Source: Streptococcus himalayensis
GTDB lineage: Bacteria > Bacillota > Bacilli > Lactobacillales > Streptococcaceae
Reading direction: 5' to 3'
Length of the DNA: 64,000 nt
NCBI RefSeq assembly: GCF_001708305.1
Contig: NZ_CP016953.1
Location: forward strand, 577,501-641,500
Under the pieces are notes generated by a model, which was not told where the DNA came from, searched no databases, and was given only the letters and a program-made list of their open reading frames with translations. This document shows positions 1 through 64,000 of this stretch, piece after piece (position 1 is the first letter of the stretch; each line of letters starts with the position of its first letter). The translations under genes and the position numbers were made by a program.

Positions 1-16
1 ACTGTCTCCAGTTGTA

Positions 17-89
17 TGGAGCCTAGCGGGATCGAACCGCTGACCTCCTGCGTGCAAAGCAGGCGCTCTCCCAGCTGAGCTAAGGCCCC
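17..89 (-). tRNA. tRNA-Ala (anticodon TGC)
   Basis: On the minus strand the sequence folds as a full cloverleaf: acceptor arms GGGGCCT and AGGCTCC pair, the T-arm contains GGTTCGATCC, and the anticodon loop reads CTTTGCA, giving TGC for alanine. The CCA end is not encoded after discriminator A. It lies 53 bp downstream of 16S in the direction of transcription, the usual place for the spacer tRNA of a streptococcal rRNA operon. The 23S gene would lie beyond the left edge. Confidence 0.96.
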
Positions 90-137
90 ACAAGACCTCT
101 CAAAACTAAACATGACGACCAATATGCAGTTCCTTTT

Positions 138-1690
<1,553 letters not shown>

Positions 1691-1839
1691 AAAGTTTGAG
1701 CTCTTCACTCATTCTGTCCACCGACAGATTTATTGTTTCTTGTGTTTGACTGACTAAGCTTTCGCTCAGTCGCCCTGCACATTGGTTCGTCTTGTTCAGT
1801 TTTCAAAGGTCTTTGTCGCTCTCTCGCGACAACTATCTT

Positions 1840-1868
1840 AGTATATCACCTATCCATTCCTTTGTCAA
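1840..1868 (-). promoter_or_regulatory. rRNA operon promoter
   Basis: On the minus strand TTGACA and TATACT are separated by exactly 17 nt. This is a near-consensus sigma-A promoter about 150 bp before the 16S 5' end. An A-tract-rich stretch just upstream (plus strand T-runs at 1869-1915) looks like an UP element. Between promoter and 16S is a leader hairpin at 1752-1771, GACTGAGC-GAAA-GCTTAGTC, which may belong to pre-rRNA processing. Confidence 0.85.
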
Positions 1869-1966
1869 CACTTTTTTTCTTTTTTTTTGTTTTTTTTTGA
1901 ACTTTTTTCATTCTTTTCTTCCATTAATTCTAATTCCCCCTCTAAAACAACTTCCCTATCACCCCC

Positions 1967-2107
1967 TTACCTTTCTTCTTCTTGGAGACTGATTTCAATA
2001 ATCTTTTCAATATAGGATCGATAACTTCTATAATCCATCCGTAAATGTAAGCCGCTTTTGTAATAATAGCCTAAATAGCTCCCTGCGTGTTTGTCGTATC
2101 TTTTCAT
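1967..2107 (-). CDS. small hypothetical protein downstream of comX (46 aa)
   Basis: I do not recognise this protein. The ATG at 2107 follows a strong ribosome site (AAAGGAGAAGA) at good spacing, and the frame is open for 46 codons to TAA. It begins 24 nt after the comX stop, in the same direction, with no terminator visible between, so it is probably cotranscribed with comX. An in-frame ATG at 2122 would add five residues but would leave the ribosome site inside the gene. The product is basic and tyrosine-rich (eight Tyr), with a YYY run near residue 14 and an acidic tail ending QEEER. No signal peptide or membrane segment is seen. It could be a real competence-era small protein or the surviving tail of a larger gene. 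Confidence 0.5.
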   Translation of the reverse strand: MKRYDKHAGSYLGYYYKSGLHLRMDYRSYRSYIEKIIEISLQEEER

Positions 2108-2131
2108 TTCTTCTCCTTTCATCTCTACTAC

Positions 2132-2602
2132 CTACTCCCAATCCGATAGGTACTCCCGTAACTCTCGTAGGAGTTCCCGGCGCCCCTTGAAGCGTTCATC
2201 GGCTATGAGGCGATCGTATCTTTCTTGAGAGGCTTGACTGAGGCTGGAGCGATACCGAGTCAACTCTGCCTGTAATAGATACTGATCATCTGGTAGTAAT
2301 CCTCCTTGGGTTAACTTATGTCCTATCTCGCTTACTTCTTCATAGGCCATTCTGTTTAATTTTCGTTTTTGGCTTTCTTGTTTGCGGATAACATCTAGCA
2401 CATGGTTGCGAAACTTTGTTTTATAGTAAACATACAATTTCTCTTCCCCTAACTCAGGGTATTGCTTGAGTAATTGATACAACACGAGCATCCCTTCTTG
2501 TTCCCAATCTTCTTGTTCCCACAACTGGACATAGTAGTCTTTTCGGCATCGTAGGACTATTCCTCTGACTTTGGCATACATAGCTTCAAACTGTTCCATC
2601 AT
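2132..2602 (-). CDS. comX: competence-specific sigma factor ComX (SigX)
   Basis: Alternative sigma factor that directs RNA polymerase to late competence genes for DNA uptake and recombination. The sequence has the ComX-family core with region-2 residues LWEQEDWEQEGML, then KTKFRNHVLD and RKQESQKRK, close in length (156 aa) to the 155-160 aa typical of the family. I chose ATG at 2602 (MMEQF) by analogy with other ComX starts; a GTG at 2614 in the same frame is possible and would give 160 aa. It sits upstream of a 16S gene, as comX copies do in pneumococcus, and has its own promoter with a ComE-like box. Other copies may exist beside other rRNA operons outside the window. Confidence 0.93.
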   Translation of the reverse strand: MMEQFEAMYAKVRGIVLRCRKDYYVQLWEQEDWEQEGMLVLYQLLKQYPELGEEKLYVYYKTKFRNHVLDVIRKQESQKRKLNRMAYEEVSEIGHKLTQGGLLPDDQYLLQAELTRYRSSLSQASQERYDRLIADERFKGRRELLRELREYLSDWE

Positions 2603-2633
2603 TTTCTGTCTCACTTTCTTATTCTGTGAAATC

Positions 2634-2700
2634 AGTATAGCATCCTATGGAGCGCTTTAGGGGGTTTGCCCTCTTCTGTTTCTTAAACTCCCCCTAATGA
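2634..2700 (-). promoter_or_regulatory. comX promoter with ComE-type direct repeat
   Basis: On the minus strand TATACT (2639-2634) has no recognisable -35, as expected for an activator-dependent promoter. Upstream are TCATTAGGG (2700-2692) and ACAGAAGAG (2679-2671), separated by 12 nt and ending 31 nt before the -10. That geometry is identical to the comC promoter in this window. The first repeat overlaps a palindrome TTAGGGGG...CCCCCTAA (2657-2697) whose other arm covers the -35 position. The second repeat matches the ComE consensus only loosely, so the call rests mainly on spacing. Confidence 0.6.
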
Positions 2701-2721
2701 CAAGCACGTAGACAAAGTTAG

Positions 2722-2751
2722 ACACTTCAGGCACAGTTTGGAGCAGTTCAG
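2722..2751 (+). promoter_or_regulatory. orphan ComE-like box pointing away from comX
   Basis: ACACTTCAG and GCAGTTCAG lie 12 nt apart on the plus strand. This fits the pneumococcal ComE repeat (aCAnTTcaG type) better than the boxes before comC or comX. No gene starts in the right place downstream: a MITE-like repeat begins 10 bp later, and no -10 is seen 31 nt downstream. It may be a promoter broken by the insertion or an upstream site acting on comX. Confidence 0.4.
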
Positions 2752-2761
2752 AGAAATGGTC

Positions 2762-2937
2762 TAATACTCATGTAAGTTCAAAAATAGCCACCACCTTATA
2801 TAAAAATTTATTTTTTACTATGAAATGGGCTAAGTCAATCAAATAGGATGCTTGTTCAGTAAATGAAAAGGACAATGATAAAAAGAAGTAGGAAACATCT
2901 AAGAAAGTCGCAAAATCGCTAATTTTGATTTTCATTG
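2762..2937. repeat. MITE-like dispersed repeat, copy 1
   Basis: This stretch aligns with 55736-55925. Shared blocks in the same order are TAATACTCAT, AAAAATAGCC, a T-rich ATTTATTTT block, (A)ACAGGAT/ATAGGAT, TTCAGTAAATG/TTCAGTACATG, AAGAAAGT and GATTTTCATTG at the end. In copy 2 the ends (TAATACTCA and TGAGTAT) are near inverted repeats. No coding capacity is credible. Copy 1 has lost most of its right terminal repeat. Confidence 0.55.
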
Positions 2938-3000
2938 GGGATAAGGTCTGAAGGGGGAGTGTTGTCGAAGTCATAATATAATTAGAATTTTTATTTAAAA

Positions 3001-3044
3001 AACGCATAAAATCGGAGTTGTCAGAAATTCCGATTTTATGCGTT
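3001..3044. repeat. perfect 16-bp inverted repeat beside the IS
   Basis: AACGCATAAAATCGGA is followed after 12 nt by its exact reverse complement. It ends 7 bp before the left end of the ISL3 element. There is no clean T-run after the stem, so it is not an obvious terminator. It may be an older element or a favoured insertion site. Confidence 0.6.
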
Positions 3045-3051
3045 CTATTAT

Positions 3052-4466
3052 GGCTCTATAATATCTGTAGTGGGTAAATCCACTGTAGAGATTATGGAGC
3101 CTTTTTCAGTGTAGAAAAAAAGTCCCATATGACCTATAATGAAAAGCGATAAAACCATCATTTAGAAAGACTCATATGGAACAACTAAATCTTATCACAA
3201 ATTTTCTCAAAATGAAAGACAAAAATATCACGATCACTAATGAATGCGACATGAGAACACACTTAGAACTCCACGGTCACTTGGATTACACAGCCCCTAA
3301 ATGGCCCTTCCTGCAAAGGACAAATGGCTAAGTACGACTTCCAGAAAGCCTCTAAAATCCCCTACTTAGAAACTGCTGGCTACCCGCTACTTATCCGCCT
3401 TCGAAAGCGTCGTTTCAAGTGCAAGGAATGTGGGAAAATAGCGGTCGCTGAAACTCCTATTGTTAAGAAGAACCATCAAATCTCTGTCGCTGTCAACCAG
3501 AAAATCGCACAATTACTCATCGAAAAGCAAGCAATGACACATATCGCACACAGACTTTCCATTTCAACATCTACAGTTATTCGAAAACTCAATGAGTTTA
3601 AGTTTGAAACGGATTGGGCTAAGCTTCCAGAAGTCATGTCCTGGGATGAGTATGCCTTCAAGAAAGGGAAAATGAGCTTTATCGCTCAAGATTTTGACAC
3701 AAATAACATCATCGCTATCCTTGATGGAAGAACGCAGGCGGTCATCCGAAATCACTTCCTACGATACCCTAGACAGGTCAGAAACCGCGTTAAAATCATC
3801 ACTATGGACATGTTTAGCCCCTATTATGCCCTCGCTAAGAAGCTTTTTCCTTACGCTAAAATTGTTCTTGATCGCTTCCACATTGTGCAACATCTCAGCC
3901 GTGCTATGAACCGTGTCCGCATACAAATCATGAATCAATTCGATAGAAAATCTCTTGAGTATCGAGCCTTGAAACGCTACTGGAAATTGATACAACAGGA
4001 CAGTCGAAAACTCAGTGACAAGCGGTTTTACCGCCCTACATTTCGCATGCATTTGACCAATAAGGAAATCTTAGACAAGCTCCTATCCTACTCAGATGAG
4101 TTACGACAACATTATGAACTCTATCAACTTCTTTTATTCCATTTCCAAGAGAGGAACTCAGAGCATTTCTTTGACCTAATTGAGCAAGAAAGAGCCACTG
4201 TTAACCCTATTTTCCAGACGGTATTTAAGACCTTTCTAAAGGATAAGGACAAGGTTTTAAACGCTTTGGAATTGCCTTATTCCAACGCTAAATTGGAAGC
4301 TACCAATAATCTTATCAAAGTCATTAAACGAAATGCCTTTGGTTTCAGGAACTTTGAAAACTTCAAAAAGCGGATTTTGATTGCCTTAAACATCAAAAAA
4401 GAGAAGACCAAGTTGGTCCTCTCTAGGTGTTAGCTGACATCTACCCACTACAGTTGACAAAGAGCC
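3052..4466 (+). mobile_element. ISL3-family insertion sequence
   Basis: About 1.4 kb element between comX and ftsH. Terminal inverted repeats are imperfect: left GGCTCTATAATATCTGTAGT, right end (reverse complement) GGCTCTTTGTCAACTGTAGT, followed on both sides by GGGTA-AT. The single gene is an ISL3 transposase broken by a frameshift. The 8 bp next to each end differ, so no target duplication is visible. Insertion lies 33 bp from the ftsH stop, immediately beyond a stem that looks like the ftsH terminator and now lacks its T-run. Confidence 0.85.
3176..4433 (+). pseudogene. ISL3-family transposase, frameshifted
   Basis: The reading frame starts at ATG 3176 (MEQLNLITNFLKM) and should run through the N-terminal zinc-binding segment into the frame that begins MAKYDFQK at 3324. 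One extra base in CCCTTCCTGC (about 3306-3315) shifts the frame and stops it at 3325-3327. The first expected zinc Cys is also read as Trp (CCTAAATGG). The downstream 369-codon part keeps a second Cys pair (FKCKECGK), an HTH-like stretch (LSISTSTVIRKL) and DEYAFKKG, ITMDMFSPY and DRFHIV blocks of the ISL3 catalytic domain. The element is probably inactive unless complemented. Confidence 0.85.
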
Positions 4467-4499
4467 CTAATTTGAAGAAATTGCCTCCAATTTCTTTTG

Positions 4500-6461
4500 T
4501 TATTTCGTCTCCATTTGTGTTTTGATTTCATCGTAAGATAGAGCTGAAGGGATATCTGATTCATCATTTGAATCAGGCATTTCACCTCGCTCATATAAAG
4601 ATTTGATTTGGTGGCTATCCAATGTCTCATATTTGAGGAGAGCCTCTGCAATCAATTTATGGGTTTCACGATTTGATTGAATAATTTCCGCAGCTTTATT
4701 GCGAGCTTCATTCAATAGGTTTCGAACTTCTTCATCAATTTCATAAGCCGTTCGTTCTGAAATGGTTTTTTGCGGGCTAGCTGCACCAAACATGGCATGA
4801 TTTCCTTCGTACTGAACTGGACCAAGTTTTTCGCTCATGCCATATTCTGTAATCATGGCACGCGCCATTTGGGTAGCTTGTTCAAAGTCATTCGAAGCTC
4901 CAGTGGTCTGAACATTGAAGATGATTTCTTCAGCAACACGTCCACCCATCAATCCTGCCAATTGCTCTTTCATATCTTCCTTTGAAAGGAGCATTTGATC
5001 TTCTTTTGGAAGAGCAATCATATACCCGCCTGCACGGCCACGAGGAACAATGGTTACTTTATGGACAACACGTGCATTTGACAAGACAAGTCCTACAATT
5101 GTATGTCCAGCTTCGTGATAAGCTACAATTTGACGCTCTCTCTCTGAAACAGTTTTATCTTTCTTAGATGGACCAGCAATGACACGATCTTCTGCTTCAT
5201 CAATATCATCAGCATCAATGACTTTTTTATTTCGACGAGCAGCTACAAGAGCAGCTTCGTTCAAGACATTTTCCAAATCAGCTCCCACAAATCCTGGAGT
5301 TTGTTGAGCTACCAATTTCAAATCAACATCGTCCGCCAATGGTTTATTTTTCGCATGAACACGAAGAATTGCTTCACGCCCTTTGACATCCGGGCGACCA
5401 ACTAAAACTTTGCGGTCAAAACGACCTGGACGAAGAAGAGCAGGATCAAGTACATCACTACGGTTAGTCGCCGCAACAACGATAATGCCTTCATTTCCTT
5501 CAAACCCATCCATTTCAATCAATAATTGATTGAGGGTTTGCTCACGCTCATCATTTCCACCACCGAGTCCAACTCCACGTTGACGTCCTACGGCATCAAT
5601 TTCATCAATAAAGATGATTGCTGGAGCAGCTTTTTTGGCATCTTCAAAGAGCGAACGGACACGGCTAGCACCAACTCCGACGAACATCTCTACAAAATCA
5701 GAACCTGAAATGCTAAAGAATGGAACACCGGCCTCACCAGCCACTGCTTTTGCAAGAAGGGTTTTACCTGTTCCCGGAGGGCCCTCAAGTAGAACACCAG
5801 CTGGGATACGTGCACCTAGCTTGGTAAAGCGTTTCGGATCTTTTAAAAATTCAACTACTTCAACCAGTTCTTGTTTTTCTTCTTCTGCACCAGCAACATC
5901 TGAAAATCGAACTTTGATGTCTTCTTTATTGGTTGCACGTGCCTTATTGCGTCCAAAATTCATGGCACCACGTGCACCACCGCCGCCTTGATTCATCATT
6001 GAAAACAAGAAGAAAGTGAAAATGGCAAATGGAACAAGGGTCGTTAAGATTTGAATCCACAAACCGCTAGAACTTTCACGTTTCGTACTCACTGCCGTCC
6101 CTTTTTCGGAAGCTAATTTTTGTAATTCTGCAACTGTTAAATCAGACGGTAAAATAATGCTCGTAAAACGATTGACTGTCGTTGCAGCAGGAGTGAAAAA
6201 CTGAATTCCCGTAGTATCTTCAACCTTCTTTTCCTTGTTATAGGTTCCCGAAATTTCAATGACACTACCATTGGGTTGATAAGTTAATTCTTTTACATTT
6301 CCATTTTGAATTTCCTTAACCAACTCGGTATAGTTGATTTGTTGGCTGCGACCAGCAGAAGAACCAGCTGTCAGATACTGAAATCCTGTCACCAAAATGA
6401 CAACGATTAAAATATAGAGAAAGGGATTTTTAACAAATCCACTTGGTTTATTTTTATTCAT
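4500..6461 (-). CDS. ftsH: ATP-dependent zinc metalloprotease FtsH
   Basis: Membrane-anchored hexameric AAA+ protease that degrades misfolded membrane proteins and regulators. The 653-residue length is typical. An N-terminal membrane segment at about 12-30 and a second at about 136-156 flank a short extracytoplasmic domain. The AAA domain has Walker A GPPGTGKT (227-234), Walker B IIFIDEID (about 282-289) and the SRH motif ending RPGRFDR (about 344-350). The zinc site HEAGH is at 449-453. It follows hpt by 22 bp and is the last gene of the tilS-hpt-ftsH block. The IS inserted just beyond its stop may have changed termination. Confidence 0.98.
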
Positions 6462-6483
6462 ATATACTCTTACTACCTATTTT

Positions 6484-7026
6484 CTAATTGGAATATACTT
6501 CTTCTTTTAGAACACCGACGTAAGGAAGATTTCGGTAATTTTCATCAAAATCAAGGCCATAGCCTACCACAAATTCATTTGGAATGGTAAAACAAGTATA
6601 GTCTGCTTCGATTTCTACCGTACGACCTTCTGGTTTATCTAACAAAGTAGCAATCTTAACAGAAGCTGCTTTACGTTCGATAAACATATCACGAAGGGTT
6701 TTTAGCGTTTGACCTGTGTCAATGATGTCTTCTACAAATAAAATATGACGACCTTCGACGTCCTTATCCAAGTCTTTGATAATATTGATAACTCCACTGC
6801 TAGCAGTGCCACCGTGGTAGCTAGATACCAGCATAAAATCTAGTTCAATATGCGTGTCAATGTGCTTAATCAACTCTGCCATAAAAGGAATCGAACCTTT
6901 TAAGATTCCGACCAAGATGGGATTTTTCCCTTCGTACTCTGCTGTCAATTGAGCTCCTAGCTGTTGAGCAGCTACAACAATCTCATCGTGTGATACTAAC
7001 ACTTTTTTGATATTTTGTTCTAACAT
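6484..7026 (-). CDS. hpt: hypoxanthine-guanine phosphoribosyltransferase
   Basis: Purine salvage enzyme that joins hypoxanthine or guanine to PRPP to form IMP or GMP. The 180-residue protein carries the PRPP loop [10 protein letters not shown] at about 98-107, the early LVGILKGS motif, and the C-terminal [10 protein letters not shown] segment with the conserved tyrosine-aspartate stretch. It starts 8 bp after tilS, an arrangement conserved in streptococci and bacilli, where tilS, hpt and ftsH form one transcription unit. Confidence 0.97.
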
Positions 7027-7034
7027 GTTTCTAC

Positions 7035-8306
7035 CTATTCTATTTTTTGGATATAAAGTTTCCCGTTTATTATATCACTTTTTCCCCTTTGACTCAAATC
7101 GCTGACTGCTATTCCCACAATAGTTCGGATTTCCTTGGCTTGTTCGACAATAATGGCTTCTTCTCTTTCTTTTAACGATAGTTTTTTATCAATAAAAAGA
7201 CGGCGCACTTTTTTTCGATGCCCACGATACAGCAAGTAATCCCCTGCTTTTCGATGACGAAGTAAAAGAGGTGTTTCACGCGAAACCAGTATTTCCCAAG
7301 AAGCTCTAGTAGCTAACGGTTTCCCAAATGAAAAGAGGTATCCTCCATATTCCAAAGTATTTCCATATTCTAACAAAAAGGAACCTGCGTTTTCATCCGC
7401 CCTTAGACTGATTTTCTCTAATCGAAATGTCGCATAATCTTTGATGAGAACATAATCATTCTTTACATGATGACGATAATTTCCCGATTTTTGCAAAATA
7501 TGAAGAATTTCTTTAAATTGTGCTTTTGAAATTGCTACATCTGGAAAATTAGCCAGATACTCCTGTAATAAAATGGTTTGGATAAAATCTGGGTAGGATT
7601 GAAATGTGGGTACACTAGTGAGGTCAATCTCTCGTATAAAGTAGCTAAGTGATTGATAAATGTTAGATACTTCGTCTGAGAGATCCACCAAATGTTGACT
7701 TACTTGCAGATTTTCCCTTTCCAAAGCAGGCAAATAAAGATTACGGATCCGATTTCTTAAATAGTGATTTTCGGCATTCGTTTTATCTACGAAATGCTCT
7801 ATTTCAGGAAAATCTGATTTCCTAAAGGAAAGAAGGGGACGAATCAACTCCCCTTGACCAAAAACTTGTCGTTCTGGAATGCCCATCAAGTGTCGTAAAC
7901 GACTGCCACGTAATAAACGCATAAAGATGGTCTCAGCTTGATCATCCTGATGATGAGCCGTAACTAAGGCTGTACAATGTTTTTCTTCCATGACTGTTTT
8001 GAAAAAATCGTAACGAAATTTTCGTGCTCTTTCCTCGGAAAAGACTCCTGAAAAACTTGATGTAGCCATTTCTACACCAAGTTTTTCCATTTTCGCTTTT
8101 AGCAAACGTTCTTCTGTATCTGACTCTGGTCGCTGTTTATGATTTACATGAGCTACCAGAACTTCAATATCTAGTTCTCTTTGATGACGGTAGAGTATTT
8201 CAAATAGGGTCATTGAATCTAACCCTCCCGATAAAGCTACTAACACACGTCTGTGGTCTTTAAAATACCCCTTTTTTTGGATACTTGCTAGGATTTTTTT
8301 TTCCAT
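7035..8306 (-). CDS. tilS: tRNA(Ile)-lysidine synthase
   Basis: Modifies C34 of tRNA-Ile(CAU) to lysidine with ATP and lysine, switching its codon from AUG to AUA; essential in most bacteria. The N-type PP-loop SGGLDS is at residues 26-31, followed by [12 protein letters not shown] and [11 protein letters not shown], both TilS hallmarks. The 423-residue length is normal and includes the C-terminal domain with RHRKAGD. Its start overlaps the end of the preceding beta-lactamase-like gene by one base. A near-consensus parS lies within it at 7272-7287. Confidence 0.96.
7272..7287. promoter_or_regulatory. parS-like ParB site (near-consensus)
   Basis: TGTTTCACGCGAAACC matches the conserved parS palindrome TGTTTCACGTGAAACA except at one central base and the last base. 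It lies inside tilS, about 12 kb from oriC, in the region where streptococcal parS sites are found. The core is GTTTCACGCGAAAC. Confidence 0.6.
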
Positions 8307-9589
8307 TATTTGAGAACTCCATAAACATCATTGGCAATTTTCGTGATGGTTTCATAGTCCGAATGCTCTGTAAAAATCGCCAAGATAAATGGAGAGTCTG
8401 CATAGACAATCGCTACATCATGACGAAAATCGTCTGCATCCCCAATTTTATGACTGACTTTGACTGGAATATCTTTTGAAATTCTCTGGTCATCAAAATT
8501 CGTCTGCGACAAGATGTCGATAATTCTTCCATTTTGATGGTAAATAGCCTCCATCATATTTCCAGCCATTTTCGATGAAGCCTCCCGTTCTTCCACATCC
8601 CAGACATTTCCAGAAATCTGATTGATTTTCTCACGATAAGATTTTTCAGACTGATTGGTAACGTAATAACCCAAAATATTGGTTGCTGCATTATCAGATT
8701 CTTTGGCAATTCGGTTGATTAAATCCTCGATGCTGTATTCTTGATTATCTGCAGTTTTGGAAATACTACCACTTCCTGCAGTATCATAAGCTCCTTTATA
8801 ATCATTGACCGCTTCGATATATTTCAAGGGCGTTGCTAATTGATACTCTCCTTGATTAAGTTTTTCCTGCGTATAGTATAAAAGGGGCAACTTCATGACA
8901 CTGGCCGAGTACATTTGCTTATCTGGATGAATGCCGGCTGTTTTCCCCGTCTCCAACTGCTTGACATAAATACTATACTGTTCTTGGTTATGATGTTTTG
9001 AAAGAATTTCTTGGACCTTATCCATCCGATTATCTGTTTCCGATAAAAATTCTTGGGAAATCCAGCCTTTATTGGCAACATACGCATACGTGCCACTTGG
9101 GGTCTCTGCAAATTTTGACACTAAAACAGGTCGATAGGCTTCCAAATCCGTCTTGACTTCTTTTACACCATTGATTCGAGCCTGTTCATAGACGGTAAAA
9201 CCTGGTTGTAACCACAGAGTAGTCTGCTTTGTATCAACCATGGACAAGACCAAATCCTCATAAACCACCTGTTTATCAGCAGGGAGGTACTGACCATTTG
9301 CCAAGCGAAATAGCGGCACTCCTGCTTGATTCACCGTTAATTCCTTAATAGCAAGAGGAAGATTTGGTTTGACAGAACCTGCAACCTTCTCCAAATCCTC
9401 AGTCTCAAAGGTCATCGTTTCCTTGTAAACATTCGGATTCTGCGGAATAGCTGTAAAATAGGAGCCGTAAGGTGTCTGAGTTATTTCATATTTTTCCTCT
9501 TCGGTCAATTCAACGTCATTTTCCGTACTATCAACAATCGCATTGGTTAAAAGGGCAGGTAAAAGAAGTAAAAACAAGACCTTACGCAT
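8306..9589 (-). CDS. secreted class A beta-lactamase-like serine hydrolase
   Basis: Exported protein of unknown substrate. From ATG 9589 the product is 427 aa with a hydrophobic signal segment (LFLLLLPALLTNAI). The serine penicillin-recognising fold shows SVMK at 230-233 and an SDN motif at 298-300, so the active-site serine and lysine are present. The first half is an extra domain of about 200 residues. I chose ATG 9589 over an upstream in-frame start at 9613 because it overlaps the small upstream gene stop in the usual ATGCGTAA way. The ortholog sits at the same place in S. pneumoniae, between divIC and tilS. A role in cell-wall metabolism is likely but not shown. Confidence 0.85.
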   Translation of the reverse strand: MRKVLFLLLLPALLTNAIVDSTENDVELTEEEKYEITQTPYGSYFTAIPQNPNVYKETMTFETEDLEKVAGSVKPNLPLAIKELTVNQAGVPLFRLANGQYLPADKQVVYEDLVLSMVDTKQTTLWLQPGFTVYEQARINGVKEVKTDLEAYRPVLVSKFAETPSGTYAYVANKGWISQEFLSETDNRMDKVQEILSKHHNQEQYSIYVKQLETGKTAGIHPDKQMYSASVMKLPLLYYTQEKLNQGEYQLATPLKYIEAVNDYKGAYDTAGSGSISKTADNQEYSIEDLINRIAKESDNAATNILGYYVTNQSEKSYREKINQISGNVWDVEEREASSKMAGNMMEAIYHQNGRIIDILSQTNFDDQRISKDIPVKVSHKIGDADDFRHDVAIVYADSPFILAIFTEHSDYETITKIANDVYGVLK

Positions 9590-9710
9590 CCTTTTCCCCT
9601 TCCTTATGACCAAACTGCTCTTTCAGAGCTTGATTTTTTTGGGATAATTCTTCTAATTTTTCATCTGAGTAGGATAAAAATGTTTCAACTGTTTTTAAAA
9701 TATCTTCCAT
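9582..9710 (-). CDS. conserved small protein downstream of divIC (42 aa)
   Basis: A 42-codon gene between divIC and the beta-lactamase-like gene, beginning 2 nt after the divIC stop and overlapping the next gene start by 8 nt. The tight packing shows translational coupling. The product is charged and probably helical, with SYSDEKLEELSQKNQALK in the middle, similar to a short hypothetical protein annotated at this position in pneumococcus. Function unknown. It is short enough to be missed by automatic annotation. Confidence 0.75.
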   Translation of the reverse strand: MEDILKTVETFLSYSDEKLEELSQKNQALKEQFGHKEGEKDA

Positions 9711-9712
9711 AA

Positions 9713-10081
9713 TCATTGTGGTAATAAGCCAGGAATCGTATAAAGTGTTTCTCCCTCTTTGGAGTAATAATACTTGGCTCTGGCATACTTGGCTGCGTAA
9801 TCATCATCTTTCAACCGATCAGCCAACTCTCTCACCTCATCCTTTTGTTTACTTAATTCTTCAAACTCATCTTGCAACTGAACTAGCTGTTCTCTTCTAT
9901 CTAAAAGAGTCTGGTAGCTCTCCACCAAATTATACATCGGCAGAATAAATAGCAGCATCACCAAAATCAGAATCCAGCCCATAAAACGATTTTTTCTCTT
10001 CCGCTCCTCAGCCAAGTATCTTCGATGCTGGTGTTCATCTTTGATATATTGGTTATTGAGCTGCACAATATTCTTAGGCAT
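9713..10081 (-). CDS. divIC: septum formation initiator DivIC/FtsB family
   Basis: Bitopic division protein that works with FtsL and DivIB at the septum to activate peptidoglycan synthesis. The 122-residue product has a short basic cytoplasmic end (ERKRKNR), one membrane segment at about 33-54 and a coiled coil at about 58-95 rich in Leu, Glu and Gln. The C-terminal part ([14 protein letters not shown]) is the FtsB/DivIC signature. Its start overlaps the end of the S4 gene by 8 nt. Confidence 0.93.
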
Positions 10082-10340
10082 CGATTTCTATCCTTGTTTC
10101 GCTGATGATTTCATACATGTTTGCTGCATCTTCTTTTTTGGTGCTATCTTTCATCTCCAAGACGCGCACCGTCAAGAGTTTATTTCCAAAACGTACTTCT
10201 ACTTCATCATTGATTTTCAAATCTGTCGAAGATTTGGCCAACACGCCGTTGACCTTAATCCGGCCTTTATCGGCCACCTCTTTAGCAACTGGACGACGTT
10301 TAATAATGCGGGATACTTTTAAATATTTATCTAATCTCAT
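10074..10340 (-). CDS. rqcP: S4-domain ribosome quality-control factor RqcP
   Basis: The 88-residue protein is almost entirely an S4 RNA-binding domain, with [20 protein letters not shown] and the GRIKVNG turn. In B. subtilis the homolog (YabO, RqcP) binds stalled 50S subunits and helps RqcH add alanine tails. The position between mfd and divIC is the same in B. subtilis and streptococci, which supports the assignment over other small S4 proteins. Confidence 0.9.
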
Positions 10341-10420
10341 ATTCTATACCTCAATCTACTATTCTATCATATCTGAGGGAACTTGTACGAAAAATAAGGA
10401 AACTTTACCAAATTGTAACC

Positions 10421-13400
10421 TTAGTCAAACTTACTTTCCTTGATAGCGACTAAACGCTCACCAAATTGCTGCAAACTCTCAAGGATTTCATATTCCTTTT
10501 TACCACGCACATCAAATATAATTTCCAACAGCCCCTTTTCTTCTGCCATGCGTGCCTTTAAATTCGTCTGAGATAAGGCTTCAAAATAATCCTGAGTCAA
10601 AAAGAATTGCTGGGCCATTTTTTCAAAGCGAATACGAATCGTATGATCCTTACGATCTGCCAAGAGGACAAAGGATTTATCAAAATATGACTTGAGTAAG
10701 CCAATTTCTAATAGGTAAGCTACAACATCTGGGTAGTCTCCGAAGCGGTCTATCAACTCATCCTGGAGTTGCTCATAGTTTACACGATTGTCAATCTCTC
10801 GAATACGTTTGTAAATTTCGATTTTTTGACGCTCATCAGAGATATACTCACTCGGCAAATAAGCATCGATTTGAAGAGAGAGCTCAGCATTACTTTTCTG
10901 ACGCTTCTCTTCCTTCCCTTGCTTCCGCAAAATAGCCTCTTCCAGTAATTGGGAATACATTTCAAATCCGACTGAATCAATAAATCCTGATTGAGATTTT
11001 CCAAGGATATTTCCAGCTCCGCGAATTGACAAATCCCTCATGGCAATCTTAAAGCCAGAACCTAATTCTGTAAACCCTTTGATTGCTTCGAGACGTTTTT
11101 CAGAAACCTCGGTCAGAGATTTATCAGGACGATACATGAGATAGGCATAAGCGATACGATTGCTGCGTCCAACTCGACCACGTAGTTGATACAAGGTTGA
11201 CAAGCCCATGTGATCTGCATTTTCGATAAACAGAGTATTAGCATTGGGAATATCCACCCCTGTTTCAATAATTGTAGTCGTTACTAAAATATCATATTCG
11301 CCATTGATAAAGTCAAGGAGGGTATTCTCCAAACGAATTTCCGTCATCTGCCCATGCACATAACCAATGGAGGCTTCTGGAATCAATTCTTTTAACTCAG
11401 AAACCTTTTGCTCAATTGTGTCAACCTTGTTGTAAAGATAGTAAACTTGTCCACCACGATCCATTTCACGAAGAACAGCATCCCGAATAACCGTTGGATT
11501 GGTTTCTAACACATAAGTCTGAACTGGGTATCGATTAGTAGGAGGGGTTTCAATCACCGATAAATCACGAATTCCCAACATGGACATATGCAGTGTACGC
11601 GGAATAGGAGTGGCCGTTAGCGTCAAAACATCAATTTTGGTTTTTAACTCTTTCAATTTCTCCTTATGTTTTACCCCAAATCGCTGCTCTTCATCAATAA
11701 TCATAAGTCCTAAATCTGCAAATTCAACATCTTTTGATAACAGACGATGGGTTCCTATCAAAATATCGACCTGGCCTTTTTTTAATTTTTCAAGTGTTTC
11801 TTTCTGCTCGGACTTACTTCGAAAGCGACTCAAGACATCCACATTTACCGCAAAATTTTCAAATCGTTCCTTAAAATTTGAATAATGCTGCTGAGCCAAA
11901 ACTGTCGTAGGAACCAAGATTGCCACCTGTTTATGATCATTGACAGCTTTGAAAGCTGCTCTCATTGCCACCTCGGTCTTCCCAAATCCTACATCTCCGA
12001 CCAACAACCGATCCATGGGACTGCTACTTTCCATGTCCTTTTTGATCTCTTGAACACTACGAAGCTGATCCTCCGTTTCAACGTATGGAAAATCGTTGTC
12101 AAATGCTAATTGAGCATCGTCATCTTTTGAAAATTGGAATCCCTCTAATTGACTGCGCTCTGCATACAACTTAATCAAATCATCGGCAATATCCTCAACC
12201 TGCATCCGAACTTTTTGCTTAGTTTTTTGGAAACGCCCATCATTTAATTTATTGATTTTGGGAACTTTCCCATCGCTTGCTACATATTTGGATAAGGTAT
12301 TAATCTGCTCAACAGGAATCGAAATCCGATCTGCATTTTGGTACTGAATGCTAACATAATCACGGTGAACTCCTGAGATTTCAATGGTTTCAATTCCTAA
12401 ATACTGACCAATTCCATGGACTTGATGAACGACATAATCTCCTTTTTCCAGTTCGTTATAATCTTTTAGTCTCTCTGCATTTGAAATCTGTTGTCGACGA
12501 ACACGACGTTTTATTTTCTTCTGAAATATCTCAAATTCTGTAATCAGAACAATCTTCTCATCAACAAATTGAAATCCTTGAACAAGACTTCCAGCAATTA
12601 ACTGAACAGCATCTCGATAAATATTCTCCTCTTTTAGATAATCAAGATCAATTGCATACTCCTGTAAATGCTGCTGTAAACTTTGTAAACTTGAATCAGA
12701 ACTTGCCTGCAGGATAACAGTATAGCCTGACTTCCGATACCTAGCAATCTCATCCTTTAGGAGAGAAAATTGACTGAAAAATTCCTGCATGGGATATTGA
12801 TTAAACTGGTATAGAGTATCAAATTTCAGATTTCCTAATCCTTTATGAAAATTAGAAAAGAAAGTTGCTGGTTTATAGTTCCGATAATCTTTATAATTAC
12901 TGGCAAAATAGATTTGAGTTGACAAGGCTCTACTCTTTTGTAAATCTTCTGTCAATAAATTTGCAACCTCCAACTCAAAACGAGCATGTTGGTCCATAAT
13001 TTTTTGAAAATCATCTAAAAAAACAGGAGCATTTTTAGGAAGATAATCTTGAATCGTCCACTGCTTTTCATAAAAGAAGGAGAGAAATTTTCTCAAATCT
13101 GCGTGTGGTTTTCGATCACGACTACTGGTCAAAACTTCTTCTAAATAGGATTTTAAAGTTGGATCCACCTGCTTACTCAGCTCTTTTTCCAGTCTTTCGC
13201 TTCCCCTCTGGTAATCGTCTTCACCTAACAACAACTCCGTCATCGGATGAATTATAATCCTATCGATATTCTCCAAAGAACGCTGACTATCAGCATCAAA
13301 TCGTCTAATTCCATCAATCTCATCACCAAAAAATTCAATACGATAAGGATACTCTTCTTCCAGTTCAAAAATATCAAGAATATCTCCTCGTAAACTAAAT

Positions 13401-13924
13401 TCACCCTGACTCAACACTTGATTGACACGATTGTAACCCATACAGGATAATTGATTGACAATAGTGTCAACAGAAAATTCTAATCCCACTTCAAGGGATA
13501 AAAGAAATTCCTGCAAACGCTTCGGATTTGGAAGCAAAAGACGACTGGCTGATAAATTGGTAACTAGGATTCCTTTCTTTTGAGAATCTTGCAAAAAATG
13601 AAGAGCTGATAAACGAGCAACTTGTTTTTCTTTTGAGGAGAAAACAAACTCTGCTAAAGGAGTATCATCGGCTAAGAAAGGATAGACAAATTCTTCCCCT
13701 AATAAACTAAGCAAATCACTGACCAAGCGTTCCGCTTCATTTTGAGTTGACGTTAAGACCAATAGTTTATCATTTTCATCCAAACTCGCTGCCATCGTAA
13801 TCGCTTTGGTAGAGGAAGCAAGACCTAAAATCAATTGACGACTGGCAGTCTGTAAATTCCTTTTCCAGTCGTTAATTTGTTGATTTTGTTGAAATAAATC
13901 TACTATGTTCATGTGTTTATCCAT
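10421..13924 (-). CDS. mfd: transcription-repair coupling factor Mfd
   Basis: Large ATP-dependent translocase that removes stalled RNA polymerase and recruits UvrA to template-strand lesions. The 1167-residue length is standard. The N-terminal UvrB-like region is followed by the RNA polymerase interaction domain starting about [14 protein letters not shown], then helicase motifs [11 protein letters not shown] (Walker A), [11 protein letters not shown] (DEEQ box) and the QLRGRVGRS motif VI, and a C-terminal TRCF domain. It overlaps pth by 8 nt. Two palindromes of the TTKACA-N4-TGTMAA family lie inside it. Confidence 0.98.
10779..10794. repeat. TTKACA-N4-TGTMAA palindrome in mfd
   Basis: TTTACA-CGAT-TGTCAA. 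One of 14 exact matches to the same 16-bp pattern in this window; function unknown. Confidence 0.6.
13455..13470. repeat. TTKACA-N4-TGTMAA palindrome in mfd
   Basis: TTGACA-ATAG-TGTCAA, perfectly symmetrical outside the four-base spacer; extends by A on the left and C on the right. Confidence 0.6.
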
Positions 13925-14486
13925 TGTAGCGTTGCATCAGCTTCTCAAATTGAGGATCTTGTAAATAATCATTGACACAATTGTCAACCTTATCTAAGGT
14001 CTGTAAAATCGTTATAACATCTTCTGAATCAAATTTTCCAAGTACATGATGGACAACGGTCATTCCTTGCTTAGGGCGACCAATCCCAATTTTGATTCGT
14101 TTGAAATCTTGAGTTCCGATGTGTTTAATAATACTCTTAATCCCATTGTGTCCGCCCGCTGAACCTTTAGCTCGCAAACGAATTTTGCCAACCTCCATAT
14201 CTAGATCATCATAAATCACTAATAAATCTTCTACGTCCAGACCATAGTAAGAAAGCAGAGCGTGAACTGCCTTTCCAGATTCATTCATAAATGTCACTGG
14301 TTTGACAAAATAAATCTTTTCACCATTCATAAAGATAGTTGCAATCTCTGCTTGGAAAATTTTATCTGTTGTAAAACTACCATTTAATTTCTTTACAATC
14401 TTGTCAACCAACATAAATCCAACATTGTGCTTTGTTTCCACATATTTATCTCCAGGATTTCCTAGACCCACAATCATTTTTGTCAT
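13917..14486 (-). CDS. pth: peptidyl-tRNA hydrolase
   Basis: Releases tRNA from peptidyl-tRNAs that drop off ribosomes. The 189-residue protein begins [12 protein letters not shown], has the catalytic His20 in KHNVGF, the YDDLDM segment near residue 93 and the GSAGGHNG motif that follows it. The length is typical. It is coupled to mfd by an 8-nt overlap, an order conserved across Firmicutes. Two dispersed palindromes sit within it. Confidence 0.97.
13972..13987. repeat. TTKACA-N4-TGTMAA palindrome in pth
   Basis: TTGACA-CAAT-TGTCAA, perfect outside the spacer. Confidence 0.6.
14392..14407. repeat. TTKACA-N4-TGTMAA palindrome in pth
   Basis: TTTACA-ATCT-TGTCAA, 405 bp from the other pth copy. 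Confidence 0.6.
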
Positions 14487-14506
14487 TTTTTCTCCTTTTA
14501 CAATAC

Positions 14507-14538
14507 CAAAACGAGGCTGGGATAATCTATCCCAACCT
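14507..14538 (-). terminator. terminator after ychF
   Basis: On the minus strand GGTTGGGATA-GAT-TATCCCAGCC forms a 10-bp stem (one G-U pair) followed by TCGTTTT, between ychF and pth. Confidence 0.7.
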
Positions 14539-14588
14539 AGAAAACTATTCCTAGCATCCTGCTCATACTAGACAGGTAGTCGTCTCAT

Positions 14589-15704
14589 CTATACATTGAA
14601 GCGGAATTCCATAATATCCCCATCCTGAACAAGGTATTCTTTGCCTTCTTCACGCAAACGTCCTGCTTCTTTGACGGATTTTTCACTGCCATACTTTACC
14701 AAATCATCATAAGACATGGTAACTGCTCGGATAAAACCTTTTTCAAAGTCAGAATGGATGATACCGGCAGCTTGTGGAGCTTTCATCCCACGTTTAAAGG
14801 TCCAAGCACGGACTTCCTTTTCTCCTGCTGTAAAATAGGTTCCTAGACCCAGCAAATGATAGGCAGCTCGTGTTAATTTATCAACACCTGACTCCGTTAA
14901 GCCCATTGCTTCTAAAAATTCTGCCTTATCTGCTTCATCAAGTTCAGAAATTTCTTCTTCTGCACGTGCTGAAATAACGACTACTTCTGCATTTTCTGTC
15001 GCTGCAAACTCACGAATTTGCTTCACGTAGTTAATATTATCTGGATCTGCCACATCCTCTTCGCTAACATTTGCCACATAAAGAACTGGTTTTGTCGTTA
15101 AAAGGAATAATCCTTTCACCACTTTTTGCTCTTCCTCATTAAATTCAATCGTACGAGCAGATAAGCCATCTTCTAAGACTGGTTTGATTTTTTGTAGAAC
15201 AGTAAATTCTGCAACAGAATCCTTATCTTTTTGCGTACGAGCCATTTTTTCTACACGCGCATAGCGTTTGTTGACACTCTCTAAATCTGCCAAAATCAAT
15301 TCTAAATTGATTGTTTCAATATCGGCCATTGGATCCACAAAAGCAGACTCACGCCCTTGTTCCCGCATGACATTTTCATCATCAAAGGCACGAACGACAT
15401 GAACAATGGCATCAACTTCACGGATATTGGCCAAGAATTTATTTCCAAGACCTTCCCCTTTAGAAGCCCCTTTGACAATTCCAGCAATATCTGTAAATTC
15501 AAAGGTCGTTGGAACTTTCTTCTGCGGTTTGATCAACTCTGTTAGTTTATCCAATCGTGCATCTGGAACCTCTACTCGTCCAACATTGGGATCAATGGTC
15601 GCAAACGGGTAGTTTGCGGCTTCTGCTCCTGCTTTTGTAATTGCATTAAATAGGGTTGATTTCCCAACATTGGGCAACCCAACGATACCTGCTGTTAAAG
15701 CCAT
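14589..15704 (-). CDS. ychF: redox-regulated ribosome-associated ATPase YchF (OLA1)
   Basis: Obg-related P-loop protein that prefers ATP and has been linked to translation and stress responses. From ATG 15704 it has 371 residues. The G1 motif GLPNVGKST is near the N terminus, the [12 protein letters not shown] segment is the switch/G3 region, and a TGS domain ends the protein with [12 protein letters not shown] preferred 15704 because GGAGAAATAGAA precedes it; an in-frame start at 15731 adds nine residues without family support. Confidence 0.96.
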
Positions 15705-15760
15705 TTCTATTTCTCCATTCAAAAATTTCAATCAAACCTATTATAGCATAAAATCAAGTA

Positions 15761-15789
15761 AAAAAGCCTATCAAACGACAGACTTTTTT
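15761..15789 (-). terminator. terminator near the XRE gene end
   Basis: A 12-bp stem with two G-U pairs, AAAAAGTCTGTC on the minus strand pairing with GATAGGCTTTTT, followed by further T. It follows the XRE gene stop and precedes ychF. Confidence 0.65.
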
Positions 15790-15794
15790 AGGAA

Positions 15795-16166
15795 CTAATT
15801 AAGAGAAGTAGTTCCCCAAACTCCTATAAGATTTAGAAAACAATAAATCAAAAAAATAATCAATAGAGTAGCAAGGACATTGGCAACTATAATCCAGTAA
15901 AGTCTAATCAACTCCTTTATATCGACCTTCTTTTTTTCAAAAACTCTTTCAATTCTCACTTCTGGAGTTTTTGCTAAGACCAACTCATCCAGACTGACCT
16001 CTAAACATGTAGCTAATGTGATAAGATTTTCCATATCGGGTGTTGCATCGCCGTTTTCCCATTTGGAAATGGATTGACGTGAAATAAATAGTTTTTGAGC
16101 CAGCTCTTCTTGAGAAAGACTCTTAGCTACACGTAGTGCTTTTAGTTGCTCTGAGAATGTTTTCAT
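15795..16166 (-). CDS. XRE-family HTH protein with a C-terminal membrane segment
   Basis: From ATG 16166, preceded by GGAGGT, the product is 123 aa. Residues about 5-60 form a classic HTH-XRE domain (LSQEELAQKLFISRQSISKW). The last 40 residues contain one strong membrane segment (WIIVANVLATLLIIFLIYCFL). Membrane-tethered XRE proteins of this size are common in streptococci and often repress their own gene or a neighbour. I cannot name the target. It lies between ychF and the dnaN-side genes and is not part of the conserved replication block. Confidence 0.8.
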   Translation of the reverse strand: MKTFSEQLKALRVAKSLSQEELAQKLFISRQSISKWENGDATPDMENLITLATCLEVSLDELVLAKTPEVRIERVFEKKKVDIKELIRLYWIIVANVLATLLIIFLIYCFLNLIGVWGTTSLN

Positions 16167-16369
16167 AACAACGACCTCCTTTATTATTTGTACTTTTATG
16201 TTCATTATAAGCCAATCAGTGATATTTGAAAAGCACTTTTCTCCGCAACTGGAAGTTGCAAAGAGGGCTCATATTAGCTTCAGATAAGGCTTTACACAGT
16301 TGACAAAACAATGAGAGATAAGAATTTTTTTATACATATATCAATATTCTTGTAATAAAGGAGGTTTTG

Positions 16370-16468
16370 ATGAAAAAAACACTTAGAACCAGCTATAGCT
16401 ATGTACAAATAAAAAATGGATTACACACTCCATTGATTTTCAAGAGGAAACATTCGCTTCAAATCTAG
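16370..16468 (+). CDS. possible small ORF (32 aa) or gene remnant
   Basis: ATG 16370 is preceded by an excellent ribosome site (AAAGGAGG) and gives a basic 32-residue peptide, MKKTLRTSYS to HSLQI. The next frame continues openly as KSSTTLLNQTEFKEVKNGSF to a stop near 16543, which looks protein-like, so a single frameshift in a longer gene of about 55 residues is possible. No good promoter spacing was found. Unknown function; either a small peptide or a decayed gene. Confidence 0.35.
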   Translation: MKKTLRTSYSYVQIKNGLHTPLIFKRKHSLQI

Positions 16469-16570
16469 TACTACTCTACTCAATCAAACTGAATTCAAGG
16501 AAGTCAAAAATGGCTCCTTCGAATCTCTAAAGAAACCATAAAGAGGAGATTGTTTGCATCCCCTCTTTTT

Positions 16571-16762
16571 CTATAGTATTTTTTTTAATTTTCGTTCAAA
16601 GTCATACCGGCTCATCATGATTAGATGGTCACAATTCGTGCAGCGGATTTTAATATCAGCACCAAGACGTTTAACTTCCCAACAATTGGCCTTTTTGCCT
16701 GTCGATTTTATTGTACAAGCATGAGGTTTTTTCATTTCGACTAAACTTCCAACTTCATACAT
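16571..16762 (-). CDS. DUF951 family protein
   Basis: A 63-residue protein that starts on the last base of dnaN, showing translational coupling. It keeps the DUF951 pattern: GSLVEMKKPHACT near the start, a central KKANCWEVKRLGADIKIRC and a C-terminal Cys pair (RCTNCDHL). The cysteines suggest a small metal-binding fold. It is conserved directly downstream of dnaN in streptococci; function unknown. Confidence 0.92.
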   Translation of the reverse strand: MYEVGSLVEMKKPHACTIKSTGKKANCWEVKRLGADIKIRCTNCDHLIMMSRYDFERKLKKIL

Positions 16763-17898
16763 TAGTTTGTTCTCACTGGCGTAATCAATTGAATAAAGCT
16801 ATCCGTATCATCTTCCGGAACTAACGTAAACGGACGAACAGCTGAAATAAAGCTAATTGTTACTTCCTCACTGTCAATAGCCTTTAAGGCTTCGATTAAG
16901 TATGTTGGATTAAAGCTAATGGCTAACTCCTCTCCAGAAGAATGGACCGTATCAATTTCTTCATCCACTCGACCGACTTCAGGTGAATGAACATGGGCAC
17001 GTACGACTCCTTTTGCAATTTCTAATTTGACAGTCCCATTTTGTGTCGCATTAGATAACAAACGAGCTCGTTCCATGGACTGACGGAGTTTATTGGTGGT
17101 AAAAGTCACCACATTGGTAAATTCAGTTGGAATCAAACGATCCGTATCAGGATAATTTCCTTCTAACAGGCGTGTGTAGAAGCTAATATTTTCACTTCTA
17201 AAGAGCAATTGGTTATTGGCGAAGAAAATCTCCACCGTTTCAATATCGTCCGTAAAAACGGCTGAAAATTCGCGTAGGGAGCGACTAGGAATCACAACAT
17301 CAAAATTATCTCCTGTTTTCTCCAAGGTGATCTTCTTTTGACTCATTCGATGGGAGTCTGTTGCCACTGTTTTTAAGGATTGATTATCTGTTAAAACAAA
17401 ATGAACCCCTGTTAAAATAGGACGACTTTCTTGCGTACTGGCTGCAAAAGCTGTTTCATTGATGATTTGTTTGAGAATCTTCGTTTCTAAAATCAGAGGA
17501 TTACTTGCAGCAACCTCCTGAATCCGAGGATATTGATCAGGATCTTTTCCTTTTAGAGTAATTTCTGATTTTCCACTGACTAGAACGACCTGTTTTTGTT
17601 CAATTTCCTTAAAATCTAGGGTAATATCTGGAAGACTGGAAACAATATTGATAAAAAAGTTTGCTTCTAAAAGAATGGAACCTAGAGAATTAATCAATAA
17701 CCCTGCATTTTCATTTTTAACAGAAATAAAGTTTTCAATAGAAATTTGTCCATTTGAACCAATTAAGGTAATTCCTTCATTGCTGACATCAATTTTGATG
17801 GTCGATAAGATTGGAATCGCATTTTTATGACTAATCGCTCGTTTAGTAGTTGTTAGAGCTTGCAAAAATAAATTTTTATTGATTGAAAAATGAATCAT
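16762..17898 (-). CDS. dnaN: DNA polymerase III sliding clamp, beta subunit
   Basis: Ring-shaped processivity clamp for the replicative polymerase. The 378-residue protein has three repeated clamp domains and ends in the family's hydrophobic groove region (PFTLVPEDD, LITPVRTN). It follows dnaA by 156 bp, the classic origin-proximal order. Its last base is shared with the DUF951 start. Confidence 0.98.
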   Translation of the reverse strand: MIHFSINKNLFLQALTTTKRAISHKNAIPILSTIKIDVSNEGITLIGSNGQISIENFISVKNENAGLLINSLGSILLEANFFINIVSSLPDITLDFKEIEQKQVVLVSGKSEITLKGKDPDQYPRIQEVAASNPLILETKILKQIINETAFAASTQESRPILTGVHFVLTDNQSLKTVATDSHRMSQKKITLEKTGDNFDVVIPSRSLREFSAVFTDDIETVEIFFANNQLLFRSENISFYTRLLEGNYPDTDRLIPTEFTNVVTFTTNKLRQSMERARLLSNATQNGTVKLEIAKGVVRAHVHSPEVGRVDEEIDTVHSSGEELAISFNPTYLIEALKAIDSEEVTISFISAVRPFTLVPEDDTDSFIQLITPVRTN

Positions 17899-17960
17899 GA
17901 ATTCTCCTTTATTTTATCTAGTATAATAAGGTTAATAGTAATAGTAGAGCGTGTGGAACC

Positions 17961-18053
17961 TGTGGAAAAGTATCCAGATGCTGAGTACATCAAGATTTTG
18001 CGCGTGTTTAAAAATTGTGGAAAAAGTAAGGTGGAATTCAAAAGTTATCCACA
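17961..18053. promoter_or_regulatory. DnaA boxes between dnaA and dnaN
   Basis: TGTGGAAAA at 17961-17969 and 18016-18024, and the perfect consensus TTATCCACA at 18045-18053. The last lies directly after the dnaA stop. Together with the boxes upstream of dnaA this gives the bipartite layout often seen at Firmicutes origins. Confidence 0.75.
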
Positions 18054-18054
18054 G

Positions 18055-19416
18055 TTAATTGATTTTCTTTTTGATGCTTTCAATTTCAAGACGCAAAGTA
18101 TCATCAGTTTCCAGCCACTTTTTAATCTTATCGTAGGCATGCATGACCGTGGTATGGTCTTTTCCTCCAAATTCCCGTCCAATTTTAGGAAGACTGTTAT
18201 CGGTCATCTCGCGGGCGAGATACATAGCTACTTGACGAGCCTGAACGATATTTTGAATTCGTCTGCTTCCCTTCATTTCTTTGACGCTAACTCCGTAGAA
18301 ATTTCCAACTTCTGTTTGGATTTTCTCGATAGGAATAACAAGGATTTGACTGGCATCTTGTTTTCTAGCTCGAATCGCTTTTGCTGCGACATCAATCGTG
18401 ATTTCCTTTATTTGATGAACTTTGGCAATCAAACTGATATCATTTAAAGCACCTTCTAAATCACGGACATTTGAATCAAACTGACCAGCCAAATATTCCA
18501 ATGTATCATTGGGAAAATGATAGGGAAGTTTTTCAGTTTTGTTCAGTAGGATTGCAACACGTGTGTCAAAATCAGGAGGAGTGATGTTTTGGGTTAATCC
18601 CCATTTAAAGCGCGTCACCAGTCGTTCTTCCAAATTATCGAGGTGGTCTGGACTTCGGTCACTGGTCAAGACAATCTGTTTATTATCCCCATGCAGGCTA
18701 TTAAAGGTATTGAAGAATTCTTCTTGGGTAGAGACTTTTTTTCCACCTAAAGATTGAATATCGTCAATCAAAAGGAGATCAAGATTACGGTAGGTTCTCT
18801 TGAATTTGTCCATTTCTCCCAGCCTTAAATGATCTAGAAAATCATTGATAAAGGTTTCAGCTGGGATGTATTTGACCCGTGCGTTAGGGATATTTTCTAA
18901 TATTTGATTGCCAATAGCATGTAGTAAATGAGTTTTTCCAAGTCCTGGACCTCCATAGATAAAGAGAGGATTATAGGTGGTTGCAAGATCTTCTGATACA
19001 GCTAGTGCTGCAGCCTTAACCCATTCATTGCCAGGCCCTTGGACAAAATTATCAAAGGTATATTTTTCTTTGAGGCCTGTTTTTAGAGGAGGGAGCTGTT
19101 CGAGTTGATAGCTTGCACTTGGGCTAGAGCTCTCTGTCAGACTGTTTTCTTCGGGGTTAGAAACCTCTTCATCACTAAAGACATAGTGAGCACTAATTTC
19201 TTGGTTAAAAATTTCAAAGCCTGCTGTAATAATGACATCTGCCAGATTTTGAGTCCAAAATAGCTCCTTGACAGGAGTATCAAGGAAAATAGTTGCTTTA
19301 CTCTCTCGAATACTTAGCAACTTTGCCTCAGCTATAAAATAGCTATATGTTGTAGACGTAATTTTTTCTTTGGCTAAGAGTAGAACCCTTTGCCAAAACT
19401 CTTCTTCTTTTGTCAT
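18055..19416 (-). CDS. dnaA: chromosomal replication initiator DnaA
   Basis: AAA+ initiator that binds DnaA boxes and melts oriC. The 453-residue protein has the N-terminal helicase-loading domain, Walker [12 protein letters not shown] in the first part of the AAA domain, Walker B LLIDDIQ, and the C-terminal DNA-binding domain with the signature [14 protein letters not shown]. Flanked on both sides by DnaA boxes, so autoregulation is likely. Confidence 0.99.
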
Positions 19417-19627
19417 CGGAACCTCCTTTGCTAATAGTGAGTTTTCTTATTGTATCATAAAATCTTTTAGTTTTCCACAGGATAATTATACCACAAACTT
19501 TTAAAGTTTTCCACAGCTTGTGGAAACAAATTCACAGTGTGTGCTTCTGTTTTCCACAGCTTGTGGAAATTAAAGAGAAAACTTGGTATAACGGTATTTT
19601 TCTCGTGTATAACTCTGTGCAGAGACG
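19417..19627. other. oriC: DnaA-box cluster between dnaA and parB
   Basis: Five DnaA boxes in about 100 bp: TTTTCCACA at 19471, 19507 and 19550, with opposite-strand partners TGTGGAAAC at 19519 and TGTGGAAAT at 19562. The last two pairs form TTTTCCACAGCTTGTGGAAA palindromes 43 bp apart. AT-rich DNA lies on both sides, and the dnaA promoter must also be here. Location next to dnaA with parB on the other side is the standard streptococcal origin. Confidence 0.9.
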
Positions 19628-19659
19628 AAAAAAAATAACAGCCTTATTTGAAGCTGTTA
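19628..19659 (-). terminator. terminator overlapping the parB stop
   Basis: On the minus strand AACAGC-N10-GCTGTT is followed by ATTTTTTTT. It overlaps the last codons of parB and insulates oriC from parB transcription. Confidence 0.8.
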
Positions 19660-20411
19660 ATAATTCTTTGATATTCTTCAAGATTTGAAAATGAAATCGA
19701 GAGGGTTCCATTTTGCTCCTTTTGGCTACGAATCTTAATCTGAACCTCGACCCCCAATTTTTTCCGAAGTTTCTCTTCCTCTGCTTGGATAAATTGAGAT
19801 TTTTGATTGGTCTTCTTGTTTAATGTTGAGGTCTGGATAGCCTTCTCTAGCCATCTGACAGAAGGGGCTTCTTTTTCGATAATTTGAAACCAGTGTTCCT
19901 GTTCCTCTTTTTTTAAGGGAATTAAGACACGCGCGTGTGCTTGGGATAACCGTCCATCTTTAACGGATTTTTGAATGTCATCAGGTAGGGCCAGTAAACG
20001 AAGAATATTGCTAATATAAGGACGAGACTTTCCTATGCTTTCTGCAATTTCTTGATGTGTCAATCCTCTGTCAATGAGATGTTGATAGGACTCGGCTTCT
20101 TCGATAGGATTGAGATTTTCTCTTTGTAAATTTTCAATGATTGCATGCTGGATCATGTCATCATCGCTCAACTCCTTGATAATAGCTGAAATTTTTGTCA
20201 ATCCAGCCAGTTTGGCTGCTCGAAATCGTCTTTCTCCTGCTAGTAATTCATAGCCGATGATATTAGACTTTCGAACAATAATTGGTTGGATAATGCCATT
20301 TTCTCGGATAGATTGGGCTAATTCTTGTAATTTTTTAGGGTCAAATTCTTTACGAGGTTGATAAGGATTGACTTGAATATCGCTTAACGGGATTTGTTGA
20401 TAATGTTCCAT
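19644..20411 (-). CDS. parB: chromosome partitioning protein ParB (Spo0J)
   Basis: CTP-dependent clamp that loads at parS and recruits SMC to the origin. The 255-residue protein has the N-terminal ParB motif (NPYQPRKEF), the box II GERRFRAAK with the CTP-binding arginines, the HTH region (THQEIAESIGKSRPYISNILRLL) and a short C-terminal dimerisation domain. No parA is next to it, as expected for streptococci, which lack a cognate ParA here. Two perfect parS cores and one near-match lie in this window. Confidence 0.97.
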   Translation of the reverse strand: MEHYQQIPLSDIQVNPYQPRKEFDPKKLQELAQSIRENGIIQPIIVRKSNIIGYELLAGERRFRAAKLAGLTKISAIIKELSDDDMIQHAIIENLQRENLNPIEEAESYQHLIDRGLTHQEIAESIGKSRPYISNILRLLALPDDIQKSVKDGRLSQAHARVLIPLKKEEQEHWFQIIEKEAPSVRWLEKAIQTSTLNKKTNQKSQFIQAEEEKLRKKLGVEVQIKIRSQKEQNGTLSISFSNLEEYQRIINSFK

Positions 20412-20430
20412 ACGTAATTAGCATAACACA

Positions 20431-20471
20431 CCTTTACGATTCTGTAAAGGTGTGTTGACATGATTGTAAAG
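20431..20471. repeat. two adjacent palindromes between htrA and parB
   Basis: CTTTACG-ATTC-TGTAAAG (one mismatch) at about 20432-20449 is followed by TTGACA-TGAT-TGTAAA at 20455-20470. The second is an exact member of the TTKACA-N4-TGTMAA family. They occupy most of the 62-bp gap upstream of parB, so they could be an operator for parB or a transcript hairpin after htrA; no T-run follows. Confidence 0.6.
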
Positions 20472-20473
20472 GA

Positions 20474-21649
20474 TTAAGATAAGTCCTGGGTTGATTTGGT
20501 TAATGTGATAGAAACTGTTTTTTCTTTTCCATTTCGGTAAAGGGTGATAGAAATCTCATCTCCAATACTATGCTTGTAAAGGGCGGATTGGAGGTCAGTG
20601 GTGGAAGAAATTTCTTGGTCGTCAATTTTGGTAATGACATCATATTTCTCTAATTTTCCTTCAGCCGGCATCCCTGTTTGAGCAGAGCGGACAATGACTC
20701 CATTTCTGATCTTATCAGGAAGATTGAGACGAGCTAAATCAGAGCTGGTAATATGGCTCATATCAATCATTTGGATTCCAAGTGCTGGACGGATGACGCT
20801 GCCATTTTCTTCTAACTGTTTGATGATATTTTGAACATCGTTGGCTGGGATTGCAAAACCAAGTCCTTCGACAGAATTTTGTCCATCTGTTGCAATCTTA
20901 CTAGAATTGATTCCAATGACTTGTCCTTGGATGTTGATGAGAGGACCTCCAGAATTTCCTGGGTTGATTGCTGTATCGGTTTGAATGGCTTGTGTCGAGA
21001 TGGCTTGTCCGTCTTCTGCTCTTAGGGATACGGTTCTATTTAAACTAGAGACAATGCCCTGTGTAACGGTATTGGCATAATCTGAGCCAAGGGGGCTTCC
21101 AATCGCAATAGCAGTTTCTCCGACAGTCAGATTGTCTGAATCACCGAATTCAGCGACAGTATCAACTTCCTCAGAGCTAATACGCACAACAGAAATATCT
21201 GAATAAACATCTGTTCCAACGATGTCACCTGCTACTTTCTTGCCATCTGCTAGACGAATATCTACTTTAGAAGCACCATTGATAACGTGCGTATTGGTCA
21301 CTAAATAGGCATATTTTCCTTCTTTTTTATAAATAACGCCAGATCCCTCGCTAGCCACTTGTTGGGAAGAATCAGCATTGTCATTGCCAAATAGAAAACC
21401 TTGCTTGTTCGTTTCAGCATAAGTAATGACAGATACAACTGCATTTTTGACTTTATCCACAGCTTCTGACGTTGAGGTTGTATTCTTGTAACTAGTCGGA
21501 ACAGTCTTTCCAGCAGTAGTCGTTGTTGTGGTGGACTGCTTAGGGGATGGATTCGTCAGATAGGTTCCTGCCACTCCTCCGACAAATCCGACCACAAGAA
21601 CAGTGAGTAGTTGCATGATTTTTTTGAAGAAATTTGAAGAATGTTTCAT
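20474..21649 (-). CDS. htrA: surface serine protease HtrA (DegP family)
   Basis: Membrane-anchored quality-control protease that degrades misfolded exported proteins; in pneumococcus it also cuts the competence pheromone. The 391-residue protein has an N-terminal membrane anchor (residues about 12-30), a low-complexity Thr stretch, the catalytic triad in TNTHVING (His), VYSDISVV (Asp) and NPGNSGGPL (Ser), and one C-terminal PDZ domain. A CiaR box lies upstream at the expected distance. The gene order rlmH-htrA-parB is conserved in streptococci. Confidence 0.97.
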
Positions 21650-21679
21650 ATCTTCCTCCTGTGATTTTCAATTAATGAA

Positions 21680-21712
21680 AGTATAGTAAAGGTAACTTAA
21701 TTATAACTTAAA
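21680..21712 (-). promoter_or_regulatory. htrA promoter with CiaR box
   Basis: On the minus strand TTTAAG-TTATA-ATTAAG (21712-21696) is followed after exactly 10 nt by the -10 TATACT (21685-21680). The known pneumococcal CiaR site is NTTAAG-N5-WTTAAG placed 10 nt before the -10, and htrA is the strongest CiaRH target there, so CiaR activation is very likely. Confidence 0.85.
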
Positions 21713-21721
21713 TCCCAAAAC

Positions 21722-21839
21722 TTTTCCACAAATTGTGGATAACTTTCTTGAAGTGTGAATTTCTCCAATATTGCTTGGGATTTTTAAAACATTTTTTTCT
21801 TATCCACATGTGAATAAGATGTGAAATCAGTGTGGATAT
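21722..21839. promoter_or_regulatory. DnaA boxes between htrA and rlmH
   Basis: TTTTCCACA at 21722, TGTGGATAA at 21734, TTATCCACA at 21800, TGTGAATAA at 21809 and TGTGGATAT at 21831. Two are perfect consensus boxes. They may titrate DnaA or link rlmH/htrA expression to replication; they are more than 2 kb from the dnaA-proximal cluster. Confidence 0.7.
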
Positions 21840-21853
21840 GCTACAATAGGAAT

Positions 21854-22333
21854 ATGAAAATAAAACTTGTAACCGTAGGAAAATTAAAAGAGAAGTATCT
21901 TAAGGATGGTCTTGCTGAGTATGTCAAAAGGATAGGAAGATTTGCCAAGGTTGACATAATAGAATTACCAGACGAAAAAACGCCAGACAAGGCCAGTCAG
22001 GCAGAAAAACAGCAGATTCTGGAAAAAGAGGGAGAACGTATCTTAGGAAAAATTCAAGATCGAGAATTTGTCATTGCCTTAGCGATTGAAGGGAAGAATT
22101 ATTCGTCGGAAGAGTTTAGTCAGGTTTTAGCAGATACAGCGATTCGTGGCTTTTCAGATTTGACATTTGTGATTGGAGGAAGCTTAGGGCTAGATGAGCG
22201 GGTAAAAAAAAGAGCACAGCTTCTCCTCAGTTTTGGAAAGATGACACTTCCTCATCAGTTGATGCGATTGGTCTTAGTCGAGCAAATCTACCGTGCTTTT
22301 ATGATAAATCAAGGAAGTCCGTATCATAAGTGA
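21854..22333 (+). CDS. rlmH: 23S rRNA pseudouridine-1915 N3-methyltransferase
   Basis: SPOUT-fold enzyme that methylates the pseudouridine at 23S position 1915. From ATG 21854 it is 159 aa, the usual RlmH length, with [15 protein letters not shown] at the start, the SAM-binding [11 protein letters not shown] knot and the C-terminal [18 protein letters not shown] longer in-frame start at 21821 has no family support. It reads toward the tRNA-Arg and comCDE. Confidence 0.97.
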
Positions 22334-22362
22334 TTGACGAAATGAACTTTTTTTGATAGAAT
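22334..22362 (+). promoter_or_regulatory. tRNA-Arg promoter
   Basis: TTGACG, 17 nt, TAGAAT, ending 11 nt before the tRNA. The -35 overlaps the last bases around the rlmH stop region. Confidence 0.75.
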
Positions 22363-22373
22363 AGAGAGGTATT

Positions 22374-22447
22374 GGTCTCATAGCTCAGCTGGATAGAGCA
22401 TTCGCCTTCTAAGCGAACGGTCGCAGGTTCGAATCCTGCTGGGATCA
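22374..22447 (+). tRNA. tRNA-Arg (anticodon TCT)
   Basis: 74-nt cloverleaf with acceptor arms GGTCTCA and TGGGATC, anticodon stem TTCGC/GCGAA around CTTCTAA (anticodon TCT) and T-arm GGTTCGAATCC. CCA is not encoded. The same tRNA precedes comCDE in S. pneumoniae. Confidence 0.97.
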
Positions 22448-22453
22448 GACTAA

Positions 22454-22479
22454 AGAGCTGGCTATCCGGCTCTTTTTTT
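22454..22479 (+). terminator. terminator after tRNA-Arg
   Basis: AGAGCTGG-CTAT-CCGGCTCT stem (one G-U pair) followed by TTTTTTTG. It separates the tRNA from the comC promoter. Confidence 0.85.
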
Positions 22480-22492
22480 GTTCTGCAACATG

Positions 22493-22559
22493 ACCGTTGG
22501 GGGACAAAAAATGACTTTTGAGAGAATTTTCCCACAATTGTGACAGGGAGGTGTAGAAT
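22493..22559 (+). promoter_or_regulatory. comCDE promoter with ComE direct repeat
   Basis: ACCGTTGGG (22493-22501) and ACTTTTGAG (22514-22522) are 12 nt apart, followed by AGAATTTT and, 31 nt after the second repeat, the -10 TAGAAT (22554-22559) without a -35. The layout resembles the pneumococcal comCDE promoter, where phosphorylated ComE binds the two 9-mers and activates the operon. Confidence 0.85.
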
Positions 22560-22614
22560 GATAGATGTAAGGCAGCTTACAAAATATCAAATAAGAATTT
22601 AAGGAGATTCACAA

Positions 22615-22749
22615 ATGAAAACGATGGAAAAAACTTTTAAAGGATTAGCACAATTTGAGGCTTTAAAATCAGACGAATTGAAACAAACCATTGGTGGGGA
22701 TATGCGAAAGATTAATCCTGTATTGACACCTTTTTTCAGAAAGAAATAA
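22615..22749 (+). CDS. comC: competence-stimulating peptide precursor ComC
   Basis: 44-residue pre-pheromone with a double-glycine leader (28 residues ending QTIGG) and a predicted mature peptide DMRKINPVLTPFFRKK. ComAB would cleave after Gly-Gly and export it. The leader has the expected hydrophobic spacing (F8, L11, F14, L17, L22), and the mature form starts with an acidic residue and Arg at position 3 and ends with a basic cluster, as streptococcal CSPs do. The ribosome site is AAGGAG. The gene is followed 21 bp later by comD. I do not recognise this exact mature sequence among the CSPs I can recall, so the pherotype may be new or simply unfamiliar to me. Confidence 0.95.
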   Translation: MKTMEKTFKGLAQFEALKSDELKQTIGGDMRKINPVLTPFFRKK

Positions 22750-22770
22750 AATAATTAAGGAAAAATAAAT

Positions 22771-24087
22771 ATGAATATACTATATTTTGTCTTACTATTT
22801 ATAGATATTTTATCATTTACATTAATTTATAAAAAAATTTGTAAAGAGAAGAAAGTAAATCTTCCCTTTACTTTTCTGTGCTTTGGATTTCTATTGCTAA
22901 AAGATATTATAGGATATATAGGGGTGCTAGCTTGGTATTCTTTTTATGTTATTGAACCTCTGTTTATTTACTTTTATTTACGGAAATATGAGAAAGATAC
23001 GAAATTAATTGCTGCTTTTTTAACTATGCTAGTCTATCAGGCAGCATTAACCTCAGAAACCTTCTTGTCAGTAATCATATCATCAGTGACTGGAGATGAT
23101 TTTGTAACAAATTATTCTGGCATTTACTTTATTGCAATTGATTTGTTATCATTGTTTATTATTTTAAAGTTAATTGATTATTTTGACATTAATATCTATA
23201 AATTTTTAGAACCGTACTTTAGGGAGTATTTGAGAACAGTAACCTCTTTTTTACTTGGAGTTCATCTTTTTTTGAACATTTCTCACTGGATTAGTAATTT
23301 TACAACTTTCAATAGTTTTGCAAGTATGATAACCACTATTTGCTTTTTGGCATTTATTGCTACACTCCTATACTTAAAGTCTATTCGTGAAAAATTTGAA
23401 AAAGAAGTGGAGTTGGAGCAAAAAAAGAAAGAGCAGCTACAATTGCAGCAATATACGGATGAAATTGTGGATTTGTATAATGAAATTAAAGGTTTTCGCC
23501 ATGATTATGGAGGGATGCTGGTCAGTTTTCAAGCAGCTATTGACAGTCAAAATATGGCAGAGGTTGAGCGAATTTATCAAGATGTGTTGGTTCGTGCAAA
23601 TGAAAAATTGAGTTCTGATAGATACACTTCGTTTGATTTGAATAATGTGGGAGATTCAGCTTTGCGAAGTATGCTTACTCAAACCTTGTTCAAGGCACGT
23701 GAGCATCAGATTGAGTTGACATTTGAAATCAAAGATTATGTTGGAAAATTGCCAATTCAACTTCTTGATTTGGTTCGGATGACGAGTATTTTGTTAAATA
23801 ATGCGGTTGAAGGTGCGGCAGAAAGTATTGCCAAAACCCTAAATGTTTCCTTGGTTGATTTGGAGGGAGAAGTAATTTTAGTCATTCAAAATTCACGCAA
23901 GGATCAAAACTTACAATTAAACTCTGTCTATCAACGGAATTTTTCTACCAAAGGTGAAGGTCGTGGGACTGGTTTGACGACTGTTAAGGAAATGATTGAC
24001 CAATACGAAGGATTGGTTTTAGATACAGAAATCACAAAAGAGCATTTTACACAAGTGTTAAGAATTAGAAAGGTTTATCGATTATGA
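22771..24087 (+). CDS. comD: CSP receptor histidine kinase ComD
   Basis: Membrane sensor kinase that binds the ComC pheromone and phosphorylates ComE. The 438-residue protein has about six membrane segments in the first 200 residues, a coiled linker (EQKKKEQLQLQQ), the phosphoacceptor His244 in GFRHDYGG, characteristic of the HPK10/AgrC-type class, and an ATP-binding domain with an N-box like LLNNAVEGA and GRGTGL. The C-terminus overlaps comE by 4 nt. The N-terminal sensing part should be matched to this unusual pheromone. Confidence 0.96.
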   Translation: MNILYFVLLFIDILSFTLIYKKICKEKKVNLPFTFLCFGFLLLKDIIGYIGVLAWYSFYVIEPLFIYFYLRKYEKDTKLIAAFLTMLVYQAALTSETFLSVIISSVTGDDFVTNYSGIYFIAIDLLSLFIILKLIDYFDINIYKFLEPYFREYLRTVTSFLLGVHLFLNISHWISNFTTFNSFASMITTICFLAFIATLLYLKSIREKFEKEVELEQKKKEQLQLQQYTDEIVDLYNEIKGFRHDYGGMLVSFQAAIDSQNMAEVERIYQDVLVRANEKLSSDRYTSFDLNNVGDSALRSMLTQTLFKAREHQIELTFEIKDYVGKLPIQLLDLVRMTSILLNNAVEGAAESIAKTLNVSLVDLEGEVILVIQNSRKDQNLQLNSVYQRNFSTKGEGRGTGLTTVKEMIDQYEGLVLDTEITKEHFTQVLRIRKVYRL

Positions 24088-24827
24088 AAGTTTTAGTATT
24101 GGAAGATGAATTGACTCATCAAATTCGAATGGAGAGCACTTTAGCAACTATTTCAGAGGAGATGGGATTTGCAATCAAAGTGACAACTACCGGGAAAATT
24201 AGTGAATTTAAGGAATATGTCGAAAATGAAGAAGTGAATCAGCTATATTTCTTAGATATTGATATAAAAGGGGAAGAGACAAAAGGATTAGAAATTGCTC
24301 GTTTTATTCGTCAGCACAATCCTTATGCCATTATTGTGTTTGTGACCACGAAATCAGAATTTGCAACCTTGACCTTTAAATATAAGGTGTCAGCACTTGA
24401 TTTTATTGATAAAAATTTGGGGGATGATGCCTTTAAAGAACACATTCAAAGTGCTATCGAATATACTAAATCAACCTTGCTTGAAAATCAAGATATGGTC
24501 GATTATTTCGAATATAGCTACCGTGGTGGTGAGGTCAGAATTCCTTATCAGGATATTCTTTATATTGAGACAACAGGTGCTTCTCATAAACTACGGATTG
24601 TAGGGAAGAATTTCTTTAAGGAATTTTATGGAACCATTTCTGATATTCAAGAAAAAGATGAGAAAAGCAATCGTTTTTTCTCTTGTCATAAGTCTTATTT
24701 AGCAAATATTGGGAATATTCAAGGCTATGATAAGAAAAGCAAGGAAATTATTTTTTATGAAAATCATCGCTGTCCAATTACTCGAATGAAAGTTGGCAAA
24801 TTAAAAACTTTGTTGGAAGAAAAATAA
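24084..24827 (+). CDS. comE: competence response regulator ComE
   Basis: Response regulator of 247 residues with a receiver domain (phosphoacceptor Asp58 in YFLDID) and a C-terminal LytTR DNA-binding domain from about 140 (EVRIPYQDILYIETTG, FFSCHKSYLANI). Phosphorylated by ComD, it should bind the 9-12-9 repeats before comC and comX. ATG 24084 overlaps the comD stop. No terminator is evident before the tRNA-Glu promoter that starts 20 bp later. Confidence 0.97.
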   Translation: MKVLVLEDELTHQIRMESTLATISEEMGFAIKVTTTGKISEFKEYVENEEVNQLYFLDIDIKGEETKGLEIARFIRQHNPYAIIVFVTTKSEFATLTFKYKVSALDFIDKNLGDDAFKEHIQSAIEYTKSTLLENQDMVDYFEYSYRGGEVRIPYQDILYIETTGASHKLRIVGKNFFKEFYGTISDIQEKDEKSNRFFSCHKSYLANIGNIQGYDKKSKEIIFYENHRCPITRMKVGKLKTLLEEK

Positions 24828-24846
24828 AATTTTTTTCAAAAAAGTA

Positions 24847-24874
24847 TTGACAAAGTTTTTCAAACTGGTATAAT
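24847..24874 (+). promoter_or_regulatory. promoter of the tRNA-Glu/tRNA-Asn unit
   Basis: TTGACA, 16 nt, TATAAT, a near-perfect sigma-A promoter 26 bp before tRNA-Glu. A GTTCTGTTAACGAAC palindrome follows it. Confidence 0.88.
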
Positions 24875-24900
24875 AGTATATGTTCTGTTAACGAACATAT

Positions 24901-24972
24901 GGTCCGTTGGTCAAGGGGTTAAGACACCGCCTTTTCACGGCGGTAACACGGGTTCGAATCCCGTACGGACTA
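24901..24972 (+). tRNA. tRNA-Glu (anticodon TTC)
   Basis: 72-nt cloverleaf: acceptor GGTCCGT/ACGGACT, anticodon stem CCGCC/GGCGG with loop TTTTCAC (anticodon TTC), T-arm GGGTTCGAATCCC. Confidence 0.97.
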
Positions 24973-24977
24973 TATTA

Positions 24978-25051
24978 TCCGCCATAGCTCAGTTGGTAGT
25001 AGCGCATGACTGTTAATCATGATGTCGTAGGTTCGAGTCCTACTGGCGGAG
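24978..25051 (+). tRNA. tRNA-Asn (anticodon GTT)
   Basis: 74-nt cloverleaf: acceptor TCCGCCA/TGGCGGA, anticodon stem ATGAC/... with loop containing GTT, T-arm GTAGGTTCGAGTCCTAC. It lies 5 bp after tRNA-Glu, so both come from one transcript. Confidence 0.97.
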
Positions 25052-25068
25052 TTCATGGAACCAGATGA

Positions 25069-25092
25069 AACCTTGCTTAACAAGGTTTTTTT
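25069..25092 (+). terminator. terminator after tRNA-Asn
   Basis: AACCTTG-CTTAA-CAAGGTT stem followed by TTTTTAT. The next 160 bp hold no gene I can see. Confidence 0.85.
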
Positions 25093-25255
25093 ATATATTT
25101 TTAAGCAAATTTTTTATCAAACGAAACAATCTCAAGAAATAAATTTTTTTATCCTCTGTATAGGAGAGGTTGGAGATTGACAGCTTGTTGAGGAGCTGAT
25201 GTATAGAATCTCTATTTCGATAATTTTATACTGACCAATTTTTTTGAAAGAACGT

Positions 25256-25303
25256 AAAAGACTTAAAACCAAGGTTTGGAATCTGTTGGTTTTAAGTCTT
25301 TTT
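25256..25303. terminator. bidirectional terminator
   Basis: AAAAGACTTAAAACCAA pairs perfectly with TTGGTTTTAAGTCTTTT across a 13-nt loop; T-runs exist on both strands. On the minus strand it terminates yfhO. Confidence 0.85.
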
Positions 25304-25332
25304 GTATATTTGTTGTTTGCTATTTTTAGGAT

Positions 25333-27921
25333 CTAGGAATGTCTGTTTGTCTGTCTGTTTTGCCATCGATGGTAGAAGATAAATAATAGAATGCCAGAAA
25401 AGAAGCAAATACTCCCTATTTTGAACCCTTGAGGGATAAAATGAAGAGTGACTATCCCATTTCCTTTTTTGACATCTACTTTCATCAATCCTTTTTGAAC
25501 TTTCTGAATAGGTAATGGTTTGCCGTCTTGAGTGGCTGTCCATCCCTTATCGTAGGGAAGAGTAAAGATAAGAGAGGTATCTTTCTGAGCTTGGTAGTGA
25601 GCTGTTACGGTATTTTTGGAAGATATTACAGTTACATCTTGCTCTTTGATTGTATCAATTGCTTCTTGGAAATGTTCCGTATTGACACGATAAAATTCAG
25701 GAGTGTTGAAGGAAACATGCTTATTGTCTGGAAAGGAAATTCGAATGGTTGCCGTTGTTTTCTCTTTAAAATATCCTAAATTAAAGAAGGGGAAGACATT
25801 GTTGAGAGAATAGTGCATTGTTTGATCATTGACAGTGATGTCGACTGCTTCTTTGTCACTATTTGAAAAAGTCAGATGTGCAAGTGTGAGATAGACTTGG
25901 CTGTTTGCTGGGATATCTATTGTGTAGCTGGCACTGGCTATATGCTCATCGTTAGAGGCATCAGCATTGACAGTGATTCGGCCGTTAATCTCTTGTGTAG
26001 CTTGTGAATCTTTAGGGGTTAGTCGATAGTAATACTGCAAATCCAGACCGGATAATTGATTGAGAAACTTACTTTGATTGTCTAAGGTTAGGTTATCGAA
26101 CTTGACATCTTTGTAACGATTGTTTGACAGTATTGCAAGGGGGAGGGAATTTTTATTTTCAAATAAGGTCAAGTGCTCTGCTGTTTCAAGCGGTGTAAAT
26201 CCGTATTTGTTAGGATTTGATTCAGAAATGTTATACTTAATAGCCATTAAGCTATCCATGAGAATACTGTTATTTTGATAGCGGAGATTGAGATTGGTCC
26301 CAGAAGATTTGAATCCTAATTTGTCCATTGTAGAACTTGCCGCAGTATTTCGGACAGAGGAAAATTGTGAAATGCCATTGTAGTTGTATTTCATACTGTC
26401 ATTTCCAGTTTGGGCTACTAGTTTTTCAGTTCGGAAAAATTCGTCATTCTCTTGTTTGGCAAAATTTACGAGTTTGTTCATTTCTTGGCTATCTTTCGCA
26501 TAGGAATCTCGACTGGAAAATACCCATTCAGAGGCGATACCATCGATTTGATAAAAAGTGTTAAGTCCCAATTCAAATACTGCAAAGAAGAGACTGGCTA
26601 GCAGAAAGATGTGTTTTGGAAGAGATTTTTTAAAAAAGGTTGTAAAGATAAGGAGATAGGCAACGAGGAATTCGACCGTAAGAGTGTACTGAACCATTCC
26701 TAGAAAATCATAGTGTTGCCGATAGATAAAGGTTGCTAGAAAGCCGATGAACAATAAGAAAAATGAAAGGAGAAAATGCCACAGGTGAATGTCTTTTAAG
26801 CGTTCTAAACTTTCAGCTGCCATATAAAGAATGACCACTGAAAGGAGCCAAGAATAGCGATGGAGAAACATATTTGGCGCGTGCATACCCTGCCAGAATA
26901 AATCTAAAGGAGAGAGATAAAAACTTGCAATGAGAATGCCAAGGAGCAATCCATATAAAAGTTTCACGTGAAACTGGATCTGTTTTAGGAAGAAAAATAG
27001 AACAGCAAAGATGAGTGGAATCAATCCAACATAAATCATAGGAATGGATCCGTATTTTGTGGTGTCAAAAGAGCCGATGAAATTTTTAGCGAAGAAATCA
27101 AGATACCAACTATCTTCTGTCCATAATGTTGACACCTTTGTCAACTTCTCACCGTGGGTTCTCAAATCTAAAAATGTGGGAAGAAGCATAATCATGCTGG
27201 TCAATCCAGCTAAAAGGGAGACAAAGAAAAAATCTCCAAAGCTTTTTATTCGCTGTTTAAAATCCCAAGATAGTTGAACTAGATACCAGAGAGTTAAGAA
27301 AATAGCGACCATGTATCCAAAATAATAATTTTGGATAAATAAGATTGACAGACTTGTAAAGTAGAGAACGCGTTTTCTTTGAGTAATCAATCGGTGTAAA
27401 CCAAGTAGGATAATAGGAAAAAGGATAAAGACATCTAACCAAGTTTTAATTTCTAATTGGCTAGTTGCAAAACTCATCAGTGCATAGGATGTTGACAGTA
27501 AGAGTAAATGTGGATGAGAGATGTGTTTAAAAATTCCCTTTAAGCTCATAAAACTGGTCAATCCCATAAGTCCAAATTTAAGAATTGTCAATAAATAGAC
27601 TGCATCTGGCATACTATGAACATCGAAAAAATAAACCAAAGGAGATAGAAAACTGCCTAAATAGTAGCTGGATAAAGCATAGAAATTAAGACCTAGTCCA
27701 CTGGTGAAGGTATAAAAAAGGCTATCAGAACCATGGAGGATATTTCGAAGTGTGGTATCGAAAATCACGTATTGATGAAAACCATCGCCAAGTAAGGGAG
27801 AGGTCGAACTGCCCCAATAAATTCCTTGACTAGCATAGGAAACGGTCATAATGAGTGCAGGAATGAGAAAAGCTGCAGGATAATGCCCATGTTTTTTGAG
27901 AATGTTGTAACTATTTTTCAT
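25333..27921 (-). CDS. YfhO-family membrane protein
   Basis: An 862-residue protein, from ATG 27921, with an N-terminal set of about 12 membrane segments and a large exported domain (residues about 470-830), ending with one more membrane segment. It begins with a cytoplasmic basic stretch, then LIPALIMTVSYASQGIYWG, a YfhO-family marker. YfhO proteins resemble GT-C glycosyltransferases and have been linked to lipoteichoic acid glycosylation in Gram-positives. The TTG at 27933 is a less likely start. It contains a perfect parS core and two dispersed palindromes. Confidence 0.88.
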   Translation of the reverse strand: MKNSYNILKKHGHYPAAFLIPALIMTVSYASQGIYWGSSTSPLLGDGFHQYVIFDTTLRNILHGSDSLFYTFTSGLGLNFYALSSYYLGSFLSPLVYFFDVHSMPDAVYLLTILKFGLMGLTSFMSLKGIFKHISHPHLLLLSTSYALMSFATSQLEIKTWLDVFILFPIILLGLHRLITQRKRVLYFTSLSILFIQNYYFGYMVAIFLTLWYLVQLSWDFKQRIKSFGDFFFVSLLAGLTSMIMLLPTFLDLRTHGEKLTKVSTLWTEDSWYLDFFAKNFIGSFDTTKYGSIPMIYVGLIPLIFAVLFFFLKQIQFHVKLLYGLLLGILIASFYLSPLDLFWQGMHAPNMFLHRYSWLLSVVILYMAAESLERLKDIHLWHFLLSFFLLFIGFLATFIYRQHYDFLGMVQYTLTVEFLVAYLLIFTTFFKKSLPKHIFLLASLFFAVFELGLNTFYQIDGIASEWVFSSRDSYAKDSQEMNKLVNFAKQENDEFFRTEKLVAQTGNDSMKYNYNGISQFSSVRNTAASSTMDKLGFKSSGTNLNLRYQNNSILMDSLMAIKYNISESNPNKYGFTPLETAEHLTLFENKNSLPLAILSNNRYKDVKFDNLTLDNQSKFLNQLSGLDLQYYYRLTPKDSQATQEINGRITVNADASNDEHIASASYTIDIPANSQVYLTLAHLTFSNSDKEAVDITVNDQTMHYSLNNVFPFFNLGYFKEKTTATIRISFPDNKHVSFNTPEFYRVNTEHFQEAIDTIKEQDVTVISSKNTVTAHYQAQKDTSLIFTLPYDKGWTATQDGKPLPIQKVQKGLMKVDVKKGNGIVTLHFIPQGFKIGSICFFSGILLFIFYHRWQNRQTNRHS
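26960..26975. promoter_or_regulatory. parS ParB site in yfhO
   Basis: AGTTTCACGTGAAACT contains the perfect 14-bp parS core GTTTCACGTGAAAC. It is 7.4 kb from oriC on the parB side. Confidence 0.85.
27129..27144. repeat. TTKACA-N4-TGTMAA palindrome in yfhO
   Basis: TTGACA-CCTT-TGTCAA, extended to an 18-bp GTTGACA-N4-TGTCAAC palindrome. Confidence 0.6.
27345..27360. repeat. TTKACA-N4-TGTMAA palindrome in yfhO
   Basis: TTGACA-GACT-TGTAAA, 216 bp from the previous copy. Confidence 0.6.
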
Positions 27922-28090
27922 GTGGAATGTCAAATTCTTTCTTGGCTATTTTTCTTTATTATACCATAAAAAAGGAGTGGATGATTGGGTAGCACTTGAG
28001 GCCTCTCAGGCCCTCATGTAAAGAATAATCAATCAGCTACACTATCTTCTATCGTTAACGACTCTGTCAAGTTAGTTGAGGGATAAAAGC

Positions 28091-28122
28091 AGAGGTTGGG
28101 ACACTTCGTCTCAACCTCTGTT
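28091..28122. terminator. terminator after the ABC-F gene
   Basis: AGAGGTTGGGAC-ACTTC-GTCTCAACCTCT, 12-bp stem with one G-U pair, just past the stop of the minus-strand ABC-F gene. Confidence 0.7.
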
Positions 28123-28125
28123 CGT

Positions 28126-29748
28126 TTATTCTTTCCAAAGTTCTTTGACTTTGGCTTGTACTTCATCATTTTCTAGGAATTCATCGTAAGTTTCGTCAAT
28201 TCGGTCAATGACCCCATTTTTTGAAAGTACGATAATGTGGTTGGCAAGGGTTTGGATAAACTCATGGTCATGGCTCGCAAAGATAATGGATTCTTTGAAA
28301 TTTTTAAGCCCGTCGTTGAGACTGGAAATAGATTCCAAATCCAAGTGATTGGTAGGATCGTCCAAAACAAGGACATTGGATTTCAGCAACATGAGTTTTG
28401 AGAGCATCACGCGCACTTTTTCCCCCCCTGAGAGAACATTGACAGATTTGTTTACTTCATCACCAGAAAAGAGCATGCGGCCCAAAAATCCACGCAAGAA
28501 GGTATTGTCATCTTCTTCCTTACTAGCAAATTGGCGGAGCCAATCAAGGATAGAATCGCCGCTTGCAAAATCACGGCTATTGTCTTTTGGAAGGTAGGAT
28601 TGACTTGTGGTCACTCCCCATTTCACGGTTCCTTCGTAGTCAATGTCTCCCATAATGGCACGAATCAATGCTGTAGTCTGGATGTCATTTTGTCCGATGA
28701 GAGCTGTTTTGTCTCCTGGACGAAGGATAAAGCTGATGTTGTCTAAGATTGTTTCGCCATCAATCTTAACAGAGAGATTTTCAACGGTTAGAAGGTCATT
28801 TCCGATTTCTCGCTCAGCTTTGAAATTGATGAAGGGGTATTTACGGCTTGATGGTACAATTTCCTCTAATTCAATCTTATCAAGCATTTTCTTCCGTGAG
28901 GTTGCTTGTTTTGACTTAGAAGCATTGGCAGAGAAACGAGCGACGAATTCTTGTAATTGCTTGATTTTTTCTTCTGCTTTGGCATTGCGGTCAGTGAGGA
29001 GTTTCGCTGCAAGTTCGCTTGATTCTTTCCAGAAATCGTAGTTTCCGACATAAAGCTTGATTTTTCCAAAATCAAGGTCTGCCATGTGGGTGCAGACTTT
29101 ATTCAAAAAGTGGCGGTCATGGGATACAACGATGACAGTATTGTCAAAGTCAATCAGGAAATCCTCTAGCCAGGTGATAGATTGAATATCTAGACCATTG
29201 GTCGGCTCGTCCAGAAGAAGCACATCTGGTTTCCCAAAGAGAGCTTTAGCAAGAAGAACCTTGACCTTATCACCGTTTGCTAACTCACTCATATTTTGAT
29301 AGTGAAGTTCTTCAGGGATATTTAAGTTTTGAAGGAGCTGTGAAGCTTCACTTTCAGCTTCCCAACCACCAAGTTCAGCAAATTCTCCCTCCAGTTCGGC
29401 AGCACGGACACCATCTTCATCAGAAAAATCAGGCTTCATGTAAATCGCATCTTTTTCTTTCATGATGTTATAAAGGTGCTCATTTCCCATAATGACAACA
29501 TCAATAGCCCGTTCTTCCTCGTAGTCAAAATGATTTTGACGAAGGACGGATAAGCGTTCATCTGGCCCAAGAGAGATATGTCCTGTTGTGGGTTCGATAT
29601 CTCCAGCCAAGATTTTTAGGAAGGTAGATTTTCCAGCACCGTTTGCACCGATTAAACCGTAGGTATTTCCTTCTGTAAATTTAATATTGACATCGTCAAA
29701 TAATTTTCGATCGCTAAAACGTAGCGACACATCTGATACTGTAAGCAA
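28126..29748 (-). CDS. ABC-F family ATPase (YkpA/YbiT type)
   Basis: Soluble ABC-F translation factor of 540 residues with two ATPase domains: Walker A GANGAGKST and signature MSELANGDKVKV in the first, second Walker GQNDIQTT and signature LSGGEKVR, and DEPTNGLD/DDPTNHLD Walker B boxes. The linker contains the ARFSANASKSKQATSRKK segment. I use TTG 29748 because AGGAGAAT precedes it and homologs begin LTVSDVSLRF; the longer in-frame start at 29781 adds eleven basic residues not seen in the family. ABC-F proteins of this class act on ribosomes rather than as transporters. Confidence 0.93.
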   Translation of the reverse strand: MLTVSDVSLRFSDRKLFDDVNIKFTEGNTYGLIGANGAGKSTFLKILAGDIEPTTGHISLGPDERLSVLRQNHFDYEEERAIDVVIMGNEHLYNIMKEKDAIYMKPDFSDEDGVRAAELEGEFAELGGWEAESEASQLLQNLNIPEELHYQNMSELANGDKVKVLLAKALFGKPDVLLLDEPTNGLDIQSITWLEDFLIDFDNTVIVVSHDRHFLNKVCTHMADLDFGKIKLYVGNYDFWKESSELAAKLLTDRNAKAEEKIKQLQEFVARFSANASKSKQATSRKKMLDKIELEEIVPSSRKYPFINFKAEREIGNDLLTVENLSVKIDGETILDNISFILRPGDKTALIGQNDIQTTALIRAIMGDIDYEGTVKWGVTTSQSYLPKDNSRDFASGDSILDWLRQFASKEEDDNTFLRGFLGRMLFSGDEVNKSVNVLSGGEKVRVMLSKLMLLKSNVLVLDDPTNHLDLESISSLNDGLKNFKESIIFASHDHEFIQTLANHIIVLSKNGVIDRIDETYDEFLENDEVQAKVKELWKE

Positions 29749-29901
29749 AATAATTCTCCTATTTCTTATGTTTCTCCTCAATTTTACTAGAAAATCTGAC
29801 TTTTTTCAAATGATTGGAGAATTATTTCAGGATCAGAAATATCTTCCTCATTTTTTATGAACATGGTATAATGGAAAGGAAAGTATTCAAGGAGTAAGAA
29901 A

Positions 29902-30927
29902 ATGACCAAACCAATTATTTTAACAGGAGACCGCCCGACTGGCAAATTGCATATTGGCCACTATGTCGGTAGTTTACAGAATCGTGTTCGTCTACAAAAT
30001 GAAGAACAGTATGAAATGTTTGTCTTTTTAGCAGATCAGCAGGCTTTGACAGATCATGCTAAGGAGCCACAAAAGATTGTTGAGTCGGTTGGGCAAGTTG
30101 CCTTAGATTATCTAGCAGCAGGATTAGATCCTGAAAAATCTACCATCTTCATTCAAAGTCAAATTCCAGAATTGGCTGAGTTATCGATGTATTATATGAA
30201 CTTGGTTTCATTAGGGCGTTTAGAGCGGAATCCGACGGTTAAGACTGAGATTGCTCAAAAAGGGTTTGGAGAAAGTATTCCAACTGGATTTTTAGTCTAT
30301 CCGATCGCTCAAGCGGCAGATATTACAGCCTTTAAAGCAAACTATGTACCAGTTGGTGTCGATCAAAAACCGATGATTGAGCAGACACGTGAAATTGTCC
30401 GTAGTTTTAATCATGCCTATCAGACAGATGTACTAGTTGAGCCAGAGGGGATTTATCCGACACATGAAGGGGCTGGTCGATTACCAGGATTGGATGGCAA
30501 TGCTAAGATGTCTAAGTCGCTCAATAATGGGATTTATCTGGCGGATGATATGGATACTCTGAAGAAAAAAGTGATGAGTATGTATACAGATCCTGATCAT
30601 ATTAAGGTTGAAGATCCAGGAAAGATTGAAGGCAATATGGTTTTCCATTACCTAGATGTCTTTGGCCGTGAGGAAGATAAAGCGGAAATAGAAGCTATGA
30701 AGGAGCACTATCAACGGGGTGGTTTAGGAGATGTAAAGACCAAACGCTATCTATTAGAAATCTTAGAACGAGAACTAGGTCCTATTCGTGAACGTCGCCT
30801 AGAATTTGCGAAAGACATGGGTGAAGTTTATAACATGCTTCAAAAAGGAAGTGAAAAGGCACGGCAAACAGCTGCTCAAACTTTATCGGAAGTAAAAGCA
30901 GCCATGGGGTTGCATTATTTTAACTAA
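29902..30927 (+). CDS. trpS: tryptophanyl-tRNA synthetase
   Basis: Class I synthetase charging tRNA-Trp. The 341-residue protein has HIGH at 17-20 (KLHIGHYVG) and KMSKS at 202-206. The ribosome site is AAGGAG. It has no visible T-box in the 120-bp leader. It is transcribed divergently from the ABC-F gene. Confidence 0.98.
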
Positions 30928-30936
30928 GGAATTTCA

Positions 30937-30975
30937 AAAACTATCGTGTATTTCAATAAATACGATAGTTTTTTA
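30937..30975 (+). terminator. terminator after trpS
   Basis: AAAACTATCGT-N14-ACGATAGTTTT with a following T-run. Confidence 0.85.
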
Positions 30976-30993
30976 TTTTTCATTGGATAATGA

Positions 30994-32557
<1,564 letters not shown>

Positions 32558-32569
32558 TACCTACCCAAA

Positions 32570-32605
32570 CAGAACCTCTGATCTTCTCAGAGGTTCTGTC
32601 TTTTC
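32570..32605 (+). terminator. terminator after guaB
   Basis: CAGAACCTCTGA-TCTTC-TCAGAGGTTCTG stem followed by TCTTTTCTTT. Confidence 0.85.
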
Positions 32606-32662
32606 TTTACAAAAGAAAGGTATTGTGTTAGAATATAGAACTGTATTTTTAAATTTAGAAGA

Positions 32663-32698
32663 GTAAACTATATTTACATATTTGTAAATATAGTTTAC
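32663..32698. repeat. nested palindrome before the GRP sugar transporter
   Basis: GTAAACTATATTTACA-TATT-TGTAAATATAGTTTAC is a perfect 16+16 inverted repeat. Its centre, TTTACA-TATT-TGTAAA at 32673-32688, is an exact member of the dispersed family. Two more TGTAAA half-sites follow at about 32704 and 32715, the last just before the ribosome site. This looks like an operator covering the promoter region of the next gene. Confidence 0.65.
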
Positions 32699-32730
32699 GA
32701 AGTTGTAAATATAATTGTAAAGGAGAAAGA

Positions 32731-33597
32731 ATGCAAGGCATTTTATTTGCACTAGTTCCCATGGTTGCTTGGGGCAGTATTGGTTTTGTTAGTAATAAGA
32801 TTGGTGGTAGACCAAATCAGCAAACGTTTGGAATGACAGTAGGGGCTCTCTTGTTTGCTTCAGTGGTTTGGAGTTTAGTAAGGCCAGAAATGTCAACTGA
32901 TCTTTGGATTTTTGGAATAATCGGTGGTATGCTCTGGTCCATGGGGCAATATGGACAATTTCAAGCGATGCAGTACATGGGTGTATCTGTTGCAAATCCT
33001 CTATCTAGTGGAGCACAGCTGGTTTTTGGTAGTTTAATTGGGGCGATTGCTTTTGGAGAATGGACGAAATCCATTCAATTTTTCTTAGGATTTATTGCTC
33101 TATCCCTCTTAGTGATAGGATTTTACTTCACGAGTAAACAAGACTCAGATACGAGAACTGTAGAAAATCGTTCTGATTTTAAAAAAGGATTTTCTGCCTT
33201 AACCTATTCAACGATTGGTTACTTATCCTATGCAATTTTATTTAACAATATCATGCATTTTGATGCTTTGGCAGTTATTCTACCAATGGCTGTCGGAATG
33301 GTGCTAGGTGCAATGCTGTCTATGAAATTTCACATTCGATTAGAAGTCGTTGTTTTAAAAAATGCTTTGGTAGGCATCATGTGGGGCATTGGAAATATCT
33401 TTATGCTACTTGCGGCGGCAAAGGCTGGTCTAGCGATTGCCTTTAGTTTTTCTCAATTAGGCGTGATTATCTCCATTATTGGTGGTATTCTCTTTTTGGG
33501 TGAGACGAAGACAGCAAAAGAAAAACGTTGGTTAAGTATTGGAATTGCTTGTTTTGTGATTGGAGCTGTTCTATTAGGAATTGTGAAATCTTCCTAA
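32731..33597 (+). CDS. GRP-family sugar uptake protein (GlcU/RbsU type)
   Basis: A 288-residue membrane protein with ten predicted segments in two EamA-like halves, starting MQGILFALVPMVAWGSIGFV. The family includes GlcU (glucose) and RbsU (ribose) proton symporters, so a sugar is the likely substrate; which one cannot be told. The upstream region holds a strong nested palindrome, so it is probably regulated on its own. It lies between guaB and recF. Confidence 0.82.
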   Translation: MQGILFALVPMVAWGSIGFVSNKIGGRPNQQTFGMTVGALLFASVVWSLVRPEMSTDLWIFGIIGGMLWSMGQYGQFQAMQYMGVSVANPLSSGAQLVFGSLIGAIAFGEWTKSIQFFLGFIALSLLVIGFYFTSKQDSDTRTVENRSDFKKGFSALTYSTIGYLSYAILFNNIMHFDALAVILPMAVGMVLGAMLSMKFHIRLEVVVLKNALVGIMWGIGNIFMLLAAAKAGLAIAFSFSQLGVIISIIGGILFLGETKTAKEKRWLSIGIACFVIGAVLLGIVKSS

Positions 33598-33705
33598 CTG
33601 AAAACTTATCCTGAAAAGAAGTCCATTCAAAGATGGTTGATAGATTTCATGGAGAATGAAAGATTGTTGATTAAAATTCACCTTTCATCGTTTACAAGAT
33701 ATTGA

Positions 33706-33735
33706 AAAAAGATTGACAGTGATTGTCAATCTTTT
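33706..33735. terminator. terminator at the recF end
   Basis: AAAAGATTGACA-GTGAT-TGTCAATCTTTT stem with T-runs on both strands; the recF stop lies in it. The sequence resembles the dispersed palindrome but with a 5-nt spacer. Confidence 0.75.
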
Positions 33736-34817
33736 TCTTCAATATTACCGGCTTTAATAGTAAAAATCTTCAAATCTTCTGGGAGATTTTTTAAGTGTTC
33801 CAGGGTTGTTGTAGTAATAAACGTTTGGATATTTTGAGAGATTGTCTTTAGTAAACTTAGTTGACGACTATTGTCAAGCTCACTCATGACATCGTCAAGT
33901 AGCAGAATTGGTTTTTCTCTAGTGATACTTTCCATCAATTCAATCTCAGCTAACTTTAAAGATAGGACAACACTGCGATGTTGACCTTGACTTCCAAAGT
34001 TTACATCCATGTCATTGATGTAAAAAGCGATGTCATCTCGATGAGGTCCAACCCCTGTATTTTTTTTAAATAAATCACGTTTTCGACTCTGTTTCAAAGC
34101 CGTTTGAAAGGTTTCTTCTAAGTTGACAGGTTCGTGAGAAACAGAAGAAAGGTAGCGGATGGTGAGTAATTCAAGGTGGTTAGAAATATCACGATGTTTT
34201 GCTTGGGCAAAGTGCTCTAACTTTTTTAGAAAATCGATACGATGCCGCATGACTCGACAACCAAATTCGGTTAACTGTTGATCAAGCACTTCTAAAAAAG
34301 TTTCATCAATCTTCTCAGTTGATTTTAGATAGGCATTTCTTTGTTTTAGGATATGGTTGTATTGGGATAAATCAGATAAATAAAGTGGCTTAATCTGCCC
34401 CAGTTCCATATCTATAAATTTTCGCCGGAGTGCAGGAGCACCTTTTACAAGCTGTAAATCTTCTGGTGCAAAGAGAACTACGTTCATATGACCAATATAG
34501 TTGGATAATTTGGTCTGTTTTAGATGATTAACCTTTGTTATTCGTCCTTTTTGAGTTAATTCAATGTCAAGAGGCAGAGTAGTTGTTTGTTTGGCTAATT
34601 CTCCGGAAACCTTGACTGTTTGGCTGGTAAAATGGATGAGATCCTTATCTGAACGTGTTCGATGGCTTCGGGTGAGGGCTAAAAAATAGATAGATTCTAA
34701 AATATTGGTCTTACCTTGAGCATTTTGTCCTAAAAAGACATTGAGTCCATCATGAAAGGAGACAGCAATGTCCTCGTAATTTCGAAAATTTTTGAGTGTA
34801 AGAGATTTTAGCCACAT
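33726..34817 (-). CDS. recF: recombination mediator RecF
   Basis: SMC-like ATPase that with RecO and RecR loads RecA at gapped DNA. The 363-residue protein has Walker [10 protein letters not shown] near residue 35, the signature region ([16 protein letters not shown]) and the Walker B DDVMSELD. It overlaps the S4 gene start region by only 2 nt of gap, so the two are one operon. The position near the origin is common in Firmicutes. Confidence 0.97.
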
Positions 34818-34819
34818 GA

Positions 34820-35197
34820 TTAGGTACCAGGGAAACGAACAGGGGCATTTTTCCCTTTATTTTCTTTGGCAGATTTTGGTTTTTGACTAGATTTTTTCAA
34901 ATCTTTATTCATTTTTTTAACCAATTGAGCCACTCGTTCTTTTTCAATTTTCTCTTCTTGGTACTGCTTCATTTCTGACTCACTAGGCTCCAGAATCACA
35001 ATCGTAATTCCTTGGCTTGGGATGCGAATCTCATCTCCAATTCTAATTTTTTTACGTCGGCGTTCTTCTTTTTCGCCATTTAGAAAGACGGGAGTTTCTT
35101 GTAAGAAAGATTTAATGGCTCCGCCACTTTGAATGACTCCTATTTCCTTTAGGAGCGCTTGTAGGACAATGTATTCTTCAAATAATGTATATTCCAT
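34820..35197 (-). CDS. yaaA: S4-domain protein YaaA
   Basis: The 125-residue protein has an S4-like domain ([27 protein letters not shown]) in the first half and a basic, coiled tail. The gene upstream of recF with this domain is YaaA in B. subtilis, thought to act in 50S assembly. Here the tail is longer than in Bacillus. It is separated from recF by 2 nt. Confidence 0.85.
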
Positions 35198-35363
35198 AAT
35201 TCACCTCAATCTTCGCTATTATAACATATTTCTAGCGAATAGGGTGATTTAATCTAGTTTTCCTGTTAGTCTTTTAGCGGTGACAAATAGAAATGAGTAT
35301 CCGTAAAAGATAAAGCAATCTGAAAAAGAATCTTATCATAATTCCCAAAAGAGCTCCATTTCG

Positions 35364-35372
35364 TGATATAAT
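35364..35372 (+). promoter_or_regulatory. extended -10 promoter of the M16 genes
   Basis: TG-A-TATAAT with a poor -35 (CCCAAA), 33 bp before the first M16 start. Confidence 0.5.
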
Positions 35373-35404
35373 AGAAGTCTATATCAGAAAGCATGAGGAG
35401 TACT

Positions 35405-36652
35405 ATGGAATTAGTCACAGGGGTTCATCTCCATTTCATTTCTTCAGATAAGTATAAGACCAATCGTATCAAAATGAGATTTGCAGCACCGCTGTCTTCA
35501 AAAACGGTTGCTGGTCGTGTTTTGGCAGCAAGCATGCTTGAAACAGCAAATCTCCTGTATCCGACTTCCCAAACCTTTCGTGAGCGTTTGGCCACTCTTT
35601 ACGGAGCTACCTATTCGACTTCCGTAGCAAAAAGGGGAATGGTTCACTATGTGGATATTAATCTTTCTTTTGTTCGTGATTCTTTTTTAAGTCGGAAAAA
35701 TACCTTGACCGAAGAGATGTTAGAGTTTTTGAAGGCAAGTTTGCTACAGCCCCTAGTTGTAGAAAATGCTTTTGAAGAGTCAGCTTTTGCTATTGAAAAA
35801 AGAAATGTCTTGCTAGATTTAGAAGCGGAAATTGAAAATCATTTTTACCATGCTCATCGGGAGCTAAATCAGGTTTTTTATGAGCAGGAAGAGATGCAAA
35901 TTCCACGTATCGGAACGATTGATTTAATCAGCAAAGAGAATGCTCAAACGAGTTTTGAACAACTGCAATCCATGCTCAATCATGATCGGATTGATGTCTT
36001 TTTTATTGGAGATTTTAACGAAATCCAAGTGGTTGAATCGATGAAATCCTTTAACTTTACACCGAGAACACAAGCTTTACAGCTACAATATAGCCAGCCG
36101 ACGTCAAATATTGTCAGAGAAGGTTTGGAACAAAAAGACACAAATCAATCGATTATTGAGTTAGGTTATCATTTTTCTACGCAATATGGAGAGGACCAAC
36201 ACCTTGCTCTAATTGTGTTAAACGGTCTCTTGGGTGGCTTTTCTCATTCTAAGCTATTTGTCAATATTCGGGAGAAAGAAGGATTGGCTTATACGATTTC
36301 TAGCCAGATTGATATTTTTTCAGGTTTACTACGGGTTTACGCAGGAATTGACAGACTTAGTCGAACAAAAACGGTGAGTTTAATCCATCGTCAGATTTCA
36401 GATTTGAAAAAAGGAATATTCACGGATGAAGACCTGTCAACGACCAAGGAAATGCTAAAAAATACGTTGCTGATATCACTAGATAGGCAAAATACGTTGA
36501 TAGAGCGTGCCTATTTAAAAGCGGTCTTTGGGAGAAAATCCTTGTCAGCAACTGATTGGTTGACAAGTTTACAAGAAGTGTCAAGAGAAGATGTGATGGA
36601 AATTGCAAGTCAACTAAACTTGCAAGCAGTTTACTTCATGGAAGGAAAATAA
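35405..36652 (+). CDS. M16-family peptidase-like protein, non-catalytic partner
   Basis: 415 residues from ATG 35405, preceded by GAGGAG; an in-frame ATG 12 nt earlier is possible. The protein aligns in style with M16 peptidases (RFAAPLSSKTVAGRV, GLLGGFSHSKLFVNIREKEGLAY) but lacks HxxEH where it should be (the equivalent stretch reads LAASMLETANLLYP), so it should not bind zinc. M16B enzymes often work as active-inactive pairs, and the next gene overlaps its stop (TAATG). Conserved in streptococci upstream of the RodZ-like gene. Confidence 0.85.
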   Translation: MELVTGVHLHFISSDKYKTNRIKMRFAAPLSSKTVAGRVLAASMLETANLLYPTSQTFRERLATLYGATYSTSVAKRGMVHYVDINLSFVRDSFLSRKNTLTEEMLEFLKASLLQPLVVENAFEESAFAIEKRNVLLDLEAEIENHFYHAHRELNQVFYEQEEMQIPRIGTIDLISKENAQTSFEQLQSMLNHDRIDVFFIGDFNEIQVVESMKSFNFTPRTQALQLQYSQPTSNIVREGLEQKDTNQSIIELGYHFSTQYGEDQHLALIVLNGLLGGFSHSKLFVNIREKEGLAYTISSQIDIFSGLLRVYAGIDRLSRTKTVSLIHRQISDLKKGIFTDEDLSTTKEMLKNTLLISLDRQNTLIERAYLKAVFGRKSLSATDWLTSLQEVSREDVMEIASQLNLQAVYFMEGK

Positions 36653-37941
36653 TGGACGACATTCAGTTGAACAAACGAGAATATGCAGGTGTCGGAGAGA
36701 CTCTTTACAGAACAATTTTGCCAAATGGTTTACGACTTTTTTTAGTTCCAAAAGCGGATTTTCATGAGACTTACGGAATGATGACGACGCGATTTGGATC
36801 AATAGATACAGAGGTTATTGGCCAGGATGGAGAAGTAGTGACTTATCCGAATGGTATGGCACATTTTTTGGAACATAAATTATTTGAGGATGAAAACGGC
36901 CAAGATTTACTAAATGAGTTTGTAAAGCTAGGAGCAGAAAGTAATGCTTTTACAAGTTTTACAAAGACAAGCTATCTATTTTCAGCAACTAATCGTGTCA
37001 AGGAAAGTGTAAACTTACTGCAAACTCTTGTGTCAACGGGTCATTTTACATCTGATTCTGTGGAGAGAGAAAAGGGAATTATTGGTCAAGAGATTGAAAT
37101 GTACCAAGATGATCCAGATTACCGTTTATTTTCTCAAACCTTAGCAAATCTTTATCCTAACAGTCCCCTATCAGCAGATATTGCAGGTAGCCTAGATTCT
37201 ATTCAGCAGATTCAAGTGGATGATTTACAAGAGAATTTTTCTCTTTTTTATCACCCGTCTAATATGAGCCTCTTTCTTGTAGGAAATATAAATGTGCAAG
37301 AAGTTCTTGAATGGGTGCAAGAGACACAAGAATCCATTCACTATCCTCACAAGTATTCTTTTTCTCGTGCAGCAATACCTTTGAATCCGATTGTTGCAAC
37401 AGAAACGATGCGTATGGACGTTGCGACCCCTAAGCTGGCTATTGGATTACGGGGCAAGGATAAGATTGAAGATTATGAATTGTATCGCTATAAAATTGCT
37501 TTGAAATTATTATTTGCTATGATGTTTGGCTGGACTTCAAAACGATTTCAGCACTATTATGAAACGGGAAAATTGGACACATCTTTGACTTTGGAAGTAG
37601 AGGTTGAAAAAGAATTTCATTTTGTAATGCTTACAATGGATACCATGGAACCTCTATCGATTTCTCACCAAATGCGTTCGGCTATTCGTCAGTTTGCCAA
37701 GGATCAAGATGTTTCAGAAGAGCACCTAGATATTATTAAGAGTGAAATGTTTGGTGATTTTCTACATGGGTTGAATTCCTTGGATTATATTGCTACCCAG
37801 TATGAAACGCATGTAGACGGAGAAAATCTGTTTGATATGCCTAAAATTTTGCAGAGTATGAGTTTGACAGATGTATTAGAAATTGGGAAACGGTTTATAG
37901 AGCAGGCAGATGTTGTTGATTTTACCATTTTTCCTAAATGA
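36652..37941 (+). CDS. M16-family zinc metallopeptidase, catalytic subunit
   Basis: 429 residues with an intact inverted zinc motif HFLEH (in MAHFLEHKLFE, about residue 72) and the downstream Glu-containing helix (ESNAFTSFT). Substrate unknown. The start ATG overlaps the TAA of the partner gene, so the two are made together. An open frame extends further upstream but has no ribosome site. Confidence 0.87.
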   Translation: MDDIQLNKREYAGVGETLYRTILPNGLRLFLVPKADFHETYGMMTTRFGSIDTEVIGQDGEVVTYPNGMAHFLEHKLFEDENGQDLLNEFVKLGAESNAFTSFTKTSYLFSATNRVKESVNLLQTLVSTGHFTSDSVEREKGIIGQEIEMYQDDPDYRLFSQTLANLYPNSPLSADIAGSLDSIQQIQVDDLQENFSLFYHPSNMSLFLVGNINVQEVLEWVQETQESIHYPHKYSFSRAAIPLNPIVATETMRMDVATPKLAIGLRGKDKIEDYELYRYKIALKLLFAMMFGWTSKRFQHYYETGKLDTSLTLEVEVEKEFHFVMLTMDTMEPLSISHQMRSAIRQFAKDQDVSEEHLDIIKSEMFGDFLHGLNSLDYIATQYETHVDGENLFDMPKILQSMSLTDVLEIGKRFIEQADVVDFTIFPK

Positions 37942-37976
37942 TAACATTTATTTGACGAGAGAGAAGGATAGAACGT

Positions 37977-38813
37977 ATGAGAAAAAAAACAATTGGCGAG
38001 GTGTTACGGTTAGCGAGGATTAACCAAGAGCTTTCCCTAGAGGATTTACAGGAAAAGACAGATATTCAGCTGGCTTTTTTAGAGGCGATGGAAGCGGATG
38101 AATTTGATACGCTTCCCAGTACTTTTTATGCCCGCTCTTTTTTGAGAAAATATGCATGGGCGGTTGATTTGGATGAACGAATTATCTTGGATGCTTATGA
38201 AGATGGTAGTATGATTGTTTACGATGAGATTGACATCAATATGGATGAAGATTTTCGCAGCCGAAAACGTCGAAAAAAAAGAAATTCTTTTTTGCCACTC
38301 TTTTATTTTTCCTTAGTTGCCATGGCAATTCTTGCCTTTGTGACAATCTATGTTTGGAATTATACCCAAAGACCCTCCAATCAAAACCGTGAACAAAGCT
38401 ATCAAATCGTCAGTCAAGAAGAGCAATCGAGTATGAGTTCGACTAGTTCTAGTCAGTCAGAAGCTAGCTCTAGTTCTGAACCTAAGGCTAGTCTAGAAGT
38501 TACAGGAGAGGGGAGTAACTTGACAGCAAGATTGACAGGAGTGTCAACACAAGCTAAACTAGAGCTCTCTGTGAAAGAGGTGACTAGCTGGGTGAGTGTA
38601 GCTGGAACAAGCTTGGAAAATGGGGTTACTCTTTCCCCAGAGAGTAAATCGGCAGCAACAGAATTGACATCTGGTGGAACGTACCTTGTCACTTTGGGCG
38701 TTGTCAGAGGGGTAGAAGTGTTAGTTGATGGCCAACAGCTAGATACCTCAGCCTTGACAGACTATGCTGGGACGATTACAATAACAGTAGAAAATAAAGG
38801 AAGTGAATCATGA
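37977..38813 (+). CDS. RodZ-like cytoskeletal membrane protein (YmfM)
   Basis: 278 residues: an N-terminal HTH-like domain (GEVLRLARINQELSLEDLQEKTDI), a basic stretch (RSRKRRKKR), one membrane segment near 103-123 and an exported Ser-rich linker followed by a DUF4115 domain. RodZ proteins connect MreB-type cytoskeleton or the cell-wall machinery to the membrane. Streptococci with round cells keep a RodZ that binds the PG synthesis complex. It overlaps pgsA by 4 nt. A dispersed palindrome lies in its 3' half. Confidence 0.86.
   Translation: MRKKTIGEVLRLARINQELSLEDLQEKTDIQLAFLEAMEADEFDTLPSTFYARSFLRKYAWAVDLDERIILDAYEDGSMIVYDEIDINMDEDFRSRKRRKKRNSFLPLFYFSLVAMAILAFVTIYVWNYTQRPSNQNREQSYQIVSQEEQSSMSSTSSSQSEASSSSEPKASLEVTGEGSNLTARLTGVSTQAKLELSVKEVTSWVSVAGTSLENGVTLSPESKSAATELTSGGTYLVTLGVVRGVEVLVDGQQLDTSALTDYAGTITITVENKGSES
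38532..38547. repeat. TTKACA-N4-TGTMAA palindrome in the RodZ-like gene
   Basis: TTGACA-GGAG-TGTCAA, preceded 12 nt upstream by another TTGACA half-site. Confidence 0.6.
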
Positions 38814-39346
38814 AAAAAGAAAATATCCCAAATGCTCTTACGCTGATACGTATTGGCTTTATTCCCTTATTTGTGTTGCTTCTTTCCTTGAAACACTCAG
38901 ATTTGCATGTCTGGGCAGGAATCATTTTTATGGTGGCAAGTATAACAGATTATCTAGATGGTTACCTAGCTAGAAAATGGGAAGTAGTAACCAATTTTGG
39001 AAAATTCGCCGACCCTATGGCTGATAAATTATTAGTGATGTCTGCTTTAATTCTCTTGATTGAGTTGGGCTATGCGCCAGCCTGGGTAGTGGTTGTCATT
39101 ATTTGTCGAGAACTAGCTGTGACTGGTTTACGCCTACTTTTAGTGGAAAATGATGGTGAGGTTTTAGCTGCTGCTCTACCAGGTAAAATCAAAACCTTTA
39201 CCCAAATGTTAGCAATTATCTTTTTGCTCTTTCATTGGACATTCGTGGGACAGATATTCCTCTATATTTCTTTGATTGCGACGGTTTATTCTGGTTATGA
39301 TTATTTCAAGGGGGCAGCTTTCCTCTTTAAGGATACGTTTAAGTAG
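38810..39346 (+). CDS. pgsA: CDP-diacylglycerol-glycerol-3-phosphate 3-phosphatidyltransferase
   Basis: Makes phosphatidylglycerol phosphate, the precursor of phosphatidylglycerol. The 178-residue integral membrane protein has the CDP-alcohol phosphotransferase motif DYLDGYLARKWEVVTNFGKFADPMADK (pattern D-G-x2-A-R-x8-G-x3-D-x3-D). Overlapping RodZ-like gene and abutting ecfA1, it is part of a conserved operon. Confidence 0.97.
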   Translation: MKKENIPNALTLIRIGFIPLFVLLLSLKHSDLHVWAGIIFMVASITDYLDGYLARKWEVVTNFGKFADPMADKLLVMSALILLIELGYAPAWVVVVIICRELAVTGLRLLLVENDGEVLAAALPGKIKTFTQMLAIIFLLFHWTFVGQIFLYISLIATVYSGYDYFKGAAFLFKDTFK

Positions 39347-40174
39347 ATGAAAAATATAATTGAAGTTCGTGAATTGAGCTATCGCTATGATAAAACGAGT
39401 GATTATTTAACTCTTGATAACCTAACGTTTCACGTGAAACGTGGCGAATGGCTGTCTATTATCGGGCACAATGGTAGTGGAAAATCGACTCTTGTACGTC
39501 TATTGGATGGCTTATTAGAGCCACTTAGTGGAGAGATTATGATTGCTGGTGATCTTCTCACACCTGAAAATATTTGGGACAAACGTCGCCATATCGGAAT
39601 GGTTTTTCAAAATCCGGATAATCAATTTGTTGGTGCTACTGTCGAAGATGATGTAGCCTTTGGCCTTGAAAATCAGGGAGTGCCTTATGAGACAATGCTA
39701 GAGCGAATTGAAGAGGTTCTTCAGATTGTGGGGATGTCTGATTTTAAGGATAGGGAACCGTCTCGTTTATCTGGCGGCCAAAAACAACGAGTAGCAATCG
39801 CTGGAATTTTAGCCCTGCGACCTGATATTCTCATCTTGGATGAAGCAACGAGTATGTTAGACCCCAGAGGACGTTTAGAGTTGATTCGGATGGTGCAAAA
39901 AATTAAGCTGGAAACAGGAATGACTGTCATTTCTATCACGCATGATTTGGATGAAATCAGTCTCAGTGATCGTGTCCTAGTTTTGAAGCAAGGCCGCATT
40001 GAATCAAGTAGTCATCCAAAAGAGCTGTTTTCTCGAACAGATTTAGCAGACTTGGGGCTGGATGAGCCTTTTGCCAATCAAATTCGTAGTGTTTTAGGTC
40101 ATAAGGGGTACCAGTTACCAGCGAGTTACCTAACAGAAGAAGAATTACAGGATTATTTATGGGAATTACGCTAA
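39347..40174 (+). CDS. ecfA1: ECF transporter ATPase A1
   Basis: First ATPase of the shared energy-coupling module for vitamin transporters. 275 residues with Walker [10 protein letters not shown], the LSGGQKQR signature and DEATSMLD Walker B. It follows pgsA directly and overlaps ecfA2 by 16 nt. A perfect parS core lies at 39426-39441. Confidence 0.96.
39426..39441. promoter_or_regulatory. parS ParB site in ecfA1
   Basis: CGTTTCACGTGAAACG holds the perfect core GTTTCACGTGAAAC and extends the palindrome by one base on each side. It is about 20 kb from oriC. Confidence 0.85.
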
Positions 40175-40998
40175 AAAATGTAAGTTATACCTATCAAGCA
40201 GGGACACCTTTTGAGGGCCCTGCCCTTTTTGGAGTTAATTTAGACATCAAAGATGGCTCTTACACGGCTTTAATTGGTCATACAGGAAGTGGAAAGTCGA
40301 CTATTCTGCAACTCCTCAATGGTCTTTTGGTGCCTTCTGATGGGACAGTAACCGTGGATCAGCTAGAGATTACCTCTGCCTCTCTTCCTAAGAATATCAA
40401 GCACGTTAGAAAGCAGGTAGGGCTAGTCTTTCAATTTGCAGAAAATCAGGTCTTTGAGGAAACGGTCCTGAAAGATGTCGCTTTTGGACCCCAGAATTTT
40501 GGAGTGTCTCAAGAAGAGGCAGAACGTTTAGCACGTGAGAAGTTAGCCTTAGTTGGGATTTCAGAGGACTTGTTTGAACGAAGCCCCTTTGAGCTGTCTG
40601 GAGGCCAGATGCGTCGTGTAGCGATTGCTGGGATTTTAGCTATGGAGCCTACAATTTTGGTTTTGGATGAGCCAACGGCGGGCCTAGACCCTGCAGGGCG
40701 TAAGGAGTTGATGGAATTGTTCCACTCCCTTCATCAAAGGGGAATGACCATTGTCCTTGTAACCCACGTCATGGATGATGTGGCGAATTTTGCAGATTAC
40801 GTTTATGCGATGGAAAACGGTAGAGTTCGTATGAATGGCACCCCTAGCGAGCTCTTTCAGGAAGTTCAGTTGATGGAAGAAATGCAGCTAGGCGTTCCTA
40901 AAATTACAAAATTCGCCTATGAATTGAGAGAGCGGGGGATGAACGTCTCTCGATTGCCGATTACCTTAGAAGAGTTTGAGGAGATGCTTCATGAATAG
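40159..40998 (+). CDS. ecfA2: ECF transporter ATPase A2
   Basis: Second ATPase of the ECF module, 279 residues, with Walker [10 protein letters not shown], signature LSGGQMRR and DEPTAGLD. It starts 16 nt inside ecfA1 and its end overlaps ecfT, so the three subunits are produced together. Confidence 0.96.
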
Positions 40999-41785
40999 CA
41001 TGATTTTGGGACGCTATGTTCCAGGAAATTCAATCTTGCACCGTCTAGATCCTAGAAGTAAGCTGTTGGCCATGATTGCCTTTATTATGATTATCTTTTG
41101 GGCGAATAACATGGTGACCAATCTGTTGTTATTTTTCTTTGTGTTTGTTCTGATTTTCCTTTCGAGAATTCCCCTAGGATTTTTTGTGAAGGGATTGCAG
41201 TCTATGATCTTTTTGATTGCTTTTACGACCCTATTTCAGCTTTTCTTTATCTCTGGCGGAAAGATTGTGTTTCAATTTGGAGTTATTACCGTAACAGAGG
41301 TTGGTCTAGAGCAAGCAGGGATTATTTTTAGTCGTTTTGTCCTCTTGATTTGTTTTTCAACCCTTCTAACCTTAACGACAATGCCCTTGAGTTTAGCAGA
41401 TGCTGTGGAATCCTTACTTAAACCTTTGGTAGTTTTCAACGTTCCGGTGCATGAGATTGGCCTGATGTTATCCATGAGTTTACGGTTTGTGCCGACTTTG
41501 ATGGATGATACGGTAAGAATTATGAATGCCCAGAAAGCGCGGGGAGTTGATTTTGGGGAAGGCTCGATTTTTCAGAAAGTCAAGTCTGTCATTCCTATTT
41601 TGATACCTTTATTTGCTTCTAGTTTCAAGCGAGCAGATGCCCTTGCAACAGCAATGGAAGCGCGGGGATACCGAGGCGGTCATGGGCGTAGTCGATACCG
41701 TCAACTGAAGTGGACACTAAAGGATACAGCTGCACTGATTAGTATTTTTGGACTAGGACTTGCTCTATTTTTATTAAAAAGCTAA
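40991..41785 (+). CDS. ecfT: ECF transporter transmembrane subunit T
   Basis: 264-residue membrane coupling protein from ATG 40991 ([12 protein letters not shown]), chosen over an earlier in-frame start because GAGGAG precedes it. It keeps the paired Ala-Arg-Gly coupling helices ([20 protein letters not shown]). With EcfA1A2 it powers several substrate-binding S components encoded elsewhere. Confidence 0.95.
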
Positions 41786-41908
41786 AAAAGGCGTTTTTTA
41801 CGCGTAAAATCAACATTTCCGTAATTTTTGTAACATGTTTTAAAGCTTCTAGTAATATTTTATGTGTAATATGGATACTGTAAGAAAAAGGAGAAATCTC
41901 ATATTACC

Positions 41909-42511
41909 ATGAAAATTATGAAGTATACATTATCAGGAATTTTAGCAGTAGCATCTCTATTTACAGCAAATTCTGTTGCAGAAGCGGTTACTTATACTGT
42001 AAAAGCTGGAGATACTCTATCAGAAATTGCACAAGAACAAAATACAACTGTTGAAAAAATTATGGAGTTGAACAAACTTCAGGATGCGAATTTTATTACG
42101 ATTGGTCAGATTTTGGAGTTAGATGAGCAACAAGTTGCTAAAGTAGGTGAAGCTAGCCAATCGGCCAACGTGCAAACACCAAGTGCACAAGCTGCAGTTA
42201 CCTATGAAGCACCTGCAGTAGCTCCTACGTCCTATGCTGGAGGAGTCGTTCTTGCAAATGGAAATACAGCTGGAGAAACAGGGCGTTATGCAGCAGCTCG
42301 TATGGCTGAATTGACAGGAGTGCCAGCAGCGACATGGGAACATATCATTGCACGTGAATCAAATGGAAATCCAAATGTTGCTAATGCTTCAGGAGCTAGC
42401 GGTCTTTTCCAAACCATGCCAGGATGGGGAGCAACCGCAACCGTTGAAGATCAAATTGCAGCAGCACAACGAGCTTACAATGCACAAGGCTTGTCTGCTT
42501 GGGGTTACTAA
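41909..42511 (+). CDS. LysM-domain secreted protein with transglycosylase-like domain
   Basis: 200-residue exported protein: signal peptide with AEA cleavage motif, one LysM domain ([20 protein letters not shown]) at about 28-70, a linker rich in Ala/Val/Pro, and a C-terminal SLT-like domain ([30 protein letters not shown]) in which the first Glu is the likely catalytic residue. Related to pneumococcal LysM proteins controlled by WalRK. The ribosome site GGAGAAA is 12 nt upstream of ATG, somewhat long. Confidence 0.85.
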
Positions 42512-42518
42512 AAAATAT

Positions 42519-42555
42519 AAAAGAGATTGAGAATATGCCCTCGACCTCTTTTTTT
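42519..42555. terminator. bidirectional terminator
   Basis: AGAGATTGAG-AATATGCC-CTCGACCTCT (one mismatch, one wobble) followed by TTTTTTT. Shared by the LysM gene and the minus-strand HAD gene. Confidence 0.7.
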
Positions 42556-42561
42556 ATTGTT

Positions 42562-43212
42562 TTAGTTATTTTGATTTATGTTTAAATTGGTCAGAAATGT
42601 AAGTAAATCTTCAGGAGCTTCAAAGATTTCATCTGCTTGACAATTCTGTAAATCTTCTCTAGTTCCAAAACCCCATAGTACACCTAATGTCTGAATGCCA
42701 ACGTTTTTTCCGCCAATCATGTCAAATTTAGTGTCTCCGATAATGGCACATTCCTCCAAGGGAAGTTGATGTTCCGTAATTGCACGTTTGATAACATCAG
42801 TTTTATGGTAAGCAGTTGGAAGTGCTCCATAGATGGCTGTAAAGTAACTGTCAATGTTTAAATAGTCCAACATTTTGTGGGCCATGGGTTCATTTTTACT
42901 AGTTGTGATGTACAGATGATAGCCCAATTTTTTTAAAGAGGACAATAAATTTGTCAATCCTTTGTAAACCTCTACTTGATAAACTCCGTGTTTCTTATAG
43001 TAGATTCGAAAAGCATGGATAGCTTCTTGGATCCAATTCGCATCTCCAAAGGTTGAAAAGCTAACTTCCAAAGGAGGACCGATAAAGGTTTCAAGAATGG
43101 TGTCAGAAGGAATTGCTGTATCCATCCTTTCAAAAGCAGCTCTAAACCCAGCTTTGATGCCTGCGGAGCTATCGACGACTGTTCCGTCTAAGTCAAAAAA
43201 GAGATGTTTCAT
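42562..43212 (-). CDS. HAD-family phosphatase (phosphoglycolate phosphatase type)
   Basis: 216-residue HAD hydrolase with the nucleophile motif FDLDGTVVDSS near the N terminus, a cap domain, the ITTSKN motif II, and the IGDTKFDMIG motif. Substrate unknown; this branch includes phosphoglycolate and sugar phosphatases. It shares a base with the preceding histidine phosphatase gene, suggesting they act on related phosphate esters. Confidence 0.86.
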   Translation of the reverse strand: MKHLFFDLDGTVVDSSAGIKAGFRAAFERMDTAIPSDTILETFIGPPLEVSFSTFGDANWIQEAIHAFRIYYKKHGVYQVEVYKGLTNLLSSLKKLGYHLYITTSKNEPMAHKMLDYLNIDSYFTAIYGALPTAYHKTDVIKRAITEHQLPLEECAIIGDTKFDMIGGKNVGIQTLGVLWGFGTREDLQNCQADEIFEAPEDLLTFLTNLNINQNN

Positions 43213-43787
43213 CAGTGATCACCTTTTATTAGTATGTGTTCTGTAATGGATAGACAATCGAATTGATTAAATTCAAAGCAAATGATATGTGGCATTAGCG
43301 GCTTAATGCGTAGAAAATCTGTCAATCCGAAATCTTTCTTATAATAATGGAGTATGGTGGAAAGAGCTGTCCCATGACTGCCAATGACTATATTTTTTCC
43401 TTTATAATCTTGTAAACATTTTTGTAAAGCAGTAATGTTTCGAGTTTGTACCTCTTGGAGACTTTCTCCATTTGCTAATTTATAGGAGAAGTCTTTCCAC
43501 TGTTTTGCTGTAAAGCTATTAAAATCTTCAATCCATACATCATCAATCTTTCGTTCTCGAAAGTCTGAAATGGTTTGAAGGGGAAGGTTTTGAGATTCGG
43601 CAAAGGGCTTAACGGTGTCTACTGCTCGTTTTAAAGGGCTTGATAAAACAAGGTCAATTTGTTTATCGGCTAGAAAATCTGTTACAAGTTGACAATCTTG
43701 TAAACCTTTTGAGGAGAGTTCCCGAGTCCAATCATCATGGTTATCATAGTTTGGTTCGCAATGGCGAACAAAGTAGACAGTGGTCAT
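43212..43787 (-). CDS. histidine phosphatase superfamily protein
   Basis: 191-residue phosphoglycerate-mutase-like protein with the phosphohistidine motif FVRHCEPN at the N terminus (RHC rather than the usual RHG), VLSSPLKRAVDT and the later GSHGTALSTIL. The Gly-to-Cys change in RHG occurs in some family members and need not abolish activity. Substrate unknown. It overlaps sdaAA by 4 nt. Contains a dispersed palindrome. Confidence 0.84.
   Translation of the reverse strand: MTTVYFVRHCEPNYDNHDDWTRELSSKGLQDCQLVTDFLADKQIDLVLSSPLKRAVDTVKPFAESQNLPLQTISDFRERKIDDVWIEDFNSFTAKQWKDFSYKLANGESLQEVQTRNITALQKCLQDYKGKNIVIGSHGTALSTILHYYKKDFGLTDFLRIKPLMPHIICFEFNQFDCLSITEHILIKGDH
43689..43704. repeat. TTKACA-N4-TGTMAA palindrome in the histidine phosphatase gene
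   Basis: TTGACA-ATCT-TGTAAA, extended to GTTGACA-N4-TGTAAAC. Confidence 0.6.
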
Positions 43788-44656
43788 TGGCCAAAAATCT
43801 CCTTGCTTAATGTTAGTCCAGTTGGAGTAGTGGCTAGTCCTCCTTCAGCGGTTTCGCGGAAGGCAGAAGGCATACTAGAGCCGACTTGGTACATAGCATC
43901 AATCACTTCGTCCACTGGGATTTTGGATTCTATCCCTGCTAAAGCCATATCAGCAGCGATGAAGGCAAAGCTCGCACCCATAGCATTACGTTTGACACAA
44001 GGAACTTCAACTAATCCTGCCACAGGATCACAGATAAGACCGAGCATATTTTTGATGACAAAACAAATGGCTTGACTAGCTTGGTATGGACTTCCTCCAG
44101 CCGCTAAAACCAAGGCAGCAGCACTCATAGCACTGGCTGAGCCAACTTCTGCTTGACAACCTCCTTCAGCTCCTGATATGGAAGCATTATTGGCAATAAC
44201 TAATCCAAAGGCTCCAGCAGCGAGGAGAAAGTCTAGTTGTTGTTCGTGAGTGAGATTTAATTTTTCAATGGCTGAGGTGAGAACAGCAGGGAGACACCCT
44301 GCACTTCCAGCAGTAGGAGTTGCACAGACAACCCCCATCTTGGCATTGTGTTCATTGACAGCCATAGCATTTTTAGCTGCGGTGAGAACAGTGTAGTCAG
44401 ATAGGGAACGTCCAGAATCCATATAGCGCTGTAACTTGATGGCATCCCCTCCAGTAAGACCACTGTGAGATTTACGTTCATCTAATCCCAGTTCGACGGA
44501 GGCTTTCATGACTTCTAGGTTTCGGGTCATAAGTCGAAGAACTTCCTCTTTTTTTCGACCGGTCAATTCATACTCTGTTGCAATCATTAAGGCTGCAACG
44601 TTCCCTTGGTAATCAAGCTCAGCTTGTTCGACTAATTCTTTTATGGAATAAAACAT
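43784..44656 (-). CDS. sdaAA: L-serine dehydratase, alpha subunit (Fe-S)
   Basis: 290-residue subunit that with SdaAB deaminates serine to pyruvate through a 4Fe-4S cluster. Conserved cluster cysteines are visible in AGCLPAV, GGCQAEVG and LICDPVAGL, and PCVKRNA near the C-terminal end. It follows sdaAB by 8 nt, so the two subunits come from one message. Confidence 0.96.
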   Translation of the reverse strand: MFYSIKELVEQAELDYQGNVAALMIATEYELTGRKKEEVLRLMTRNLEVMKASVELGLDERKSHSGLTGGDAIKLQRYMDSGRSLSDYTVLTAAKNAMAVNEHNAKMGVVCATPTAGSAGCLPAVLTSAIEKLNLTHEQQLDFLLAAGAFGLVIANNASISGAEGGCQAEVGSASAMSAAALVLAAGGSPYQASQAICFVIKNMLGLICDPVAGLVEVPCVKRNAMGASFAFIAADMALAGIESKIPVDEVIDAMYQVGSSMPSAFRETAEGGLATTPTGLTLSKEIFGQ

Positions 44657-44664
44657 ATTTGCTC

Positions 44665-45336
44665 CTATTCAAAGAAATTTACATTGTGCAAGTGAGGAAT
44701 GGTTCGAATATCCTCTAAGGCCTCGTGACAATCTCTACTATCGACTTCAATAATCATAATCGCTTTTTCTCCTGCCTTTTCTCGTGTAACATTCATCTGA
44801 GCGATATTAATTTGATAACGAGATAGGGCTTCGGTCACATGGGCAATCATACCGGGGACATCTTGATGGACGATAATAAAGGTTGGGGTATTCATGCTAA
44901 GTGAAACCGAAAAGCCATTTAATTCGGTCACTTGAATATTGCCTCCACCGATGGAAATTCCTGTGACACTGATTGTTTTTTGGTCATTCTTAATCGTAAT
45001 TTTGGCTGTATTTGGATGGGGAGCGTTACTTTCCTTTTGGATCGTCCAAACGACCTTAATTCCACGTTTATGAGCAATTTCTAGACTATTGGGAATCTCT
45101 GGGTCATCTGTTTCCATTCCTAAAATGCCAGCCACCAGAGCTAAATCAGTTCCATGTCCGCGGTAGGTTTTGGCAAAGGAATTAAAGAGCTGGAATTCTA
45201 CCTCTGTCGGCTCGTCATTAAAAATAGAAGCAACGATTTTTCCAATACGAACGGCACCTGCTGTATGGCTGCTTGACGGACCAATCATGACGGGCCCTAT
45301 AATATCAAAAACTGATTGGAAACGTAGTGATTTCAT
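44665..45336 (-). CDS. sdaAB: L-serine dehydratase, beta subunit
   Basis: 223-residue subunit beginning MKSLRFQSVFDIIGPVMIGPSSSHTAGA, whose SSSHTAG loop is typical of the serine dehydratase beta chain, plus a C-terminal ACT domain (IIVHQDVPGMIAHV). ATG 45336 is preceded by AAAGGAG at 5-nt spacing; an upstream start at 45354 is less likely. Confidence 0.95.
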   Translation of the reverse strand: MKSLRFQSVFDIIGPVMIGPSSSHTAGAVRIGKIVASIFNDEPTEVEFQLFNSFAKTYRGHGTDLALVAGILGMETDDPEIPNSLEIAHKRGIKVVWTIQKESNAPHPNTAKITIKNDQKTISVTGISIGGGNIQVTELNGFSVSLSMNTPTFIIVHQDVPGMIAHVTEALSRYQINIAQMNVTREKAGEKAIMIIEVDSRDCHEALEDIRTIPHLHNVNFFE

Positions 45337-45582
45337 AAAATCTCCTTTTCGCATAATACATCACTTTATTATATACTTGTTTGGGAAATTTTACTATGAA
45401 AAAACTTATAGAATCCTAAAACCAAGGATTTGAAGGCTGTTTTTTAGTCTGCCCTCAATCTACCTGTAATATTCTTAATCAAACAACAAGCTGAGAGTAA
45501 TAAAGAGACGGTAAGATAGAATAGTTGCAAAAAGGGATAATTCCCTTCAGGAAAAGCGACACAGAAAAGGAGCATCAAAAAC

Positions 45583-46113
45583 ATGAAGCAAATACAGACA
45601 AAGAAGAAAATATGGACAGTTGGAATACTGAATTTAGCAGTTATCTTAGCATTGATTTCTTCAAGGTCAGTCAGTGCTGATAGCTATACCGTAAAATCTG
45701 GGGATACGCTTTCTGCTATTGCCAAAATGCATCAGACGAGTGTAGAAAAATTAGCTCACAAAAACAATATCCAGAATATCCATCTCATTCAAGTAGGACA
45801 GGTTTTGGAGTTGGATGATGAAACCAAGCAGGAAGAGACTACTAAAGGAGCTGAGGCCAGCCAGGAGCTATCAACGTCTAGCCTAAGTGCTGAGGAGCAA
45901 GAAGCTAAGGAATGGATTGCTCAAAAGGAATCAAGTGGTAGTTATACAGCTCAAAACGGTCAGTATTACGGTCGTTACCAGCTGACGTTGTCTTACCTTA
46001 ATGGTGACTTATCGCCTGAAAATCAGGAAAAAGTAGCGGATAGCTATGTAACTAGTCGTTATGGTTCGTGGGTTGCTGCCAAAGGTTTTTGGTTAGTGAA
46101 TGGCTGGTATTAG
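45583..46113 (+). CDS. LysM-domain secreted protein
   Basis: 176-residue exported protein with a signal peptide ending about SVSA, one LysM domain ([20 protein letters not shown]) and a short C-terminal domain starting [31 protein letters not shown], related to the transglycosylase-like tail of the other LysM gene 3.7 kb away. The acidic ESS could be catalytic. The AAAAGGAGC site precedes ATG. Likely acts on cell wall. Confidence 0.84.
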
Positions 46114-46124
46114 AGTAAGAGAAG

Positions 46125-46155
46125 ACTTGTTAGGAATTTTTCTAACAAGTTTTTT
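46125..46155 (+). terminator. terminator after the LysM gene
   Basis: ACTTGTTAG-GAATTTTT-CTAACAAGT followed by TTTTT. The 450 bp that follow hold a WalR-like repeat, a palindrome, a promoter and the mnmA leader, but no gene. Confidence 0.85.
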
Positions 46156-46234
46156 GATGTTTCATCTCTTGTCTAAGGCTGGACATAGGTATATTAGTTT
46201 TTGAAAAGTGTTCTAATTGACACAGCTAGTATTT

Positions 46235-46251
46235 TGTAAACATAGTGTAAA
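46235..46251 (+). promoter_or_regulatory. WalR-like direct repeat
   Basis: TGTAAA-CATAG-TGTAAA fits the WalR box TGTWAH-N5-TGTWAH exactly. It lies between the LysM gene and mnmA, more than 350 bp before the next start, so the target is unclear. Confidence 0.35.
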
Positions 46252-46395
46252 CCTCTATCCTACGTACAAAGAAAAAAGGTCATTCGGTGAATACTGTTCA
46301 ACCTATTCCAGATAAGCAAGTGATGAAATTATAGGGCTGATAATTATCTAGCTGATAGAAAAAATCGAGGGAGGATTAGCTGGGTGTTATAGAAA

Positions 46396-46413
46396 GTTGA
46401 CAGTTTTGTCAAC
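46396..46413. repeat. 18-bp palindrome upstream of mnmA promoter
   Basis: GTTGACA-GTTT-TGTCAAC, perfect. It ends 23 bp before the -35 of the mnmA promoter and is a member of the dispersed family. Confidence 0.65.
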
Positions 46414-46428
46414 AAACAGCAAAGGTAG

Positions 46429-47727
<1,299 letters not shown>

Positions 47728-47757
47728 TACTTGTCAACTAAGTTTACAAAAAGAAAA

Positions 47758-47792
47758 ATAGCTTTGGTGTTTTTGATACCCAAAGCTATCTT
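47758..47792 (+). terminator. terminator after mnmA
   Basis: ATAGCTTTGG and CCAAAGCTAT pair around a loop of about 12 nt, followed by CTTATT. Confidence 0.7.
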
Positions 47793-47950
47793 ATTGTGTG
47801 AATGTGTACTTAAATTAACAGAGTGCGGTAATAGAGGTGTAGATGGTTATCTTACATAGTCATTACCCTTAACAAGCTCTTTTCTTGAAAGGTAGCCGTT
47901 AAATTATCCCTGTCCACGTTCCTATAATTTTTTAATAGATTTATAGCTTG

Positions 47951-48124
47951 TTAGTTTATCTGTCTTTTTGACAAATACTCCTCCTCTAACATTAGGTGAG
48001 AAATAGACACAGGACCATAACCTAAATGGGGAGAAGTGGAGCTGACGCCCCCTGTTTCAAGAACAAGGTGAACACTGCCTCTGTTTCTAAATAAATAGCC
48101 ACCGGATGGCTTACTGTAATTCAT
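47951..48124 (-). pseudogene. 57-codon open frame, probable gene remnant
   Basis: The minus-strand frame from ATG 48124 to TAA reads like a protein (PSGGYLFRNRGSVHLVLETG, then SPHLGYGPVSISHLML, ending LSKRQIN), but ATG has no ribosome site and the frame is open upstream to a stop at about 48150. It resembles the C-terminal part of a lost gene. I cannot assign a family. The rest of 47800-48210 holds no other credible gene. Confidence 0.35.
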
Positions 48125-48213
48125 ATTTTTTTCGAGGAAATGCTCACTTTACTTCTCAGAGTATAGTAGGAAATAAGGTACAAGACATTATAGATAAAGT
48201 GAATTTATAGCCA

Positions 48214-48372
48214 TTATTTTCCTTTCTTTTTGGAATACAAACTAACCAAAATAAAATATAGAAGTAGAAAAATAATATAAATGTATCTAAGCTCATTATG
48301 TTGAGCTTCTATGTAAAGAATTACAGTTAATGTGCAAACTAATGAAGTTAAAATAAATAAACCATTGCTCAT
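48214..48372 (-). CDS. small membrane protein (52 aa)
   Basis: Not recognised. ATG 48372 has GGAG at 7-nt spacing, and a promoter TTGCAA-17-TATAAT lies upstream. The peptide has two hydrophobic segments (LFILTSLVCTLTVILYI at about 5-21 and YIYIIFLLLYFILVSLY at about 30-46), a short polar hinge and a basic tail (SKKKGK). The layout promoter, ribosome site, ORF supports a real gene; it could be a stress or membrane peptide. Confidence 0.55.
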   Translation of the reverse strand: MSNGLFILTSLVCTLTVILYIEAQHNELRYIYIIFLLLYFILVSLYSKKKGK

Positions 48373-48433
48373 AGTCTGTCTCCAATCATTCTCCTTTATT
48401 TGGATAGATACATATTAGGTATAATCTAAAGAT

Positions 48434-48462
48434 ATTATAGCATCTATATTTATTTTTTGCAA
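48434..48462 (-). promoter_or_regulatory. promoter of the small membrane protein
   Basis: On the minus strand TTGCAA (48462-48457), 17 nt, TATAAT (48439-48434). Confidence 0.6.
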
Positions 48463-48614
48463 CGCTTACCGTTGTATTTTCCTTGATTTTTTTGAAAATT
48501 CTGCTAGAATAATAATAGCAATCACTATGATGGTCAAAGCTCATAGGAATTGGACGTTTTTTGCGTGCAGTTTCTGAGGGTTTTGGCTCTTTTTGTGTAG
48601 AAAAGGAGACGTCT

Positions 48615-49085
48615 GTGGATTTTAGGTCAAGAAGCCAAAATCAGATTTTTGGAGTTCGAGCGACAGCACTCATTATGAGAGGCAATCGTCTATTCCTGTC
48701 TTATCGGAAAGAGACAGAAACATACTATACAATTGGTGGTGCAATTGAAGTGGGCGAATCAACAGAGGAGGCTGTTAGCCGAGAAGTGAAAGAAGAGCTT
48801 GGAATTGATGTTACCGTCAAGCAACTGGCTTTTATTGTTGAAAATGAGTTTACAGTGCTTGACAACAGAAAACCTCTTCATTTTCATAACATTGAGTTTC
48901 ATTATATTGTAGAATTCTCTGGAGAAATGCCTTCTCATATGATTGAAGAAAAATGGGCCTATCCTTGTTATTGGATAGATGTTGACAACCTTGTCAACGT
49001 AAATGTAGTTCCATCTTTCTTGAAAAACCATCTACCAAACTGGTCAGGAACAATGGAACATATTAGATTAAAGGAGAAAAAATGA
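48615..49085 (+). CDS. NUDIX hydrolase
   Basis: 156-residue protein from GTG 48615, preceded by AAAAGGAG. The NUDIX box is complete: G-A-I-E-V-G-E-x7-REVKEELGI (about residues 43-65). The family hydrolyses nucleoside diphosphates linked to other groups; the substrate here is unknown. It overlaps mnmG by 4 nt, so it is translationally coupled to a tRNA modification gene. A perfect 18-bp dispersed palindrome lies near its 3' end. Confidence 0.88.
48982..48997. repeat. TTKACA-N4-TGTMAA palindrome in the NUDIX gene
   Basis: TTGACA-ACCT-TGTCAA within GTTGACA-N4-TGTCAAC, 18 bp perfect. Confidence 0.65.
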
Positions 49086-50989
49086 CACATACATTTACAG
49101 AGGAATATGACATTATTGTCATAGGAGCAGGACATGCAGGTGTTGAGGCTTCCTTGGCTGCCTCTCGCATGGGTTGTAAGGTTTTGCTAGCGACGATTAA
49201 CATTGAAATGTTGGCGTTTATGCCGTGCAATCCCTCAATTGGCGGTTCGGCAAAAGGAATTGTCGTCCGTGAAGTAGATGCCTTAGGCGGGGAAATGGCC
49301 AAGAATATTGACAAGACCTATATTCAGATGAAGATGCTAAATACAGGAAAAGGTCCTGCGGTTCGTGCCCTTCGTGCGCAAGCAGATAAGGAATTGTATT
49401 CCAAAGAAATGCGGAAAACAGTTGAAAATCAAAAAAATCTAACGCTTCGTCAGACCATGATTGATGAGATTTTAGTCGAAGATGGTAAAGTGATTGGGGT
49501 CAAAACGGCTACTCAGCAAAAATATGCAGCACAGGCAGTGATTGTGACCACAGGTACAGCCCTTCGCGGTGAGATTATTATTGGAGATTTGAAATACTCA
49601 TCTGGACCAAATCATAGTCTAGCTTCGATTAATTTGGCGGATAATTTGCGTGATTTAGGCTTGGAAATTGGCCGATTTAAGACAGGAACGCCTCCTCGGG
49701 TCAAGGCTTCTTCGATCAATTATGAGGTAACAGAAATTCAACCGGGCGATGAAAAGGCTAATCACTTCTCTTACACATCGCGAGATGAAGATTATGTGAA
49801 GGACCAGGTTCCTTGTTGGTTGACTTACACAAATGAAACAAGTCATGATATTATCCAAAAAAATCTTCATCGGGCTCCTATGTTTTCTGGAGTAGTGAAA
49901 GGTGTTGGACCGCGTTATTGTCCGTCTATTGAAGATAAGATTGTGCGTTTTGCGGATAAGGAACGCCATCAGCTCTTTCTTGAACCAGAAGGTCGCAATA
50001 CTGAGGAAGTTTATGTTCAAGGCTTGTCAACGAGCCTGCCAGAAGATGTCCAACGTGATCTAGTTCATTCGATTAAAGGTCTTGAGAATGCAGAAATGAT
50101 GCGAACGGGTTATGCGATTGAATACGATATGATTATGCCCCATCAATTGCGGGCGACACTTGAAACGAAGAAGATTTCAGGTCTATTTACAGCAGGTCAA
50201 ACCAATGGAACATCTGGCTATGAAGAAGCGGCTGGGCAAGGCATTATTGCGGGAATCAATGCAGCTCTTAAAATTCAAGAACAGCCAGAGTTTATCTTGA
50301 AACGCAGTGATGGCTATATAGGCGTGATGATTGATGATTTGGTGACCAAGGGGACGGTAGAGCCTTATCGGTTATTGACCAGCCGAGCAGAGTATCGCTT
50401 GATTTTACGCCATGACAATGCAGACATGCGTTTAACAGAAATGGGGCGTGCGATTGGATTGGTTGATGATGAACGTTGGGCACATTTTGAAACAAAAAAA
50501 TATCAGTATGAGACAGAGATGAAACGCCTAGAGTCTATCAAGCTAAAACCAGTTAAGGAAACGAATGCCAAGGTAGAAGAACTTGGCTTTAAGCCCTTGA
50601 CAGACGCCGTGACTGCTAAGGAATTCATGCGTCGTCCAGAAGTTAGCTATGCTGATGTTGTAGCTTTTATCGGACCTGCTGCAGAAGAATTGGATGAAAA
50701 AATCATTGACTTGATTGAAACAGAGATTAAGTACGAGGGTTATATTTCAAAGGCCATGGATCAGGTAGAAAAGATGAAGCGGATGGAAGAGAAACGCATT
50801 CCAGCTACAATTGATTGGGATGATATTGATTCCATTGCGACCGAAGCTCGTCAAAAATTTAAGAAAATCAATCCAGAGACCATCGGACAGGCAAGTCGGA
50901 TTTCTGGTGTCAATCCAGCTGATATCTCGATCCTAATGGTTTATTTGGAAGGGAAATCGCGTAGTATTTCAAAACATCAGAAGCAATAA
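49082..50989 (+). CDS. mnmG: tRNA uridine 5-carboxymethylaminomethyl modification enzyme MnmG
   Basis: FAD protein that with MnmE adds the cmnm5 group at U34. The 635-residue protein begins with the dinucleotide fold [12 protein letters not shown] and includes the conserved [10 protein letters not shown] and [10 protein letters not shown] blocks plus a C-terminal MnmE-binding domain. The start overlaps the NUDIX gene, with AAAGGAG just upstream. Confidence 0.97.
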
Positions 50990-51020
50990 AGAAAAGACAG
51001 AAAAAAGGTTATAAATCATA

Positions 51021-51055
51021 AAAAGCTGCAGGAGATCGCTTTCCCTGCAGTTTTT
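51021..51055 (+). terminator. terminator after mnmG
   Basis: AAAGCTGCAGG-N11-CCTGCAG followed by TTTTT. Confidence 0.85.
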
Positions 51056-51183
51056 ATAGTTGTTATCGTTAGGTATGATAAATATATAGGATTTGAAGGA
51101 AGTTCTTGGGATTCTCTCAAGAAATTATCAAGTAGAACTGGCAAGATGCCTGCAAAACGGCTGATGTTAGTCAAATCACTGTT

Positions 51184-51234
51184 GTTTACAATTAAGTTTA
51201 CAAATTTGTAAATCATGTAAATTTAATTGTAAAC
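51184..51234. repeat. large nested palindrome before gdpP
   Basis: GTTTACAATTAA at the left and TTAATTGTAAAC at the right pair perfectly (12 bp). Inside is GTTTACA-AATT-TGTAAAT (TTKACA-N4-TGTMAA at 51197-51212). The 498-bp gap between mnmG and gdpP contains no gene; it holds this element, a second copy and many TGTAAA half-sites. Confidence 0.65.
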
Positions 51235-51345
51235 TAGAATAGAAATCAAATAAACTGTTGAGATAAAAAATGATTGAAAAAGTTAAAAGCTTTGAAAATA
51301 AAGAATGAATATTCTTGAAATTGAACATTATTTTTGTAAACAGAA

Positions 51346-51361
51346 TTTACAATAGTGTAAA
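51346..51361. repeat. TTKACA-N4-TGTMAA palindrome before gdpP
   Basis: TTTACA-ATAG-TGTAAA, flanked by TGTAAA half-sites at about 51335 and 51370 in the same 40 bp. Confidence 0.6.
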
Positions 51362-51487
51362 CGAAGGTTGTAAATGTGTAGGAGTTTGTTTTCCAAAATA
51401 GGGATTTACGAACTACTATGGTATGAGACTAGCTATAAATTCGCATTTTAAGGCTATTTATGGTATAATATCTCGAATAAGAGGTTT

Positions 51488-53467
51488 ATGATGAAAAGAT
51501 TTCGTTTTGCGCCCATCCATTTTATCATGGTAGGCATCATTTCTTTTGGAATTTTAGCTCTATTTTTACGAGTATTTGGAGATACAACATCAACGTTGCT
51601 AGCTATTTTGTTCATTTTATCCTTTTTTGTGTTCCTCTTGATTTATCAGGAAAAATACCATGAAGTGGATGAGTTAGAGCAGATTCAGTATGTCAATGAT
51701 CAGGCTGAAAATAGCCTTACATCTCTTCTTGATAAAATGCCAGTTGGGGTTGTTAAAATTGATGAGAAAACTGGTAGTGTAGAGTGGTTTAACCCCTATG
51801 CTGAGCTTATTTTGACCAATGAAGATGGAGAATTTGATTTAGAATTGGTCCAGCAAATCACGCAGACTCCATTTCAGGAAGTTGGCTCTTATGCTGTCAT
51901 TGGCTCCACTCGTTATTCTGTATCCATCGATCATGGGTCAAATGTGTTTTATTTTTTTGATGCATCAAGTGAGTATCAGGCAGCAGCAGAGTTGGTAACG
52001 ACTCGGCCGGTTATCGGGATTATCTCTGTGGATAATTATGATGATTTGGAGGATACTGTTTCAGATTCGGATATTAGTCAGATTAACAGTTTTATTGCTA
52101 ATTTTGTAGCAGGATTTGCAGAGCAGCATGCCATGTTTTATCGTCGTGTGGGGATGGATCGTTTTTATTTATTCACGGATTACACCATGCTAGATCGTCT
52201 CATGCAGGATAAATTTAGTGTGATTGATCAATTTCGTACGGAGGCTAAAGAACGGCATTTGCCACTGACTTTGAGTATGGGATTTTCGTACGGTGATGGA
52301 AATCATGACCAGATTGGGAAAGTAGCTCTTTTGAATCTCAACTTGGCGGAAGTCCGTGGGGGCGATCAAGCTGTGGTCAAAGAAAACGATGAGAACAAGA
52401 ATCCTGTGTACTTTGGCGGTGGAACGGCTTCGACGGTTAAGCGCACGCGAACGCGAACACGTGCGATGATGGCTGCAATTTCGGATAAAATCACAAGTGT
52501 CGATCAGGTTTTTGTTGTAGGACATAAAAATCTTGATATGGATGCCTTGGGAGCTTCTGTTGGGATGCAGTTATTTTCAAGCAATATCATTGAGCATACT
52601 TATGCGGTTTATGATCCACACCAGATGGCACCGGATATTGAGCGTGCAGTGGAGCGATTGCAGTCAGAGGGGATGACCCAGTTAATTCCTGTATCAGAGG
52701 CCATGACGATGGTCACAAAACGTTCCCTTCTCATCATGGTGGACCATTCCAAGACGGTTTTGACCTTATCTAAGGATTTTTATGATTTGTTCCAGCAGAC
52801 GATTGTGATTGATCATCATCGTAGGGATCAGGATTTCCCAGAAAATGCGGTGATTACTTATATCGAAAGTGGAGCAAGTAGTGCCAGTGAGTTGGTAACA
52901 GAACTCATTCAGTTCCAAAATTCGAAGAAAAATCGCTTGGGTAAAATGCAAGCTAGTTGTTTGATGGCTGGAATGATGCTGGATACTAAGAATTTCACAT
53001 CCCGTGTTACCAGTCGAACTTTCGATGTGGCTAGTTACCTGCGTACGAGGGGAAGCGATAGTGTGACGATTCAAGATATTTCAGCGACTGATTTTGAAGA
53101 CTACCGTGCAGAGCATGAATTAATCTTAAATGGTCGAAAACTTTTGCCTAACGTTTTATTAGCAATAGGGCTTGAGGATGTCCGCTATAGCACCGTTGTC
53201 ATCAGTAAAGCTGCAGATGCGATGCTTGCCATGTCTGGGATTGAAGCGAGCTTTACTGTGGCACTGAATAAAAAAGGATATGTGTCTATTTCAGCCAGAA
53301 GTCGTAGTAAAATCAATGTACAGCGTATTATGGAAGAAATGGGTGGTGGCGGCCATTTTAACTTGGCAGCCGCTCAAATCACTGACAAGAGCCTATCGGC
53401 TGTATCTCAGCGATTACAGGAAATCATTATCAATGAACTTATGAAAGACAAGGAGACAGAAGAATGA
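51488..53467 (+). CDS. gdpP: cyclic di-AMP phosphodiesterase GdpP
   Basis: Membrane phosphodiesterase that cleaves c-di-AMP to pApA. The 659-residue protein has two N-terminal membrane segments, a PAS-like domain ([17 protein letters not shown]), a degenerate GGDEF-like domain, and the DHH/DHHA1 pair ([27 protein letters not shown]). An adjacent ATG at 51491 is an equally good start. It overlaps rplI by 4 nt and precedes dnaB, the standard gdpP-rplI-dnaB order. The promoter region has several palindromes. Confidence 0.97.
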
Positions 53468-53916
53468 AAGTTATTTTCTTAGCAGATGTAAAAGGTAAGG
53501 GGAAAAAAGGCGAAATCAAGGAAGTTCCAACAGGTTATGCTCAAAATTTCTTGATTAAGAAGAATCTAGCCAAGGAAGCAAATGCACAAGCCATTGGGGA
53601 ATTGCGTGGAAAGCAAAAATCTGAAGAAAAAGCGCACGCTGAAATGGTGGCTGAAGCAAAAGCTATTAAGGCGAAATTGGAAGAAGAAGCAACGATTGTT
53701 GAATTTACTGAAAAAGTAGGACCAGACGGTCGGACTTTCGGTTCTATTACAAGTAAAAAGATTGCTGAAGAATTGCAAAAGCAGTTTGGGATTAAGATTG
53801 ACAAACGTCATATTCAAGTGGCTAGTCCAATTCGAGCTGTGGGTTTGATTGATGTGCCTGTAAAGATTTATCAAGATGTGACGAGTGTGATTAATTTGCG
53901 CGTGAAAGAGGGATAA
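53464..53916 (+). CDS. rplI: 50S ribosomal protein L9
   Basis: 150-residue L9 with its two domains joined by a long helix: the N-terminal [21 protein letters not shown] with GYAQNFLI and the C-terminal domain with the [13 protein letters not shown]. Between gdpP and dnaB as in other Firmicutes. Confidence 0.98.
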
Positions 53917-53946
53917 TCCTTGAACGATTGATGGGAAGGAGGTTTT

Positions 53947-55299
53947 ATGGCAGAAATTGATGAATTGCGTGCGCAGCCTCAGGATATTTTAGCTGAGCAG
54001 TCTGTGTTAGGGGCAATTTTCATTGACGAGAGCAAACTGGTATTTGTCCGTGAATACATCGAGCCGACTGACTTCTTTAAATATGCCCATCGACTGATTT
54101 TTAAGGCCATGATTGATTTGGCTGATCGTGGAGATGCTATTGATGCAGCGACGGTTCGTAATATTTTGGATAGTCAAGATGATTTGCAAAATATCGGAGG
54201 GCTGTCCTACATTGCCGATTTGGTCAATGCCGTTCCGACGTCAGCTAATGCTGAATATTATGCCAAAATTGTCGCAGAAAAAGCTATCTTACGGCGTTTA
54301 ATCAGCCGTTTGACAGAAAGTATCAATCAGGCCTACGACGCAGCCAGTCCAGCAGATGAGATTATCGCTGGTGCAGAAAAAGCCTTGATTGATGTCAGCG
54401 AAAATGCTAGTCGCAGCGGTTTTAAAAATATCCGTGAAGTTCTAAATCTGAATTTTGAAAGCTTGGAGCAGCGTTCGCAGCAGACTTCTGATATTACAGG
54501 GATTGCGACAGGTTACAAGGACTTGGATCACATGACGACAGGCTTGCATGAGGAAGAGTTGATTATCTTAGCGGCTCGTCCTGCGGTCGGAAAAACGGCC
54601 TTTGCCCTCAATATTGCCCAGAATATCGGGACAAAGCTAGACAAGACGGTCGCTATCTTTTCTCTTGAAATGGGGGCAGAAAGCTTAGTCGATCGGATGT
54701 TGGCAGCAGAAGGTTTGATTGAATCGCACTCGATTCGTACAGGTCAGCTAACGGATGAGGAATGGCGAAAATATACGATTGCACAGGGCAATCTTGCCAA
54801 TGCCAGTATCTATATTGATGATACTCCAGGAATTCGGATTACAGAAATTCGCTCTCGTTCGCGGAAATTAGCCCAAGAAACTGGAAATCTAGGCTTGATT
54901 TTAATCGACTACTTGCAGCTGATAACAGGTACTGGACGTGAAAATCGTCAACAGGAAGTCTCAGAAATTTCTCGGCAGTTGAAAATCTTAGCCAAGGAAT
55001 TAAAAGTTCCCGTTATTGCACTTAGTCAGCTTTCGCGGAGTGTGGAGCAACGGCAGGACAAGCGTCCCGTTTTATCTGATATTCGGGAGTCTGGATCTAT
55101 CGAGCAGGATGCGGATATTGTTGCCTTCTTGTACCGTGATGACTACTACGAACGCGGAGGCGAGGAAGAAGAGAGCATTCCGAATAATAAAGTCGAAGTG
55201 ATTATTGAGAAAAACCGGAGCGGTGCACGCGGTACGGTAGAATTGATTTTTCAAAAGGAATACAATAAATTTTCAAGTATTTCTAAAAGAGAGGAGTAA
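53947..55299 (+). CDS. dnaB: replicative DNA helicase DnaB (DnaC in B. subtilis)
   Basis: Hexameric helicase of the replication fork. The 450-residue protein has the N-terminal primase-binding domain, then the RecA-like domain with Walker A ARPAVGKTAFAL, LIDYLQLI and the arginine-finger region with LSRSVEQR. It lies 30 bp after rplI with its own AAGGAGG site. Confidence 0.98.
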   Translation: MAEIDELRAQPQDILAEQSVLGAIFIDESKLVFVREYIEPTDFFKYAHRLIFKAMIDLADRGDAIDAATVRNILDSQDDLQNIGGLSYIADLVNAVPTSANAEYYAKIVAEKAILRRLISRLTESINQAYDAASPADEIIAGAEKALIDVSENASRSGFKNIREVLNLNFESLEQRSQQTSDITGIATGYKDLDHMTTGLHEEELIILAARPAVGKTAFALNIAQNIGTKLDKTVAIFSLEMGAESLVDRMLAAEGLIESHSIRTGQLTDEEWRKYTIAQGNLANASIYIDDTPGIRITEIRSRSRKLAQETGNLGLILIDYLQLITGTGRENRQQEVSEISRQLKILAKELKVPVIALSQLSRSVEQRQDKRPVLSDIRESGSIEQDADIVAFLYRDDYYERGGEEEESIPNNKVEVIIEKNRSGARGTVELIFQKEYNKFSSISKREE

Positions 55300-55302
55300 A
55301 TC

Positions 55303-55590
55303 ATGAGTGATGCATTTGCAGATGTTGCGAAGATGAAGAAGATTAAGGAAGACATCAAGGCCCATGAAGGGAAATTGGTGGCTATGACCTTGGAAAATGG
55401 GCGGAAACGTCAGAAGGATAAGATTGGTCGCTTGATTGAGGTCTATCCTTCTCTCTTTATCGTCGAATATAGTAACGATGGGAGCAATCCAGGCGAGATT
55501 GAAAATACCTACGTTGAGTCTTATACGTATTCAGATATCTTAACGGAAAAGAATTTGATTCGTTATATACATGAAGATGAGGCGCAGTGA
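55303..55590 (+). CDS. Veg family protein
   Basis: 95-residue protein starting 3 bp after dnaB. The DUF1021/Veg core is visible: KEDIKAHEGKLVAMTLENGRKR and IIGRLIEVYPSLFIVEY, followed by the YVESYTYSDIL tail. In B. subtilis Veg affects biofilm matrix genes; the streptococcal role is unknown. The frame ends with EDEAQ. Confidence 0.9.
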   Translation: MSDAFADVAKMKKIKEDIKAHEGKLVAMTLENGRKRQKDKIGRLIEVYPSLFIVEYSNDGSNPGEIENTYVESYTYSDILTEKNLIRYIHEDEAQ

Positions 55591-55616
55591 GGGTTGCTTC
55601 AATGATAAAAAATCAC

Positions 55617-55647
55617 AAAGGGTTGTTGTTTGACAACTCTTTCTTTT
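55617..55647 (+). terminator. terminator after veg
   Basis: AAAGGGTTGT-TGTTTG-ACAACTCTTT stem (one G-U pair) followed by CTTTT. Confidence 0.7.
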
Positions 55648-55681
55648 ACTGTTTATCCTTGGCAACTGTTTATCCTTAGCA
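55648..55681. repeat. 17-bp tandem repeat, two copies
   Basis: ACTGTTTATCCTTGGCA followed directly by ACTGTTTATCCTTAGCA (one mismatch). It lies in the noncoding stretch 55648-55735, which holds no gene. Confidence 0.7.
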
Positions 55682-55735
55682 ACGGGGCATGGAGTCGTGC
55701 GATAGAGGTGGGGGATATGGATAATCGGGATGTGT

Positions 55736-55925
55736 TAATACTCATTTAATTTTAAAAATAGCCTTTTCATCTGAACATTTTTATTTTGGTTCTAAAATGT
55801 AGAGAACTAAATGAGTTAAACAGGATACTCTTTCAGTACATGGAATAGCCAGTAATAAAAAAATAGGTGGTTTATGTCTGAACCATACAAGAAAGTAGTA
55901 AAAATACTAACTATGATTTTCATTG
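55736..55925. repeat. MITE-like dispersed repeat, copy 2
   Basis: Second, diverged copy of the 2762-2937 element. Ends are TAATACTCAT on the left and GATTTTCATTGAGTAT on the right, whose reverse complement ATACTCAATG mirrors the left end, so it has near inverted terminal repeats. Contains no gene. Confidence 0.55.
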
Positions 55926-55940
55926 AGTATCATCAAATAT

Positions 55941-56243
55941 TCGGCTCTCTATATGTATAACCATTATGAACATGTCCAGTCGATGGAGTATGACCATTTT
56001 CGAGTGGGAAGATATGAGTTGGGTGCTCGTGTGTATTCGTTGGATATTACGGTTAGTGGGAAACATAGATTTTAACTGGAGGAACCCAGATTTGTTTCTA
56101 ACCGATTGGATCCTGAAGCGGAAGTGACAGTTTCTGAAGTGAGCGATTCTCCTGAGGAACAGTTGAAAGAACAAGAAGTTCCAACGGAGATGACTGTATT
56201 GCCTCCTTATGTGAAAATAGTCGATAATACAGCGAAAAATTGA
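55941..56243 (+). pseudogene. decayed gene fragment with in-frame stop
   Basis: One frame reads as protein from about ATG 55953: MYNHYEHVQSMEYDHFRVG, then YELGARVYSLDITVSGKH, interrupted by TAA at 56073, and continues as LEEPRFVSNRLDPEAEVTV to AKN and TGA at 56241. It has no ribosome site. Composition and the acidic tail look like a former coding region. It directly follows the MITE-like repeat, whose insertion may have removed its 5' part. Family not recognised. Confidence 0.55.
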
Positions 56244-56336
56244 TTTTTGCTAATCGTTAAAAAATAGCCGAAGCATATTTCTCCTAGGCATTCTTCTTGA
56301 CTTTTGGAACTGCTTTCGCTATCATTAGAGATAGAT

Positions 56337-56413
<77 letters not shown>

Positions 56414-56480
56414 TCAGTAGATGTAGAAGAAAGCCGCTTATCCATTTTGGGTAGGAGGTACTGCAATATGAAGACGCGAA

Positions 56481-56513
56481 AACACCTTATTCCTATATGG
56501 ATAGGGTGTTTTT
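56481..56513 (+). terminator. expression-platform terminator of the TPP riboswitch
   Basis: ACACCTTAT-N10-ATAGGGTGT (one wobble) followed by TTTTT, 68 nt after the aptamer and 36 nt before the first gene. Confidence 0.85.
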
Positions 56514-56548
56514 CATTTGCAAATGTAGAGGGATAGAAAGGAGATGAC

Positions 56549-57301
56549 ATGAATCAAATCCAGAACCGATTGCGGGAGTCTGTGAGTGTACTCAGTTTGT
56601 TGCTTGTCTTATGTTTCTGGCAGATAGCAGGTTTTCTAGGTATTTTGCCAAAATTTATCCTACCCACTCCTTTTGAGATTTTAGGTGCCATGATTCGAGA
56701 TTATGACATGCTGTTCTTTCACAGCTTGGCAACAATCAAGGTCGCACTTTTGGGGCTTGGCTTGGGGGTTCTTTTGGCTTTTATCACTGCGATTGTGATG
56801 GATCAGTTGCCGATTTTCTATGATATTTTATATCCTTTATTGGTTGTGATTCAAACCATTCCGACCATTGCGTTGGCACCGATTTTGGTGTTGTGGCTGG
56901 GATATGGGATTTTACCGAAATTGGTGCTCATTTTGTTAACCACAACTTTTCCCATTATCATTAGTTTGTTGGATGGTTTTAAACAGTGCGATTCTGATAC
57001 GCTGATTCTTTTTCAGCTCATGCGGGCTAAGTGGTGGCAGATTCTCTGGCATTTTAAGGTGCCGGCTAGTCTTCCCTACTTCTTTGCAGGTTTGCGAGTC
57101 AGTGTGTCTTATGCGTTTATTACCACTGTTGTATCGGAGTGGTTAGGTGGTTTTGAAGGCTTAGGAGTTTATATGATTCAGTCCAAAAAGCTTTTCCAGT
57201 ACGATACCATGTTTACAATTATCATTTTAATATCCTTGATTAGTTTGCTGGGAATGCAGTTGGTCAAGGTATTAGAGCAGCGTCTTTTGCGTTGGCAATA
57301 G
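56549..57301 (+). CDS. thiX: thiamin-precursor ABC transporter permease
   Basis: 250-residue membrane protein with the BPD transporter fold (six segments) and the EAA-like loop in its second half (QLMRAKWWQILWHFKVPASLPYFFAGLRV). In the TPP-riboswitch context it fits ThiX, permease of a ThiXYZ pyrimidine-precursor transporter. First gene of the operon; AAAGGAG precedes ATG. Confidence 0.85.
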   Translation: MNQIQNRLRESVSVLSLLLVLCFWQIAGFLGILPKFILPTPFEILGAMIRDYDMLFFHSLATIKVALLGLGLGVLLAFITAIVMDQLPIFYDILYPLLVVIQTIPTIALAPILVLWLGYGILPKLVLILLTTTFPIIISLLDGFKQCDSDTLILFQLMRAKWWQILWHFKVPASLPYFFAGLRVSVSYAFITTVVSEWLGGFEGLGVYMIQSKKLFQYDTMFTIIILISLISLLGMQLVKVLEQRLLRWQ

Positions 57302-57317
57302 AGAATAGGAGATTTGA

Positions 57318-58295
57318 ATGAAACGAAAATGGATGATAGCTGCAGTAGCTTGCCTCTTTTTAGCAGCTTGTGGAAATGGAAAGCAAGCGAGCGGAGCAAA
57401 AAAAGTAGATTTTATCTTGGATTGGACGCCTAATACCAATCACACAGGCTTGTATGTTGCCAAAGAAAAAGGGTATTTTACAGCCGCTGGTGTGGATGTA
57501 GACATCAAATTGCCCCCAGAGGATAGTTCGTCTGATTTGGTCATCAATGGCAAGGCGCCATTTGCAATTTCTTTCCAGGATTCTATGGCTAAGAAATTGG
57601 AAAAAGGGGCGGAAATGACGGCTGTCGCAGCGATTGTTGAGCATAATACGTCAGGTATTATCTCGAAAAGTGCAACAGGAATTATGAAGCCTAGGGACTT
57701 GGTTGGAAAAACGTACGGGACTTGGAATGATCCGATAGAGCTGGCCATGGTGGAAACCCTGGTGAAGGCTCAGGGTGGTGATTTTGAAAAGGTTAAAAAA
57801 GTTCCTAACACGGATTCCAATTCGATCACTCCGATTGAAAATGGTAGTTTTGATGCAGCTTGGATTTACTATGGCTGGGATGGTATCTTGGCTAAGTCGC
57901 AAGGAATTGAGACTAATTTCTTTTATATGACGGATTATGCCAAGGAATTAGATTATTATTCGCCTGTGATTATTGCCAATAATACCTATTTGAAAGAGCA
58001 TAAAGAGGAAGCGCGTGCAGTCATTCAAGCGATCAAAAAAGGCTATCAATACGCAATGGAGCATCCCAAAGAGGCGGCGGACATTCTCATCAAACACGCA
58101 CCGGAATTGGAAAAAGAGCGTAAATTTGTAGAGGAATCTCAATCCTATTTATCTAAGCAATATGCAGAAAATAAGGAAAAATGGGGTCGGTTTGATGCCA
58201 ACCGTTGGAATGCTTTCTACGATTGGGCAAAAGACAAGGGTGTCTTAACCAAAGATTTGACAGATATTGGCTTTAGCAATGAATTTGTGGAGTAA
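57318..58295 (+). CDS. thiY: thiamin-precursor-binding lipoprotein (NMT1/THI5 family)
   Basis: 325-residue lipoprotein with signal peptide and lipobox LAAC. The mature part has the NMT1/ThiY features DWTPNTNHTGLYVAKEKGYF and, later, NGSFDAAWIYYGWDG. ThiY binds formylaminopyrimidine, an HMP precursor; the closely related folds bind other ligands, so the exact substrate is inferred. Between permease and ATPase genes. Confidence 0.9.
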   Translation: MKRKWMIAAVACLFLAACGNGKQASGAKKVDFILDWTPNTNHTGLYVAKEKGYFTAAGVDVDIKLPPEDSSSDLVINGKAPFAISFQDSMAKKLEKGAEMTAVAAIVEHNTSGIISKSATGIMKPRDLVGKTYGTWNDPIELAMVETLVKAQGGDFEKVKKVPNTDSNSITPIENGSFDAAWIYYGWDGILAKSQGIETNFFYMTDYAKELDYYSPVIIANNTYLKEHKEEARAVIQAIKKGYQYAMEHPKEAADILIKHAPELEKERKFVEESQSYLSKQYAENKEKWGRFDANRWNAFYDWAKDKGVLTKDLTDIGFSNEFVE

Positions 58296-58297
58296 GG

Positions 58298-59020
58298 ATG
58301 AGATTAACAGTAGCCAATCTAAGCCATAGGTATGGCAAAGAGGAGATTTTACGCAATATCAATCTAGAGGTCTCAGAGGGCGAAATTGTAGCCATTTTAG
58401 GCCCTAGCGGGGTCGGGAAAACAACCCTGTTTAACCTGATTGCAGGTATCTTAGAGGTCAAAAAAGGCCAACTGATATTGGATGGGGAAAACAATCCCAA
58501 AGGCAAGGTCAGCTATATGCTCCAAAAGGATTTATTGCTGGATCATAAAACTGTTTTGGGCAATGTCAGCCTTCCCTTACGCATTCAAGGTGTGAACAAA
58601 GAGACAGCAGAAAAGCAAGCCTTGGAGCTGTTAAGAGCCTTTAATTTAGCAGATGTGCAGTCAGCCTATCCACGGGAATTAAGTGGAGGTATGCGGCAAA
58701 GGATTGCACTTTTGCGAACTTATTTATTTGGTCCCTCTTTCTTTTTGTTGGATGAACCCTTTAGTGCTTTAGATGAATTGACAAAGGCAGATTTGCATGC
58801 TTGGTACTTAGGAATTCATCAAAGCTTGGGGCTTACTAGTCTCCTTATCACCCACAGCCTAGATGAAGCCTTGACGCTTAGCAATCGCATTTATCTGCTC
58901 AATCATCGTCCGGGAGAGATTGTCGCCGAAATCAAGTTAGACTGGCAAGAACCTGAAGATAAAGAGGTTCAAAAACTAGCCTATAAAAAAGAAATTCTTG
59001 ATTACCTTTCAAAAGTGTAG
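58298..59020 (+). CDS. thiZ: thiamin-precursor ABC transporter ATPase
   Basis: 240-residue ABC ATPase with Walker A GPSGVGKTT, signature LSGGMRQR and DEPFSALDELT Walker B. It starts 2 bp after thiY. The three genes form one TPP-riboswitch-controlled unit. Confidence 0.92.
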   Translation: MRLTVANLSHRYGKEEILRNINLEVSEGEIVAILGPSGVGKTTLFNLIAGILEVKKGQLILDGENNPKGKVSYMLQKDLLLDHKTVLGNVSLPLRIQGVNKETAEKQALELLRAFNLADVQSAYPRELSGGMRQRIALLRTYLFGPSFFLLDEPFSALDELTKADLHAWYLGIHQSLGLTSLLITHSLDEALTLSNRIYLLNHRPGEIVAEIKLDWQEPEDKEVQKLAYKKEILDYLSKV

Positions 59021-59027
59021 AAAATTC

Positions 59028-59056
59028 TTTACAGAAATCTGTAATCGTGGTATAAT
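59028..59056 (+). promoter_or_regulatory. rpsD promoter
   Basis: TTTACA, 17 nt, TATAAT. It begins 8 bp after the thiZ stop. Confidence 0.8.
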
Positions 59057-59059
59057 AAA

Positions 59060-59213
59060 GTTTGTGTGAAATAGCAGCAGAGGAATATGAAGCTCGTCAA
59101 CAGGTACTTTGCAATAGAAGTAACCTTAGCTGTTTAGGCGAAGGGTACCTGCACGAATCAGGATTTCTCAAAGACTATTTCCATAAAAAATTTATTTTAT
59201 GGAGGACATTCTT
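59060..59213 (+). promoter_or_regulatory. rpsD 5' leader (probable S4 autoregulatory RNA)
   Basis: A leader of about 150 nt without a good ORF. It contains CAGGTACTTTGC and GGGTACCTGC, which can pair. Firmicutes S4 represses its own message by binding the leader; I cannot confirm the published secondary structure here by eye. Confidence 0.5.
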
Positions 59214-59825
59214 ATGTCACGTTATACAGGACCATCTTGGAAACAAGCACGCCGTCTTGGTTTGTCACTTACAGGTACAGGTAAAGAGCTTGCTCGTCGT
59301 AACTATGTACCAGGTCAACATGGACCAAACAACCGCAGCAAATTGTCAGAATACGGTTTGCAATTGGCTGAAAAACAAAAACTTCGTTTCTCTTACGGTG
59401 TAGGTGAGAAACAATTCCGTAACTTATTCGTACAAGCTACAAAAATCAAAGGCGGAATTCTTGGTTTCAACTTCATGCTTCTTCTTGAACGTCGTTTGGA
59501 CAACGTTGTTTACCGTTTAGGTCTTGCAACAACTCGTCGTCAAGCACGTCAATTTGTAAACCACGGTCACATCCTTGTTGACGGAAAACGCGTTGACATT
59601 CCTAGCTACCGTGTTGAAGTAGGTCAAGTGATTTCCGTTCGTGAAAAATCATTGAAAGTACCTGCAATCCTTGAAGCAGTTGAAGCAACTCTTGGACGTC
59701 CAGCATTCGTATCATTCGATGCTGATAAATTAGAAGGTTCATTAACTCGCCTTCCAGAACGCGACGAAATCAACCCAGAAATTAACGAAGCACTTGTCGT
59801 TGAATTCTATAACAAAATGCTTTAA
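59214..59825 (+). CDS. rpsD: 30S ribosomal protein S4
   Basis: 203-residue primary 16S-binding protein. From ATG 59214 it begins [21 protein letters not shown], the standard streptococcal start; an in-frame start at 59199 has no support. The S4 domain is at about 92-155 with [11 protein letters not shown]. It is monocistronic. Confidence 0.98.
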
Positions 59826-60128
59826 TTTCATTATATATATTACAGAGAGCCTACGCAAGTGGGCTTTTTCTGATGCTCTTTAACATTGTAAAGGCCAAGG
59901 GTAGACGATTGATGAACAGGACCACAAAATCGCTACTCTTCTCATTTGCAATCTAGTCTATCCATGAACGATAGAGTTACAGACCTATAAAAGAGAGATG
60001 CTCCATATTTGTCAATTCTTGGCTGAAGAGTTTTAGGAGAAAACTGGTACAGAACTGAAGAGTTTTTTGGGGAGTGGGGGTGCTCTCAATGATAGATATT
60101 CTCGACCATTCACTTTAGGGGAAAAGAA
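59826..60128. other. intergenic stretch without a supported gene
   Basis: Contains the rpsD terminator stem (AGCCTAC-GCAA-GTGGGCT plus TTTTT, 59848-59868). The plus frame around 59930-60110 reads partly protein-like (YKREMLHICQFLAEEF) with two in-frame stops, so a decayed gene is possible, but I cannot assign it. Confidence 0.4.
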
Positions 60129-60165
60129 AAAGTAGTCCATGCTCTAGATATGGACTACTTTTTTT
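60129..60165. terminator. terminator of the GntR gene
   Basis: AAAGTAGTCCAT-GCTCTAGAT-ATGGACTACTTT, 12-bp stem, with T-runs on both strands, between the rpsD region and the minus-strand GntR stop. Confidence 0.85.
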
Positions 60166-60169
60166 ACTT

Positions 60170-60889
60170 TTAATTTGGACGATTTCGTGATACAAATTTG
60201 ATTTTGAAGAAATCAGCCCGTTTATAGGTTTCATCGTATTCGATGACTTGACCGGTGGTTTCCAATTGCGTTGTTTTTTCTTGGTAAACAACAGGGAACG
60301 TTGAATCAATTTCAAGAACTTGGCAGATGTCTTCAGGTGTTGGGAATAAAATCACATTGCTTTCTTCGAAATGTTCGTCATTCAAATGGATGTGATAATC
60401 TTCTTTGAAACGTTTGTAAATCGAGCTGTAATAGGACAAGTCTGGGTAATTAGCATTGATATACTGCTCTGGAATGTAGGATTTGTCATAGAGATAGACA
60501 ACCCCTTTGGCCTTACGAATACGCTCAATCTTATAGTAGAATTGGGTATTTTTTAACCCTAATTTTTCTAGAATACGATCGTCATTTTCGCGTTCAATCG
60601 ATAGTACAATTACCTGATCATCATCCTGAGAGCCGAAAAGCTCAACATCTGAGAATTCCACTAATTTGTGTTTGCGAGCACGAGAAACAAAAGTGCCTTT
60701 TCCTTGTTGACGGATGATGTATCCATCTTTGGCAAGTTCGTTCAATGCTCTGACAACTGTAATGGAACTAACGTTATAAAGATTGATTAGTTCTGCCTCT
60801 GTATAAAACTTATCTCCATTCTCGAATTGCCCTGAGATAATTTTGTTTTTAAGTTCGTCCTTGATGTACTGATATTTAGGGACAACCAT
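60170..60889 (-). CDS. GntR-family transcriptional regulator (UTRA domain)
   Basis: 239-residue protein from ATG 60889, preceded by GAGGTG, with an N-terminal wHTH (KFYTEAELINLYNVSSITVVRALNELAKDGYI) and a C-terminal UTRA ligand domain. It is divergent from bgaC and the PTS genes, so it likely represses or activates them in response to a sugar phosphate. An in-frame GTG at 60898 is possible. Confidence 0.92.
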   Translation of the reverse strand: MVVPKYQYIKDELKNKIISGQFENGDKFYTEAELINLYNVSSITVVRALNELAKDGYIIRQQGKGTFVSRARKHKLVEFSDVELFGSQDDDQVIVLSIERENDDRILEKLGLKNTQFYYKIERIRKAKGVVYLYDKSYIPEQYINANYPDLSYYSSIYKRFKEDYHIHLNDEHFEESNVILFPTPEDICQVLEIDSTFPVVYQEKTTQLETTGQVIEYDETYKRADFFKIKFVSRNRPN

Positions 60890-60965
60890 GTACTTCACCT
60901 CACTTTAAATTTTTCCTTCTCATTATGCATTGTACCACATTTTTCAAAAAATTTGTTAAAAAGTA

Positions 60966-60994
60966 TTGACATTTTTTAAAATATATAATATATT
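60966..60994 (+). promoter_or_regulatory. bgaC operon promoter
   Basis: TTGACA, 17 nt, TATATT, in an AT-rich stretch. It is 52 bp before the bgaC start. Confidence 0.75.
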
Positions 60995-61029
60995 AAGTAG
61001 TGAAAACGATTACTTAAGTTTTCTTTAAG
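60993..61029 (+). promoter_or_regulatory. overlapping dyad, cre site and CiaR-like repeat before bgaC
   Basis: TTAAGTA-N11-TACTTAA (60993-61017) is a symmetrical dyad. Its centre is TGAAAACGATTAC (61001-61013), a match to the CcpA cre pattern TGNAANCGNTNNC. CTTAAG-TTTTC-TTTAAG (61013-61029) overlaps the right arm and fits the CiaR pattern NTTAAG-N5-WTTAAG. All lie just downstream of the -10, where bound proteins would block transcription. The dyad is the best candidate for the divergent GntR regulator. Confidence 0.6.
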
Positions 61030-61045
61030 GAAAGAGGGTGACTGC

Positions 61046-62833
61046 TTGGCTAGGTTTGAGGTGCGAGATGATTTCTACCTAAATGGAGAACCCTTTAAGA
61101 TTTTGTCAGGTACTATTCACTATTTCCGAATCCACCCAGATGATTGGTATCATTCTCTCTATAACTTAAAGGCTCTGGGCTTCAATACAGTTGAAACCTA
61201 TGTTCCTTGGAATATGCATGAGCAAAGGGAGGGAGAGTTTGATTTTTCAGACATACTGGACTTGGAAAGATTTCTTCAGCTTGCGCAGGATTTGGGCTTG
61301 TATGCGATTGTACGTCCTTCTCCCTTCATCTGTGCAGAATGGGAATTCGGTGGTTTGCCAGCTTGGCTATTGGAAAAAAAGATGCGCATTCGATCTTCGG
61401 ATCCTGCATTTTTAGAAGCTCTTCGTCATTACTATGCTGTATTATTGCCAAAACTATTACCATATCAACTGGATAACGGGGGAAATATCCTCATGATGCA
61501 GATTGAGAATGAGTATGGTTCTTACGGCGAGGATAAAGCTTACCTTCGTGCTCTTCGTGATTTGATGGTAGAGGCTGGTGTGACTTGTCCGCTCTTTACA
61601 TCAGATGGACCATGGCGAGCGACGTTGAGAGCAGGAACCTTGATTGAAGAGGATATCTTGGTTACTGGGAATTTTGGCTCTAAAGGAGCTTATAACTTTT
61701 CACAGATGCAAACTTTCTTTGAGGAGCATGGTAAAAAGTGGCCACTGATGTGCATGGAATTTTGGGATGGTTGGTTCAATCGTTGGAAGGAGCCGATTAT
61801 CACTCGAGAGCCTGAGGAGTTGGCAGAGGCTGTCCGAGAAGTGTTGGAGTTAGGCTCCATCAATCTCTATATGTTTCATGGGGGGACTAATTTTGGCTTT
61901 ATGAATGGTTGCTCCGCAAGAGGAACAATTGATTTACCACAGGTGACTTCCTATGACTACGATGCTTTGCTAAACGAACAAGGCAATCCCACACCTAAGT
62001 ACTTTGCAGTTCAGCAGATGATGAAAGAGCATTTTCCAGACTATCCTACTTGCGAGCCTTTGCTAAAGGAGAGTATGGAGTTGGCAGCAATTCCTCTAGT
62101 TGCTAAGGTGAGCCTGTTTGATACACTCGAGAGTTTATCAGAGACTATTAAGACTAATTATCCGAAGAAAATAGAGGAGTTGGGTCAGTATTATGGCTAT
62201 CATCTCTATCGAACTCATGCAGAATGGGATGCGGATGAAGAAAAAATTCGGATTATTGATGGTCGAGATCGCATGCAACTTTTTGTCGACGGAAACTTTG
62301 TTTCTACGCAGTACCAGACAGAGATTGGGGAAGACATCTTTGTAGCTGCTGAGCAAAAGAAGGAGCATAGGATTGATATTCTCATGGAAAATATGGGGCG
62401 TGTCAACTATGGTCATAAACTTCTCGCAGATACCCAACGAAAGGGAATTCGAACAGGAGTTTGCAAGGATTTGCATTTCTTACTTGACTGGGAACAATAT
62501 CCGCTTGAGTTGAAAACGATCAATCAGGTCGATTTTTCAAAAGACTGGCGAGAAAATCAACCTGCTTTCTATGCTTTTGACGTAAAATTGGAAGCGCTTT
62601 ACGATGCTTATCTAGACCTGACTGGTTTCGGGAAGGGACTTGCTTTTGTCAATGGTGTCAATATCGGCCGGTTTTGGAAGGTCGGACCGACACTATCTCT
62701 CTATATTCCACATGGCTTGCTCAAAAAGGGTGATAATCGTATTGTCATTTTTGAGACGGAAGGGGAATATCGAGAAACGATTCACTTTGTTAAAAAACCT
62801 ATATATCAAAAAATAAAGGGGGAAAACTTATGA
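61046..62833 (+). CDS. bgaC: beta-galactosidase BgaC (GH35)
   Basis: 595-residue GH35 enzyme; the pneumococcal homolog cleaves Gal-beta-1,3-GlcNAc. The acid/base Glu156 is in QIENEYGSYG and the nucleophile Glu238 in CMEFWDGWF. No signal peptide, so it is probably cytoplasmic or exported by a non-classical route, as for BgaC. It starts with TTG 61046 after GGAAAGAGG. It overlaps the PTS IIB gene by 4 nt. Confidence 0.95.
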   Translation: MARFEVRDDFYLNGEPFKILSGTIHYFRIHPDDWYHSLYNLKALGFNTVETYVPWNMHEQREGEFDFSDILDLERFLQLAQDLGLYAIVRPSPFICAEWEFGGLPAWLLEKKMRIRSSDPAFLEALRHYYAVLLPKLLPYQLDNGGNILMMQIENEYGSYGEDKAYLRALRDLMVEAGVTCPLFTSDGPWRATLRAGTLIEEDILVTGNFGSKGAYNFSQMQTFFEEHGKKWPLMCMEFWDGWFNRWKEPIITREPEELAEAVREVLELGSINLYMFHGGTNFGFMNGCSARGTIDLPQVTSYDYDALLNEQGNPTPKYFAVQQMMKEHFPDYPTCEPLLKESMELAAIPLVAKVSLFDTLESLSETIKTNYPKKIEELGQYYGYHLYRTHAEWDADEEKIRIIDGRDRMQLFVDGNFVSTQYQTEIGEDIFVAAEQKKEHRIDILMENMGRVNYGHKLLADTQRKGIRTGVCKDLHFLLDWEQYPLELKTINQVDFSKDWRENQPAFYAFDVKLEALYDAYLDLTGFGKGLAFVNGVNIGRFWKVGPTLSLYIPHGLLKKGDNRIVIFETEGEYRETIHFVKKPIYQKIKGENL

Positions 62834-63315
62834 CAATTATAGGAACTCGTATCGATGGACGTTTGATCCATGGGCAAGTAGCCAATCTTTGGACTACTAA
62901 ACTGAACATTTCTCGTATCATGGTTGTTGACGACGATGTGGTGAACAGTGATATTGAAAAATCAGGTTTGAAATTAGCCTGCCCACCAGGAGTAAAACTC
63001 TCTGTGCTAACCATCGAAAAAGCTGCTGCTAATATCCTAGCAGGGAAATATGACTCACAACGTCTCTTTATCGTTGCAAAACGTCCAGCTCCAATCTTGG
63101 GTTTGGTAGAACGTGGAGTTGCTCTTCCTGAGCTAAACGTTGGAAATATGTCTCAATCGCCTGAAACACGCTCAGTGACACGCTCAGTGAACGTTGTTGA
63201 TGAGGATATTCGTGTCTTCGATGAATTGAATGCCAAAGGCGTGAAATTAATTCATCAAATGGTGCCAGGTGACACCGCTAAAGATTTCTTACCTCTACTT
63301 GAAAAGGTAAGATAG
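62830..63315 (+). CDS. PTS system mannose/sorbose-family IIB component
   Basis: 161-residue IIB of the mannose/fructose/sorbose class with the phosphoacceptor His14 in DGRLIHGQV. In pneumococcus the paralog next to bgaC belongs to a galactosamine-type PTS; the sugar here is probably a Gal or GalNAc derivative. ATG overlaps the bgaC TGA. Confidence 0.9.
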   Translation: MTIIGTRIDGRLIHGQVANLWTTKLNISRIMVVDDDVVNSDIEKSGLKLACPPGVKLSVLTIEKAAANILAGKYDSQRLFIVAKRPAPILGLVERGVALPELNVGNMSQSPETRSVTRSVNVVDEDIRVFDELNAKGVKLIHQMVPGDTAKDFLPLLEKVR

Positions 63316-63359
63316 TATAGTCGTTCATAACATTTAAAAAATTTTTAGGAGGTTACATC

Positions 63360-64000
63360 ATGATTCAATGGTGGCAAATTCTTTTACTTACCTTGTACTC
63401 AGCTTATCAAATCTGTGATGAGTTGACCATCGTATCTTCAGCAGGTTCGCCTGTATTTGCAGGTTTCATTACAGGACTTGTTATGGGAGATTTGAAGACA
63501 GGTCTATACATCGGTGGTGCGCTTCAATTAGTAGTACTTGGGGTTGGTACTTTCGGTGGTGCGTCTCGTATTGACGCAACATCTGGTGCGGTTATTGCAA
63601 CAGCTTTCTCAGTTGCAAAAGGAATCGATGCTGAGCTTGCAATCTCAACGATTGCGGTACCAGTAGCAGCACTTCTTACTTATGCCGATATCCTTGGTCG
63701 TTTCTCAACTACTTACTTTGCTCACCGCGTGGATGCAGCCGTTGAACGCTTTGACTATAAAGGAATTGAACGCAACTACTTATTAGGTGCAATTCCATGG
63801 GCAGCTTCTCGTGCGCTTCCTGTACTTCTAGCTCTTGCCTTTGGTGGTGATTTCGTTCAAGCCATGGTTACAGCTATTGATAATGTGAAATGGGTCGCAG
63901 ATGGTTTGACTCTTGCAGCTCGTATGCTTCCAGGTCTAGGGTTCGCAATCTTGCTTCACTACCTTCCACTCAAACGCAATCTTCACTACTTAGGTCTTGG
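63360..64000 (+). CDS. PTS system mannose/sorbose-family IIC component (partial)
   Basis: Starts at ATG 63360 with GGAGGT upstream and runs off the window with about 213 residues so far. It begins MIQWWQILLLTLYSAYQICD and has hydrophobic segments with the family pattern TGLVMGDLKTGLYIGGALQLV. IID and IIA genes probably follow outside the window. Confidence 0.92.
   Translation, partial: MIQWWQILLLTLYSAYQICDELTIVSSAGSPVFAGFITGLVMGDLKTGLYIGGALQLVVLGVGTFGGASRIDATSGAVIATAFSVAKGIDAELAISTIAVPVAALLTYADILGRFSTTYFAHRVDAAVERFDYKGIERNYLLGAIPWAASRALPVLLALAFGGDFVQAMVTAIDNVKWVADGLTLAARMLPGLGFAILLHYLPLKRNLHYLGL

Follow-up and report, generated by a model that had tools for sequence, protein, structure and literature searches.

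A palindrome gathered at the replication origin

Why does a 16-bp palindrome, TTKACA-N4-TGTMAA, recur through a 64,000-nt stretch of the Streptococcus himalayensis chromosome (the window), and what might read it? The original prediction had listed 14 copies, far above chance and dispersed. All 14 coordinates are exact, and one further site, at 42637, had been overlooked, bringing the window to 15 exact sites against a mean of 0.04 and a maximum of 1 in 100 dinucleotide-preserving shuffles. Ten are genic and five intergenic, in agreement with the nine and five counted earlier. The spacer is four nucleotides at every site while its letters vary, just as had been described, and the 18-bp extension GTTGACA-N4-TGTCAAC that had also been reported occurs at three sites (27128, 46396 and 48981). 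These counts confirm the palindrome as a real feature, and a stronger one than the original prediction stated.

To anchor these sites we used the gene at 18055..19416, which we take to be dnaA from gene order and the context of DnaA boxes; searching 16 genomes with it turned up one strong match apiece, supporting the name. Four DnaA boxes lie at 18045-21808, and the GC skew turns at about 16-18 kb of the window. The whole 2.28-Mb genome, the count proposed earlier as a check, holds 18 copies of the palindrome and none of a reversed-pattern control. Fifteen of the 18, all in the window, are no more than 32 kb away from where dnaA starts (clustering within 40 kb, binomial P = 1e-19), so that "dispersed" does not describe them. 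With one mismatch allowed the excess is smaller (79 palindromes versus 48 for the control).

Comparison with other streptococci, also proposed earlier, showed 6-30 copies per genome in 281 of 284 Streptococcus genomes. Of six coding palindromes tested, three are fixed at the same codons in most of the streptococci compared. Because of this, and because the motif is rare beyond roughly -10 to +40 kb relative to dnaA, the suggestions of a widely titrated protein or a mobile or mutational motif are not supported. The accompanying idea of a chromosome-organizing DNA-binding protein gains support, the sites being clustered at the origin, present genus-wide and indifferent to gene function.

A phased half-site of which the palindrome is one form

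A de novo palindrome search near dnaA in the g60 genome G405 recovered inward N5 pairs of the half-site found in the palindrome (10 versus 0.4), and on that ground we adopted a half-site reading, in which the palindrome is one arrangement of the 7-bp sequence TGT[A/C]AA[C/G/T] (TGTMAAB). Around dnaA this half-site recurs at roughly helical-turn spacing in outward, inward and direct orientations; the original prediction had captured the palindrome and missed the direct and inward repeats. The window contains 34 phased half-site pairs, against 0.3 in shuffles, all of them between 10,779 and 51,361, and none was found in 1-10778 or 51362-64000. The features of this origin domain are as follows (strand unassigned unless given).

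10779..51361, origin domain, with its 34 pairs of helically phased TGTMAA half-sites
10779..10794, outward N4 palindrome at mfd codon ~1044; exact at that codon in 7/7 motif-bearing aligned streptococci
11419..11436, direct N6 pair
12663..12680, direct N6 pair
12939..12955, direct N5 pair
13455..13470, outward N4 palindrome in mfd
13960..13987, inward N6 plus outward N4 (three half-sites) in pth; palindrome at codon ~167 exact in 5/7 aligned
14392..14407, outward N4 palindrome in pth
18055..19416, minus strand, dnaA, the origin anchor
19644..20411, minus strand, parB
20058..20074, direct N5 pair in parB
20443..20470, inward N6 plus outward N4, parB-htrA intergenic
27129..27144, outward N4 palindrome (18-bp form) in a PgfM-like gene
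27345..27360, outward N4 palindrome in a PgfM-like gene, codon ~192; exact in 6/7 aligned streptococci
32673..32688, outward N4 palindrome, intergenic between guaB and a GlcU-like gene
32704..32721, direct N6 pair, intergenic
33713..33729, outward N5 pair, intergenic
36568..36584, outward N5 pair
36996..37013, direct N6 pair
38520..38547, direct N6 plus outward N4 (three half-sites) in rodZ
42637..42652, outward N4 palindrome, the site missing from the earlier list
42838..42854, direct N5 pair
42952..42968, direct N5 pair
43411..43428, direct N6 pair
43689..43704, outward N4 palindrome
46235..46251, direct N5 pair, intergenic
46397..46412, outward N4 palindrome (18-bp form), intergenic
47732..47748, inward N5 pair, intergenic
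48982..48997, outward N4 palindrome (18-bp form)
51185..51233, composite array (direct N6, outward N4, direct N6), intergenic
51335..51361, composite array (inward N5 plus outward N4), intergenic

Among 474 half-sites from Streptococcus, A occupies position 7 in 5%, against a background of 35%, and position 4 is divided A 47, C 48, T 5. The position-7 rule is weaker elsewhere, with A at 26% in g59 and 21% in g61.

Arrays accompany RocS at the origin

A candidate reader is RocS, for which Mercy et al. 2019 is reportedly the original paper. RocS has been published as a protein that binds DNA and the membrane, interacts with ParB, sits at the origin (a localization stated in PMC12014288) and drives segregation; a passage in PMC11500499 presents it as the main segregation driver in pneumococcus, acting without ParA and with ParB and SMC dispensable. 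Counting against a site-specific role, a passage in PMC7022226 calls it a non-specific DNA binder. A binding figure of 34 uM and a G15P variant have also been published for it. The literature texts searched contained none of the literal motif strings, and no title or abstract opening among the papers found announced a specific RocS DNA site. The protein combines a MerR-type winged helix-turn-helix at the N-terminus with a coiled coil, DUF536 and a C-terminal helix that binds the membrane. As predicted, its DNA-binding domain is similar to those of pSK1 Par and RacA, and the top Foldseek match of the RocS model, bearing on the RacA comparison, is 5i44 (E 0.03).

All 32 RocS-bearing origin regions tested had half-site pairs above their own shuffle mean, some narrowly, and four RocS-less regions had none, a small test since these amounted to only four stretches of 20 kb. 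Arrays track RocS in 36 of 36 origin regions judged, G206 included and G212 excluded because its stretch held no dnaA, a pattern in which phylogeny is a confounder. Some genomes with RocS have few array pairs (one pair in G435, two pairs in 20 kb in G038). Away from the origin, rocS loci yielded one half-site pair in 507 kb. Among the DNA covered, such arrays mark the replication start in streptococci and related genera and are scarce elsewhere. Autoregulatory sites were also considered and rejected: at 80 named loci the 3 kb around rocS held no palindrome, and 16 other loci (~3 kb each) gave three copies in two of them; in g61, rocS itself is ~5 kb from dnaA. RocS relatives on plasmids (44 matching records) were dropped as an orthogonal test, the six examined sharing a different recognition helix, SKQAIQYHIK, with no exact motif in the stretches fetched. 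Searches of phage records and viral contigs found no relatives.

Does a changed RocS helix change the motif?

In a single clade (G110, G434 and G435) the recognition helix of RocS is altered, and there the palindrome is nearly lost and the half-site kept, the substitutions being N23T or N23D; N23S, as in G455, keeps the palindrome. G110 and G434 together have 13 phased half-site pairs versus 1.1 expected, and with the half-site still used in this way, the helix change left it unchanged. A claim that the motif was lost through altered helix specificity was therefore withdrawn. The three palindrome-poor genomes represent a single event, and retention of the half-site alongside a changed helix is ambiguous. 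Nesting of the clade inside Streptococcus has SH-aLRT 99, with a marginal AU test against outside placement (P 0.044). In G434 and G435 the helix reads RQAVNDR; matches to the pattern RQALNNR are located elsewhere.

Other lineages vary as well. Genomes of g61 and some of g63 have the NNR helix but few palindromes, and a g59 genome with Lys at residue 23 has a phasing power of 12.0, inside the random range of the Streptococcus control. A CTGTCAGTACTGACAG palindrome with 25 copies round dnaA in G387 (g59) was considered as an altered RocS site and rejected as an unrelated repeat, because its core occurs 326 times in that genome and 0-692 times in 16 other g59 genomes searched. De novo searches for palindromes near dnaA in G110, G434, G435 and g63 gave nothing clear beyond DnaA-like and parS-like pairs and T-rich hairpins.

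The clade bears directly on the best-surviving alternative, that the arrays bind some other chromosome-organizing protein of Streptococcaceae, such as a nucleoid-associated or occlusion factor. An unchanged half-site beside a changed RocS helix would suit such a protein; RocS was the sole candidate compared across genomes, and on the clade's long branch (0.64) other proteins changed too. We nonetheless consider this alternative unlikely: RocS, a segregation protein of streptococci that localizes to the origin, has no known site, its domain is similar to those of phased-repeat and centromere binders, and the arrays go with it in every region judged.

Known origin-proximal sites and promoters fit poorly

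It is very improbable that the arrays represent a concentration of VicR/WalR boxes (TGTWAH-N5-TGTWAH) around the origin, even though the direct N5 pairs have WalR spacing and a passage in PMC10746227 describes Staphylococcus aureus WalR acting on dnaA. Those pairs make up 5 of the 34 in the window; the remaining 29 are other arrangements, and outward and inward pairs do not fit. According to a passage in PMC4168254, Streptococcus mutans VicR needs A at position 7 and A or T at position 4, a rule that the composition of the 474 half-sites at both positions violates. WalR is said, in the abstract of PMC9210968, to be present in all Firmicutes, yet the RocS-less origin regions are array-free; a crude motif look at their 20-kb stretches found no WalR. 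The original prediction had set WalR aside because its sites are direct repeats, a ground that fails because this half-site also forms phased direct and inward repeats; WalR/VicR is disfavoured on positions 4 and 7 instead.

A variant ParB/parS or Noc-type site would suit the origin location and a domain that encodes ParB, but is extremely improbable: sites resembling canonical parS (7272, 26960 and 39426) are separate from the arrays, the variable N4 centre is unlike parS, the sites are not TGTTTCACGTGAAACA-like palindromes, and three of the four RocS-less origin regions carry the 14-bp parS core without arrays (no parB gene was found in their 20-kb stretches). Equally hard to credit is a reading as -35 promoter elements, terminators or mobile repeats, for although TTGACA is the -35 consensus and a distinct palindrome does repeat genome-wide in some g59 genomes, -10-like boxes 16-18 bp downstream are no commoner after paired (10/439) than unpaired TTKACA (46/1598), and the sites are mostly genic, origin-confined, variable in spacers and flanks and, in three cases, codon-fixed. 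All three readings are disfavoured.

A candidate centromere for RocS

Given the array, its confinement, conservation and phasing, and its co-occurrence with RocS, the palindromes are probably what stands out most in a centromere-like domain at the origin that most likely nucleates cooperative RocS binding. Such a domain would span some tens of kilobases, and its one- to three-turn spacings would place half-sites, in any orientation, on one face of the helix. We infer that RocS binds this half-site and that, once many of its heads sit on the newly replicated domain, its coiled coils and amphipathic tails would hold that domain at the midcell membrane, allowing sister origins to part without ParA. 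On balance we favor a broader reading, too: that Streptococcaceae have a second centromere besides parS, an orientation-free phased TGTMAAB array in an origin domain of ~50 kb, read by membrane-bound RocS in a one-protein partition system that is free of ParA and of any ATPase and tethers DNA to the membrane through cooperative, filament-like occupancy of one DNA face.

If true, a defined, origin-confined target would explain how RocS, called non-specific, finds the origin, would provide a centromere that can be moved, deleted or reconstituted, and would open the RocS mechanism to direct tests. For a MerR-type domain, reading a phased array whatever its orientation would also be an unusual kind of DNA recognition.

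Comparison with known systems

Bacillus subtilis RacA, whose sites lie round the origin, shares with RocS a MerR-type winged helix-turn-helix and a coiled coil. Like the proposed system, it attaches to repeated centromere-like sequences and fastens DNA to a structure of the cell (a passage in PMC11500499), but it recognizes a GC-rich site as a symmetric dimer (a passage in PMC5859096), whereas the arrays consist of AT-rich TGTMAA half-sites in all orientations. RacA also works in sporulation and anchors to DivIVA. The pSK1 Par system is a plasmid-borne single-protein (DUF536) partition system, and in Par-type partition the repeats adjoin the par gene, unlike the 80 named rocS loci with their palindrome-free 3-kb surroundings. 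Streptomyces BldC, with a MerR-like winged helix-turn-helix, forms oligomers on helically phased repeats (a passage in PMC5859096); its repeats are 9 bp and head-to-tail and it regulates transcription, whereas the arrays advance in 10-12 bp steps in every orientation. WalR/VicR boxes resemble the half-site pairs in their TGT-A core, direct repeat and 5-bp spacer, but array position 4 accepts C and rarely T, position 7 avoids A, and the arrays are origin-confined and include inverted arrangements. ParB-parS also has short sites clustered round oriC, many of them genic, and acts in segregation; the arrays differ in sequence, in being more numerous phased half-sites and in occurring here only where RocS is present.

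Palindromes cluster around dnaA

The window, which spans C1:577501-641500 of the chromosome, contains 15 exact copies of TTKACA-N4-TGTMAA, compared to 0.04 in shuffled sequence. All 14 coordinates of the original prediction were correct, and one further site, at 42637, had been overlooked. The excess it proposed was borne out across the organism's own 2,275,471-bp chromosome, which carries 18 copies versus 0 of the reversed pattern; those outside the window lie at 33,892, 714,974 and 715,154. The window palindromes span -8.6 to +31.9 kb relative to the dnaA start, and the GC skew turns at ~16-18 kb of the window. The relevant genes are as follows:

18055-19416, dnaA
19644-20411, parB

The two exact palindromes at 714974 and 715154 form an outlying pair, 180 bp apart and ~118 kb from dnaA. 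The palindrome at 32673 extends into a near-perfect 36-bp inverted repeat (32663-32698) in the guaB/GlcU-like gene interval.

In a family survey of 335 genomes, 284 of them from the same genus, the palindrome was present in 6-30 copies in 281 of the 284 (controls, 0-7); the exceptions were the palindrome-poor genomes G434 (0), G435 (1) and G110 (2). Copies within 40 kb of dnaA made up 15/18 in our genome, 12/14 and 10/11 in the streptococci G112 and G151, and 12/16 and 11/15 in S. anginosus J4206 and S. sanguinis 2908, where the record start stood in for a true dnaA within ~1.5 kb. Clustering P values ranged from 1e-19 to 1e-13 across these five genomes, for which all copies were listed. Of the 8 copies in S. 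pneumoniae 19F, 6 sit on a 29-kb dnaA-bearing contig. Clustering is weaker in G012, whose 14 copies are spread genome-wide; a few fall in its first 0.2 Mb, the region that contains dnaA.

Other repeats occur in other genera. Four g59 genomes (G387, G392, G398 and G400) carry the palindrome CTGTCAGTACTGACAG as a dispersed genome-wide repeat (294-692 core copies, versus 0-40 in 13 other g59 genomes searched). Exact TTKACA-N4-TGTMAA copies number 552 in G396 and 115 in G402, compared to 4-19 in 16 other g59 genomes, an excess that is probably a species-specific repeat rather than an origin array. The 140 kb around dnaA of a g61 genome (G410 C33) contain 12 copies of a TGTTTC-N3 inverted repeat, against an expectation of 0.05; this is an unrelated repeat family.

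Half-sites are helically phased

Across 785 kb from 15 Streptococcus ori regions, a tally of TGTMAA/TTKACA pairs by gap revealed outward N4 as one among several favoured spacings, which correspond to about one, two and three helix turns.

Peak spacings of half-site pairs in 15 Streptococcus ori regions (pair counts in parentheses)
Outward: N4 (99), N14 (28), N25 (21)
Inward: N5-6 (17, 23), N16 (16), N26 (9)
Direct: N3 (30), N5-6 (63, 45), N15 (49), N26 (19)

Because the half-site was first derived from the palindrome, the count at outward N4 cannot serve as independent evidence, whereas the inward and direct peaks can. With phase left free per orientation, the best-fit period was 11.2 bp, at a phasing power of 228 in 12 genomes; when the same sites were placed at random 30 times, the power reached at most 12.9. 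Restricting the analysis to pairs separated by 15-70 bp gave 71. Values elsewhere, which lack random controls of their own, were 118 (g63), 62 (g60), 41 (g55), 25 (g61), 12 (g59) and 9.7 (G110 clade), the last two being no higher than random placement gave in the Streptococcus control.

Among 474 paired Streptococcus half-sites, position 4 was divided A 47 / C 48 / T 5, and position 7 was A in 5%, versus a background of 35%; this figure was 7-8% in g63, g60 and g55, 21% in g61 and 26% in g59. At N4 opposite a fixed TTKACA, TGTAAA was enriched 53-fold, TGTCAA 48-fold and TGTTAA 15-fold.

Pairs are confined to the origin domain

We defined helical pairs as outward N4-5, inward N5-6 or direct N5-6. 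The window holds 34, compared to 0.3 in shuffles: 15 outward N4, 2 outward N5, 8 direct N6, 5 direct N5, 2 inward N5 and 2 inward N6. Thirteen of the 34 are intergenic, while 13% of the sequence is non-coding, and none lies upstream of 10,779 or past 51,361. When 16 streptococci were pooled, density was 2-9 pairs per 10 kb between -10 and +40 kb of dnaA; past +40 kb, where coverage amounted to 45 kb, there were none. A second peak, of 2-4.5 per 10 kb, lies between -40 and -30 kb, where each bin had ~20 kb of coverage. Controls yielded 1 pair in 80 named rocS loci (507 kb, many of them closely related), none in 40 kb of genome G405 and none in 20 kb of our genome at 1.70 Mb.

Some positions inside genes are conserved

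Conservation at the same loci in relatives, which the original prediction had called for, was high for three coding sites in the window and low for three others. By protein-guided alignment to seven motif-bearing streptococci, the palindromes at mfd codon 1044, PgfM-like codon 192 and pth codon 167 were exact in 7/7, 6/7 and 5/7, respectively, counts that are not all independent because G112 and J4206 are closely related. Those at mfd 152, pth 27 and PgfM-like 264 were exact in only 1-2 of the seven, indicating that many sites turn over; the comparison covers six of the ten coding sites in the window. Given the local protein and each genome's codon use, the chance of the motif was 0.004-0.022 in each of 15 computed cases. 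The motif was absent at the aligned mfd and pth positions in G110, G434 and G435.

Arrays co-occur with RocS

In 32 genomes with a RocS match (19 Streptococcus and 13 from five other genera), every ori region exceeded its own shuffle mean, with pair densities per 10 kb ranging between 0.3 and 11.5. Pairs were fewest in G435 (1), G038 (2, in only 20 kb) and G130 (3, in 14 kb), and density was lowest in G435, G410, G415, G038 and G434. The RocS-less genomes G414, G383, G198 and G206 each had 0 pairs in a 20-kb dnaA-bearing stretch; G212, also with 0, was excluded because its stretch lacks dnaA. Three of these four array-less stretches carry the 14-bp parS core, although no parB gene was found in them, which argues that parS is not what brings arrays.

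In the window, parS-like sites (2 mismatches to TGTTTCACGTGAAACA) lie at 7272, 26960 and 39426, within or just beyond the array domain. In g61 (G410 C33, G411 C29 and G412 C142), rocS and dnaA are ~5 kb apart, an arrangement not shared by the placed Streptococcus genomes.

A model for the array

Very probably the array is real, under selection, restricted to the origin domain and a target of protein binding. RocS is the candidate reader that we favour, with fair though incomplete confidence. PMC11500499 and PMC13042908 describe it as a segregation driver that binds membrane and DNA and whose loss is synthetic lethal with that of parB or smc; PMC13404961 reports suppression of the S. mutans equivalent by dnaA mutation. 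The published RocS-DNA KD, 34 uM, was measured on a 50-bp dnaC probe in which, by eye, we saw no TGTMAA.

We infer that the array works like a centromere, perhaps of the RacA or the Par type. To move DNA, RocS would occupy it cooperatively and oligomerise via its coiled coil, and its amphipathic helix would serve as the anchor, fixing newly replicated origin domains at the midcell membrane. As regards known systems, consensus sequences came from PMC4168254 (VicR) and PMC10746227 (WalR), and the comparison with BldC from PMC5859096.
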